64,000 nucleotides of DNA from Siniperca chuatsi. Its lineage: Eukaryota > Chordata > Actinopteri > Centrarchiformes > Sinipercidae. Positions 1 through 64,000 of this stretch are shown piece by piece. The notes beneath the pieces are model-generated. The model did not search any database. It was not told the DNA's origin and saw only the letters and a program-made list of their open reading frames with translations. Both the position numbers and the translations under genes were made by a program. The stretch lies in contig NC_058063.1 of the NCBI RefSeq assembly GCF_020085105.1, positions 6,234,501-6,298,500 on the forward strand. The letters are read 5' to 3'. The stretch's first letter is position 1. Every line of letters starts with the position of its first letter.

Positions 1-190
1 ACTCTACACAACGGTTATTAAATTAGACTCTGCCTATAGTGGCTTGAGACCACGAAATCTTCAAGCTTACCTTGCATGCATGAATTCCAATTGTCTTTAT
101 GTTCTGGAGCTTTCCAGAAATGCAGCTCCAAGACATCTAACAACTTTCAGTGCTGCAGACAAGGACATACTGTTTAGGTTCAAAACCCAG
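1..190 (-). pseudogene. Relic of a receptor intron 3 / TM-exon flank
   Basis: The first 50 bases resemble the stretch just upstream (in minus-strand sense) of the transmembrane exon in the complete copies, where a 'ttaga ctc' and 'gagacctg'-type string recurs (compare 2461-2500, 19686-19700 and 23970-24010). No exon is visible. It is probably the edge of a further array copy lying to the left of the window or the decayed remains of one. The call rests on short similarity only. Confidence 0.3.
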
Positions 191-1027
191 ATCTACAGAT
201 GGGCAGTCAAGGAAAAATAAAGCTGTGTGTAAATCAAGATTTTTATTTGAAATGTGTATCTCTGATTAAGATCCATCATGTTGCTGCAAACAACTTGCAC
301 AGCAAAGACTGAGTACACATGACAGCAGAGACGGATGTGACCTGCTCCTGTTGTAGCTTTGCTGTGGTCTGTCATGTCTTAAAAGCGTGCAGCCTGAAGC
401 CGTCCTATGAGGCTGAGCAAATGTCACACTGCTTCAGGCATCTTTTCACAAGTTTGAAAGACACTGATGCACCGTGTGGAGGTGAACTGGTGGTGTGAGT
501 CTGAGGTGTTAAGGTGTTGCCTGTGATTTACCTCCACATGCATGCTCACTGATCTTTACCAATACAATATAGCATATATTGTAAATTCACATTAAAAATG
601 TCTTCCTGAAGTAATTTCAGTTCGGTGGGAACATGAAGACCTTTGTTGTGTGTGGTTATGATGCAGAGAGCTGAAGGCCGAGCTTCCTGTAGTTGAGATC
701 TCAGTCATGATACAGATACAGATATCTCACTGAGATCAATAGTGCTATTTGTTACTGCAGTGCAACTATGTGCAGGTAAGGGTCATATGTATTTGTTTTT
801 ACAAATGCAACAATGAATAATTTTTTAAATACGTTTCATTTTTAATTCAGACATTTAGCATACCTTCACACACACACACACGATATGATATTACAGTTAA
901 CGTATTCAGTTTCCACATTGATTCATTTTGTTTTTCAGATGATTCTGTTGAAATGGTTCTTATTGTGTCAACTTGACAGAAGACAGTACACAATTGTTCA
1001 TTGCTTGATTTCACATTTTATTTCGCC
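191..1027. other. Intergenic DNA with the array's distal 3' repeat
   Basis: No gene is supported here. Positions about 350-780 hold a sequence that recurs 3' of other copies (about 4640-5000, 10560-10930, 17640-18010, 41570-41830 and 60110-60370), with shared strings such as 'catcttttcac' and 'gatacagatac'. A short CA run lies at about 868-882. This belongs to the duplicated unit rather than to an independent element. Confidence 0.5.
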
Positions 1028-1215
1028 TCACCTCATGATTCTCACATCAGCTGTGCTCTGCCCACATTGTGCTCTCTCTTCCTGTCAAACAAGTGATGTG
1101 AAACTCACTCTCTCCTCCACTGCTGCAGACCTCCATCTAACTCACTATAAACCCTCAGTCATCAATGTCCTTATTTCAACTCCTCCATCAAACGAAAGAG
1201 AAAATGTACTCTAAT
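1028..1215 (+). promoter_or_regulatory. Conserved 3' module, copy 1 (RUNX/ETS/TATA-like)
   Basis: First of nine copies of a conserved intergenic module. It keeps the ETS-like TTCCTGT (about 1079-1085) and a plus-strand TATAAA at 1146-1151, but the RUNX-like ACCACA seen in other copies is degraded here to CCCACA. It lies 3' of gene A, separated from that gene's poly(A) signal by an insertion of about 450 bases not present in the B and D units. The regulatory role is inferred from conservation and motifs only. Confidence 0.45.
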
Positions 1216-1700
1216 TATCTCAAATGTTTCCAATTTTGCATGAATACATAGCATTTATTGCAATATTACCTTTTTTTAAACCTCACATAGGTGATCTTAA
1301 TTCCTCCTACCCATCACTTATAAACAAAAATCACACTGGCAGATTATTATGATAAAGCATCAGTTTTGCTTTCTTCCTGAGTCCATCTGCTGACAGAGGG
1401 ATAACCGAATGATCAATAGTTAGCGTGATGTCAGACTCAGGCTCAGCTCCTCGCCCTGATTTCCATCAAAAACTGCGCTACTTGTCACGTTTACTTTCAA
1501 AAGTTTAAACACTCCACGGAAGCTGTCACTGAAAAGTCTGTTCTTGTCACAGCATACTGTTTACCGATAACATTCAACCTTCTATATCTTCCCATTGGGA
1601 AAACAAAGATTTCTTGGTATCAATCTTTGGAAACATGAAGGCCTTGTTGTTGATTCATTAAACACCAATGATATTCTCTTGCTCTCTATCTAAGACAAAT
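1216..1700 (-). pseudogene. Insert with a relic of a receptor 3' end
   Basis: Relative to the B and D units this stretch is extra. Positions about 1235-1410 resemble the 3' UTR and tail-exon end of array copies: a 'tttatt' poly(A)-type string, 'atgataaagcatcagtt' and 'tcctgagtc', matching 25930-26000 near gene G. No open exon remains. The remainder (about 1410-1690) matches nothing I recognise. It is probably a fragment of a lost copy carried in by unequal exchange. Confidence 0.4.
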
Positions 1701-1794
1701 TGAAGACAAACAAAACAAGTAAGAAAGAGACTTTGGCTGGAGAGTAGAATTAAAATTGTAGCAGAGATAGCACAGTTTGCATGAATACAGAATC

Positions 1795-1800
1795 TTTATT
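1795..1800 (-). terminator. Poly(A) signal of gene A
   Basis: AATAAA on the minus strand, about 110 bases past the tail-exon stop. The same signal in the same context recurs at B, D, F, H and K, which supports use. Confidence 0.65.
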
Positions 1801-1909
1801 ACAAAATGAGAATTTTTTCGACAATGATGGTAAGTCCTCCTTTAGTAGCAGTTCAATATGATAACGCATCAGTTCCACTCTGAGCTGCTGTTCCAGATGT
1901 TTCCTGAGT

Positions 1910-3335
1910 CTATCTGGTGGCAGCATACACAACATTTGACTCCAGCTGCTTCTCTGATGCAGGCCTTCTGCTGCTTTTTGCTTTTGGGTGGAAACTCAGC
2001 GCTGCATAGTTCAGGGCATCAGAGACCAGGTTCTGCAAATAAAACTATATATAGTCACTCATCTCACATGGCTGAGTTTGTGAGAAAACATAAAATCATT
2101 AAATGACAAATGACTTGAACCAGACAACGTATAAAAATAGACTTTGATCAATCTTAATCTCAGGTTACCTCACTGTGTGGTGGATTCTGTCCCTCTTTAG
2201 GAGCTAAATGACAGAAACAGTATCTGGTCAGTTAATTGTTCAAAAAATATTGCAGTTAATGCTTTTTGACAAACAGGAAGTTCTGCATTTGCAAACGTTT
2301 GTATTTGTAACTTTAATACAAACATGTAAGTACCTGTATGAAGCTTCCTGATTTTGACAAGCAGACCGATGATGACTATAATGAAGAAAATAATCAGAGC
2401 ACCCAGGATCACACTCGTCAGATTTGTTATTCCATCAAACGTTTCTACGAGAAAGATCATTAAGTTAGACTCCGTTTTCCCTTTAGAGACTTGAGACCTG
2501 GGTAAAATTTAAATGGACCAAACTGAATTTTGCACAATGAATGAAATCTTTAGGAGAATGTTGCTTTCACATTTGCTGTCCACGTCATCATGTGGCTCAT
2601 CGCTGCCTTTTAATGAAATTTTGATAGCTTTGTTATTCCAAATGAAATTCAACTTTTGTAAAGTATTCTACCTCCTGTGGGTTGAGATAAGTCCTTATTT
2701 TGACAGTAACTGAAAAGGGCAAATATGTGTTTCTTTCCAATCAAAATACAGTCAAGACTTTAAACAATCTTACCTTGAACCTTTAGATATGTCGCACTGA
2801 CAATGACTGAGTTTCCATCTGAGTTAAATCCACAGAAATACAGTCCAGAGTCAGATAAATCCACTTGTTTGATCTTGAGAAAGAGGGTAGTGGTGTTGGA
2901 TGTCATATTAAATTTGCCATTTTGATATCCATCACAGAATGAAGCATTGGCATCAGAGCTGACCATAGAGGAGATGCAGCTGACGTTGGGTCTGTTGGAC
3001 AGTCTGAACCAGAGGATGTGAGAAGGTGAACTGGTAAAGTTGGAACACATCAGTGTGACTTCTTCACCAGACTGGACCTCCACAGTGTGAAACTCAGAAA
3101 CTGAGACGGAGATCCAACCTGAAACAAACAACGTGAAATATATTCCCTAAACTTGTAATTCCACAGGAACCAAACAATGCATGTAAATGATGTTATCAAT
3201 GAATAGTCTACAAATTTCAGCTCTGGCAGATTACTGTACTGAAGGAAAGCTAGTGATTAAAGTATTGAGCAGAAATCGGTAGGTGTACTTACTGAAGGTA
3301 CAGAGTAAAGCTGTTATCAAGGTAAAGTTCATCAT
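1910..3335 (-). CDS. Gene A: single V-set ITIM receptor, 232 aa, 6 exons
   Basis: Type I membrane receptor with one V-set immunoglobulin domain. Exons, in order of transcription: 3293-3335, 2774-3118, 2565-2606, 2334-2444, 2169-2203, 1910-2032. The signal peptide begins [14 protein letters not shown]. The V domain has canonical Cys39, Trp51 and Cys110 plus an extra pair, Cys62 and Cys76, likely a second disulfide, and at least five N-glycosylation sequons. The 14-residue stalk is acidic with one Cys. The TM segment (about residues 152-172) has no charged residue. The tail carries an ITIM, LNYAAL, with Tyr201; Tyr228 sits in VVYAAT, which is not a canonical ITIM. There is no J-like motif and no second Ig domain. 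The stalk exon uses a GC donor rather than GT. The family is recognised as a teleost V-set inhibitory-type receptor, comparable in layout to NITR, DICP or CD300-like proteins; ligand and exact family name are unknown. Confidence 0.85.
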
Positions 3336-3339
3336 TGTG

Positions 3340-3470
3340 CGTACAGTATGACTGCACCACTGCAATGTTTGTAACTGAACTGTGCTCCAGTAAGAGTGGT
3401 CTCAACGTAAAGAGGCGGAGAGTTTTTTCGTTCATCCAGCTGCTCAGACTGACAATATAAAAGCTTTCAG
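3340..3470 (-). promoter_or_regulatory. Conserved upstream block of gene A
   Basis: The roughly 130 bases 5' of the start codon are kept in A, C and D and, more loosely, in G-L. The block includes a GC-rich CCGCCTC-type site on the minus strand (about 3412-3419; the core recurs in G-L) and an AT-rich site with CTTTTATA (about 3455-3462). This is a likely proximal promoter. The transcription start cannot be fixed from sequence alone. Confidence 0.4.
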
Positions 3471-3479
3471 GAAAATAGT

Positions 3480-4994
3480 TGCAAGTTAATAGCTCCAAGG
3501 AGAATGGATATTATTATCTTTGAGAACACTTTAGATCATCTAGATACTGTTTTAGCAGTTGTTTAGAAGTCTACAAAATATGCATCAGTCTATAGAAGTC
3601 TATACAGTATAAGGCAGTGTAGTCTTTGATGTTCTTTGCTTTCTTCAGCTGTTTTTATGCTATATCAGGATACCTCATACAGTAGTGTGTTATTACACAC
3701 ATATCCAGCAGACATTTTAACTGAACGCTTATGCATTCATTGGAGTAGCTGTTGACACATCACTCCATAGAGGTTTAACCCGACTGTGTGTATTATGTTG
3801 AGCCGTAGATATATATATATCATGTCTAGTTACCACAGGCAAAGTCAGAAGCTGTGGTTATATTGTCATACAATTTGTGGTTGTTTTTTGTTTTTTTCAG
3901 TCTACTTAACCCCTGGTTAGCCAAGTTTTATGAGTGAGAGATGCATAACTGATAACGTAGCATGACACAGTCTATTGTGACCTACAGTTTTATATACCTC
4001 GATCAAGAGTTGTGACGAAACCAGAAGGAACTATGTTTTTTTACGAGTCCTAAAATTAAACACACAGTTATTTGTTCATCCATGTGATTTGATGTCATGC
4101 TCCAGCAAATCTCTAAAAATATATCAAAGCCAGTAAATTTCAAATTAAAATCTTATTCTTATTTAACGAGGAACAATATTTATATCTATTGTTAACCTGA
4201 ACCTTAAAAATGATATGACATTGTGCTGTACTGTAGTAACTTCAGTCATAGTATTGGAAAACATTTTTGATCATATTCGAATTGTAATTCCCACAGTTTA
4301 CCTAAGAATGCCTTTGAAAATCTGCATTTCGTTTGGTATTTTATAAACTGCTACAAATGATCTAAATAAGGATAAATTAAATGAACTTGTGCAGTGATGC
4401 TAATTCAGTTCAATTCAATTTTAATTATATAGCGCCAATTCATAACAAATGTTATTGCAAACCTGCTACAGTAGCTCAAAAAAGTGCACATTGGCATGAT
4501 GTTTGCTTGACTATAATATACACTCAGTAGAAGTTGATTAAATGATTGTATCAATAATAGCAGTTTAAATCTTACCTGGCCAATGATAGTTATAGGATTA
4601 ATGTTTGCAAGGCTTAGTAGGTTCAAATGCATCTCACAGTGGAGATGGATGGAACTTCACCTGCTGTGGTTTTGCTGTGATCTGTAATGTCTAAAAAATG
4701 TGCAGCCTTTAGCAGAGCAAATGCTTCAATATGAGACTGTGCGAGTGTCACCTTGCAGCGGGCATCTTTTCACAAGAAAGCAGTGATGTGAGTTTGTGCG
4801 AGTATTGAGTCTGTGATGAGGGAAGCAGTGACACAGTTTGAGACAGATTTACCACTAACAAGATGTTCAACAATCACATTTCTACAAATACAAAAATATC
4901 TTCACTTTATAAAGTCATTTTATTCTTGAACATGAACAGCCTTTGTTGTGTGTGGTTATGATGCAGAGAGCTTCTCCTGGTTGAGACCTTATTA
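3480..4994. other. Intergenic spacer between A and B units
   Basis: No gene is seen. The spacer is repeated with small differences at 9230-10930 and 16300-18005, so it is part of the tandem unit. A short piece of the LINE 3' end ('atatagcgccaattcata' type) sits near 4405-4440 and recurs at 10315 and 17395. The distal 3' repeat occupies about 4640-5000. Confidence 0.6.
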
Positions 4995-5008
4995 ATGATA
5001 CAGATATT

Positions 5009-5246
5009 TAATTCAATTTTATTTATATAGCGCCAATTCATAACAGAAGTTATCTCATTGCACATTTCCTATAGAGCAGGTCTAGACCGTACTCTTTATG
5101 ATATTATTTTTACAGCGACCCAACAAATCCCACCATGAGCAACCACTTGGCGACAGTGGCAAGGAAAAACTTCCATTTAACAGGCAGAAATTTCAGGCAG
5201 AACCAGACTCAATGGAGGGCGGCCATCTGCTGCTGCCGTGTTAGGT

Positions 5247-5320
<74 letters not shown>

Positions 5321-5377
5321 AGAGAAAGAGCTTTTGAAAGGGAGAGAGAGAGAGGTTTAGAGAGAGAGAGAGGTTTT

Positions 5378-5440
<63 letters not shown>

Positions 5441-5972
5441 GGGTGGGGAGAGGAGGGGGGGCACAATGCAAATACCTCCTAGAATTTTAAAATAGTAATA
5501 CTGTAATGGTAGTGGTAATATTAATATTAATAAGTTCATAATAACAGGAATGACAGTAATAGGAATAATAATGACAATAATAGTAACAGAGCCAATAACA
5601 ACAACTGTAGTAGCAGTTGTTGAGCAGGAAACAGGGACAGCAGGTGGCCCACAATCACAGATCCAGACTCTGCAGCTCTGGAGGTAGAAATACCTGCTGA
5701 AAGCGACAGAAGGAGAGAGGAGAGAAACGTGAAAGCAGAAAACTATGGGAGAGGGAAGATGTCGAGTAACATGAAGTAATGGGATAAAAATGCATACAAA
5801 CGGAGAGAGAGAGAAGAGAGGAAAGAGGTGCATCATGGGAAGTCTCCCGGCAGTCTAGGCCTATAGCAGCATAACTAAGGGATGGTTCAGGACTCACCCA
5901 AGCCAGCCCTGACTATAAACTTTATCAAAGAGGAAAGTCTTAAGCTTACTCTTAAATGTGGAGATGGTGTGG
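5009..5972 (-). mobile_element. L2-like LINE 3' end (5'-truncated)
   Basis: The sequence from 'atatagcgccaattcata' at the left to 'aagcttactcttaaatgtgg' at the right is the 3' part of a teleost L2/CR1-group LINE in reverse orientation. The right end corresponds to the last codons of the reverse-transcriptase ORF (compare the plus-strand copy at 29212-29890, which encodes FKSRLKTFLFDKAYS). The rest is 3' UTR containing a GA microsatellite. It is a dead 5'-truncated copy shared by the A/B, C/D and D/E spacers, so it inserted before those duplications. Confidence 0.75.
5250..5440. repeat. GA/CT microsatellite inside the LINE 3' UTR
   Basis: About 190 bases of nearly uninterrupted GA repeats with a few 'ggttt' and 'gaaag' breaks. 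It is the expanded simple repeat normally found in this LINE's 3' UTR; a shorter version is at 18255-18390. Open frames through it are artefacts. Confidence 0.9.
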
Positions 5973-5974
5973 AG

Positions 5975-6285
5975 ATATAGATACCTCACTGATACAGACA
6001 GTGCTGTTTGTCACCACAGTGAGAAGATAGGCAACAATAGGCAGATGGGGGTAAAATGGGCAAATTCTGAACTAAAAATGTATTTTTCCTTCAGAGATTT
6101 ACCGTGTCATTACACACACTTACTTTGACATCACAATTAAAATATCCAGTTGCTATATTGATGGACTGTGCGCTTTTCAAAGGCTTTTCTACAAATGTAG
6201 AGACGCTGATCATTTTGTCTTCCTGACAGAAAAAAGTCAGCCAGTATTCATTGCTTCATTTCAGACTTTATTCTCACAGAGCTTG
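5975..6285. other. Intergenic spacer, A/B unit
   Basis: Spacer shared almost base for base with 13985-14295. No gene seen. Confidence 0.5.
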
Positions 6286-6287
6286 GA

Positions 6288-6470
6288 GTTAACAGGCCTC
6301 ATGATTTTCACCACGTGCTCAGACCACACTGTCTCTTCCTGTTAAAATGGGATGTGTACCTCGCTCACTCCTCCACTGCTGCAGACCTCCATCTAACTCT
6401 CACTATAAGAGACTCTGAACAGTCATCAATGTCCTTACTGTCTCCTCTTCCATCAAACACCAAACATACT
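6288..6470 (+). promoter_or_regulatory. Conserved 3' module, copy 2
   Basis: RUNX-like ACCACA (6323-6328), ETS-like TTCCTGT (6336-6342), an E-box CACGTG just before, and plus-strand TATAAG (6404-6409). It lies about 115 bases beyond the poly(A) signal of copy B. A splice-donor-like 'acaagtaagaa' follows near 6505. Confidence 0.5.
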
Positions 6471-6584
6471 CTTTTGCTGTCAGATGAAGATCTAAAACAC
6501 CAACACAAGTAAGAAAGAGACTTTGGCTGGAAAGTAGAATTAAAATTGTAGCAGAGATAGCACAATTTGCATGAATACAGAATC

Positions 6585-6590
6585 TTTATT
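6585..6590 (-). terminator. Poly(A) signal of copy B
   Basis: Minus-strand AATAAA in the same context as in genes A and D, about 55 bases past the B stop codon. Confidence 0.6.
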
Positions 6591-6642
6591 ACAAAATGAG
6601 AATTTTTAAGACAATGATTGTAAGTCCTCCTTTAGTAGCAGT

Positions 6643-7795
6643 TCAACATGATAACGCATCAGTTCCACTCTGAGCTGCTGTTCCAGATGTTTCCTGAGTC
6701 TTTCTGGTGGCAGCATACACAACATTTGGCTCCAGCTGCTTCTCTGATGCAGGCCTTCTGCTGCTTTTTGCTTTTGGGTGGAAACTCAGCGCTGCATAGT
6801 TCAGGGTATCAGAGACCAGGTTCTGCAAATAAAACTATATATAGTCACTCATCTCACATGGCTGAGTTTGTGAGAAAACATAAAATCATTAAATGACAAA
6901 TGACTTGAACCAGACAACGTATAAAAATAGACTTTGATCAATCTTAATCTCAGGTTACCTCACTGTGTGGTGGATTCTGTCTCTCTTTATGAGCTAAATG
7001 ACAGAAACAGTATCTGGTCAGTTAATTGTTCAAAAAATATTGCTGCTAATGCTTTTTGACAAACAGGAAGTTCTGCATTTGCAATCGTTTGTATTTGTAA
7101 CTTTAATACAAACATGTAAGTACCTGTATGAAGCTTACTGATTTTGACAAGCAGACCGATGACGATTATAACGAAGAAAATAATCAGAGCACCCAGGATC
7201 ACACTCGTCAGATTTGTTATTCCATCAAACGTTTCTACGAGAAAGATCATTAAGTTAGACTCCGTTTTTCCTTTAGAGACTTGAAACCTGGGTAAAATTT
7301 AAATGGACCAAAGTGAATTTTGCACAATGAAAGAAATCTTTAGGAGAATCTTACTTTCACACTTGCTGTCCACGTCATCATGTGGCTCATCGCTGCCTTT
7401 TAATGAAATTTTGATAGCTTTGTTATTCCAAATTAAATTAAACTTTTGTAAAGTTTTCTACCTCCTGTGGGTTGAGATCAGTCCTTATTTCAACAGTGAC
7501 TGAAAAGGGCACATATGTGTTTCTTTCCAGTCAAAATACAGTCAAGACTTTAAACAATCTTACCTTGAACCTTTAGATATGTCGCACTGACAATGACTGA
7601 GTTTCCAGCTGAGTAAAATCCACAGAAATACAGTCCAGAGTCAGTTAAATCCACTTGTTTGATCTTGAGAAAGAGGGTAGTGGTGTTGGATGTCATATTA
7701 AATTTGCCATTTTGATATCCATCACAGAATGAAACATTGGCATGAGAGCTGGACATAGAGGAGATGCAGCTGATGTTGGGTCTGTTGGCCAGTCT
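6643..7795 (-). pseudogene. Copy B: receptor 3' half (half V exon to tail)
   Basis: Exons in transcription order: the 3' part of the V exon (7564-7795, starting at the residues after the conserved Trp-Phe-Arg), stalk 7355-7396 with a normal GT donor, TM 7124-7234, linker 6959-6993, tail 6643-6822. The signal exon and the first third of the V exon are missing: at 7795/7796 the V exon runs straight into intron 5 of copy C. The tail keeps the ITIM LNYAAL. Its usual TAG stop after YAATR has become AAG, so the tail runs 19 residues further to a TGA. Its stalk, TM, linker and tail exons are open and could serve as 3' exons for copy C. Confidence 0.8.
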
Positions 7796-7896
7796 ATGGC
7801 TGAGTTTGTGAGAAAACATAAAATCATTAAATGACAAATGACTTGAACCAGACAACGTATAAAAATAGACTTTGATCAATCTTGATCTCAGGTTAC

Positions 7897-9063
7897 CTCA
7901 CTGTGTGGTGGATTCTGTCCCTCTTTATGAGCTAAATGACAGAAACAGTATCTGGTCAGTTAATTGTTCAAAAAATATTGCTGCTAATGCTTTTTGGCAA
8001 ACAGGAAGTTCTGCATTTGCAAACGTTTGTATTTGTAACTTAAATACAAACATGTAAATACCTGTATGAAGTTTCCTGATTTTGACAAGAGGACAGATGG
8101 CGATTATAACGAAGAAAATAATCAGAGCACCCAGGATCACACTTGCTAGCTTTGTTATTCCAACAAACGTTTCTACGAGAAAGATCATTAAGTTAGACTC
8201 CGTTTTCCCTTTAGAGACTTGAGACCTGGGTAAAATTTAAATGGACCAAAGTGAATTTTGCACAATGAATGAAATCTTTAGGAGAATGTTGCTTTCACAC
8301 TTGCTGTCGACGTCATCATGTGGCTCATCGCTGCCTTTTAAAGAAATTTTGATAGCTTTGTTATTCCAAATGAAATTCAACTTTTGTAAAGTATTCTACC
8401 TCCTGTGGGTTGAGATCAGTCCTTATTTCAACAGTGACTGAAAAGGGCACATATGTGTTTCTTTCCAATCAAAATACAGTCAAGACTTTAAACAATCTTA
8501 CCTTGAACCTTTAGATATGTCGCACTGACAATGACTGAGTTTCCATCTGAGTTAAATCCACAGAAATACAGTCCAGAGTCAGTTAAATCCACTTGTTTGA
8601 TCTTGAGAAAGAGGGTAGTGGTGTTGGATGTCATATTAAATTTGCCATTTTGATATCCATCACAGAATGAAGCATTGGCATGAGAGCTGGGCATAGAGGA
8701 GATGCAGCTGACGTTGGGTCTGTTGGCCAGTCTGAACCAGAGGATGTGAGAGGTAAACTTGGTAAAGTTGGAACACATCAGTGTGACTTATTCACCAGAC
8801 TGGACCTCCACAGTGTGAAACTCAGAAACTGAGACGGAGATCCAACCTGAAACAAACAACGTGAAATGTATTCCCTGAACTTGTAATTCAACAGGAACCA
8901 AACAATGCATGTAAATGATGTTATCAATGAATAGTCTGCAAATTTCAGCTCTGGCAGATTACTGTTCTAGAGGAAAGCTAGCGATTATTGGATTGAGCAG
9001 AAATTGGTAGGTGTACTTACTGAAGGTACAGAGTAAAGCTGTTATCAAGGTAAAGTCCATCAT
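7897..9063 (-). pseudogene. Copy C: receptor 5' part lacking its tail exon
   Basis: Exons in order: signal 9021-9063 (MMDFTLITALLCTF), V 8502-8846, stalk 8293-8334 with a GC donor, TM 8062-8172 with a GTATTT donor, linker 7897-7931. The tail exon is missing because the DNA 3' of the linker is fused to the V exon of copy B. The V domain has the usual four cysteines, but codon GAA before VTLMC is TAA (8788-8790), an in-frame stop near the start of the V domain. Linker phase (0) matches the tail exon of B, so a C-to-B spliced mRNA would be frame-compatible but for that stop. Confidence 0.8.
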
Positions 9064-9229
9064 TGTGCATACAGTATGACTGCACCACTGCAATGTTTGT
9101 AACTGAACTGTGCTCCAGTAAGAGTGGTCTCAACGTAAAGAGGCGGAGTGTTCTTTTGTTCATCCAGCTGCTCAGACTGACAAAACAAAAGCTTTCAGGA
9201 AAATAGTTGCAAGTTAATAGCTCCAAGGA

Positions 9230-10934
9230 GAAAGGACATTATTATCTTTGATAACACTTTAGATCATCTAGATACTGTTTTAGCAGTTGTTTAGAAGTCT
9301 ACAAAATATGCATCAGTCTGTATTTGTCTATACAGTATAAGACAGTGTAGTATTTCATGTTCTTTGCTTTCATCAACTGTTTTTATGCTATATCAGGATA
9401 CCTCATACAGTAGTGTGTTATTACACACATATCCAGCAGACATTTTAACTGAACGCTTATGCATTCATTGGAGTAGCTGTTGACACATCACTCCATAGAG
9501 TCTGTATTATGTTGAGCCGTAGATATGTAAGTGATAAAACACAACACAGTGTCCTGATATTTTACTAACAATATGGTTGAGGTTGTCTTCTGATCACGAT
9601 ATTTTCCACATCAGGACCCTTCAGAGTGTCTTATCATGCATATATACACATATCATGTCCAGTTACCACAGGCAAAATCAGAAGCTGTGGTTATATTGTC
9701 ATACAATTTGTGGTTGTTTTTTGTTTTTTGCAGTCTACTTAACCCCTGGTTAGCCAAGTTTCATGAGTGAGAGATGCATAACTGGTAATGTAGCATGACA
9801 CAGACTATTGTGACCTACAGTTTTATATACCTCGATCAAGAGTTGTGACGAAACCAGAAGTAACTATGGTTTTTACGAGTCCTATTATAAAACTTTAAGA
9901 GACTCCTGCTCACTGTTCATAAATTTGTGTTTTTTGTGTTCATGTTATGAGAAGTTTGCAATTCAACACAAAGTTATTTGTTCATCCATGTGATTTGATC
10001 TCATGCTCCAGCAAATCTCTAAAAAATATATCAAAGCCAGTAAATTTCAAATTAAAATCTTATTCTTATTTAACGAGGAAAAATATTTCTATCTTTTGTT
10101 AACCTGAACCTTAAAAATTATATGACATTGTGCTGTACTGTAGTAACTTCAGTCGTAGTATTGGAAAACATTTTTGAATATATTTTAATTGTAATTCCCA
10201 GAGTTTTCCTAAGAATGCCTTTGAAAATGTGCATTTCGTTTGGTATTTTATAAACTGCTACAAATGATCTAAATAAGGATAAATTAAATGAACTTGTGCA
10301 GTGATGCTAATTCAATTCAATTCCATTTTAATTATATAGCGCCAATTCATAACTAAAGTTATTGCAAACCTGCTACAGTAGCTCAAAAAAGTGCACATTG
10401 GCATGATGTTTGCTTGACTATAATATACACTCAGTAGAAGTTGATTAAATGATTGTATCAATAATAGCAATTTAAATCTTACCTGGCCAATGATAGTTAT
10501 TGGATTAATGTTTGCAAGGCTTAGTAGGTTCAAATGCATCTCACAGTGGCGATGGATGGGACCTTCACCTGCTGTGGTTTTGCTGTGATCTGTAATGTCT
10601 TAAAAATGTGCAGCCTTTAGCAGAGTAAATGCTTTGATATGAGACTGTGCGAGTGTCACCTTGCAGCGGGCATCTTTTCACAAGAAAGCAGTGATGTGAG
10701 TTTGTGTGATTATTCAGTCTGTAAGTGTGACCCGTGATGAGGTGAGCTCTGACACAGTTAGAGATTGAGTTTCCACTAACAAGATGCTCAACAATCACAT
10801 TTCTACAAATACAAATACAAAAATATCTTCACTTTATAAAGTCATTTTATTCTTGAACATGAAGGCCTTTGTTGTGTGTGGTCATGATGCAGAGAGCTTC
10901 TCCTGGTTGAGACCTTATTAATGATACAGATATC
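9230..10934. other. Intergenic spacer between C and D units
   Basis: Second copy of the spacer at 3480-4994, with small insertions (for example about 9530-9650). No gene is seen. Confidence 0.6.
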
Positions 10935-11103
10935 CAATTCAATTCAATTTTATTTATATAGCGCCAGTTCATAACAGAAGTTATCTCATTGTACATTTCC
11001 TATAGAGCAGGTCTAGACCGTACTCTATAATATTATTTATAGAGACCCAACAATTCCACCATGAGCAAGCAATTGGCAACAGTGGCAAGGAAAAACGTCT
11101 TTT

Positions 11104-13531
11104 TACAGTTTTTTCTGAATTCTTAAACCCTAACCCTGATTCTTATAGCACAACTTCTAAAACTATTAATACTTATAGCAAAACCACTAACTGAGTTTGC
11201 AAAACTAAAAGCACAAACACTGCTTTGCACTCAGTTTGCAATTTTGTAACACCCACTTAGCAAAACTGTAGGTACATTCCACTGTACAGCACTCTTTTTG
11301 CGGAACTGTAAACACAACTCACTGCTTTACACTCAATTTCCAAATGATTAACACACTCCTAGCAAAACTATACACATGTATGGCTATTATTTACACTATT
11401 TTGCCAACTGTCTGGCACACTGTCACATGTGAAAACTGTTTTAGATAATTAGTTCACTTTGCGATCAGCCTAAGCAATATAAATAAGCCACAGGTAAGCT
11501 GTCCATGTGGAGTACCATGGAGGGAGCAGGAAGAGTGAGAAGAGTGAGAATTAGAGGAGGCCGAGGAAGAGGACTTGGAGGTGAAGAAGTAGGAGGAAGA
11601 GGAGGTGGAGGACGCGGAGGTGAAGAAGTAGGAGGAAGAGGAGGTGGAGGACGCGGAGGTGAAGAAGTAGGAGGAAGAGGAGGAGGAAGAGGACACGAAG
11701 GTGAAGAAGCGAGAGGGAGAGGACGACCAGGACAAGGAGGTGAAGTTAGAGGAAGAGGACAAGGAAGAGCAAGAGGAGGACGAGGAGAGGGAAGAGGAAG
11801 GGTAAGAAGAGTAAGAAATAGAATTACTGATGACATGAGAGCTACAATAGTGGACCATGTAATCAACCATGGAATGACCCTGAGGGAAGCTGGCCAACGG
11901 GTTCAGCCTAACTTGAGCCGCTACACTGTAGCAAGCATCATAAGGACATTTCGAAATGAAAATCGGTTAGTACAGTCACTTTGCACTAAGTTTTGTAGCA
12001 CTGCCATACTCTAATGTGAAACACAACAATACCATACATGTAAAAATACTGAAATTGTTACTTTACAGAATTGCAAGACGTCCAGATGCTGGGGGCAGAG
12101 GAAGAATGTTCACTGCAGAACAAGAGACCCATATAGTCAATATGGTGATTGCAAATAATTCCATGAGGCTACGAGAAATTCAGCAGCGCATAATTGAGGA
12201 TGACACCACCTTCCAAAACATACACAATGTGAGCATTTCTGTATTAAGTTGTGTACTTGCCCGCAACAGAATCCGAATGAAACAAATCTACAGAGTCCAT
12301 TTTGAAAGAAACAGTGAACGTGTAAAACAACAGCGATATGATTATGTGCAGGTAAGCTATAGTATCATTGGTACTGAATCTGGAAGTGCATACTGTAGTA
12401 CTGTGCATGAGCCTGCTGTGCTGCATTTGTTTTGTCTTGTCCAGAGAGTGATGGAACTAGAAGGAGATGCCATGGGTCATGAGCAGCTTTTTGTGGATGA
12501 GGCAGGTTTTAACCTCACTAAAACAAGGAGACGTGGCAGGAACATTATTGGACACCGTGCCATAATCAATGTCCCAGGACAACGTGGTGGTAACATAACT
12601 TTGTGTGCAGCTATTAGTCAAAATGGTGTTGTTCACCATCATGCAACCCTAGGCCCATATAACACTGCACACATTATTACATTCCTGGACACCTTACATG
12701 ACATGCTCACTAATGTTCAGAGACCAGAGCAGACCAGATATGTCATCATATGGGACAATGTTAGTTTCCATAGGGCTGCTTTGGTCCGCAACTGGTTTAC
12801 AGATCACCCGCTCTTCACTGTACTCAACCTCCCCCCATACTCTCCATTCTTGAATCCAATTGAAGAGTTCTTCTCTGCCTGGCGCTGGAAGGTCTATGAC
12901 CGTCATCCCCATCAATGCATAGCCCTTTTACAGGCAATGGAGGAGGCATGTGGGGATATTGACCAGGCATCATGTCAGGCCTGGATACGCCATTCCAGAA
13001 GATATTTTCCCCGGTTCCTTGGACTAGAGGACATTGCATGTGATGTAGACGAAATTTTGTGGCCGGACCCAGAGAGACGAACTGATTTATTTTATTTTTT
13101 TCTCAGTGAAATTACTATTTTGTGTTTTGTCTTGGAAAAAACACTTGTTGTTTTGTTTTGATATGTGGAAATAAACACCAGTACTTGAAGTTTGGATCCC
13201 TGTATGTTTACAGAACTATGACAAAAGTATGACCTCAAACTGACATAGCTTGTGCACAGAGAAAGCAAAAGCCAGATGTGTTTTTTATTCATACCATCAG
13301 TGTGTAGTTGGCGCATTGTGTGCTTATTAATGTGATGGCTTGTGTTAACTGTTTGATACGAAAATACCATTTTTACGAAGGTTTGAAGAGTTAAGCAAGG
13401 TTTATTAGCTTTTGCAAAAGAGCTAAAATGTTTTGCTGATTTGGTGAAGGGTTTTCTTATTTACGTGCAGAGTTTTGCAAAAATAGCCAATAGTAACAAA
13501 AAATGTGCTCAAGCAATTAGAAAAAACTGTA
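11104..13531 (+). mobile_element. IS630/Tc1-mariner-type DNA transposon, apparently whole
   Basis: Both ends read TACAGTTTTTTCT inwards: left from 11104, right ending at 13531 on the opposite strand. This gives a TA target duplication and imperfect inverted repeats, with further subterminal similarity ('gttttgcaaaa' type strings). Inside is one transposase gene on the plus strand with open exons. It is about 2.4 kb, the expected size. The intact reading frame and ends suggest a recent arrival. Confidence 0.85.
11517..13161 (+). CDS. IS630-like DDE transposase, 3 exons, about 482 aa
   Basis: Cut-and-paste transposase. I chose the ATG at 11517 for its accATGG context; an in-frame ATG at 11505 is an alternative. 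A TATAAATA site is at 11478-11485. Exons by my reading: 11517-11965, 12069-12351, 12445-13161, with GT-AG introns of 103 and 93 bases that keep frame. The N-terminus (about 100 residues) is a glycine-arginine-glutamate repeat, RGG-like. A helix-turn-helix region follows (VDHVINHGMTLREAGQRV) and then a second DNA-binding part. The catalytic domain shows the first Asp in FVDEAGFNLT, the second in IIWDNVSFH and Glu in PFLNPIEEFF; 35 residues separate the last two, so DD35E. No stop or frameshift interrupts it. Proteins of this type are common in teleost genomes. Confidence 0.85.
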
Positions 13532-14297
13532 ATATAAATAAGTTAATAATAATAGAAATGACAGTCATAGGACTAATAATGACAATAATAGTAACAGAGC
13601 CAATAACAACTGTACTAGCAGTTGTCTAGCAGGAACACGGGGACAGCAAGTGGCCCACAAATACAGATCCAGACTCTGCAGCTCTGGAGAAAGAAAAACC
13701 TGCTGAAAGTGACAAAGGTAGAAAGGAGAGAAACGAGAAAGCACAAAACTACGGAAGAGAGAAGATGTCGAGTTAGTAACATGAAGTAATGGGATAAAAA
13801 TGCATACAGACAGAGAGGGAGATGAGGAGAGAGGAAAGAGGTGCATCATGGGAAGTCTCCCGGCAGTCTAGGCCTATAGCAGCATAACTAAGGGATGGTT
13901 CAGGACTCACCCAAGCCAGCCTGAACTATAAGCTTTATCAAAGAGGAAAGTCTTAAGCTTACTCTTAAATGTGGAGATGGTGTGGAGATATAGATACCTC
14001 ACTGATACAGACAGTGCTGTTTGTCACCACAGTGGGAAGATAGGCAACAATAGGCAGATGGGGATGAAATGGGCAAATTCTGAACTAAAAATAAATTTTT
14101 TCTTCAGAGATTTACCGTGTCATTACACACACTTACTTTGACATCACAATTAAAATATCTAGTTGCTATATTGATGGACTGTGCGCTTTTCAAAGGCTTT
14201 TCTACAAATGTAGAGACGCTGATCATTTTGTCTTCCTGACAGAAAAAAGTCAGCCAGTATTCATTGCTTCATTTCAGACTTTATTCTCACAGAGCTT

Positions 14298-14485
14298 GGA
14301 GTTAACAGGCCTCATGATTTTCACCACGTGCTCAGACCACACTGTCTCTTCCTGTTAAAATGGGATGTGTACCTCGCTCACTCCTCCACTGCTGCAGACC
14401 TCCATCTAACTCTCACTATAAGAGACTCTGAACAGTCATCAATGTCCTTACTAGCTCCTCCTCCATCAAACACCAAACATACTCT
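14298..14485 (+). promoter_or_regulatory. Conserved 3' module, copy 3
   Basis: RUNX-like ACCACA (14336-14341), ETS-like TTCCTGT (14349-14355), E-box CACGTG upstream, TATAAG (14417-14422). It is almost identical to copy 2. It lies about 115 bases beyond the poly(A) signal of gene D. Confidence 0.5.
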
Positions 14486-14598
14486 TTTGCTCTCAGATGA
14501 AGATCTAAAACAAACAAAACAAGTAAGAAAGAGACTTTGGCTGGAAAGTAGAATTAAAATTGTAGCAGAGATAGCATAATTTGCATGAATACAGAATC

Positions 14599-14604
14599 TT
14601 TATT
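14599..14604 (-). terminator. Poly(A) signal of gene D
   Basis: Minus-strand AATAAA about 110 bases past the stop codon of D. Confidence 0.65.
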
Positions 14605-14712
14605 ACAAAATTAGAATTTTTTGACAGTGATGGTAAGTCCTCCTTTAGTAGCAGTTCAATATGATAACGCATCAGTTCCACTCTGAGCTGCTGTTCCAGA
14701 TGTTTCCTGAGT

Positions 14713-16138
14713 CTATCTGGTGGCAGCATACACAACATTTGACTCCAGCTGCTTCTCTGATGCAGGCCTTCTGCTGCTTTTTGCTTTTGGGTGGAAACTC
14801 AGCGCTGCATAGTTCAGGGCATCAGAGACCAGGTTCTGCAAATAAAACTATATATAGTCACTCATCTCACATGGCTGAGTTTGTGAGAAAACATAAAATC
14901 ATTAAATGACAAATGACTTGAACCAGACAACGTATAAAAATAGACTTTGATCAATCTTGATCTCAGGTTACCTCACTGTGTGGTGGATTCTGTCCCTCTT
15001 TATGAGCTAAATGACAGAAACAGTATCTGGTCAGTTAATTGTTCAAAAAATATTGCTGCTAATGCTTTTTGGCAAACAGGAAGTTCTGCATTTGCAAACG
15101 TTTGTATTTGTAACTTTAATACAACCATGTAAGTACCTGTATGAAGCTTCCTGATTTTGACAAGCAGACAGATGATGACTATAATGAAGAAAATAATCAG
15201 AGCACCCAGGATCACACTCGTCAGATTTGTTATTCCATCAAACGTTTCTACGAGAAAGATCATTAAGTTAGACTCCGTTTTCCCTTTAGAGACTTGAGAC
15301 CTGGGTAAAATTTAAATGGACCAAAGTGAATTTTGCACAATGAATGAAATCTTTAGGAGAATCTTGCTTTCACACTTGCTGTCGACGTAATCATGTGGCT
15401 CATCGCTGCCTTTTAAAGAAATTTTGATAGCTTTGTTATTCCAAATGAAATTCAACTTTTGTAAAGTATTCTACCTCCTGTGGGTTGAGATCAGTCCTTA
15501 TTTCAACAGTGACTGAAAAGGGCACATATGTGTTTCTTTCCAATCAAAATACAGTCAAGACTTTAAACAATCTTACCTTGAACCTTTAGATATGTCGCAC
15601 TGACAATGACTGAGTTTCCAGCTGAGTAAAATCCACAGAAATACAGTCCAGAGTCAGTTAAATCCACTTGTTTGATCTTGAGAAAGAGGGTAGTGGTGTT
15701 GGATGTCATATTAAATTTGCCATTTTGATATCCATCACAGAATGAAGCATTGGCATCAGAGGTGGACATAGAGGAGATGCAGCTGGCGTTGGGTCTGTTG
15801 GCCAGTCTGAACCAGAGGATGTGAGAGGTAAACTTGGTAAAGTTGGAACACATCAGTGTGACTTCTTCACCAGACTGGACCTCCACAGTGTGAAACTCAG
15901 AAACTGAGACGGAGATCCAACCTGAAACAAACAACGTGAAATATATTCCCTGAACTTGTAATTCAACAGGAACCAAACAATGCATGTAAATGATGTTATC
16001 AATGAATAGTCTGCAAATTTCAGCTCTGGCAGATTACTGTTCTAGAGGAAAGCTAGCGATTATTGTATTGAGCAGAAATTGGTAGGTGTACTTACTGAAG
16101 GTACAGAGTAAAGCTGTTATCAAGGTAAAGTCCATCAT
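14713..16138 (-). CDS. Gene D: single V-set ITIM receptor, 232 aa, 6 exons
   Basis: Closest relative of gene A. Exons: 16096-16138, 15577-15921, 15368-15409, 15137-15247, 14972-15006, 14713-14835. All junctions keep frame. The signal peptide is MMDFTLITALLCTF. The V domain keeps Cys39, Cys62, Cys76 and Cys110, and ends in ATYLKVQG. The stalk exon has a GC donor (GCAAGA), a better match to a GC-AG intron than in A or C. The TM segment lacks charge. The tail has ITIM LNYAAL and ends YAATR at TAG. Differences from A are scattered substitutions, including one stalk Asp to Tyr. Role inferred: inhibitory leukocyte surface receptor. Ligand unknown. Confidence 0.85.
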
Positions 16139-16299
16139 TGTGCATACAGTATGACTGCACCACTGCAATGTTTGTAACTGAACTGTGCTCCAGTAAGAGT
16201 GGTCTCAACGTAAAGAGGCGGAGTGTTCTTTTGTTCATCCAGCTGCTCAGACTGACAAAACAAAAGCTTTCAGGAAAATAGTTGCAAGTTAATAGCTCC

Positions 16300-18005
16300 A
16301 AGGAGAAAGGACATTATTATCTTTGATAACACTTTAGATCATCTAGATACTGTTTTAGCAGTTGTTTAGAAGTCTACAAAATATGCATCAGTCTGTATAA
16401 GTCTATACAGTATAAGACAGTGTAGTCTTTGATGTTCTTTGCTTTCATCAACTGTTCTTTTGCTATATCAGGATACCTCATACAGTAGTGTGTTATTACA
16501 CACATATCCAGCAGACATTTTAACTGAACGCTTATGCATTCATTGGAGTAGCTGTTGACACATCACTCCATAGAGGTTTAACCCGACTGTCTGTATTATG
16601 TTGAGCCGTAGATATGTAAGTGATAAAACACAAACAGTGTCCTGATATTTTACTAACAATATGGTTGAGGTTGTCTGCTGATCATGATATTTTCCACATC
16701 AGGACCCTTCAGAGTGTCTTATCATGTGTAAATATATATATATATATATATATACATATCATGTCCAGTTACCACAGGCAAAATCAGAAAAATCAGCTGT
16801 GGTTATATTGTCATACAATTTGTGGTTGTTTTTGCAGTCTACTTAACCCCTGGTTAGCCAAGTTTCATGAGTGAGAGAAGCATAACTGGTAATGTAGCAT
16901 GACACAGACTATTGTGACCTACAGTTTTATATACCTCGATCAAGAGTTGTGACGAAACCAGAAGGAACTATGGTTTTTACGAGTCCTATTATAAAACTTT
17001 AAGACATAAATTTGTTTTTTGTGTTCATGTTATGTTTTGCAATTCAACACACAGTTATTTGTTCATCCATGGGATTTGATCTCATGCTTCAGCAAATCTC
17101 TAAATATACATCAAAGCCAGTAAATTTCAAATTAAAATCTTATTCTCATGTAATGAGGAAAAATATTTATATCTTTTGTTAACCTGAACCTTAAAAATAT
17201 GACATTGTGCTGGACTGAAGTAACGTCAGTCGTAGTATTGTAAAACATTTTTGAATATATTTTAATTGTAATTCCCACAGTTTTCCTAAGAATGCCTTTA
17301 AAAATCTGCATTTCGTTTGGTATTTTATAAACTGCTACAAATGATCTAAATAAGGATAAATTAAATTAACTTGTGCAGTGATGCTAATTCAATTCAATTC
17401 CATTTTAATTATATGGCGCCAATTCATAACTAATGTTATTGCAAACCCGCTACAGTAGCTCAAAAAAGTGCACATTGGCATTATGTTTGCTTGACCATAA
17501 TATACACACAATAGAAGTTGATTAAATGATTGTGTCAATAATATCAATTTAAACCTTACTTGGCCAATGATAGTTATTGGATCAATGTTTGCAAGGCTTA
17601 GTAGGTTCAAATGCATCTCACAGTGGCGATGGATGGGAACTTCACCTGCTGTGGTTTTGCTGTGATCTGTAATGTCTTAAAAATGTGCAGCTTTTAGCAG
17701 AGCAAATGCTTTGATATGAGACTGTGCAAGTGTCACCTTGCAGCGGGCATCTTTTCACAAGAAAGCAGTGATGTGAGTTTGTGTGATTATTCAGTCTGTA
17801 AGTGTGACCCGTGATGAGGTGAGCTCTGACACAGTTAGAGATTGAGTTTCCACTAACAAGATGCTCAACAATCACATTTCTACAAATACAAATACAAAAA
17901 TATCTTCACTTTATAAAGTTTATTATTCTTGAACATGAAGGCCTGTGTTGTGTGTGGTCATGATGCAGAGAGCTTCTCCTGGTTGAGACCTTATTAATGA
18001 TACAG
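16300..18005. other. Intergenic spacer between D and E
   Basis: Third copy of the A-D unit spacer. It contains an AT dinucleotide run at about 16733-16754. The distal 3' repeat occupies about 17640-18005. No gene seen. Confidence 0.6.
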
Positions 18006-18009
18006 ATAT

Positions 18010-18269
18010 TCAATTCAATTCAACTTTATTCATATAGCACCAATTCATAACAGAAGTTATCTTATTGCACATTTCCTATAGAGCAGGTCTAGACTGTACT
18101 CGTTATAAAATTATTTATAGAGACCCAACAATTCCCACCATGAGCAAGCACTTGGCGACAGTGGCAAGGAAAAACGTCCTTTTAACAGGCAGAAACCTTG
18201 GATAGAACCAGACTCAAAGGTGGGCGGCCATCTGCCTCTGCCTTGTTAGGTTTCGAGAAAGAGAGAGGT

Positions 18270-18308
<39 letters not shown>

Positions 18309-18690
18309 GAAAGAGAGAGAGAGAGAGGTTTAGAGAGAGAGTTAGACAGAGGTTTAGAGAGAGAGAGAGGTTTTGAGTGTGAGAGAAAAGAGGGTGGGGA
18401 AAGGGAGGGGGGCACAATGCAAATACCACCTAGAAATTTTAAAATAATATAATGGTAGTGGTAATATTTATATTTATAAGTTAATAATAATAGGAATGAC
18501 AGTCATAGGAATAATAATGACAATAATAGTAACAGAGCCAATAACAACAACTGTAGTAGCAGTTGTCTAGCAGGAACACGGGGACTGCAAGTGGCCCCCA
18601 ATATAGATCCAGACTCTGCAGCTCTGGAGGTAGAAATACCTGCTGAAAGTGACAAAGGTAGAGAGGAGAAATTAAAGTACAAACCATGTA
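18010..18690 (-). mobile_element. L2-like LINE 3' end, shorter copy
   Basis: Same LINE 3' region as at 5.0 kb, with a GA/GT-rich stretch at about 18255-18390. It breaks off near 18690, where unrelated DNA begins, so the end coding for the LINE protein is missing. Confidence 0.7.
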
Positions 18691-18959
18691 AAAACAAAGG
18701 TAGTTCTGGATTTATTCTTCACTTATCAACTGCAGTGCTGCTCAGTTATAGCACTGACTGAGAATGAGCACACTAGACTGTCTGCGGTAATTTTTTCCCA
18801 CTCGTTAAAAAGATCTGCCTAACCCTACCATCCAGTAAGTTTGTATTTCTAACAGTCCTGCTGTAAGACATTTTTGGAGCCCCCTGAATGACTGAAATGT
18901 ATGGGATTTGTGAAATGGCCTTTCAGACATTTGATACAGTATGTGGTGCAACGGTCCTG

Positions 18960-20592
18960 GATCAGGGCTACATTTTAAGTTGGCCTCTGAGTCTTTCTAG
19001 TTGCAGAATTAACAAGGCTGAGTTTCCACTGCTTTCTTGTTGTTTGATGGAAAATCAATGCTGCATCTTTCAGAGTCCAGATTCTGCAAATTAGAGTGAG
19101 GTAATTATATTAAATATATGAGCTTACCATATTTACATATAACAATTGACTAATCATGAGCTGAAGTGATTTAACTAGCTTGTACACTATAGAACATATA
19201 AAAGTAAATCTTAAAAATGGATTGACATGTTATCATTGTGGATTTTCTTCTTCATTAGCAGTTAAGTGACAGTCTGATCTGGTACTTATTCATAAAAGCT
19301 GCCATTAATACTTTTTTTTTCTCAATTATTTTTTCGGGCATTTTTGCCTTCATTTGATAGAGACAGCTGCAGTAAAGGGCAGGAGGTTGGAATCGAACCC
19401 ATGCTGCTGCAGTAAAGACTCAGCTTTGAGCTGCCGGGGCGCCCCTGTTAATACATTTTGATTACTAAGCAGGAAGTTTTTGATTTAACCGTGATACTGA
19501 CAACAGGATATTGACAAGATGATGTGCAAAAGCAACATAAATAAAATAGAGGGCAGCACTCAAACAGTACCTGTCTGAAGTTGCCTCATTTTGACAATGA
19601 TGACCTTAGTGAGAACAACAGTCACACCGCTCAGAATCACACTCATCAGGTTTATTATTTCACCAGGCTCCTCTACAAGAAAGATGATTAGATTAGACTC
19701 TCTGCTTTTCTTTTGAACAATAAACAAATGGCTTATTTTGTGCATATTTTTGAGGAAACTATTTATTATCCTTTACTGGCTTGAGATCTGGCTAATAATA
19801 AGGTGGATAAATGACCATCAATTGACAAATTCTAATCTGTATAATAAATCTTAATGAGACGCAGAGAGAACGTTTTAGCCTCCTTCCAAGTCGTCATGAG
19901 GTTCACCACTGCCTTTACAGATGATGATGAAAAAATCATATTTTGACAATATTCCATCATATTTTAATCATGTTGAAATAACACATATGTTATCCTTTGT
20001 GTTAGCAGCTAAATGACACTTGACAACATTCTCACCTTGAACTTTTAAATAAGTTGCTCTGACAATTACTGGGTATCTGTTTATGTAAAATCCACAAAAA
20101 TACAACCCAGAGTCCGAAAAATCCACATGATTGATTTTTATGGAGACAGTGGAGATGTTGGATGTCATTTCAAATTTGCCATTTTTAACTCCATTGCAGA
20201 ATGAAGCGGACTCATTAGAATTGTACATGGAGGAAATACATCAGGACTGATTTCTGTTGGCCAGTGTGAACCAGATTATCTGAGTGGGAGAACTGGAAAA
20301 GTTGGAGCACAGCAGTGTGACTTGCTGACCAGACTGGACCTCCACAGTCTGAGACTCAGAAACTGAGACAGAGATCCAGCCTGAAATAAACAGCAGAGAG
20401 ATTTAGTTCTCAGCTGATAATGCAACAAACAGATAACAATGCCCCTAAACAACTGTAGCAGCAACTAGATTCAGTTTTGCTTGTGGTTATGAAACTAAAC
20501 ACAAGTTAGCCATGAAGCACATTTTACAAATAAGTCAATGCTAGTACTTGGCTGCAGAGAAGTAAAGCTGTTATTATAGTAAAGCTCATCAT
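18960..20592 (-). pseudogene. Copy E: receptor pseudogene
   Basis: All receptor parts can be seen but several are broken. The signal exon (start about 20592, MMSFTIITALLLC) has lost the GTAAGT donor by a small deletion. The V exon (20036-20380) has the right length and most V-set residues, but an in-frame TGA (20241-20243) sits just before the extra Cys. The stalk exon (about 19885-19915) is degenerate. The TM exon (19571-19672) is three codons short. The tail exon (about 18980-19090) lacks eight bases after its first Asp-Ser codons and so is out of frame. The V subtype belongs to array half 1 (ATYLKVQG end); the tail is nearest the [12 protein letters not shown] class. Confidence 0.8.
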
Positions 20593-20599
20593 TGTGTGT

Positions 20600-21810
20600 A
20601 TGATCGTCGTACTGCAATGGAGTTTAAAATCACTCAAGGAGGTTTAAAGAGGAAGTGAGGTTTTTCTGTGTTTATCTTGTCAGTCACTGACCACACAATA
20701 AGCTACTATTCCACTCACACATAGTGTTCTATTTATGTGGCAGCACAAGCAGCGATATGCCAGGTTGGCTGAACCTGAGATCTACTTTGCCTGCCTGTTT
20801 GGTATTTTAGTACTCACTGCAGCTCACATGGTGCAAACATATAAGAATAGACATGAACAGATAAGGGTTGCATTCACATGATCCAGTGCAAGTCGAGGTG
20901 TATAGTAAGTATCTTGGTTGAAAATTGGGCCTAAGACTGAGAATAGACAACTGAGAACCAAGTCTTTTTCTGGGGCAACGCCACTCGTTATGTTGTGGAC
21001 CAACTGTTTTGAATGGACCTCAGTTTATAATTAAATCACTAGCTGGATCACTAGAAAGCATCTAGAGCCATCTGCCTGGGCAGCCACGTGTGGCATGATA
21101 ACGGTTTCACGTGGAAAATACAAAACACAGTATTTCAAATCTGATCACAAGTAGTTATTAGACTGCTACTGAATACCACATCACTACAAACCAGTTACAC
21201 GCTGCTGTCTGCTCCTGTAACCAACTCAGTAAATAATAATAATTCAGTTTACAGAGGAAGACACTGTCATCTGGCTGTACAAGTACGAAGCTGCACAAGG
21301 CCTGTTTTCTGCAAGCAGGGTGTTGATGTATAAAGGTGAAAGGCTGTGAGTGTGAGGAAACTGGTTAGTGTGGTCTGTAAAGAAGGTAATGGTTTGAGAA
21401 GAGATAGATTTACAGCTGACGGGATTCTAACAAATTGCATTTCTACATATACAATTTTTTTTTTTGTATATTTTCACATTTTAAGAGAAATTAGTAAAGC
21501 TTTTGTGTAAAAACTTTTGTGTGAAAGTAGTAGAGCTTTTGTTGCCTGTGGTTTCATTGCAGAGAGCTGAAGGCGAGTCCTCCTGTGGCTTTTGGTTTGA
21601 CTGACTTTCACCACAGTGGAAAATGATGGGGGGGGGGCATTTTCTACATTAGTGAATGTTTCTAAACTAGTGATGTGTACGTCACTTTCTCCTCCCTCCC
21701 TGTAGACTCTCCCTAATGTAGAGGCCCATCACTTCGTCAACGTTACAGAGGCAATTAAGCCAGTGTTCTCCGCTTCATATCAGGTTTTATTTATAAAGGA
21801 TTTGACTTTA
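20600..21810. other. Intergenic, no gene seen
   Basis: Unique-looking DNA. A remnant of the distal 3' repeat lies near 21540-21600 and a G run at about 21625-21635. Confidence 0.5.
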
Positions 21811-21811
21811 T

Positions 21812-22000
21812 TCTCACAGAGCTTTGATCTAACAGGCCTCGATCTTCAGCTCAGTTGTGCTCACACCACACTGTGCTTTCTCTTCCCGCCAAACAAGTGA
21901 TGTGTACGTCGCTCACTCCTCCCTGCTTTCACACTCTCCCTATAAGGACATTTGACAGTCATCAGTGTCCTTTGCTGGCTCCTCCTCCATCAAACCACAA
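21812..22000 (+). promoter_or_regulatory. Conserved 3' module, copy 4 (diverged)
   Basis: Keeps an ACCACA core and a plus-strand 'ccctataagg' TATA-like site near 21950, but the ETS site reads TTCCCG. No tail exon lies directly upstream (minus sense) of it, so it marks the 3' flank of a lost copy. Confidence 0.4.
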
Positions 22001-23080
22001 ACGGGTTTTAGTTTTTCTTATCTTTAGATTACGATCAACGACAAACAATATAAATAAGACGGAGACTGAGAGCAGGAGAGAAAGAACCATGTGAGAATCA
22101 AAACTAGCACTACCACAAGCAATAAAATAATATATTTACCTTAATGTTGAATCTTTTTCACAAAATTAGATTTTAGACAGATTGGTCTTAATTCCTCCCA
22201 TCTGATACTCTACACTTACTATACTGGATATTTGCTGGAGCAAGAATGAACTGCTGTTTATGTGTGCACCTGTTGAGAAATAAAAGGAGGACTCGCCTCT
22301 TCTGCAAACAGGCATTTGTATTTCTCTCGTCTTAGACTGAAAGTAATGGTATCAATTGTAGAGATCCTTTGAGGTAAAGTCTAATGCAGGCTACATGACC
22401 TTTGCCACAATTTGCCTGTTCCAATTTTTTAGATCTGAGACAAAAACTCTCATGTTGGCATGGAATTCAGTGGTGACTCCATAACAACATAAACAATGTT
22501 CAACATGGCTTCGAAGAAGGTGAAAATGGGCCCTAGTGTCGTCTGGAGACAAGAGATGGAGGATACAGGGATGTTTGTTTTTTGTCTTAACTCTCTCCTT
22601 TTACATGCTGTTTGTGTTTTTGATCATATTGTTATACATTAAGCCAGGAGAGAGAAAACAGTTGCTGGTATGTTCAGGATACCAGTTACTTTTTTCAGCC
22701 GTCATGCTTGTGCTATAGTGAAATGAATTCACTGACCATCATTAGAAACTTGATAGATGAGAGTGTGACCTGAAACTATGGCTGAGTATGTTAATGCAGA
22801 TGTGTATTCTGGAATAGAACTTTCTTGAAGTTTGAAGGCAGATGTTGATGTAGCTTGTGAAGGTAAAGTAGTTAAATAAGTTTGTGTAAAGTTGAGATTG
22901 ACTGATATCTTTTTCAAAGTAACATCACTCTTGGTTTTTGAAAACAGCAAGTCATTTGATATTTGTGGTCAAGTCTGAAATCTTATTGGTGGAGACTTTA
23001 TTTTTCACTCATACAGACAATGTCACCACAGGGTGCTGGTTTACTCCATCGTTTCTTTTTTTTACTTTGCTACAAAGCTT
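22001..23080. other. Intergenic, no gene seen
   Basis: A small plus-strand open frame at 22536-22718 encodes a hydrophobic peptide, but there is no other support for it. No repeats recognised. Confidence 0.4.
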
Positions 23081-23082
23081 TG

Positions 23083-23270
23083 TCTTTAAAGGCCTCGTGA
23101 CTTTCATGTCAGTTGTGCTCAGACCGCACTGTGCTACCTCTTCCTGTGAAGTGATGTGTATCTCACTCACTCCTCCCTCCCCCTGACTGTCAAACTTACT
23201 CACAGGACGAGTCAAATGGTCTGCCATCAGTGTCCTTTGTGGCTCCTCCTCATGAAACATCAAATATGTC
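23083..23270 (+). promoter_or_regulatory. Conserved 3' module, copy 5
   Basis: ETS-like TTCCTGT retained; the RUNX-like core reads ACCGCA; the TATA-like site is lost. It lies about 55 bases from the poly(A) signal of relic F. Confidence 0.4.
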
Positions 23271-23324
23271 CTTGTTCCTCTTAGTCAAACAAAGAAAATG
23301 CAAACTGACCATGAATATAGGAAC

Positions 23325-23330
23325 TTTATT
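23325..23330 (-). terminator. Poly(A) signal of relic F
   Basis: Minus-strand AATAAA about 55 bases past the F tail stop. Confidence 0.5.
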
Positions 23331-23385
23331 AAAATGTCCTTCTGCTGAGTTGCAGCAGTTTAATATGATAAATCATCAGTCACAC

Positions 23386-23975
23386 TCAGAGTTGCAGTTC
23401 CAGTTTCTTCCTGCTGGCAGCATAAATAACATGAGCTTCCACTTCCCTCTCTGATGCAGGCCTCCTGCTTCTTATTGCTGTTGAATACAAAGTCAGTGCT
23501 GCGTCCTTCAGGTCATCAGAGTCCAGATTCTCTAAACAAAAGTATTTACAGTCACATCTTACACAGCTGAGTCGGTGAGAAGAAATAAAATATAAATTAC
23601 CCGAAGTGATTCCAGCAGCTTTTAAACCATAAAACCTAAAAGAATAAAATTTGACCTTAATTTAACCTTAATCTTAATTCCATGTCAGAATTGGATTCAC
23701 CTCTCTCTGTTGTGGATTCTGATTCATTATCAGCTAAAAGACAGAAACAGTATATCTGGTCAGTTAACTGAAACATTGCAGTTCATGAAATTTTCCAAAC
23801 AAGAAGCTTTGGATTTTTTGATCATATTAAGATAACTTAATAAAACAAAATATAAAACAGCTTACAACAAGGACCTGCCTGAAGTTTGCTGACGTTGGCA
23901 GCCATACCAGTGTCAGTCACAGCAACCCAGTATCATATGGGCTTGTTTTTCCATGAGGATTTTCTACAGGAGATA
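23386..23975 (-). pseudogene. Relic F: receptor 3' end without V domain
   Basis: An open tail exon (23386-23529) follows an AG acceptor and encodes the ITIM-less class: it starts [12 protein letters not shown], includes HVIYAAS and ends in LELQL before TGA. A linker exon is recognisable at about 23703-23733. A TM-exon remnant lies at about 23880-23975 and has decayed beyond translation. No stalk, V or signal exon follows before gene G. The tail exon is better preserved than the rest, so an exon donor role by readthrough or exchange is possible but unproven. Confidence 0.7.
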
Positions 23976-24339
23976 TTATTAAGTTAGACTCTCTGTACAG
24001 TACTTTATCTCTAGTGGCTTAAGCGCTGACTAATAGCTAAATGGACAGACCTGACTCTGTTATTTGATGAAAGCTGAAACAGCTCATCCATAAATGCCAC
24101 AGTGAAATAATTTTAATGAGAGGAAAGCAGACTCTAAAATTCAGACTAATGATAAATACAATCTGTTATTGATGTTATTTTTACAGCATTACATCACAGT
24201 CCTTACTTTGCCAGTGTCTAACAGAGCAACTTAAAATCCAATACATAGATATACAATTGCACAGAAGTTAAAATATAGGAATAAAATATAATATTATGGT
24301 AGACAGGTGTACAGTAATGGTAATATGTATAAACTGTTA

Positions 24340-24740
24340 ACAGGTTGTGCAGTTATGTAGTATAAATGAAAAGCCATCCTGCTTATAAGTTCATCCAGCT
24401 TATTATCCAGAGACTGGACATTTGCTAAAAGAATACTCAGTAGAGGAGGCCGGTATGCACGTTACCTCAGCCTGACCAGGACCCGGCCTGCGACCCTTGT
24501 TTCCTTCATTCTGTTTTCCAGGTGCGCCAACAGGTAACCGACGCCATGGATATTCCTTATTGTTGGTTGATCGTGGTGAAAAAGTGTCCACCAACGATCT
24601 GATGTGCAAAAGTTGATCTCTGTCATATTGTATGATAAGGTTCACATGGGTGGCACGCATGTTGTGAAAAAGACAACAATAAATAACAAAATAACACAAG
24701 AAAAACTCAGTTGATGGCACCATGTTTCCACATCTCATCT
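24340..24740 (-). mobile_element. 5' fragment of an L2/CR1-group LINE
   Basis: On the minus strand one frame gives DRDQLLHIRSLVD and a basic GRRPGPG stretch, and a second frame gives SILLANVQSLDNKLDEL, the conserved start of the endonuclease domain in teleost L2/Rex-type LINEs. The two parts are in different frames, so the copy is dead. The rest of the element is absent. Confidence 0.65.
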
Positions 24741-25990
24741 ACCAGCACAACTCCAATGTGAGAGATGCGCGACAAAATACACTCCAAAATTCAGCCAAAG
24801 GTCGTGTGAGGCGTCAGCATTCAGAATTAGCCAGATCAAGTGGGTAAGTTATAGTCAATTTAATAAGAAATTCCTTCTTTGTGTTACTTTGTGTTACTAT
24901 CCCTCAACTGTGGATCAGCAAGGAAACACAGTGGTTTGGAGGGCTTTAAGCCAACATGAAGGAAAGGTGTGGTGAGACTGTTTCCTCAACTGCTGTTTCC
25001 AAATTCAGGAATGAGCTTTGAACCTCAGCTAACATTTGGTGTTTTACAGCCACAAGCTAAAGTTGTAATTCTGTTTATTGTATTGTGATACAGAGATTGT
25101 ACATTTTTATAATTGACTTTTTTCAAACTAACTGGTGAGTGTAAGGCTCAAGAAACACTGAAAGAAAATAACATTCACTGACTGCAGAGTTTTCTTGCCT
25201 GCAGTGGGCAACATCAGCATTACCACATCTTGTCATGCACTGATCGCGGTTTTAGAGGTGATCATTGTTTTGTCGTCTCAGAAGGTAAACTCTTTTCATC
25301 TTTTTTACTTCGCTCTCTTTGAGAACAGTGCAGTCACATTGCAGCACTCCCTCACCCCATCTGAATGCTAGAAGTTGCAACTGTCCTTTGAAATACAAGT
25401 ATTGTTCCTGAGAGAATAATTTCCCAGATAAATGGGTCCTAACAGCTTCGTTAGGATCTGTGCTGCAGCATGGTGTCTTCAAGTGCTACACAAGTCTGTC
25501 ACTATCAAATGTAAGATAAAAACAAGTCATATTAACAATAATAGTTTTATTTGGTGTGTTTTGTGGCTAAATTGTGAAAGAAACACACTGGTGAAAACAA
25601 AACCCAGCGGAAGGCCAGTCTTCCTGTGGTCAGACTTGTCTTTAGGCTGATTCAGTTTTCTTACCACACATACATGTTCTTTTCAAAAAACACAACCAGG
25701 GGCTAGAACTGGATGGCTGCGGTATTTTTCTTCCCCATTCCAGTATAGACACACAGTCTATTAAGTCAGCATTTAAAATATCCACTTTCTGTATTGATGT
25801 ACTCTAATTATGTCTTTAAAAGAGGGATAATAATTAAAACTCAGCACTAGGAAGAAGACTGCACTTTTTTTGTCGTATTTTTGGCAAAGTGATGATAAGT
25901 CTTCCTGTCCACCACACACACAAAAGCACAACTGCAGATTAATATGATAAAGCATCAGTTCCATTCTGAACAGCATTCCTTGTTGCCTCC
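24741..25990. other. Intergenic, no gene seen
   Basis: No coding or repeat structure recognised until the 3' flank of gene G at about 25780. The conserved 3' module is not present here in recognisable form. Confidence 0.4.
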
Positions 25991-25995
25991 TGAGC

Positions 25996-27316
25996 CTATC
26001 TAGTAGCAGAATACACAACATTCGGCTCCACTTCAAAATTCACTGCTGCGTAGTTCAGGTAATCAGAGCCCAGATTCTGATATTTTGAGAAAAACTAAAT
26101 AATAAGGGTAAGATGTAATTTTAAATGATGAAACAAATAAAAGTAAATTATAACACTTGGTTCACCTCACGCTGTTGTGGATTCTGTTCTTCACTGGCAG
26201 CTGAATGACAGAGACAATACGTCGAATCAGGTGACAAACATGAACATTTGTAGTCTTTGAACATATTCACACAACTTTAGGGAAGTGACAAAACAATAAA
26301 CCAAACACAACATAGAAAGAGTAGCTTTAATTAAAGTACCTGTCTGAAGTTTCCTGTTTTTAACAACCAGACCAACGACGACCATTACGAGGAAAACAGT
26401 CAGACCGCCCAGGATCACACTCATCAACATTGTTATTCTGTCACACTCTGCTAAAAGAAAGATAAAATAATTACACTCTATTTTCGCTTCACTGGCTTAA
26501 AAAGTGTACAATGAAAGTAATCTTAAAGAGAATCTTACATTTAGACTTTGTGTCAACGTCTTCCTGAGATTCATCACTGCCTTTTAACAAAATTAAGATA
26601 CATTTAATCTTGATTTTACTTGGAAAAAATAGTGTCACACTCCTTTGTCATGACAATGATTAAATAGCCACATATGTTCTTATAGGGCAATTATTAAACT
26701 AGCAAACACAGAAAAACATAAACAGAAGAATTGACACCACAGGATTTTATAATAATCTTACCTTCAACATTTAAATGTATCACACTTAAAATTGACCGTC
26801 CTGCTGTGTAAAATCCGCAGAAATACAGCCCAGAGTCAGAAAAATCCACTGTCTTAATTTTAAGAGAGACAGCGGAGGTGTTGGATCCCATTTCAAATTT
26901 TCCATTTTGAAATCCATCAAAGTAGACAGGACTGCTGGTAGAGCTGATCATAGTGGAAATGGAGCTGGCCTTGGTTCTGTTGACCACTCTGAACCATAAT
27001 GCCAAAGAGTCAGATTCGGGCGTCTTAGAGCACAGCAGCGTGGCTTCTTCACCAGGCTGGACATTCACAGTCTGAGACTCAGAAGCTGAGACAGAGATCC
27101 AGCCTGAAACAAACAGCAGACGACAAGAGACTTTTTTCAAAGTAACATAAAGAGAAACAATACCTCATAATTAATGTAATGATAAGTAACTCATTTTAGT
27201 TCTGCTGGTTTAGAGAATTCAACAAAGTTTGCAAAGAAGTTGATGAGAGTTATTCAGTGGCAGTACTTACTGATGCTGCAGAGAATCAAAGCTGTTATCA
27301 AGGTGAAGTTCATCAT
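25996..27316 (-). CDS. Gene G: divergent V-set ITIM receptor, 218 aa
   Basis: Six open exons: 27271-27316, 26762-27103, 26509-26580 region (stalk, 42 bases), 26340-26450, 26166-26200, 25996-26076. The signal peptide is [15 protein letters not shown]. The V domain keeps Cys40, Trp52 and the F-strand Cys in GLYFCGF, but the two extra cysteines of its relatives are both replaced (Ser63 and Phe77). The stalk Cys is also Ser, while a new Cys appears at the start of the TM exon (SECDR). The TM exon encodes [17 protein letters not shown] without charge. The tail is short, lacking the basic RPKAKR-type spacer, but keeps ITIM LNYAAV (Tyr201) and ends YSATR. Founder or early branch of array half 2 by V subtype. 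Inhibitory role inferred. Confidence 0.85.
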
Positions 27317-27329
27317 TGTGTGTATGACT

Positions 27330-28235
27330 GAAGCTCTGCAAAGTCTGTAAGTCAACTGTGACCAGGAAGGTTGCTCTCAATGTTTTTTTCCGTTTTGTTT
27401 CTCTTCTTGCCCCTAAAACGGACCACACAAATGTAAAAGTTTATGTCAAGGAGTATTCATACTTCAGGTTATTTGATAAAATCTAATCTTGGTAATGTTC
27501 CAAAAGCAGTCCAAGGATATAGAAGAGATATATCAAAGCATTTAATAAAAGCATCAAGTCTCATCCAAACAAATCCTGTGAATGTCAGGATATTTCATGC
27601 TTAACCCTGTAGACCCCAGTGGAACTCGAGAATGTTGCTGCCGTTCACTGAGAACCCTCACTTAAATGAGGATTTTCCTACTCAACCCAAACAAACAGCT
27701 CTATCTCAAAAACGAAAAAGAAAATGACAGTCGCAAGTTGTGCTCATTTTGAAAAACACAACTTCCTCTTTAATCTATACCAAATATGTGGCCTGTGTAG
27801 CTGTTTAGACTACGAGATTGATTTAACACATAACACAAAAAAAACACCAGACAAAACAACAAATAGCACTAAAATTTATAAAGAGCAATTTCCTTTAAGT
27901 TCTCAATGTATCTTCCTCACAGACTTTTATAGCATATATAGCATATAACCACCCCCTATTTTTACTGAGGAGAAGGCCTACATGAAATGATTAGATAATT
28001 ATGCCAAACAATCAAACCATTCAATGAGAAATGCATCTCAGTCCACCTAAAAGAAGAGAAAGTCACTTCAGCTCAACTTTATAATGAATATGTGATCCTC
28101 AACATTTCTCTCCGTTTGCTTTGTGAGTCAACATTCAGAGTCTGATGCTTCCCTGGATAACGGGAGGCTTTCAGAATTAAAGAGAAATGTCCCACGCAGC
28201 AATGTTAAGAACAAACAACAGACATGTGGTAGTAG
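27330..28235. other. Upstream flank of gene G, no other gene seen
   Basis: Contains the conserved upstream block of the receptor genes at about 27320-27440 ('cttcttgcccctaaaacgg' shared with H and J). The rest is AT-rich with no recognisable feature. Confidence 0.5.
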
Positions 28236-28239
28236 GTAG

Positions 28240-28740
28240 CGTCTTTGGCAACTTATATAAGAACAAATCGCCGAATGTATATGTGGAAAAGTCGCCGCGA
28301 CCCGGTCAGTCCTCCCTACCGACTCTTCGGACCACTGGGCCCCGGAAACAGCGTCCGTCTCCGGGAGGGAGAGCTGCGTAGGTCCCGCTGTTGACGGTGA
28401 TTATGTGATGTGATTTTGAGCAACAAACTTGAACTCACAATGTCTGTGTCGCTTTTCTCCACAATGCACTGTGGGTTAGGATCTCTCTCACAGCACAATC
28501 ATACGGCATCCATAAGATTAAAGAGACGGGGACGCTTAGTTTAGCTTTTCAGCCTACAAGTGGAAACTCGGTGGAAATCCGCAAAAAAATCAGAGCTCTC
28601 AACGTTATGATGTTTATTTCCGGTTTCGGTTATTGACGAATACTTAAAGTATCTACAATACAGAGCTCGGGGCTTTATTTCCGTGTTTTGATACACTGGG
28701 AATGATTTTAAAATGACATATAGAACGGGCGCTCCGTGGC
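28240..28740. other. CpG-rich patch
   Basis: The densest CpG stretch in the window: about 15 CpGs within 28265-28400, tailing off to 28740. It has TTTCCGG-type and ACAATGCACTGTGGG strings. Small open frames exist on both strands but none is convincing. It could be a CpG-island promoter, the 5' end of an unrelated gene, or a GC-rich repeat piece. Confidence 0.35.
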
Positions 28741-29211
28741 CTGGAGGGTTTTAAAGAAAGTGTCTGGACTGACTGACTGAATAACAGCAAGCTGCACAAG
28801 TTGAGGTCATACTCATGTTAATGTTAAGACACAGCAAAGTGCTTCATGTCTAGTTGTACATCAGATACAGTTGGAAACAAGTGCTTCCAAACAGGCCCAG
28901 GGGGAAACAACATAAAGGTAACTGCAATCTTAAATCATCTGATGCATGAAACATGAATATTTTGTTAAAGCCGCTCCATCCTTTGATTTAAATGTCTTTT
29001 TGTCTACAGACAGTTGACTTGGATCATTTATTGTTTTTTTTCTCAGTATGGCATCCTCTAGTGTGGGTGTAGAATGTAAAGGTCGGTGTTGAAATTGTAA
29101 TTAATACTGTACATATTCACAGCAGGCTAAGCACTGTTGCTGTTGCTTCCATGACATCCAGTGGCTCCCTGTATACAGTCTATGGTCTGTAGATTACAGG
29201 TTATTGAAATG
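28741..29211. repeat. Duplicated upstream block U1
   Basis: Starts 'aaagaaagtgtctggactga' and is repeated upstream of H (34497), of J (44094) and at 48490-48910. It marks the shared upstream boundary of array half 2 units. The match to 48.5-48.9 kb runs to 'ggttattgaaatg', where a LINE has been inserted here. Confidence 0.75.
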
Positions 29212-29890
29212 GCACCATCGTATCTTAAAGAGCTGATAATACCTTGTTATCCGTCTAGAACACTGCGCTCCCAGGATGCAGGGTTACTTGTGGTTCTTAG
29301 AGTCTCCAAAAGTAGAATTGGAGCCGGAGCCTTCAGCTATCAAGCTCCTCTCCTGTGGAATCAGGTCCCAGTTTGGGTTCGAGAGGTAGACACCATCTCC
29401 ACATTTAAGAGTAGGCTTAAGACTTTCCTCTTTGATAAAGCTTATAGTTAGGGCTGGCTCGGGTGAGACCTGAACCATCCCTTAGTTATGCTGCTATAGG
29501 CCTAGACTGCCTGGAGACTTCCCATGATGCACCTCTTTCCTCTCTCCTTCTCTCCCTCTCCATCTGTATGCATTATTATCCCATTACTGCATGTTACTAA
29601 CTCGACATCTTCTCTCTCCCGCAGTTTTGTGCTTTCTCGTTTCTCTCCTCTCTCCTTCTGTCGCTTTCAGCAGGTATTTCTACCTCTGGAGCTGCAGAGT
29701 CTGGATCTGTGGTTGTGGGCCACCTGCTGTCCCTGTGTTCCTGCTTGACAACTGCTACTACAGCTTTTGTTATTGGCTCTGTTAGTAATACTGACATTAT
29801 TTTTCCTATAGCTGTCATTCCTATTATTACAGATTTATTCATATTAACACTACAATTACTATTCTACTATTTAAAAAAAAAAAAAAAAAT
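29212..29890 (+). mobile_element. L2-like LINE 3' end, plus strand
   Basis: Begins inside the reverse-transcriptase ORF; the peptide LKELIIPCYPSRTLRSQDAG through FKSRLKTFLFDKAYS is the C-terminal end of L2-type LINE ORF2. A 3' UTR and an A run at about 29873-29888 follow. The left boundary is sharp when compared with the LINE-free paralogous site near 48913. It has the same family 3' UTR as the minus-strand copies at 5.0, 10.9 and 18.0 kb, without the GA expansion. Confidence 0.8.
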
Positions 29891-30002
29891 TCCAGGTGGT
29901 ATTTGTATTGTGCCTTGAATTGCAGAACTATATGCTTTCATGAGGAGTGGAACTCATACAAACACAGCATAACCTGTATAACTTGCATGATTCATTTAAA
30001 GG

Positions 30003-31980
30003 TGTATCCATAAGAAAATAGAGTTCATGGAGCCAGTGTACAAGTTGCCTGGCTGAACCAGCTTGAATCGCCCCTTTTAAAGTGAGCATATAAATGAAAT
30101 GCAGGCTATACAAGCATTCTACAGGCAAAAGATCCACAATCCAGGAAATATCCAGAGTCGGCCCTCTTCTCTGTCCTTTGCTGGGATCAGAGAAATGGCT
30201 CCCTTTTAAATGACGTCCTGTCATATTTTAGCCACATCTCTCCTCATATCCTTGTGTGCTCTATTGTAGCTCTCCCCTCCCTGTGTTCCTTGTCAGTCCT
30301 CTGTTTGTCTCTTGGTGTGTGTATGTGTGTGTGAACTGGCCTGGGAGGTGCGCTCTGGTTTTTTCCTCCTGCTGCTGATCACCGGCACACCTGATGTTCA
30401 TCACCCACTCAAGCCTCACAGTATATCTACCCGGCTCCACCATTCAACCAGCACACTGTTGTGTTACCTTTGCTACGGCCTAAAGCCTGGCCCAGTTAAG
30501 GTTCCAGTTGCTCCTGTTTGACCTTGTCTGTCTCTGCTCCAGATTTATTCCCTGCCGGTGATCTCAACACTCTCGTCACCGCCTCCACCCTCTGAGCCCT
30601 GCTGGTTCCCCCACGGCCCGCATCGGAAAGTTCTCCCACCGGCTCCAGCTGACTACACCTGCCTCGCCCGCTCTGGAGGTGCATTCATCTACAAGTGATC
30701 TTCTATAGTATTTAAATTAAAGACTGTCTGAACTAACGATCCAGTTGTCCCTCTCGCTGTGTCCTGCTTTTAGGTTCCTTAGATCATGTAAACCTAACAC
30801 ATCATGCAGCTGGACAGAGTGACTGCTGCTTCTGAGAGGGCATGCACGTTTCTTTTACCCTAGTGAAAGGTGGTGGAAGGCGCTGCAACTGAAGTGAGGA
30901 GCCCAGCCGTCATGTGCATTTTATCACTATGGATAGTTGCACAACTGATGCCATTCTTGAAAAAAGGCTCACACGGGGTGTGCAGCTAGTTGTGGTTAAA
31001 CAGCTTTATGGCAGCAAAGTGGCTTCTGAAAATCTCCTGCCAAGCTTTGAGACCTCCCTCAAGATACAGATACCTCAGTGACAAGCACAATTGGTAGGTG
31101 GGTGTCACATACTGTGTATGTCAATTGTTATTTTGCTCAGTCTGCCCCTCTTTTCCCTGCCTGCTTGTCAGTTCCAGTTTTGTCTTTCACAGACAAAACT
31201 GGGGGGGGGGAAAGATCAGGATCCAAAAAGTGTTCAGCAAACACAAAATAGCTATAATAATGTTTCTCGTCCAGCGAGTTAAGACCTTAAATTAAAATGA
31301 AAATTCACGTGAAAAGCATCTTCTTGTGGCAACAGCAGTTACCATAGAGAGAGACGTGATGTTCCTCCCTTCGTAAACGAGTTACTGTGGAATGGCAACG
31401 GGCAGTGTCGAGCGCTTTATAGAGTTGGTGTCGTCATAGCTGTGTAGCTGTGTGCTGAGATTTTACGCGCTGTCTCGTGCGTCTCGTCCAATAGGAGTCC
31501 GTTGTTTAGATTCAAGCGAGATCTTGTGTTGGGTTCAAAGTTCCCATGTCAATTTCACATTCAGGTGTGAATTAACAGCTGTGTCGACTTGGTGCCTTCC
31601 TATTGTCTGTTCTTTGTTTCTCAGTCAGGCCGCTTAGTGAAGGCTTTGGCCTTTCCAGGTAGGCCTGTCTTTTGTCCCTCACATGTGGTAAGGTGAGGCC
31701 CAACAAGTGTTTCTCTCCACCTTTGCTGATTTATCATGTTGTGCATTTGTGTTGCAGTCACCTGTAACCTATTTTTCCGCCTGATAGCTGCTGCCTGAGT
31801 TTTTTTTTTTTTTTTTTACTGCTTGCCTGTTTATGACCTGTTTGCCTGCCTTGCACCTCTGGATTTCTTGGCTTGTTTGGACTGCCTTGTTGTGCCTGTG
31901 TGGTTTTCCAAAGCTTCTATGCAGCTCTAAAGACTTTATATTTTTCCATTATATTTACTACTTACTCTCACATTTTATTT
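30003..31980. other. Intergenic block paralogous to 49.46-51.15 kb
   Basis: 30003-30218 and 30800-30845 match 49460-49690; 31740-31980 matches parts of 49760-49900 and 51050-51160. It also contains a T run at about 31801-31818 and a G run at 31200-31210. No gene is seen. Confidence 0.55.
30219..30802 (+). mobile_element. Probable solo LTR (fossil, Ty3/Gypsy-like)
   Basis: About 580 bases starting TGTCATAT and ending near CCTAACA, with an ATTAAA-type poly(A) signal near the end. The paralogous block at 49655-49670 lacks it (empty site 'gacgtcctgcagctgg'). No internal region remains. It is younger than the duplication of the two blocks, or was lost cleanly from the other. Confidence 0.5.
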
Positions 31981-31984
31981 TTAG

Positions 31985-32185
31985 AAACCTTTGATCTAAC
32001 AGGCCTCATGACTTTCAATTCAACTGCGCTCAGACCACACTGTGCTGTCTCTTCCTGTCAAACTGGTGATGTGTACCTCAATTACTCACTCCACTGCTGC
32101 AGACCTCCATCTAACTCTCACTTTAAGACAATCTGGACACTCCTCCATGCCCTTACTGGCTCGTCCTACATCAAACACCAGTCAT
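31985..32185 (+). promoter_or_regulatory. Conserved 3' module, copy 6
   Basis: RUNX-like ACCACA (32034-32039) and ETS-like TTCCTGT (32052-32058) retained; the TATA-like site has become TTTAAG. It ends about 90 bases from the gene H poly(A) signal. Confidence 0.5.
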
Positions 32186-32273
32186 GTGTGTTTGCTCAAT
32201 AGACTGAGAGAACGGAAATGCTGATTATAGCTCTGCAGTATGAAGACACTTGCAAATGAACAAACATTGGATC

Positions 32274-32279
32274 TTTATT
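32274..32279 (-). terminator. Poly(A) signal of gene H
   Basis: Minus-strand AATAAA about 105 bases past the H stop codon; the same context occurs at gene K. Confidence 0.65.
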
Positions 32280-32381
32280 ACAAAATTTAATGTTTTTGCA
32301 TGAGTTGCTATTGCTCTCACCAGCAAGCCATACTAAAGCCCAAAGCATATTAATATCATCAGTTCCAGTTGCCTCCTGAGT

Positions 32382-34193
32382 CTATCTGGTGGCAGCATAA
32401 GTAACATTTGGCTCCAGCTCTCTTCTTTTTGCTTTTGGTCGAAATGCCACTGCTGCGTAGTTCAGGTCATCAGAGCCCACGCTCTGTGAAAAGATTCGAC
32501 ATGATTTCAATTCCCACAGTATAGCCCAACAGATACTGGATATTAAATAAATATTAATTAATATTGAAATTTGGCCAATATTTATATATAAATACATTCG
32601 ATTAACAAACGTTTCTGATATGTCTCCCTTAAATTTATTATGTAAAGGATTGTGATAAAGATATTAACTGAGCAGGACATTTCACAGTTGAAAAATAAAC
32701 TTGTTAGTGCTCTCTAATGGACAAAGTAGACACGGTTTCCAAAGTACCTCAAAAATCATTTTGGCTTTTCTTGACTGCAATTGCTTGTTACTTATCGGCC
32801 CATGTATACGCAATACAAATATGTACACATATGTATTGATATATAGAAATACGCCAATATTTCAGGGACAAGCTACAGTAATATTAGCTGATACAATATT
32901 CTGTGTTTTTTTCGGTCAGGCTCTATCAAACAATATACATATAAGTAAGTGTTAAAACTGAATTCACCTCACTTTGCTCTGGATTCTGTTCTTCTTCATC
33001 AGCTAAATGACAGAAACAAAATATCTGGTCAGTTCATTGATCATTTGGTCTTTGGTAAACCAGGAGTTTGGCATTTGGCATTCTAGCATATTGATGCAGT
33101 TGTAAGAGAATTTCCAGTGGCAACAAAACCAAATATAAGTTAGGCAGTAGCTCTGAAAAGTACCTGTCTTAAGTTTCCTCTTTTTAACAACCAGACCAAT
33201 GATGACCATTACAAGTAAAACAGTCAGACCGCCCAGGATCACACTAGTCAGCTTTTCTTTTCCGTCAGACTCTTCTACAAGAAAGATCATTATATTAGAC
33301 TCTGTTTTTCCTTTTGAGACTTGAGACCTGGCTAAAATTAAAATGGACGAAACTGAATTTAGCTGAACTGTTTTACCTTCAAACATTTGATAATCTGCAC
33401 AATGAAAGAAATATTTGTGAAAATCTTACTTTGACACTTGCTGTCCACATCATCATGTGGCTCATCGCTGCCTTTTGATAAAATTAAGATAAATTTAGTC
33501 TTGATTTTAAATTTGCAGATTTACATCAAAATTATGTGAAGCCATTTTGTTGCATACATGCTGATGTTTTAAGACAATTATTAAAATCTTTTTTGCAATA
33601 TAAGCAGAAAAAACATAACCAAATAATGGGAATCAAGAGACAGAAAAGACTTTACAATGCTCTTACCTCTAATGTTTAAATGTATTACACTGAAAGTTGG
33701 ACGTCCATGAGCATAAAATCCACAGAAATACAGTCCAGCGTCAGATAAATCCACTTGTTTGATTTTGAGAAAGAGGGTAGAGATGTTAGATCTCATTTCA
33801 AATTCTCTGTTTTCATATCCATCACAGAATTCAGCATTGCTGTTAGACTTGTACATAACAGAGATACAGCTGATGTTGGTTCTCTGGACAAGTCTGAACC
33901 AGAATGTTACAGCGTCATATTTGGAAATGTTGGAGCACAGCAGTGTGACTTCTTCACCAGACTGGACCTCCACAGTCTGAGACTCAGAAACTGAGACAGA
34001 GATCCAGCCTGAAACAAACAGCAGACCACAAGAGACTTACTTGTTATAAAGTAACATGGTGGTAAACAATATCTCTTAATAAAAGTTAGCAAGTGAGTAA
34101 TAAGTCAATAAGTTTGAAGTTGAGAGTAATACAATGGCAGTACTTACTGAGGCTGCAGAGAATGAAAGCTGTTATCAAGGTGAAGTTCATCAT
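32382..34193 (-). CDS. Gene H: V-set ITIM receptor, 225 aa, 6 exons
   Basis: Exons: 34148-34193, 33667-34008, 33430-33471, 33164-33274, 32968-33002, 32382-32483, all frame-consistent with GT-AG introns. The signal peptide is [15 protein letters not shown]. The V domain is subtype 2, ending [10 protein letters not shown], with Cys40, Trp52, Cys63, Cys77 and the F-strand Cys. Stalk [13 protein letters not shown]. The TM segment is [17 protein letters not shown] with flanking basic KKRK. The linker is [12 protein letters not shown]. The tail has ITIM LNYAAV (Tyr201), a spacer [11 protein letters not shown] shorter than in A or D, and ends VTYAATR. Its V exon appears identical at the base level to that of J. 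Inhibitory signalling inferred from the ITIM. Confidence 0.88.
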
Positions 34194-34496
34194 TGTGTGT
34201 ATGACTGAAGCTCTGCAAAGTCCGTAAGTCAACTCTGACCAGGAAGGCTGCTCTCAATGTAAAGAGGCGGGTGTTTTTTTTTTTTTTTTTGGTTTCTCTT
34301 CTTGCCCCTAAAACGGACCACATACATGTTTGTTGAAGTAAAAGTTTATGTCAAGGAGTATTCATTATTCAGGTTATTTGATAAAATATATAATCTTGGT
34401 AATTTTCCAAAAGCAGTCCATAAGCATATAGAAAATATATATCAAAGCATCTACTGGAAGCATCAAGTCTAATCTTCTCAAGTCAGGATATTTCAT

Positions 34497-35882
34497 GCTT
34501 AAAGAAAGTGTCTGGACTGACTGACTGAATAACAGCAAGCTGCACAAGCTGAGGTCATACTCATGTTAATGTTAAGACACAGCAAAGTGCTTCATGTCTA
34601 GTTGTACATCAGATACAGTTGGAAACAAGTGCTTCCAAACAGGCCCAGGGAGAAACAACATAAAGGCAACTGCAATCTTAAATCATCTGATGCATGAAAC
34701 ATGAACATTTTGTTAAAGCCACTCCATCCTTTGCTCTTAGTGCACTTTTGTTAATGGGAGTGCATCAGAAACTTAAAAAATATTGATAAAAATTCTCCCT
34801 TTTTGCAAGTGATGATCTGAAAATTGTGTATTTCAAAGCTGATCCAAAGATTTCTGATCCTGAAGATTTGGATACATAATGACATAATTGTTGTACTTGC
34901 ATTTTGCTAGATATGACATGCTTTACCGATCTTTTGCGGTAACATTACGAGCTTGAAGTTACTGCAAAAAGGTTAGTTTGTATCGTAGCTAAGTGGTTAG
35001 CATTACTAATTAGCGTTTTTTACGTGTCTGCTTTGTGGTTTTCAGTGATGTTAGGTTGATGTTATTACAAAAATATTAGCTTTTGTCATGGCTCGGTAAA
35101 CTTAGTAATCACTAATGTTAGTTAAGTAATAAAACCATTTTGCACCCTGGATTTCCCTTAAATTTTCCTATTAGCTTTCAAAGTTAGCCTGTCGAAATCA
35201 CTAAACAATGTTTCAGCATATATTTTGTATCTGCTTGTTCACACGCTTCATTGAAGCTATATATACTTATATTGAGTAAAATATTCAAACCCAAGATACC
35301 TTTTTTATGGCTGCACCAATGTCTTGAGCATAATTTTATACGCATTTCCATGTAATTCAGCCTGATATGTTTGGTATCTTTGGAGGTTCCGCGGGTTTGA
35401 ACAAATCTTGACTGCATTTGATCCCGCATTAGGAACCTTAGGGTGAAAGTTTAATTGGGCTGCTCCTCTACTAGCACACCTGTCACCTGTGCGTGTAAGA
35501 TAGATAACGCTAACAGTTACATTTATATTAATGCATAAGATGAACACTGCCAAATTATTAGAAAGCTATAGCTTGTGTAGCTATATGGTGATATCAGGGC
35601 TGTGGTGGCTCTGTTGTATTTTTGTAAGTGAGCAATGACGTAGGCTAACATGAACATTCATTGCTGTCTTCAACCTTGAACTTGAAAAATAAAACCCAAA
35701 GTCACAGGTCTGCCTGCTCTCCTGCCTAATATCTCTTTACCGGACTTTTGTCGTCTTCCTTTACAGCTCCAATTCCCAGTTGTGTCCCTGTCAGTCCCAG
35801 GACTGTGTCAAGTTCATTGTATTACTTACCATGCACTATGTCTATGTTGAACAATCAGTTTGGGCCAAACAGCATAGAGAGT
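34497..35882. repeat. Duplicated block upstream of H, paralogous to 44094-45405
   Basis: Together with intron 2, the V exon and the signal exon of H (from about 33500) this block is nearly identical to 43095-45405 around J, over about 2.4 kb. Differences seen are a few substitutions and small gaps (for example about 40 bases near 35070-35110 absent from the J copy). At the right it abuts the tail exon of gene I at about 35882. No independent gene is supported within it. Confidence 0.8.
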
Positions 35883-37653
35883 TTTTGATGTCACTGCTGT
35901 GTAGTTCAGGTCATCATAGCCCACATTCTGTAAAAAGAGTATTTACAGTCTTAATGCGGTGACTTGACATGATTTTAATTCCCACAGTATAGCCTGACAG
36001 ATATTGGATATTAAATAATATTTGGTATTTATGTTTAAATATATTTGATTAACAAATGTTTCTGATACCCCTCCTTTAAATTTGTTCTGTAAAGGATTGT
36101 GACAAGATATTTACTGAGCAGGACATTTCACAGTTGAAAAATAAACTTGGTAGTGCTCTCTAATGGACAACGTAGACACAGTTTCCAAAGTACCTCAAAA
36201 ATAATTTTGGGTTTTCTTGACTGCAATTGCTTGTTAATTTTCAGCCCATATATATGGAACACAAATATATACATATATGTGATTACATACAAATAAACCA
36301 ATATTTCAGGGACAAGCTACAGTAATATTAGCTCATACAATATTCCGGCTGTTTTGCGGTCAGATTCTATCAAACAATATACATATAAGTAAATGTTAAA
36401 ACTGAATTCACCTCACTTTGCTCTGGATTCTGTTCTTCTTCATCAGCTAAGTGACAGAAACAAAATATCTGGTCAGTTCATTGATCATTTGGTCTTTGGT
36501 AAACCAGGAGTTTGGCATTTTTCCAGCACACTGACACAACTAAGGATATTTCCACTAGTAACAAAACCAAATATAAGTTAGACAGTAGCTCTGAAAAGTA
36601 CCTGTCTGAAGTTTCCTGTTTTTAACAACCAGACCAATGATGACCATTACGAGGAAAACAGTCAGACCGCCCAGGATCACACTCATCAGCTTTGCTATTC
36701 CGTCAGACTCTTCTACAAGAAAGATCATTATATTAGACTCTGTTTTTCCTTTTGAGACTTGAGACCTGGCTAAAATTAAAATGGACGAAACTGAATTTAG
36801 CTGAACTGTTTTACCTTCAAACATTTGATAATCTGCACAATGAAAGAAATCTTTGTGAAAATCTTACTTTGACACTTGCTGTCCACATCATCATGTGGCT
36901 CATCGCTGCCTTTTGATAAAATTAAGATAAATTTAGTCTTGATTTTAAATTTACAGATTTACATCAAAATTATAAAAGCCACTTTGTTGTATACATTATG
37001 TTGTTTTAAGACAATTATCAAAATATTTTCTGCAATATACACAGAAAAAGACTGGGTAATGGGATTCAAAAGTCAAAAAAAGACTTTACAATCCTCTTAC
37101 CTCTAATGTTTAAATGTATTACACTGAAAGTTGGACGTCCATGAGAATAAAATCCACAGAAATACAGTCCAGCGTCAGATAAATCCACTTGTTTGATTTT
37201 GAGAAAGAGAGTAGAGGTGTTAGATCTCATTTCAAATTTTCCATTTTGATATCCATCACAGAATGAAGCATTGCTGTTAGACCTGACCATAACAGAGATA
37301 CAGCTGATGTTGGTTCTCTGGACAAGTCTGAACCAGAATGTTACAGCGTCATATTTGGAAATGTTGGAGCACAGCAGTGTGACTTCTTCACCAGGCTGGA
37401 CCTCCACGGTCTGAGACTCAGAAGCTGAGACAGAGATCCAGCCTGAAATAAACAGCAGATGACAAGAGACTTACTTGTTATAAAGTAACATGGCGGTAAA
37501 CATCTCTTAATAAAAGTGATTAATAAGCAAATAAGTTTTACATTGGCTTAAACATACAATAATAAACTTAGCAATGAAGTTGAGAGTAATTCTATGGCAG
37601 TACTTACTGAGGCTGCAGAGAATGAAAGCTGTTATCAAGGTAAAGTTCATCAT
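35826..37653 (-). CDS. Gene I: V-set ITIM receptor with a replaced tail, 225 aa
   Basis: Exons: 37608-37653, 37101-37442, 36868-36909, 36602-36712, 36412-36446, 35826-35927. V subtype 2 with all five key residues (Cys40, Trp52, Cys63, Cys77, F-strand Cys). [19 protein letters not shown]. The tail starts [14 protein letters not shown] and so keeps an ITIM-type LNYTAV. After that the normal spacer and YAATR end are gone: the exon runs into the U-block DNA at about 35882-35889 and reads [19 protein letters not shown] to a TAA. The total length happens to equal that of H. The normal 3' UTR, poly(A) signal and conserved 3' module are missing, so expression may be altered. It could be an expressed chimera or a young pseudogene. 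Confidence 0.75.
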
Positions 37654-37749
37654 TGTGCGTGTGACTGAAGCTCTGCAAAGTCCGTAATTGAGTCTGCCCC
37701 AGGAAGGGTGCTCTCAATGCAGAGAGGCGGGGTGTTTTTTGTTACTTAT

Positions 37750-38968
37750 CTTGTTCGTTAAACTGACTACATAAAAGCTTTCAGGAATATGAGTGCTAAC
37801 GTAAACATTTAGCCTCATGGAGATGATGAGAAGATGCCGTCTGTTTATTTCAATTCCTATTCATGTCTGGCACATACGCCAAAAAAGTTTCTAGCTTCCT
37901 GGTTTACTTTGGGAATATGCGGCCCACTGAATATGTGTGGTGGTGTTTCTCCGGCTGGCACTGCCGGCGAGTTCTTGCTCTGTCCAAAGACTACATTACG
38001 ATGACGTCATGGATGTTTAAATCGCTTTTCTCGGCTCAAGGAAAGTTTTACAAATATAAAACCTCCATGGATCCAAAAATTCATAATAGAAATAATTGAC
38101 CTTGTTTGCAGTTTGAGATGTCCTGTCAACACTTTTCCAGATGTCTCTTTTATAATGGTGGCCTATGGGGAAAATTCTTTTTGGGCCATAGGGGTTGCAA
38201 TACCATGGGTGACCACTGGAAAAAATTGAAAGCAAGGCTAAGTGGCGGCACCGTATCTAGTTCTTATTATACATGCATACTTTATCCCCGTATTTAAATG
38301 ATATGGCGTCTCCCCCTCTCTCTGATGGCCAGCTTTTCACTTCTCCTTTCAGTGTAGCCAGAGTTCCGGCTTAACTTGTAGTGAATTAACTGGTGATATT
38401 TCCGAGCGTGAGGCAGATGTGTACAGCAGAAATACCATCTGCATTTTTTACCAATCATCATTTAGACTCACCAAAAACAAATCCTTAACATCCAAATGTT
38501 TTTGTTGCCGGGCTCATATTTGTGTCATGATCATTTTTAATGTGTTTGTACTTTCCTACAGCCTAAGTGAAACTGTCTGAGGTATTTGTTGACGCCCAAC
38601 TCAAACGCAGTGTGGAGATTGCTGTTGGCTGTGGCAGCGTGCGGTGCGCCCGGATTAACTTGTGATACAGCATTTTACCATCGATCATGTTTTATATTCC
38701 AATCGACTCTATTTTTAAAAATTGTCTTGTTGTCAGTCTCATATTTGTATCATATATCATTATTAATCTGATGTCAAGTTGATTTGAGAACAGTTTATAC
38801 TTTCATACAGCCTATAAGTGAAACAGTCTGGAGCGCATGTTTACACCCAGCTCGAACGCAGCGTGGAGTTAGATTAGTTAGTCAGATTAACTTGTGATAT
38901 AACATCTGTATCTACCATCAATCACAGGTGTAGAAACTAAAATTGCTAGGGAGTGATATACTCTATAC
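37750..38968. repeat. Upstream flank of I, paralogous to 53500-54287
   Basis: From about 38170 to 39110 the sequence matches 53770-54445. Within it, 38295-38600 is a dispersed repeat ('atatggcgtctcccc' start) with other copies at 41325, 53878, 59868 and, inverted, at 57950-58050. 37863-38100 has an open frame but no recognisable domain. Confidence 0.6.
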
Positions 38969-39313
38969 TGTCATGGATATGCCAGGCTCTGCCGTCTGCC
39001 AATGAAGCACACCTGCTCCCTATCATACTCCTGCTCCCCATCAGCTCCTAATCACAGCCACCTTAAAAAGCCCAGCACTCACCTCAGCCAGTTGTCCGAC
39101 CTCGTTTGGTACAAGGACTCCCCATCCTACACAGCATATTCCCTGTGTCCCTTCTCCAGCGATCTCCCTTCTCCAGTGATCCCCTTCTTCAGCAAGTCTT
39201 CCCTCCAGCGGACCTCCCCATCTCCATACTGGCACACCTGTCTCCACCTACTAAAAGCTAATAAAGAACCCCCTGTTTCCATATCGGTGTCTCTTGCCTC
39301 TCTGTCCGTAACA
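38969..39313 (+). mobile_element. LTR fossil (Ty3/Gypsy-like), copy 1
   Basis: TGTCATGG start, AATAAA near 39258 and an end at CCGTAACA give the outline of a Gypsy-type LTR. The same LTR with the same left flank is at 54288-54440, so it inserted before the I/K segmental duplication. Confidence 0.6.
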
Positions 39314-40760
39314 GAAGGTCAGACCTATACCGAAGGACTGATACCAGCACTCCCTCAGTCACTCTGTCACCTCCCGTTACGCCATGCCAAGGGCCAGACC
39401 GGCGCCCTTCTTTGATTCAGTGGTGGATAGTAATGGCGTCCTATGGCGCTATGAATTGGCGCCAGAAAAGCAGTCCACAGGGCAAAATCCATACCGGGCC
39501 ACCCGTGTGGCTCGAGGTGGTCCACGCAGTCACCAGATTGCTCTCCGGTCTGCCAATCATCAGCCGACACCCCGATCTGCCAGTCTTCAGCCTACTAACC
39601 AGCTGCCTAGCCGCTCGCCTGCACTGCCTCCCAGCCGCTCGCTTGTACCGCCGCCCAGCTGGCCTGTACGGCTGCTCGCCGGCTTCTCCGCCCAGCGGTT
39701 CGCCAGCTCCACTGCCATCTCCAGTCCAAGTGCCATGGCAATCATTGCTCCCTGTTGGATCGCAGCAGCCATCACTCCCTGCTGGATCGCAGCAGCCAGC
39801 ACTCCCTGCTGGATTTCAGCAGCCGGCACTCACTGTTGGATGGCAGCAGACAGCACCCCCTGTTGGATGGCAGCAGACAGCACCCCCTGGCAGCAGACAT
39901 CGCTCCTTGCTGGATGGCAGCAGCTCCTTGCTCTCGGACTCTCTGCCAGACCGCAGCAGCCCCTTGGTCCCAGACTCCCTGCTGGATCGCAGATGCCTCC
40001 TTTCCCGGCTGGATCGCAGCAGCTCCCTGGACTCCCTGCCGGTTCATAGCAGCATCCTGCTCCCGGACTCCCTGCTGGATCGCAGTCGCCTCCTTTCCCA
40101 GCTGGATTGCCGCTCCCTGGACTCCCTGCTGGTTCGCAGTAGCCTCTTTTCCTTGCTGGATCGCAGTAGTACCAATCCCTAGCCGATGCTGGATCGCAAC
40201 CACCTCCTATTCTGGTTGGATCACAGCACGACGTGGGAGCGTCTATCTACCGATCATCTGCTATGGTTAAACTCTCAATAAATCTAATATTACATTTAAA
40301 CACCAGATGGAGACCTGTACTCCATCTGCAGGCGCAAACAGAACAAGTCGGAGCACCTGGCCAAAGTTGTGTCCACTGCAGAAGAGGCCAACTCCGTCTT
40401 TGCAGAGTTTTACTGCAGTCATTTTGGTGGGTACTGTGGACTGGAGAAAACCTACAGTGCCATCATACTCCATTACTATTGGCCTGGCATGGAGAATGAC
40501 ATTCTCAAGTGGGTGAGTTGGTATCTTCAAAATAATTAGGTGAAATACACATTCAAGATCAGGATTAACCTCACCTGACTGAATACGCACCCCTAGAACT
40601 TTTGTGCAAAAAAACGAGATCACAGGCCAACCCGCTAGCAGTCGGAGCTCAAACAACCCATCCACAGCCAAAATAAAAAATAAAAAAATCACTGCAGCCC
40701 CATCCCTATAACTGCCTCACCAGAATCAAATTAAACTCCCCCCTAATCTTCAGGTGTTTA
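39314..40760 (+). mobile_element. Broken LTR-element interior with a minisatellite
   Basis: A composite, heavily decayed stretch. 39740-40200 is a degenerate tandem repeat with a unit near 'ctgctggatcgcagcagc'. 40330-40510 resembles the zinc-binding start of a Gypsy/Ginger-type integrase. 40563-40750 recurs at 56268-56420 inside another fossil. It looks broken in several places and old. Confidence 0.5.
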
Positions 40761-40829
40761 TTGTCGCGGGTATCTACAACCAGCAGAGCCTAATGCACTA
40801 CGCAACTCTAAACCGGGCCAAACCAGGAC

Positions 40830-40962
40830 CGGATGTCTTCACAGGGTACCTCTTGTGGCCACGTAAGTCATCTGCAGTGGATCGACACCATGATATCAGA
40901 GTATAGCTTAACATCATAGTGGGCCAGGTTTATCCATCCATGGCCATCATGAGATGTTGTGA
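40830..40962. repeat. Short dispersed repeat R2, fragment
   Basis: Reverse-complement match to 62990-63120, and shares 'cttcacagggtacctcttgt' with 58815-58840. Family not recognised. Confidence 0.6.
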
Positions 40963-41129
40963 ATGTGAATGTGGAGATTGGCCTGGACTGACATTAAATT
41001 CCCAGCCTGAATTATAATCCCAGTCCGGCCCTGGGTCGGCATCATTTTAGTCTCTGTGCATTCAGTGGAGAGAGACTGCCAAAAGAGAAGGAATACGTCT
41101 TTGGGTTAATCCAAACTTGCATAATATTA

Positions 41130-42025
41130 CTCTTTATCATCAGAAACGGACGATCCGACAATCACACCCACCTTACGCTGTGATTGGTCAGCTGTGTGGA
41201 GGTGAGAAAGCAGCCAGGGTTAGAGCTTCTCGCTCCAGCTCACTTTTTTCATTCTTGACACAGCTATTTTGTTACTTTTCATGTGAACAACCAAGTGCAG
41301 CACTATGAATGTCTTCCATTTAAACAATATGGCGTCTCCCCTTCTCTATGGCAGCCAGCTTTTCATACATTTCTTTCAGTGTAGCCAGAACATCTATAAG
41401 TGGCAACTGTAGAGTTGGAAAGCAGATATTAATGTAATGTAACTCATTTCTTTCTATTGTTGAATAGTTACTACAGTAATGTGCTTCTTTTTTTTAATGA
41501 ATTAGAAGTAACAAGTAACTGACATTTTTCAAGTAACATGCAGGCAGCTGCATTGAGAAGACTGAGTGCATATCACAGTGGAGATGGATGGGAGCTGCAC
41601 CTGCTGTAGTTTTGCTGTGATCTGTCATGTCTTAAACATTTACAGCCTGTGGAGTGAACGGTTTCACATGAGGCTGAAAAGTGTCACTCTGCTTCAGGCA
41701 TCTTTTCACGAGCTTGATAGATGCTTAAACACTATGTGAAGTTAAAATAGTGTGTGCATCTGTCAGAGGTGTAAAGATACAGATACAGATAACTCCCTGA
41801 TACAGACAGTGCTGTTTGTAGGGTGTCATGAATATTTATATTCATAAATACAACTACCAATCATTTGAAAAAAGTTTTAATTTTTTATTCAGACATGTAA
41901 CACATTGGCATCACAGTTAAAATATCCAGTTTCCAAAACATCTGTACAAATGTAGAACCTGATCACTTTGTCCACTTGACAGAAGAAGGTCAGTCAGTAT
42001 TCACTGCTTCATTTCAGACTTTATT
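41130..42025. repeat. 3' flank of J, paralogous to 59640-60595
   Basis: Nearly collinear with the flank of gene L, from 'gatccgacaatcacaccca' on. It includes a piece of the 'atggcgtctcccc' dispersed repeat (41325-41430) and the distal 3' repeat (41570-41830). This shows that the 3' half of J descends from an L-like copy. Confidence 0.75.
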
Positions 42026-42029
42026 CTTA

Positions 42030-42168
42030 CAGAGCTTCGATCTAACAGGCCTCATGATTCTCACATCAGCTGTGCTCAGACCACACTGCTGTCTCTTCCT
42101 GTCTAACAAGTGATGTGAAACTCACTCACTCCTCCACTGCTGCAGACCTCCATCTATCTATTGTCTAT
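42030..42168 (+). promoter_or_regulatory. Conserved 3' module, copy 7
   Basis: ACCACA (42080-42085) and TTCCTGT (42096-42102) retained; the TATA-like part is truncated. It lies about 180 bases past the J stop codon. Confidence 0.5.
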
Positions 42169-42349
42169 TTGGACAGGAACCACAGTCGGATAAAATTAGG
42201 AAGACAGAGAGTGAGAGAGACATGAGAGTAAAAGCATTTGGAAAAAGAAAGAAATTTTGATTATATGTCTTTTTTTTTTCAGTAAGAAAATGGTAACTCC
42301 TCCCTCCACCCACAAAAGTACACAGCAGTGGATTAATATGATAAAAGCA

Positions 42350-43789
42350 TCAGTTCCACTCTGAACCACTCTGAGTCTTTCTGCTGGCAGCATAAATAAC
42401 ATGAGTTTCCACTTCTCTCTGTGATGCAGGCCTCCTGTTTCTTATTGTTGTTGAATAGAAACTCAGTGCTGCATCTTTCAGGTCATCAGAGTCCAGATTC
42501 TGGAAAGAGTCCACACAGTTACACACGTCAAATAGCTGAGTTTGTGAGAAAAACTAACTCATGACTTGACCAAATTTAACATATTAAAACATATGATAGT
42601 AAACGATGAAACTTAATTCACCTCACGCTGTTGTGGATTCTGTTCTTCACTGACAGCTGAATGACAAAGACAATACGTCGAATCAACCAACAAACCATAC
42701 TGACACAACTTTAGAGAAGATGTGAACCCCCCCAACGTACAAACCAAATGCAAGATAGAAAAGTACCTGTCTGAAGTTTCCTGATTTTAGCAACCAGACC
42801 AATGATGACCATTACAAGGAAAACAGTCAGACCGCCCAGGATCACACTCGTCAGCTTTTCTTTTCCGTCAGACTCTTCTATAAGAAAGATCATTAAGTTA
42901 GACTCTGTTTTTCCTTTAGAGACTTGAGACCTGGTTAAAATTAAAATGGATGAATTTAGCTAAACTGTTTTACCTTCAAACATTTGATAATCTGCACAAT
43001 GAAAGACATCTTTATGAATATCTTACTTTTACACTTGCTGTCGACGTCATCATGTGGCTCATCGCTGCCTTTTAATGGAACGAAGATAAATTTAGTCTTG
43101 ATTTTAAATTTGCAGATTTACATCAAAATATGTGAAGCCATTTTGTTGCATACATGATGATGTTTTAAGACAATTATTAAAATATTTTTTGCAATATAAG
43201 CAGAAAAAACATAACCAAATAATGGGAATCAAGAGACAGAAAAGACTTTACAATCCTCTTACCTCTAATGTTTAAATGTATTACACTGAAAGTTGGACGT
43301 CCATGAGCATAAAATCCACAGAAATACAGTCCAGCGTCAGATAAATCCACTTGTTTGATTTTGAGAAAGAGGGTAGAGATGTTAGATCTCATTTCAAATT
43401 CTCTGTTTTCATATCCATCACAGAATTCAGCATTGCTGTTAGACTTGTACATAACAGAGATACAGCTGATGTTGGTTCTCTGGACAAGTCTGAACCAGAA
43501 TGTTACAGCGTCATATTTGGAAATGTTGGAGCACAGCAGTGTGACTTCTTCACCAGACTGGACCTCCACAGTCTGAGACTCAGAAACTGAGACAGAGATC
43601 CAGCCTGAAACAAACAGCAGACCACAAGAGACTTACTTGTTATAAAGTAACATGGTGGTAAACAATATCTCTTAATAAAAGTTAGCAAGTGAATAATAAG
43701 TGAATAAGTTTGAAGTTGAGAGTAATACAATGGCAGTACTTACTGAGGCTGCAGAGAATGAAAGCTGTTATCAAGGTGAAGTTCATCAT
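42350..43789 (-). CDS. Gene J: V-set receptor without ITIM, 241 aa
   Basis: Exons: 43744-43789, 43263-43604, 43027-43068, 42767-42877, 42622-42656, 42350-42499. The signal and V exons match H exactly in protein. The TM segment is [17 protein letters not shown]. The linker is [12 protein letters not shown] and the tail starts [15 protein letters not shown]: the ITIM Asn-Tyr is Lys-Asp, so Tyr201 is Asp. The remaining tyrosines (207, 228 in HVIYAAS) do not fit the ITIM or ITSM consensus. The tail ends SGSEWN. No charged TM residue suggests pairing with an ITAM adaptor, so signalling mode is open. J is a recombinant, with the 5' half like H and the 3' half like L; the switch lies between the TM exon and intron 2 (about 42960-43095). 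Confidence 0.88.
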
Positions 43790-44093
43790 TGTGTGTATGA
43801 CTGAAGCTCTGCAAAGTCCGTAAGTCAACTCTGACCAGGAAGGCTGCTCTCAATGTAAAGAGGCGGGGTGTTTTTTTTTTTTTTTGGTTTCTCTTCTTGC
43901 CCCTAAAACGGACCACATACATGTTTGTTGATCTAAAAGTTTATGTCAAGGAGTATTCATTATTCAGGTTATTTGATAAAATATAATCTTGGTAATTTTC
44001 CAAAAGCAGTCCAAGAATATAGAAAAGATATATCAAAGCATCTACTGGAAGCATCAAGTCTAATCTTCTCAAGTCAGGATATTTCATGCTTAA

Positions 44094-45405
44094 AGAAAGT
44101 GTCTGGACTGACTGACTGAATAACAGCAAGCTGCACAAGTTGAGGTCATACTCATGTTAATGTTAAGACACAGCAAAGTGCTTCATGTCCAGTTGTACAT
44201 CAGATACAGTTGGAAACAAGTGCTTCCAAACAGGCCCAGGGAGAAACAACATAAAGGCAACTGCAATCTTAAATCATCTGATGCATAAAACATGAATATT
44301 TTGTTATAGCCGCTCCATCCTTTGCTCTTAGTGCACTTTTGTTAACGGGAGTGCATCAGAAACTTAAAAAATATTGATAAAAATTCTCCCTTTTTGCAAG
44401 TGATGATCTGAAAATTGTGTATTTCAAAGCTGATCCAAAGATTTCTGATCCTGAAGATTTGGATACATAATGACATAATTGTTGTACTTGCATTTTGCTA
44501 GATATGACAAACTTTACCGATCTTTTGCGGTAACATTACGAGCTTGAAGTTACTGCAAAAAGGTTAGTTTGTATCGTAGCTAAGCGGTTAGCATTACTAA
44601 TTAGCGTTTTTTACGTGTCTGCTTTGTGGTTTTCAGTGATGTTAGGTTGATGTTATTAATCACTAATGTTAGTTAAGTAATAAAACCATTTTGCACCCTG
44701 GATTTCCCTTAAATTTTCCTATTAGCTTTCAAAGTTAGCCTGTTGAAATCACTAAACAATGTTTCAGCATATATTTTGTATCTGCTTGTTCACACGCTTC
44801 ATTGAAGCTATATATACTTATATTGAGTAAAATATTCAAACCCAAGATACCTTTTTTATGGCTGCACCAATGTCTTGAGCAAAATTTTATACGCATTTCC
44901 ATGTAATTCAGCCTGATATGTTTGGTATCTTTGGAGGTTCCGCGGGTTTGAACAAATCTTGACTGCATTTGATCCCGCATTAGGAACCTTAGGGTGAAAG
45001 TTTAATTGGGCTGCTCCTCTACTAGCACACCTGTCACCTGTGCGTGTAAGATAGACGCTAACAGTTACATTTATATTAATGCATAAGATGAACACTGCCA
45101 AATTATTAGAAAGCTATAGCTTGTGTAGCTATATGGTGATATCAGGGCTGTGGTGGCTCTGTTGTATTTTTGTAAGTGAGCAATGACGTAGGCTAACATG
45201 AACATTCATTGCTGTCTTCAACCTTGAACTTGAAAAATAAAACCCAAAGCCACAGGTCTGCCTGCTCTCCTGCCTAATATCTCTTTACCGGACTCCCAGT
45301 TGTGTCCCTGTCAGTCCCAGGACTGTGTCAAGTTCATTGTATTACTTACCATGCACTATGTCTATGTTGAACAATCAGTTTGGGCCAAACAGCATAGAGA
45401 GAGTG
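44094..45405. repeat. Duplicated block upstream of J
   Basis: Paralogue of 34497-35882. Here it continues past 45405 into 'gtgggccctttctc', showing what sequence originally followed the block before the deletion that joined it to gene I. Confidence 0.8.
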
Positions 45406-45708
45406 GGCCCTTTCTCAAATATGTCTTGGGCAAGTTTCTCTTGTTATGTTTGTTGTGTTATGTGTTATGTTTCAGGTTGAAGATGGCTCAGAGAGGGAAG
45501 CGTTACAGTTGCTAATCTATAAGCATTAGGCTAATGTGTGTGAGAAATAAGGTATGGTGTGCAAAATCCACACTTACCCTCAACCCTGTCTTTTTTTATT
45601 ACTGATTCATTGCTGACTAGCTTTTTCTTTGTTTGTTACTCAACAAGAGAGAACAGAGATTTGTGAGGAGCAGAAGGAAACTTTGAAATCCTTTTTTAAG
45701 GAGGGCAT

Positions 45709-46208
45709 TGTCACAGTCTGTCATGTTCTCTCCACCACTTCACAGCCACATCTCACCTCCTCACCTGAGTATTAATTCCCAGCACCTGTCACCCATCGCA
45801 CACCTGCACATAATCAGCCACTCTACTCCCTATATAACCCAGCTCCTCACCTCAGTCAGTGTCCGGTCTCGTTCATAGGAAGGACAGAGTTACGCTACCT
45901 ACCTTTGGATACCCCACGGACTCCCCCCACGAAGTCACGTTTGGATAACTACCACTTGGAACCCTGAACCCCGGCTCCTGTCTGTCTCCAGTCTCCTGAG
46001 TGTGTCGCTCCGATTCCTGGCTCCCGTCTGTCTCCAGTCTCCTGAGCTCCTGTGTATCTCCAGTCCTCTGTGTCTGTCGCTCCAGTGCCCACACTATTCC
46101 GCCAGTAGTAAGATCAAGGACAGTATCATATCACTCCGTATTACTTCTGTGTTGCAATAAACTCTCTCAGTCTCCTTACCATTGCCTCTGGTGGTTCTGT
46201 CCGTAACA
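45709..46208 (+). mobile_element. Solo LTR (fossil, Ty3/Gypsy-like) with 5-bp target repeat
   Basis: 500 bases starting TGTCACAG and ending CCGTAACA. It is flanked by GGCAT on both sides (45704-45708 and 46209-46213), with AATAAA near 46157. No internal region remains, so it arose by LTR-LTR recombination. Perfect target repeats suggest moderate age. Confidence 0.75.
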
Positions 46209-46213
46209 GGCAT

Positions 46214-47820
46214 GACATGTGTTGGTTCACCATTAATATCAAGAGCTGCATCAGCTACTGGTTTGGAAACCTGTGTCATAGTGCAGCACTAAAGTAAACC
46301 TTAAATCTAGCAATCAACATGTCAAATAAATACATAATTTTGCTGTACTGATGGAACAAATTACAAAATGGAATGGAAGTTTTTTTTGTAAAAATTCAGT
46401 TTAATTGGTGTAATACCATTTCATTTTTTTGTTTTCTCTCTTTTAGAACTGGATTGGAAACTACAAAAGGTCTTTTAAAGCGTCTTCTGAGCCCTCGGCC
46501 CTCAAAGCCTTAGTAGTTTAGACCATTAGTAGTCAGATATGCATATCCATGTAAACACAACTAATGCATAGTTAATGTAATCCCCCTCAGCACTTCTCAC
46601 AATATTTTCACCTGTGACAAGTCTGTTTTTACAGAGATTGACTAGCCCTGTTGTGAGTTGTGTCTTCAGTGTATGTTGGATTTTTTAAAATGTGGGTTTT
46701 GTCTTTTTTGTTTAGAATCCATTATTTACTATTTTTGTGGTCGTCTAAATTTTGTGAAGGTGTCAAAGCTTGAGGCTTTGGGTGTGGGAACGGCCATTTT
46801 GTCATCTGGCCAGAAGTCCAGCTTAGAGGTGTATGAACTGAGCAGCAAAGGAGCCAATGACTTCTTGATTCAACACACACAGTGAACGACTTTGCACTTT
46901 CAAAGGTGATATTGGTTATATGAAAATCCACACAATAGTGCAAAGATACATAATACCGTTTTATGAAATGAATAGTTGTTGTCACATTTGCTGACAGCTC
47001 CTCAGCAGCAACACCCAGTACCAAATTGTCAAATTGTGTAAAGTTGTGTAACAGGTGCATGCATGTGTGTGCCCATGTCTTTCAGAGTCCCTCGTGAATC
47101 AAAACATACCCATAAAGGTTGCTGGACTGCCCACTGGCCTTACCCTCAAGAAGTCATCCTTTTATGGAAGGGCCCAATTAGAAGTCATTTTGAAAGATGC
47201 TGAGAGGATTTCATTTGAAATAAGTAAGTGATATTAACAGTGGCTGTTTGTTTCTGTATGCCATTTGGCTCTATGCAAAGTGGGAAACTTTAAATAGCAC
47301 AGGCCTACAGGAGTCCTTGCATAGTGCTGGGCCATTGAAAAAAATCCAGAACAGCTTTACTGCATTTTGCTATAGATTCTGTCTTTAACACTTTGTGAGG
47401 GATGTGACACTATTCCTCAGTTTTCATGATTATAGTGGAACATATTTTCTAAGGCTTATATCCCATGTGGCATCAAATCTTGTACCATGGCCATATGGAC
47501 GGAAGAAGACAGTGTGATCAAACTGGACTTTACCTTTCACATCCCTCATTTAATCCTTGCACTTGTCACGTTCATATATATCATCAAACTGGACTTTATA
47601 TTGTGCATTGCATTCAACCTCCACCTCCACATCATTTAATTATTTATGTACATGTCACATTTAATATTTGCTCTTGTCACCTTCATATATTTCATACACT
47701 TAACGTCTTTGTCCATAGCACAGTCCCATTACAAAACTATTACTATTCCATTCTGTAAATAGATTTTAAAATGTCAATTTAATTACTTTGTTTATTTAAT
47801 TATTGTTATTAAACTAAATT
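46214..47820. other. Intergenic with one exon-like segment
   Basis: AT-rich DNA not shared with the G-H spacer. 47086-47223 looks like an exon: acceptor 'tgtctttcag', 138 bases open in one frame (includes LPTGLTLKKSSFYGRAQLEV) and donor GTAAGT. The family is not recognised; it could be an exon relic of a spliced transposon. The rest shows nothing. Confidence 0.4.
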
Positions 47821-47828
47821 AAACTACA

Positions 47829-48440
47829 TTGTTCATTACATTCAATATAGTTTATTCAATTCAATGCAGTGAGGAAAACTGCAAAGAACGGTACATAGGT
47901 GAGACTAAACAGCCACTTCACAAAAGACTTTATCAGCACAGACGATACGCTAACTCCGGATTGCAGAGCGCCGTGCATTTGCATCTAAAAGCTACAAACC
48001 ACACATTTGAAGACAGTGAGGTGAAGATTCTAAATAGAGAGAAGAGTTGGTTTGAAAGAGGAGTCAAAGAAAAAAGAAAACCCCTCTTTGAACAGAAATG
48101 GTGGTCTGAGATTCAATCTGCCCAACGTTTACCACAGTGTAATAAGACCTTGGTCAAGCCAACCATATGCTAATCAGGTACTTAACAGTGGTGAGGGAGG
48201 TGCAGCCAGAAAACAATAGGCCTGATTACTGGGCCATCATGGAAACAAAGAAGGTCAGTTTCAGGTGAAACTAGGCAGGGTAATCAGCAGACACTCAGGA
48301 AGACTCCTCCCCGAGTGCAGGTCTTAAGCAACACAGAGTAGCTTAAATGTCTGAGTTCTCAAACCATTTTCACAATTGAGAATGACTTCTGGATGGGAGC
48401 TGAAACGTCTTGAATTTGAAAACATTGTCCAGATGACTAC
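47829..48440 (+). mobile_element. Penelope-like element 3' fragment (GIY-YIG)
   Basis: Encodes the C-terminal GIY-YIG endonuclease part of a Penelope-like retroelement: VYSIQCSEENCKERYIGET, the KQPLHKRLYQHRR region and HLHLKATNHTFEDSEVKIL. It is followed by a 3' tail with 'gggagctgaaacgtctt'. The reverse-transcriptase part is missing, so it is a 5'-truncated dead copy. A second copy is at 58856-59400. Confidence 0.75.
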
Positions 48441-48489
48441 GACTGAAACCTTTTCTACAATGGAACACTCCTGGACGAATGAGGGACTA

Positions 48490-49690
48490 CACCGTCTACT
48501 CATGTTTATGTTAAGACACAGCAAAGTGCTTCATGTCTAGTTGTACATCAGATACAGTTGGAAACAAGTGCTTCCAAACAGGCCCAGGGAGAAACAACAT
48601 AAAGGCAACTGCAATCTTAAATCATCTGATGCATGAAACATGAATATTTTGTTATAGTCACTCCATCCTTTGCTTTTAGTGCACTTGAACTTTCAATATT
48701 TTTTTTTTGTCTACAGACAGTTGACTTGGATCATTTATTGTTTTTTTCTCAGTATGGCATCCTCTAGTGTGGGTGTAGAATGTAAAGGTCAGTGTTGAAA
48801 TTATAATTAATACTGTACATATTCACAGCAGGCTAAGCACTGTTGCTGTTGCTTCCCTGACATCCAGTGGCTCCCTGTATACAGTCTATGGTCTGTACAT
48901 TACAGGTTATTGAAATGTTTTAAATGTACACATATATTGTGAGGTTTTATTACTATTTAGTAAAGCTGCACAAGTGTTGGGCTGCTTTAGACATCTTTTT
49001 TAAGTTTGGAAAAAGCTGGTGTGATATGAAGATAAAGTAGTGGTGTGAGTTTAAGGTTTAAGTTTCAGATACCTCAGTGATACTGGAAGTGCTGTTTGTC
49101 ACCATAGTGGCATGTACAGTGATGGGCTGGTCATACAGTATGTGTTTATATGTCATACTTAAATCAAGCATTCAGTATATCATTATACACATGCATTTAA
49201 TAATCACAGTAAAAAAAACATCATCGTCATCACTGATTGTACTATGTTCTGCATGGCTTACTTCCTGGACCAGACCAGACCATGACGATGACGAGAACAC
49301 ATTGAAGAAGATTCTCATCTCCTGGTCTCAATGGTTCCAGTGCCTTGTCCACACACTTTGAAAAGGCAGGGAGAAGCCGAAACCATGGAATGCAAAATGT
49401 TGAAATTCCCTGTGTCTGAATGCCACTGACTAGTGAAAGTAAGCATCTTTCAGATAGTGTTGCCTGACAAGTTGCCTGGCTGAATGAGCTTCAATCGTTC
49501 CTTTAAAGTGGGCATTTAAATGAAATGCGAGCTATACAAGCATTCCACAGGCAAAGATCCAGGATGGGTCTCGTGTCTCACCAGGAAATATCCAGAGTAG
49601 CCCTCTTCTTTGTCCTTTGCTGAGATCAGAGCAATGGCTCCCTTTTGAATGACGTCCTGCAGCTGGACAGAGTGACTGCTCCTTCTGGGA
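48490..49690. repeat. Paralogue of the G-upstream block (U1) and spacer
   Basis: 48490-48913 matches 28790-29211, and 49460-49690 matches 30003-30845 without the LTR there. It gives the empty sites that define the LINE at 29212 and the LTR at 30219. No gene seen. Confidence 0.7.
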
Positions 49691-49924
49691 GGGCATGCGC
49701 GGGATCTGCTATTCTCCACCTGTCCACCAGATGTGCTCAGACTTCATCTATACCTGTTCCATTTTTTCCTTTTCCTGATTTTCTGCCTGATATCTGCTGC
49801 CTGTGTTTTATAACCTGTTGCCTGTTTATGATCCGTTTGCCTGCCTTGCCCCTCTGGATTTTTCTGGCTCGGCCTTTTCGTGCCTGACTGTAAGCCTGTT
49901 AATTTGAACATTGGTTAGGGGTCA

Positions 49925-50930
49925 CTGGCCAAGGCACCAGTGACCCCGGTTTCCATCCAGGGGGTCAGTGTGGACATTGTGGAGGACTACAAGTACCTGG
50001 GAGTACACTTAGATAACAAACTGGACTGGACCAAGAACACTCAGGCTGTTTACAGGAAGGGCCAGAGCCGCCCCTATTTTCTGAGGAGGCTGAGGTCCTT
50101 CAACATCTGCCGGACCATGCTGAGGATGTTCTATGAGTCTGTGGTGGCCGGTGCTATCCTGTATGCTGTTGCATGCTGGGGCAGCAGGCTAAAGGTAGCG
50201 GACGCCAACAGACTCAATAAACTGATCCGCAAGGCTAGTGACATTGTGGGGGTGGAGCTGGACTCTCTGGCGGTGGTGTCAGAGAGGAGGATGCTGGCCA
50301 AACTACATGCCATCTTGGACAGTGTCTCCCACCCGCTCCATGACGTGCTGGTCAAGCAAAGGAGCACCTTCAGCGGAAGACTCATCCCACCAAAAAGCAC
50401 CACAGAGCGCCACAGGAAGTCATTCCTGCCTGTGGCCATCAAACTATTTAACTCCTCCCTCTAAGGGTTAGTCTGTATGACCGTAGGTCACTAAACTGGA
50501 CATTGAGCATTACATCTCCGCCATAATTAATAATAATTGTGCAATATTCTGAGTACTACTTCCGTGCAATATTAGTTTTCCCTTGTTAGTTTTTTCTTAT
50601 TTATTGCTACTGATACTATATACCTCAATTACTCTTCGACAGTACATGCACCTCCGCTTATTAATATTATTTATTACATAATTAGTGACATTGTATTTTA
50701 TACTGTACTTCACCATCAACCAGTAAACCCACTTGGTACTCGACACTTAGTTTATCTTATACTTATACCGACATGATACTTAATTTATTTCTGACCTTTT
50801 TTATAGTGTTTATAGTGTATCATATCGTTTTCTAGTACTTTCTCCTGTGTGCACTGACGTAAAGACGAGCTGCTGTAACAAAGAGTTTCCCTACGGGGAT
50901 CAATAAAGTATTTCTGATTCTGATTCTGAT
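49925..50930 (+). mobile_element. LINE 3' half (CR1/L2 group)
   Basis: An open frame to 50464 gives the C-terminal part of a LINE reverse transcriptase: VEDYKYLGVHLDNKLDWTKN, then YFLRRLRSF, ILYAVACWGSRL and HRKSFLPVAIKLFNSSL. A 3' UTR follows with AATAAA near 50902 and a terminal 'tgattctgattctgat' repeat, the usual tail of this type. It is 5'-truncated. The long open frame suggests it is younger than the L2 pieces elsewhere. Confidence 0.85.
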
Positions 50931-51149
50931 AAAGCCCTTTTTCTATAACCTGTTCTGCTGCAGTGTCTGGATTTGGGTCCCCAATCCTATTGCCTTGTAC
51001 ACACATCTGTGACGCATATAATTTCACACACGTTATAATATCACAGTTTAAATATTCAGTTTGGATGTTGATGTACTGTGTGGTTTTGCAAAGCTTCAGC
51101 TCTAGAGGCTTTGCATTTTCACTGTATTCACTGCTACCTTTCACATTTT

Positions 51150-51345
51150 ATTTTTTAGAAACCTTTGATCTAACAGGCCTCATGATTTATACTACAGTTG
51201 TACACTGAGCTGTCTGTTCCTGTCAAACTAGTGATGTCTACCTCAATCACTCCACTGCTGCAGACCTCCATCTAACTCTCACTTTAAGACAATCTGGACA
51301 CTCCTCCATGCCCTTACTGGCTCGTCCTACATCAAACACCAGTCA
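51150..51345 (+). promoter_or_regulatory. Conserved 3' module, copy 8
   Basis: ETS-like TTCCTGT (51217-51223) retained; the RUNX-like core is degraded (TACACTG); the TATA-like site is TTTAAG. It ends about 90 bases from the K poly(A) signal. Confidence 0.45.
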
Positions 51346-51434
51346 TGTGTGTGTGCTCAATAGACTGAGAGAAAGGAAATGCTGATTATAGTTCTGCAAT
51401 ATGAAGACACTTGCAAATGAATGAACATTGGATC

Positions 51435-51440
51435 TTTATT
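51435..51440 (-). terminator. Poly(A) signal of gene K
   Basis: Minus-strand AATAAA about 105 bases past the K stop. Confidence 0.65.
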
Positions 51441-51542
51441 ACAAAATCAAATGTTTTTGCACGAGTGGTTATTGCTCTCACCAACAAGCCATACAAAAGC
51501 CCAAAGCATATTAATATCATCAGTTCTAGTTGCCTCCTGAGT

Positions 51543-53409
51543 CTATCTGGTGGCAGCATAAGTAACATTTGGCTCCAGCTCTCTTCTTTTTGCTTTTGGT
51601 CGAAATGTCACTGCTGCGTAGTTCAGGTCATCAGAGCCCACATTCTGTGAAAAGAGTGTTTACAGTCTTAATGTGGTGACTTGACATGATTTTAATTCCC
51701 ACAGTATAGCACGACAGATACTGGATATTAAATAAATATTAAATAATATTTGGTATTGATATTTATGTATAAATATATTTGATTAACACATGTTTCTGAT
51801 ACCCCTCCTTTAAATTTGTTCTGTAAAGGATTGTGACAAGATATTTACTGAGCAGGACATTTCACAGTTGAAAAATAAACTTGTTAGTGCTCTCTAATGG
51901 ACAACGTAGACACAGTTTCCAAAAAGTACCTCAAAAATAATTTAGGGTTTTCTTGACTGCAATTGCTTGTTACTTGTCAGACCATATATGCAAGACAAAT
52001 ATGTACGTATATATGAATACATATAAATACACCAATATTTACTACACTAGTACTTTACTATATACTACAGTAATATTAGCTGATAAAATATTCCGTCTGT
52101 TTTTCGGTCAGGCTCTATCAAACAATATACATATAAGTAAACGTTAAAACTGAATTCACCTCACTTTGCTCTGGATTCTGTTCTTCTTCATCAGCTAAGT
52201 GACAGAAACAAAATATCTGGTCAGTTCATTGATCATTTGGTCTTTGGTAAACCAGTAATTTGGCATTTTTCCAGCACACTGACACAACTTTAAGGGAATT
52301 TCCACTAGTAACAAAACCAAATATAAGTTAGGCAGTAGCTCTGAAAAGTACCTGTCTGAAGTTTCCTGTTTTTAACAACCAGACCAATGATGACCATTAC
52401 GAGGAAAACAGTCAGACCGCCCAGGATCACACTCGTCAGCTTTGCTATTCCGTCAGACTCTTCTACAAGAAAGATCATTATATTAGACTCTGTTTTTCCT
52501 TTAGAGACTTGAGCCCTGGCTAAAAATAAAATGGACGAATTTAGCTAAACTGTTTTACCTTCAAACATTTGATAATCTGCACAATGAAAGAAATCTTTGT
52601 GAAAATCTTACTTTTACACTTGCTGTCCACGTCATCATGTGGCTCATCGCTGCCTTTTGATCAAATGAAGATAAATTTAGTCTTGATTTTAAATTAGCAG
52701 ATTTACATCAAAATGATGTAAAGCCATTTTGTTGCATACATGATGTTGTTTTAAGTCAATTATCAAAATGTTTTTTGCAATATATGCAGAAAAAAAACGG
52801 GTAATGGGAATCAAAAGACAAAAAAAGACTTTACAATGCTCTTACCTCTAATGTTTAAATGTATTACACTGAAAATTGGACGTGCATCAGCATAAAATCC
52901 ACAGAAATACAGTCCAGCGTCAGATAAATCCACTTGTTTGATTTTGAGAAAGAGAGTAGAGGTGTTAGATCTCATTTCAAATTTACCATTTTTATATCCA
53001 TCACAGGCTGAAGCATTGCTGTTAGACCTGATCATGACAGAGATACAGCTGATCTTGGTTCTCTGGACAAGTCTGAACCAGAATGTTACAGTGTCATATT
53101 TGGAAATGTTGGAGCACAGCAGTGTGACTTCTTCACCAGACTGAACCTCCACAGTCTGAGACTCAGAAACTGAGACAGAGATCCAGCCTGAAACAAACAG
53201 CAGACCACAAGAGACTTACTTGTTGTAAAGTAACATGGCGGTAAACAATATCTCTTAATAAAAGTTAGCAAGTGAGTAATAAGTAAATAAGTTATACGGC
53301 GGGTTAAACATACAATAATAAACTTAGCAATGAAGTTGAGAGTAATTCTATGGCAGTACTTACTGAGGCTGCAGAGAATGAAAGCTGTTATCAAGGTAAA
53401 GTTCATCAT
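51543..53409 (-). CDS. Gene K: V-set ITIM receptor, 225 aa, 6 exons
   Basis: Exons: 53364-53409, 52846-53187, 52612-52653, 52352-52462, 52160-52194, 51543-51644, all open and frame-consistent. V subtype 2 ([10 protein letters not shown] end) with Cys40, Trp52, Cys63, Cys77 (in SACDGY rather than FCDGY) and the F-strand Cys. Stalk with one Cys. [19 protein letters not shown], no charge. Tail [14 protein letters not shown] with ITIM LNYAAV (Tyr201), spacer [11 protein letters not shown], end VTYAATR. Its introns, 3' UTR and 3' module are closest to H; its upstream flank is closest to I. Predicted inhibitory receptor. Confidence 0.88.
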
Positions 53410-53499
53410 TGTGCGTGTGATTGAAGCTCTGCAATGTCCGTAATTGAGTCTGCCCCAGGAAGGGTGCTCTCAATGCAGAGAGGCGGGGTGTTTTTTGTT

Positions 53500-54287
53500 G
53501 CTTATCTTGTTGCTCAAACTGACTACATAAAAGCTTTCAGGAATATGAGTGCTGACGTAAACATTTAGCCTCTTGGAGTACGAGACAATGTTATTTTTCT
53601 GAAAATGTAATGCTGTAGAGTTTTTGACTGAATAACAGCAAGATCAATTAAATTTTAAAATAAGTTTTTTAATACTTATGGTGTAATTATGGAGGTGCAA
53701 CTGACTAACTCTTGAAACTGAAGACTCTTGGCTGTTTATTACTATTTTGAATGATTTTTTAAGTTTTTATGTTGCAATACCATGGGTGACCACTGGAAAA
53801 AATTGAAAGCAAGGCTAAGTGGCGGCACCGTATCTAGTTCTTATTATACATGCATGCTTTATCCCCATATTTAAACAATATGGCGTCTCCCCTTCTCTCT
53901 GATGGCCAGCTTTTCACTTCTCCTTTCAGTGTAGCCAGTGTTCCAGTTTAACTTGTAGTGAATTAACTGGCGATATTTCCGAGTGTGAGGCAGATGTGTA
54001 CAGCAGAAATACCAGCTGCATTTTTTACCAATCATCATTTAGACTCACCAAAAACAAATCGTTAACATCCAAATGTTCTTGTTGCCGGGCTCATATTTGT
54101 GTCATGATCATTTTTAATGTGTTTGTACTTGCCTAAGTGAAACAGTCTGGAGCGCATGTTTACACCCAGCTCGAACACAGCGTGGAGTTAGATTAGTTAG
54201 TCAGATTAACTTGTGATACAACATCTGTATCTACCATCGATCACAGGTGTAGAAACTAAAATCGCTAGGGAGTGATATACTCTATAC
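53500..54287. repeat. Upstream flank of K, paralogous to the flank of I
   Basis: 53770-54287 matches 38195-38968, including the 'atggcgtctcccc' dispersed repeat at about 53878-54150. No gene seen. Confidence 0.7.
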
Positions 54288-54440
54288 TGTCACGGATATG
54301 CCAGGTTCTGCCGTCTGCCAATGACGCACACCTGCTCCCCATCAGCTCCTAATCACAGCCAGCATAAAAAGCCCAGCACTCACCTCAGCCAGTTGTCTGA
54401 CCTTGTTTGGTGCAAGGACTCCCCATGCTACACAGCAATA
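54288..54440 (+). mobile_element. LTR fossil, copy 2 (partial)
   Basis: First 150 bases of the same LTR as at 38969, in the same flank context. It is cut off where a second, oppositely oriented fossil begins. Confidence 0.6.
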
Positions 54441-54442
54441 CT

Positions 54443-56717
54443 GAAATTGAGTGGCTGCGCAATAGGCTCTCATCAGGTAAAACCACCACATCATCCTCAG
54501 GCACAGGTAAATCATCAGACAAGTGCCTTCCCACAGTAACGGTTTAACCGTCTGCTGTAGCATACTCCCCCGTTGCACAAAACTGGGCCCCACGAGTATA
54601 GTAGGGTTTCAACAGATTAACATGGCAAAGAGAAGCCTCACTCTCCCCTGTGCTATTCCACTCAACTTCAGGTTCCTCTTCCCCACAGCACACAGCACGT
54701 GAAAACACCAGGTTAACAATGCACACTCATCTGTTATCTCTGTAACAGAGGGAGAAGATGTTACTACAGGAGAAGGTGGACCATCAGCCCACACACGGCT
54801 ACCTGCCAAGTCATTCCCCAGAATGACATCCATGCCCCTTTATTGGCCAAACCACAGTTAAGCTCCAATTTATGCACTGGAAAAGGCAACACATTCAAAC
54901 CCATTCCCCGCATCAGAATGTAATCAGTATCAGATACCTGAGAAAACGGCAGCACAGAACTCACAATGAATGAATTAAAGGCTCCAGTATCTCTCAGGAT
55001 TTTTACAGGTACCCTCACATCACTCCTCACCAGTGACACATGGCCATTAGACACAAAAGCTGAGAAATCAGACTGCTCCAGGACGTAATCGACTCCAGGT
55101 TCCATCTTCTCACAGGGAGAAATAACACAGGGAGAACCGACACATTGAGAAATGACTGGACTGACCTTTCTGACAGGAACAGCAAGTATGACAGGCTTGA
55201 CATGCACACCACCAACCCCACCTTTAGCACTGGACTTAGCACAGGATTTCCAATGTCCTCTGCAATAATTACATACTTTGCTCAGGTCAAACTGCAGCTG
55301 ACTCTGTGTGGCCCTTTGTGGCTTACCACGGCGAGGACCGAATCCCTTTACCTTCTGGGAGAAAATTACTGCCCCTTTAAAAATTATCATCCTGAGCCCT
55401 CAAGGTCACCACAGTGCGTCAACAAATACTCATCTGCCAGAGGAGCAGCCTCTGCCGCTGTCCTCACCTTATGCTCATTTATGTATCAATGTGACCGGGA
55501 ACAGAATTTTTAAACTGTTCCAGAATGATCAAGTCACACAAAGCATCATAAGTATGAACCCCCAGTGAAGTACACCACTGAAATTGAGTGATTAACTCCC
55601 TGGCAAACTCCATGTGTGTCTGTCTAGCAGACTTCTCCCAAGATCTAAACCTCTCAACAACTCATAAGCTTTTAACACCGCTGCTTTGACCGACACATAA
55701 ACTCTGCTTTCAGCCACACTTGAGCTGAGCTTTTCCTGTCAAAACACATTGCAACAGTAACGTGCGCTCAGCATCAGATCAAACTCTACTCTCAGCTACT
55801 CGCTCAAAATGTAAGAAAAATGTATCCAGGTCAGGCTCACAAAATGGAGGAACCAACCGCAGATTACTGGAAAAAATCTAAAGAACGTGAGGACTCTGGA
55901 GAAAAAAATACCAGACCTGCCCCATGCCACCAACATTAATCAAACTTAACCTGCGCTCTTCCAGCTCAAGTCTTGTCATTTCCATCTGCAACAACAGTAA
56001 TTCTTTGTGATGCTCAAAAGTTAACCCAGCTTCACTAGAGGTAGTATCAACCATGTCCCATACAGCACCAACAGCATGCAATTTAGACCGGAGAACACCC
56101 ACTTCCAACAGATTCTTTTAGAATATTTTTCATGTTCTCTTTCAACCGCTTATCCCTGACATCCAACTTAAAATGCTTGGCGATTTTTACTAATAGCTCC
56201 TGTGAACAAAGTTCCAGTAACTCCTCCGACGGAGCTCTTAAAAATTCCTTAACAGTAGCAAGACCAGAGGATTAACCTCACCTGACTGAATACGCACCCC
56301 CAGAACTTTTGTGCAAAAAACAAGATCACAGGCCAACCCGCTAGCAGCCGGAGCTCAAACTCACTGCAGCCCCATCCCTCTAACTGCCTAACCAGAATCA
56401 AATTAAACTCTCCCCTAATCTAAAAAAAGCAATTCATTTACAAACTATACATCAAACACTGAAACGTGTAGGAATCAGTAATGCAGAGCATGTGTGGATG
56501 TGGAAAACAAAACCAAAAAACCATGTTGCCGCCATGCCTGCCATGGGAGAGAGGATCTCCCCAGATAATGAGAGCAAAAAGAAGAGAGCAACTGCAGGAT
56601 GAGGGAGGTATTTAAAGGCAGAGCACACTGGGCCCTGGTGTAGCTCATCTGCATCTACAAAACAGGAAACCACAAGGAAACAGGGACACCTAGTGCCCAA
56701 GTGGAGGGGCCGTCACA
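54443..56717 (-). mobile_element. Ty3/Gypsy-like element fossil: LTR, gag, protease
   Basis: Minus-strand element. An LTR-like start TGTGACGG is at 56717, a gag region lies at about 55880-56110, and a cysteine-rich zinc-knuckle region and a retropepsin-like segment lie at about 54760-55390. The polymerase, integrase and second LTR are not visible, so it is truncated and broken in several places. A piece of it (56268-56420) recurs at 40563-40750. Confidence 0.65.
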
Positions 56718-58435
56718 GCTGAAAGAATCAGGTTTGCAGTAATCAGGTATACTGGTCTGTATTGGCCTTGGACTACATTAATGTCTGTTATTTATTTATT
56801 TATTTTTTCCAGATGACCTTTCTGAGCTGTGTCTTCTTAATTAAGAAGATTTAATTAAACTCACCAACATTCGGCTGGAAGACAGAGATGCACCTTGGAT
56901 AGGTTACCTCAACATCACTGGGTGAACACTCACAGTCACACAGCTATTATTGTATGTGTTTAGTTTAAGTCACCTAACTTGCATGTATTTTGCACTTTTG
57001 GAGGACACTGGTGCAGCTGAAGGAACATAAGGACACACTGACTCCACACAGAGCTAAACCCAGAATCTGACACACATTGCTATACAAGTTCCTAAGATGT
57101 TTAAACTGCTTCATCCTACTCTGGATGAGTGACTTGAACTTGTGCAAATGTTTGACAATATTCAAAGGTCTTTTTTTTCGTTTTCCCTTTCAGACTGAGT
57201 GCACCACATGCGGCCTGTGCTACCACACAGTATGTGTTGGCCGCCCCTCCACGGAGGGGGACTTTTCTTGCAAGAGATGTTTGAAATAAAATAAAAATAA
57301 TATTACTCATCATTATTGTTGTCCTTCCTTGTGTCATAGTAATGTAAGTCTACCTACTATGTATCGAGTTTGCATTGCATATTTGAACTTGAATTTGGCC
57401 AGTGTTTATAAAAATATGTAAATTCCTTACACTCGTCAGAAGTCTTTTCTATTCAAAAAAACACTGTTGCCTAATCTTTTAATTGTTTGATTTTGGTGGA
57501 TCAGGCAGCCAGTATACATCGTAAAGCTAAATTATGATGTTTAGCATTTTATTGTATGGCTACAATATATAATACTACGGTTGGCTCACTTTAGATGCAT
57601 TCTGGTTTAAGCATTTACTAATGTGAATGTCATAATATTAGCTGTGGGATGCGTGGTTTCCTGTCTCCCCACTTTCCTCGATATCTCTGTGTTGTACTTC
57701 AAAAGGCATCAGTGGTGATCATGGTAGAGGAACATTGCAGCATTTAGTGGTTCGACTCCAGCAGGGATCGTTATGTGGCCAGACAACAAATGACATTTTG
57801 GTAATGAAGACGGCTAGTATTTTCAAGTATTGTTGTCGAGACCAAATGTAATGTTCCAGCAAAGTGTTTCTATTGCAATGTTTAAAAAATCAACAACAAA
57901 TTAATGTGATATTGACTCAGTGTTTATTTCCTGGTTAGTCAACACAGCGTCCTCAAAAGGCCACACCTACGACACAACTGCCCCATGCTCTGGAATATCA
58001 CCAGTTAATTCAGCACCAGTTAATCCGGAACACTGGCCGGAATAACTATAAGCGGCAACAGTAAAGTCTCAACCACAAGAAGACTGATTTTCAGCCATGA
58101 CCACACACAGCAAAGACCTAGCAGAAAGATCAAGAATGATGCTACTTAAAAAAGTTGCCAGTATATATCAACCCCTTCTAACACTGTTTCACTACTCCAC
58201 TCATCAACTTACACAAACAGACTAATTGACCTTCACAAGATGCGTCAATATCTGCTTTCAGACTTGTGGAAAGGTATAAACTCCACGCTGGATTTGAACC
58301 GGCCCCCGTCCGGTTCCCAAGCCAAGTCCAAACAATATGGTCAAGAAAACAAACAGCAGGAAAGAGGACATTTAGGATATTGTGGTGAAAATCTTTTTTT
58401 AACCATCAGTTACTGAAGCCATTTCTGAGTTTTAT
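56718..58435. other. Intergenic with a zinc-finger exon relic
   Basis: Apart from the segment listed separately at 57194-57289, an acceptor-like 'ttttttccag' at 56812 starts a short open stretch. 57950-58050 holds an inverted piece of the dispersed repeat seen at 38350 and 53930. No complete gene. Confidence 0.4.
57194..57289 (+). pseudogene. Orphan terminal exon with PHD-like zinc finger
   Basis: After the acceptor 'cgttttccctttcag' a 32-codon segment reads TECTTCGLCYHTVCVG and then DFSCKRCLK to a stop, followed at once by AATAAA. The pattern C-x2-C-x2-C-Y-H-x2-C, then C-x2-C is the C-terminal half of a PHD-type finger. No upstream exons with a matching product are seen, so it is probably a stranded last exon of a host gene or a spliced transposon. 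Confidence 0.45.
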
Positions 58436-58439
58436 CATT

Positions 58440-58855
58440 AACTTGGCATAAAGCATCTGTACTGTTGAGAGATTGCCATGAATGGGCTTAAAGCATGATC
58501 TAACATAAATTCAGAGAGGCCTGGGTTGTGGGTGTCAGGTGGGTGGATTCACCAAGAAGACTATAAAGTTGGATTTTGACAATTTTAAGTACACAGTGAA
58601 TGAACACTTTAACAACATGTGTTATGTAGGAGCTGGGTCTTGGAGGATGATTGTAGGATATGTGTAATGGATGGGCAATAACAAATCCACGTTTTACCCT
58701 TGATTGGCGCATCTTTGCTCACCAATCCACAGAACAACAATAAATACCTCAGTATTCACCAATTTCAGAATACACAATTTGTGTCAGTCTTGCCTGTATG
58801 GGGTATAACAGCGGATATCTTCACAGGGTACCTCTTGTGGCCACTTACATACATA
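58440..58855 (+). repeat. Repeat R2, inverted relative to 63085-63480
   Basis: About 400 bases that match the reverse complement of 63085-63480. The pair brackets gene L. Family not recognised. Confidence 0.7.
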
Positions 58856-59400
58856 CATAGGTGAGAGTAAACAGCCACTTCACAAAAGACTTTATCAGCA
58901 CAGACGACGCGCTAACTCAGGATTGCAGAGCGCCGTGCATTTGCATCTAAAAGCTACAAACCACACATTTGAAGACAGTGAGGTGAAGATTCTAAGTAGA
59001 GAGAAGAGTTGGTTTGAAAAGGGTGTCAAAGAAGCCATTTTTGTGAAAAAAGAAAACCCCTCTTTGAACAGAAATGGTGGTCTGAGATTCAATCTGCCCA
59101 AAGTTTACCACAGCGTATTAGCACCTTGGTCACGCCAATCATATGCTAATCAGGTACTTAACAGTGATCAGGTAGGTGCAGCCAGAAAACAATAGGCCTG
59201 ATTACTGATTACTGGGCCATCATCATGGAAACAAAGAAGGTCAGTTTCAGGTGAAACTAGGAAGAGTAATCAACAGATACTCAGGTAGGCTCCTTCCTGA
59301 GGGCAGGGCTTAAGTAACACAGAGTAGCTTACATTTCTGAGTTCCCGGTCCATTTTTCACAGTTGAGAATGACTTCCGGACGGGAGCCGAAACGTCTTGA
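58856..59400 (+). mobile_element. Penelope-like element 3' fragment, copy 2
   Basis: Same GIY-YIG region as at 47829, with HLHLKATNHTFEDSEVKIL and GVKEAIFVKKENPSLNRN, and the same 3' tail 'gggagccgaaacgtctt'. It begins abruptly at the R2 repeat. Truncated. Confidence 0.75.
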
Positions 59401-59639
59401 TTCTGATATCACTGGGCTAGGTGTTGTAAATTGCTACAATGTATGTGCTGGCTGCTTGTTAAACCAAAGTGTCTCATTTCTATTCCTACTCATTAAATAC
59501 GATGGATGTGATGTGTGAAGGGGCCAGTATACTCCGTCAGAACTGCTGCTCGGATGGTCGAATAGCTTCATAAACCCCCTCCCCCCACACCTTTCTGACA
59601 TCTGAATGGGGGATCAATATCCGACCATTTCTGTAACTT

Positions 59640-60595
59640 TTCGAAATGGATGATCCGACAGTCACACCCACTTTACGCTGTGATTGGTGAGAGGTGAGAG
59701 GTGAGAGAGGAGCTAGGTTTTGAACATCTCTCTCCAGCTCTCTTTTTTCATTCTTGACACAGCTATTTCTGTCACTATTCATGTGAACAACCGAGTGCAG
59801 CACTATGAATGTCTTCCAGGAGAGACTGTCTGAAAATGTGCTGCTTTATCCCCATATTTAAACAATATGGCGTCTCCCCTTCTCTATGACAGCCAGCTTT
59901 TCACACATCCTTTCAGTGTAGCCAGAACATCTATACGTGGCAACTGTAGTGTTGTTGGAAAGCAGATATTAATGTAACAAGTAATGTAACTCATTTCTTT
60001 CCATTGTTGAGTTGTTACTACAGTAACATGCTTATTTTATTAAATACATTAGAAGAAACAAGTAATTGACATTTTTCAAGTAACATGCAGGCAGCTGCAT
60101 TGAGAAGACTGAGTGCATATCACAGTGGAGATGGATGGGAGCTGCACCTGCTGTAGTTTTGCTGTGATCTGTCATGTCTTAAACATGTACAGCCTGTGGA
60201 GGGAACGGTGAGGCGTGAAAAGTGTCACTCTACTTCAGGCGTCTTTTCACGAGCTTGATAGATGCTTAAACACTATGTGAAGATAAAACAGCGTGTGTGT
60301 CTGTCAGAGGTGTAAAGATACAGATACAGATACCTCCCTGATACAGACAGTGCTGTTTCTTACCACAGTGCAAAGTGCAACAACCAGCACGTGGGTGTCA
60401 TAAATATTTATATTCATAAATACAACTACCATTCTTTTTAAAATAAATGGTATTTTTTATTCAGACATGTAATACATTGACATCACAGTTAAAATATCCA
60501 GTTTCCAAAACATCTGTACAAATGTAGAACCTGATCACTTTGTCGACTTGACAGAAGAAGGTCAGTCAGTATTCACTGCTTCATTTCAGACTTTA
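59640..60595. repeat. 3' flank of L, paralogous to the flank of J
   Basis: Matches 41130-42025. It contains a piece of the 'atggcgtctcccc' repeat (59868-59960) and the distal 3' repeat (60110-60370). No gene seen. Confidence 0.75.
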
Positions 60596-60599
60596 TTCT

Positions 60600-60745
60600 T
60601 ACAGAGCTTCGATCTAACAGGCCTCATGATTCTCACATCAGCTGTGCTCAGACCACACTGTGCTGTCTCTTCCTGTCTAACAAGTGATGTGAAACTCACT
60701 CCTCCACTGCTGCAGACCTCCATCTATCTATTGTCTATTTGGACA
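60600..60745 (+). promoter_or_regulatory. Conserved 3' module, copy 9
   Basis: ACCACA (60652-60657) and TTCCTGT (60670-60676) retained, and the TATA-like part is missing, as in copy 7. It lies about 180 bases past the L stop. Confidence 0.5.
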
Positions 60746-60926
60746 GGAACCACAGTCGGATAAAATTAGGAAGACAGAGAGTGAGAGAGACATGAGAGAG
60801 AAAAACATTTGGAAAAAGATCACATATTAAGTAATTTTGATTATATGTCTTTTTTTCAGTTAGAAAATGGTAACTCCTCCCTCCACCCACAAAAGAACAC
60901 AACAGTGGATTAATATGATAAAAGCA

Positions 60927-62422
60927 TCAGTTCCACTCTGAACCACTCTGAGTCTTTCTGCTGGCAGCATAAATAACATGAGTTTCCACTTCTCTCTCTG
61001 ATGCAGGCCTCCTGTTTCTTATTGATGTTGAATACAAACTCAGTGCTGCATCTTTCAGGTCATCAGAGTCCAGATTCTGTAAAGAGTCCACACAGTTACA
61101 CACGTCAAATAGCTGAGTTTGTGAGAAAACTAAATCACAACTTGACATGATTATACCACCTTTTAAAGTATTAAAACAAATAATAGTAAACCTGATTCAC
61201 CTCACGCTGTTGTGGATTCTGTTCTTTGTTGGCAGCTGAATGACAGAGACAATACATCGAATCAGGTGACAAACATGACATTTTGTATTTTTACAACATA
61301 TTGACACAACTTTAGAGAAGATATGACCCCCAACTTACGAACCAAATGCAAGATACAAACAGCAGTTTTCAATAAGTACCTGTCTGAAGTTTCCTGATTC
61401 CAACAACCAGACCAATGATGACCATTACAAGGAAAGCAGTCAGACCGCCCAGGATCACACTCTTCAGCTTTGCTATTCCATCAGACTCTTCTACAAGAAA
61501 GATCATTATATTAGACTCTGTTTTTCCTTTAGAGACTTGAGACCTGGCTACAATTAAAATGGACCAAACTGAACTTAGCAAAACTGTTTTACCTTCAAAC
61601 ATTTAATAATCTGCACAATGAAAAAAATCTTTGTGAAAATCTTACTTTTACACTTGCTGTCCACGTCATCATGTGGCTCATCGCTGCCTTTTGATCAAAT
61701 GAAGATAAATTTAGTCTTGATTTTTAAATTTACAGATTTACATCAAAATGATAAAACGCATATATATTGTTTTAAGACAAATATCAAAATCTTTTTTGCA
61801 ATTTACGCAGAAAAATAATGGGAATCAAAAGACAGAAAATACTTTACAATCCTCTTACCTTTAATGTTTAAATGTATTACACTGAAAATTGGACGAGCAT
61901 TTGCATAAAATCCACAGAAATACAGTCCAGAGTCAGATAAATCCACTTGTTTGATTTTGAGAAAGAGAGTAGAGATGTTAGATCTCATTTCAAATTTTCC
62001 ATTTTGATATCCATCACAGGCTGAAGCATTGCTGTTAAACCTGACCATAACAGAGATACAGCTGATCTTGGTTCTCTGGACAAGTCTGAACCAGAATGTT
62101 ACAGTGTCATATTTGGAAATGTTGGAGCACAGCAGTGTGACTTCTTCACCAGACTGGACCTCCACAGTCTGAGACTCAGAAGCTGAGACAGAGATCCAGC
62201 CTGAAACAAACAGCAGACCACAAGAGACTTACTTGTTGTAAAGTAACATGGCGGTAAACAATATCTCTCAATAAAAGTTAGTAAGTGAGTAATAAATAAA
62301 TAAGTTTTACAGCGGCTTAAACATACAATAATAAACTTAGCAATGAAGTTGAGAATAATTCAATGGCAGTACTTACTGAGGCTGCAGAGAATGAAAGCTG
62401 TTATCAAGGTAAAGTTCATCAT
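60927..62422 (-). CDS. Gene L: V-set receptor without ITIM, 241 aa
   Basis: Exons: 62377-62422, 61859-62200, 61646-61687, 61380-61490, 61201-61235, 60927-61076, all open with standard donors. V subtype 2 with Cys40, Trp52, Cys63, Cys77 and the F-strand Cys; strand end [29 protein letters not shown]. Linker [12 protein letters not shown]. The tail starts [15 protein letters not shown], with Asp in place of ITIM Tyr201, and ends [17 protein letters not shown], nearly as in J. No charged TM residue. It may be a decoy or adhesion form, or may signal by another route. V exon closest to K; tail closest to J. Confidence 0.88.
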
Positions 62423-62868
62423 TATGCGTGTGACTGAAGCTCTGCAATGTCCGTAACTGAAGTCTGCCCCAGGAAGGGTGCTCTCAATGCAGAGAGGCGG
62501 GGTGTTTTTTGTTGCTTATCTTGTTCCTCAAACTGACTACATAAAAGCTTTCAGGAATATGAGTGCTGACGTAAACATTTAGCCTCATGAAGTACGAGAC
62601 AAAGTTATTTTTCTGAAAATGTAATGCTGTAGAGTCTTTGACTGAATAACAGCAAGATACTCCATTTGAGATAAACGTTAACATGTTAATGCCTGACAGT
62701 ATTTCGATATTTCCTACTGATGGGAATGTGTGCTATAGGTAAGCCAGGAGGAAATATTGGAAGCAAAGTCCACCTGTGGCCCTGAAACTAGCTGCCACAC
62801 ATTGTGCTGTGATTTAACAAGGAACCTGTGGTGTCCCATTGTCATGCTTTCTTAGTGGATGCTGCTCT

Positions 62869-63480
62869 CTACGAATGCTGTTTGGATGCTGATATCAGGG
62901 GAATGTGGTGACCTGAATGTTCCTGGAAACATTTGTGGATGATTCTTGCACTATTACAGTGACCACGACATTGTTGAAAGTAGCCTGCTTCTTTGGGGGC
63001 CATGATGGCCATGGATGGATAAACCTGGCCCACTATGATGTTAAGGTATACTCTGATATCACGGTGTCGATCCACTGCAGATGACTTAAGTGGCCACAAG
63101 AGGTACCCTGTGAAGACATCCGCTGTTATACCCCATACAGGCAATACTGAGACAAATTGTGTATTCTGAAATTGGTGACTTCACCCCAAATGTTATTGAG
63201 GTATTTATTGTTGTTCTGTGGATTGGTGATTATTTGTTATTGCCCATCCATTACACATATCCTACAATCATCCTCCAAGGCCCAGCTCCTGACACATGTT
63301 GTTAAAGTGTTCATTCACTGTGTACTTTTTTAAAATTGTCAAAATGCAACTTTATAGTCTTCTTGGTGAATCCACCCACCTGACACCCACAACCAGGCCT
63401 CTCTGAATTTATGTTAGATCATGCTTTAAGCCCATTCATGGCAATCTCTCAACAGTACAGATGCTTTATGCCAAGTGAAT
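62869..63480 (-). repeat. Repeat R2, inverted partner
   Basis: 63085-63480 is the reverse complement of 58440-58855; 62990-63120 is the reverse complement of 40830-40962. An open frame on the minus strand (62869-63144) has transposase-like wording but no motif I can assign. Confidence 0.6.
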
Positions 63481-63639
63481 GATTAAACTCAGAAATGGCT
63501 TCATTAACTGATTTCGCTACATTTTTGTTTTAATCTGTTATTTTTTTCAACTTTATTGCTGAAACATCATTAAATGACGTCTGGTTGATTTGATTTAAAA
63601 GCCAGAATTGTTCAAATCAACTCAATCAGAAGATTTTGA

Positions 63640-64000
63640 CTATGGCAACGGGCTGCGCGTGCAGATGCTGCGGCCTGTAGCTCCTTCAAACTCTGCTAGC
63701 TACATTCTTGATTTTCATCATGCATCGGTTATATTGTTGAAACACGTATTACCTATGACAGTAATATATCATTGTTGTCATCGGAAAAGGAAGCCAGGGT
63801 TTGGATTAAAAAGCAGCAGACCTTGAGCCAGATCAACCGGACCAGGCAGGCACCACGGCGGCGGAGGAGAGGAAAGACAGCAGGGATAGGAGCCATGCTG
63901 GCCCAGCTTGGACTTAATGCCGCTCCTGGCTAATGTCCGGTCTGGACAAAATTTGACTCAGGCTGGCCAAGCAACGGGAATCAGAGACTGTTGTGCCCAC
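63640..64000 (+). mobile_element. 5' part of an L2/CR1-group LINE, cut by the window edge
   Basis: From about 63870 the plus strand reads a basic RRRRRGKTAGI stretch and then, in another frame, LANVRSGQNLTQAGQATGIR, the start of the LINE endonuclease domain as in the fragment at 24340. The element may continue past the window. Confidence 0.55.

Follow-up and report, generated by a model that had tools for sequence, protein, structure and literature searches.

What receptor family do the V-type genes packed into this 64,000-nucleotide stretch of DNA (the window) belong to, and have their exons been exchanged between neighbours?

A tandem array of V-type receptor genes

The array is genuine. 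We found 11 V-exon copies in the window, every one on the minus strand, and the V-set domain scored above the Pfam cut-off in eight of the ten frames scanned (copy I lay outside the scan); the truncated copy B and a part of copy E fell under it. The original prediction for this region was partly confirmed. Its bounds, 1910..62422, hold, 1910 being the last base of the stop codon of copy A and 62422 the ATG of copy K. Its single orientation is true of the window but not of the whole locus, where 33 of the 38 V copies or fragments lie on the minus strand and 5 on the plus strand, so that the uniformity is an effect of the window.

The eight modelled copies (A, D, F, G, H, I, J and K) have six exons in the order leader, V, stalk, transmembrane (TM), cyt1 and cyt2, with a single N-terminal V domain and no I domain, and the expected intron phases 1,1,1,1,0 were modelled in all of them. 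As had been claimed, none shows a J motif (strict [FW]GxG pattern) and none has a mid-membrane charge in the TM segment; in three of the eight the best 21-residue TM window takes in a Lys from the cytoplasmic edge. The short ITIM tail, ascribed to the array as a whole, is present in A, D, F, G, H and J but absent from I and K, which have neither an ITIM nor a charged TM segment. A putatively inhibitory layout is supported for most copies.

Splice sites, damaged copies and variation of the V exons

Eight open copies with a common layout had been proposed and their modelled phases agree, but only G, H, J and K have GT/AG at all junctions. On the minus strand, as are all copies in the window, copy G (32382..34193) comprises leader 34193-34148, V 34008-33667, stalk 33471-33430, TM 33331-33164, cyt1 33002-32968 and cyt2 32483-32382, the last with the ITIM LNYAAV. 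Copy H (35826..37653; leader 37653-37608, V 37442-37101, stalk 36909-36868, TM 36769-36602, cyt1 36446-36412, cyt2 35927-35826) carries the ITIM LNYTAV, and the remainder of its tail differs. Copy J (51543..53409; leader 53409-53364, V 53187-52846, stalk 52653-52612, TM 52519-52352, cyt1 52194-52160, cyt2 51644-51543) again ends in an LNYAAV tail, and copy K (60927..62422; leader 62422-62377, V 62200-61859, stalk 61687-61646, TM 61547-61380, cyt1 61235-61201, cyt2 61076-60927) in the ITIM-less LKDAAL tail.

By their sequence, A, D, F and I look splice-damaged or odd. Copies A (1910..3335; leader 3335-3293, V 3118-2774, stalk 2606-2565, TM 2501-2334, cyt1 2203-2169, cyt2 2032-1910) and D (14713..16138; leader 16138-16096, V 15921-15577, stalk 15409-15368, TM 15304-15137, cyt1 15006-14972, cyt2 14835-14713), both with LNYAAL, show a GC stalk donor and, at the expected TM acceptor, AC. 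Copy I (42350..43789; leader 43789-43744, V 43604-43263, stalk 43068-43027, TM 42934-42767, cyt1 42656-42622, cyt2 42499-42350 with LKDAAL) has AA at the expected TM acceptor. Intron 3 of copy F (25996..27316; leader 27316-27271, V 27103-26762, stalk from 26580, TM to 26340, cyt1 26200-26166, cyt2 26076-25996 with LNYAAV) is only 43 nt as modelled. By eye, a phase-2 in-frame substitute (donor AA|GTGT, acceptor CCAG|G) is possible for D and I at the cost of the stalk Cys, and no such junction was seen in A.

Copies B, C and E are broken. C runs into B, the fused pair covering 6703..9063: the C part has its leader at 9063 and a V exon with one stop at 8847-8500, followed by stalk, TM and cyt1, and the B part, whose V exon (7795-7562) lacks its 5' half, provides stalk, TM, cyt1 and a tail match at 6822-6703. 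Copy E (18987..20592) is a pseudogene: its V exon (20381-20034) is interrupted by a stop, its cyt1 has stops too, and its tail is decayed.

These broken and damaged copies would suit an array of block-duplicated pseudogenes that is mostly dead or dying and has little function, as would a V dN/dS near 1 among five close copies (0.44-1.32 over nine informative pairs). We nevertheless hold this to be quite unlikely, since G, H, J and K are intact, numerous open V exons occur beyond the window and the V differences concentrate in the loops. With loop borders fixed after the variable sites had been seen, the loops, which make up 23 of 113 sites in the set G, H, J and K and 24 of 114 in the pair A and D, hold 9 of the 19 V differences of the former (p 0.003) and 7 of the 10 of the latter (p 0.0006). 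Positive selection was not demonstrated by the V dN/dS of the five close copies or by that of A/D (2.5, on 12.5 versus 1.5 changes).

The family occupies one tract beside a NITR cluster

In a search of the 719-Mb genome the family was found solely at C22:6,223,911-6,446,533, a 223-kb tract that has RBM4/TIFA-like genes on one side and a classical NITR cluster 3 kb away on the other. These NITR genes start at 6449499 and have a V and a six-Cys I domain, several ending in FGNGTKLDF. Searching with the V exon of H, with 150 of 189 candidates scored, gave at least 47 matches. Forty of them lie in the tract, each at least 53% identical; of the seven non-tract matches listed from the scored candidates, the two best were V exons of the adjoining NITR cluster, at 27-28%. 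Ten pattern matches in viral contigs were considered and none is a relative. In zebrafish, Menin lies beside the larger NITR cluster, according to the medaka NITR account (PMC2442602); here the one Menin match in the genome is on the same contig as the array, 4 Mb off and not adjacent.

The comparison of V exons by HMM and tree, on which the claim of novelty was to turn, gave a mixed answer. The eight sampled family copies formed their own clade (99/99) and eight local NITR V rows another group (94/99); a union of the two was neither rejected (p 0.44) nor demonstrated by the tree, and a union with NITR I had support of 59/53. Against 24 other rows, an HMM built from the eight copies placed six NITR V rows on top (39.2-30.2 bits), followed by TRB (28.8), while three of the nine NITR V rows fell below TCR rows (26.1, 16.2 and 15.8). 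Six NITR10/11 sequences held ranks 3-8 of the PDB search, and theirs was the highest single-domain score of the five listed alignments. In the reverse search with NITR10, antibody V domains were equally near or nearer.

We read the array as a fast-duplicating tandem family of one-V type I receptors in a single NITR-adjoining tract, probably a diverged offshoot of the NITR locus that has the V domain alone. NITRs have one or two Ig domains, the N-terminal one being of V type, and an ITIM or a charged TM; the medaka search used the six-Cys I domain as criterion and also included every V gene found in the cluster regions, and a one-V form with optional J is named there, although nearly all NITRs have a J (FGXGTXLXV) or J-like end on V or I (PMC2442602). 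With the one-V form the array shares the V domain, type I topology, uncharged TM, ITIM tail, multigene cluster and occurrence in bony fish. It departs from NITRs in having no J motif or I domain, a short separate stalk exon, its own V clade and, in roughly half of the readable copies, a C-x13-C pair.

Of the 30 copies in which both positions could be read, 16 have this extra pair complete, 13 lack it and one has half of it. Repeated loss of both Cys together was rejected, because the copies without it, F among them, are all of one V type and the loss may have been a single event.

The same departures would fit an inhibitory teleost family of its own, as the original prediction had tentatively put it; such a family would be distinct from both NITR and NILT and no more than a neighbour of the NITR cluster. 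Its distinct V clade stands, but a described one-V, J-optional NITR, a union with NITR V that was not rejected, the NITR genes 3 kb off and the two NITR V exons at the head of the listed non-tract matches all count against separation, and we find it rather unlikely. DICPs have Ig domains of the D1/D2 type. We found no prior description of the array in the literature searched, which took in few subscription papers; zebrafish NK-like cells are reported to express many uncharacterised V-set genes (PMC5340972).

Comparison with NILT and CD300

The claim that the layout sets the array apart was not supported. The exons of NILT genes, salmon ones included, follow this order too (L, Ig, connecting peptide, TM, Cyt1, Cyt2), with introns 1-4 in phase 1 and intron 5 in phase 0, and phase-1 Ig exons are common in the superfamily (PMC3022915, here and below). 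The array matches this layout, though at non-canonical sites in A, D and I, and also matches the 46-nt leader exon of salmon and the 35-nt cyt1 exon of zebrafish NILT1 and carp NILT2. Zebrafish NILTs have one ITIM, as in the array, and salmon NILTs four to five. Like salmon NILT1/2, whose Ig domains are 96% and cytoplasmic parts 67% identical, array genes combine near-identical Ig domains with diverged cytoplasmic parts. The NILT connecting-peptide exon spans 81-204 nt versus 42 nt for the array stalk. We hold that a NILT/CD300-type family is very improbable: the described salmon NILT V domains have CX3C, CX6C or CX7C, against CX13C, where present, in the array. Among the 60 of 236 PDB matches listed there was no CD300, TREM or NKp44 chain; pIgR, which we take to be CD300-like, was present at 29-30 bits.

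Exchange of front and back halves

The predicted exchange of exon modules between neighbours was borne out in genomic DNA. G and I have an identical V exon (100%, the same DNA), yet G has the ITIM tail and I the ITIM-less one, and their tails are 72.1% identical, as against 96.7% for G/J and 98.0% for I/K. Triplet recombination tests on G (two triplets) and on I returned 0 of 20000 shuffles. With clades chosen after the identities had been seen, the 5' tree joined G and I (100/99) and rejected I+K (p 1.2e-10), and the 3' tree joined I and K (100/99) and rejected G+I (p 6.7e-83). A gene at 6306 kb, outside the window, combines a V exon 98.0% identical to that of F with a tail matching K at 150 of 150 nt. 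Genomic recombination has thus swapped the front and back halves of these genes; splicing across genes was dropped as the cause because the mosaics sit in the genomic DNA itself and extend into introns and flanks. CD300A and CD300C likewise have similar ectodomains, unlike signalling ends and evidence of gene conversion (PMC12447643). That pair differs in having an activating partner, in being from primates and in its V type; no activating feature is known in the ITIM-less tail of the array.

NITRs are candidates for the fish equivalent of NK receptors, and what they bind is for the most part unclear. The array receptors are presumably expressed; the V domain would bind ligand, the uncharged TM would anchor the receptor, and phosphorylated LNYAA[V/L] (LNYTAV in H) of cyt2 would, by analogy with the ITIM receptor class, recruit SH2 phosphatases and dampen the cell. 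The family would have grown by block duplication, with recombination joining promoter-leader-V modules to one of two tails, ITIM or ITIM-less (LKDAAL). One V could then belong to an inhibitory receptor in one gene and to a non-inhibitory one, decoy or retuned, in another. The array may be a record of signalling rewired by recombination at such loci, and G and I offer a natural pair, the same V exon with and without the ITIM tail, for studying the effect of the tail on one ligand specificity.

Second tails behind F-type genes

Behind copy F, at 23386..23733 on the minus strand, a second cyt1 (23733-23698) and an ITIM-less tail exon (23529-23386, LKDAAL) stand 2.5 kb downstream of its own ITIM tail. 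In several F-type genes the ITIM tail is followed 1.4-2.8 kb downstream by a second tail exon that lacks the ITIM, and this exon also recurs behind F-type genes outside the window. Choice of the last exon in these genes, with both tails entered in phase 0, might yield an inhibitory or a silent/decoy receptor with one V, recombination then fixing either tail in daughters such as G and I, an idea that we regard as doubtful. Possibly the second tail at 23.4 kb is the relic of a deleted gene. One of the seven second tails is frame-broken (6404) and one altered (6367), and their near-invariance would fit recent homogenisation as well as constraint. The second tails recur within duplicated blocks, and E-type fragments lie behind several of them.

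Gene models and splice sites

The array is real. A V-type receptor gene is present eleven times in the window (copies A to K), each time on the minus strand. Pfam placed V-set above its cut-off in eight of the ten frames scanned, which came from copies other than I; the two that scored below it were from the truncated copy B and from part of E. In the gene models built for eight copies (A, D and F to K), the leader exon measures 46 nt in F to K and 43 nt in A and D, and the V exon 342–345 nt; these are followed by a 42-nt stalk exon (read from the sequence in F), the TM exon, cyt1 of 35 nt and the tail exon cyt2. At B/C, intron-5-like sequence passes straight into the middle of the V exon of B (window 6703-9063, minus strand), and the unit looks like the product of an unequal crossover.

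The original prediction of eight open copies sharing one layout held for the phases, modelled as 1,1,1,1,0 in 8/8 copies, but GT/AG sites at all junctions were found only in G, H, J and K. In A and D the stalk donor is GC and no AG lies ahead of the TM exon, copy I likewise has a TM exon without a preceding AG, and the model of F requires a 43-nt intron. Because of these junctions, the proposed in-frame swapping of exons is limited, as a clean rule, to the four canonical copies. Reading by eye, we found a substitute phase-2 splice pair, with loss of the stalk Cys, available to D and I, and saw none in A. The predicted ITIM tail is present in A, D, F, G, H and J, as an ITIM-consensus motif (LNYAAL, LNYAAV or LNYTAV), but not in I and K, where the motif reads LKDAAL and lacks the tyrosine. 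The H tail (window 35826-35927, minus strand) retains LNYTAV and then diverges, with 41–56% identity to the other tails.

Genomic neighbourhood

We searched the 718.8 Mb genome (65 contigs), with the window at C22:6234501-6298500, and read 30 kb upstream and 200 kb downstream of it. These regions hold 38 V copies or fragments (4 upstream, 11 in the window and 23 downstream), 33 on the minus strand and 5 on the plus strand, so that the single orientation proposed for the array is true of the window but not of the locus. Genes matching RBM4B (2dnq, 3.6e-28) and TIFA (6l9w, 2.5e-26) mark the upstream limit of the family. The last downstream copy ends at 6446533, and a cluster of classical NITR genes, with a V plus a six-cysteine I domain, occupies C22:6449499-6562037 (the 6449 copy on the plus strand). 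V and I of these genes are contiguous at 6461, 6474, 6480, 6489 and 6496 kb, and three copies (6449, 6455 and 6467 kb) have them separate; several genes end in FGNGTKLDF, and an LHYAA[V/L/I] tail was found behind 4/6 NITRs scanned. Menin, described in PMC2442602 as a neighbour of the larger zebrafish NITR cluster, has one match in the genome, at 2.30 Mb on the same contig, and thus shares the chromosome of the family without being close to it.

With 150 of 189 candidates scored, a whole-genome protein search gave at least 47 matches, of which the family tract holds 40; the best two of the seven off-tract matches were neighbouring NITR V exons (27–28% identity). The array is best read as a V-only receptor family adjoining the NITR genes. 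Its layout had been proposed to set it apart from classical NITRs, perhaps as a separate family, a view not supported by PMC3022915, where the six-exon layout is the standard one. What makes the array interesting is where it lies, the separate clade formed by its V domains and the shuffling of its tails.

Relationship of the V domain

In a 32-row tree of eight family V domains, V domains from antibody, TCR and NITR genes of this genome and a few others, the family formed a single clade (support 99/99), and another group, at 94/99, was made up of the eight NITR V rows from this locus. Forcing the family and NITR V together cost 0.9 log units (p 0.44); support for linking the family to NITR I domains was 59/53. 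When 24 outside rows were ranked with the family HMM, the six best were all NITR V rows and three further NITR V rows came under TCR rows. A PDB search placed six NITR10/11 sequences at ranks 3–8; the two entries ahead of them were antibody constructs of several domains, each domain of which, taken singly, scored about half or less. In the reverse search with NITR10, antibody constructs and the like scored 37.6–57.6 bits (54 other rows among the matches listed) and the V of H, by a different program, 38.5 bits, giving the family no advantage over antibody constructs among those matches. We therefore call the family NITR-like and NITR-linked, a claim that stops short of NITR descent.

Exchanged and candidate second tails

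Promoter-leader-V modules have recombined with tail modules at the DNA level. G and I share 98.5% identity in the 5' flank, 98.9% in the leader and its intron and 100% in V, against 72.1% in their tails, while tail identity is 96.7% for G/J and 98.0% for I/K. When informative sites were shuffled in seven triplets, 0/20000 shuffles were as extreme in six and 1/20000 in one (H). The 5' and 3' trees conflict and each rejects the pairing of the other, with clades picked after the identities were known. The 6306-kb gene shows the same pattern, its V being 98.0% identical to F and 78.1% to K and its tail matching K at 150/150 nt; this gene may be broken, because no cyt1 was found in the alignment. 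As an alternative to recombination between modules, the mosaics may reflect assembly error.

Several genes carry an ITIM-less tail exon 1.4–2.8 kb downstream of the ITIM tail. We inspected eight such second tails and aligned seven, in which mean identity was 97.7% in the exon, compared with 84.1% for the stretch between the tails, 82.2% immediately ahead of the exon and 72.6% after it, these flanks being partly non-homologous. The second tail is open and alike in five genes (F, 6323, 6340, 6354 and 6384, the last with a frame-broken V), altered in 6367 and broken in 6404; the eighth, in 6334, is open and K-like. Only F and 6354 (2/7) have a separate cyt1 beside the second tail, but the first cyt1 of a gene could join the candidate second tail in phase 0.

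V-domain variation and other elements

Loops, which make up 23 of the 113 V sites in G, H, J and K, hold 9/19 of the positions that vary among these copies (p 0.003); for A and D they make up 24 of 114 sites and hold 7/10 (p 0.0006). The borders of the loops were drawn after the variable sites were known. V dN/dS was 0.44–1.32 among the close five copies and 2.5, on few changes, for A/D, values that fall short of demonstrating positive selection. Of the 30 window and downstream copies readable at both places, fragments set aside, 16 have both cysteines of a pair 13 residues apart, 13 have neither and 1 has a single one; we infer that the pair forms a C'-C'' disulfide.

Between B/C and D lies a 396-aa open frame with a DDE_3 transposase domain (11971-13161, plus strand; Pfam 5.9e-23). 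Two related plus-strand frames at 47823-48173 and 58809-59195 (~88% DNA identity), the second with a weak GIY-YIG similarity (0.0011, below the Pfam cut-off), are, at a guess, remnants of a Penelope-like element. A retroelement-like frame at 49919-50464 (plus strand) matched Pfam ALKBH8_N (1.3e-10), a model that often matches LINE reverse transcriptases.
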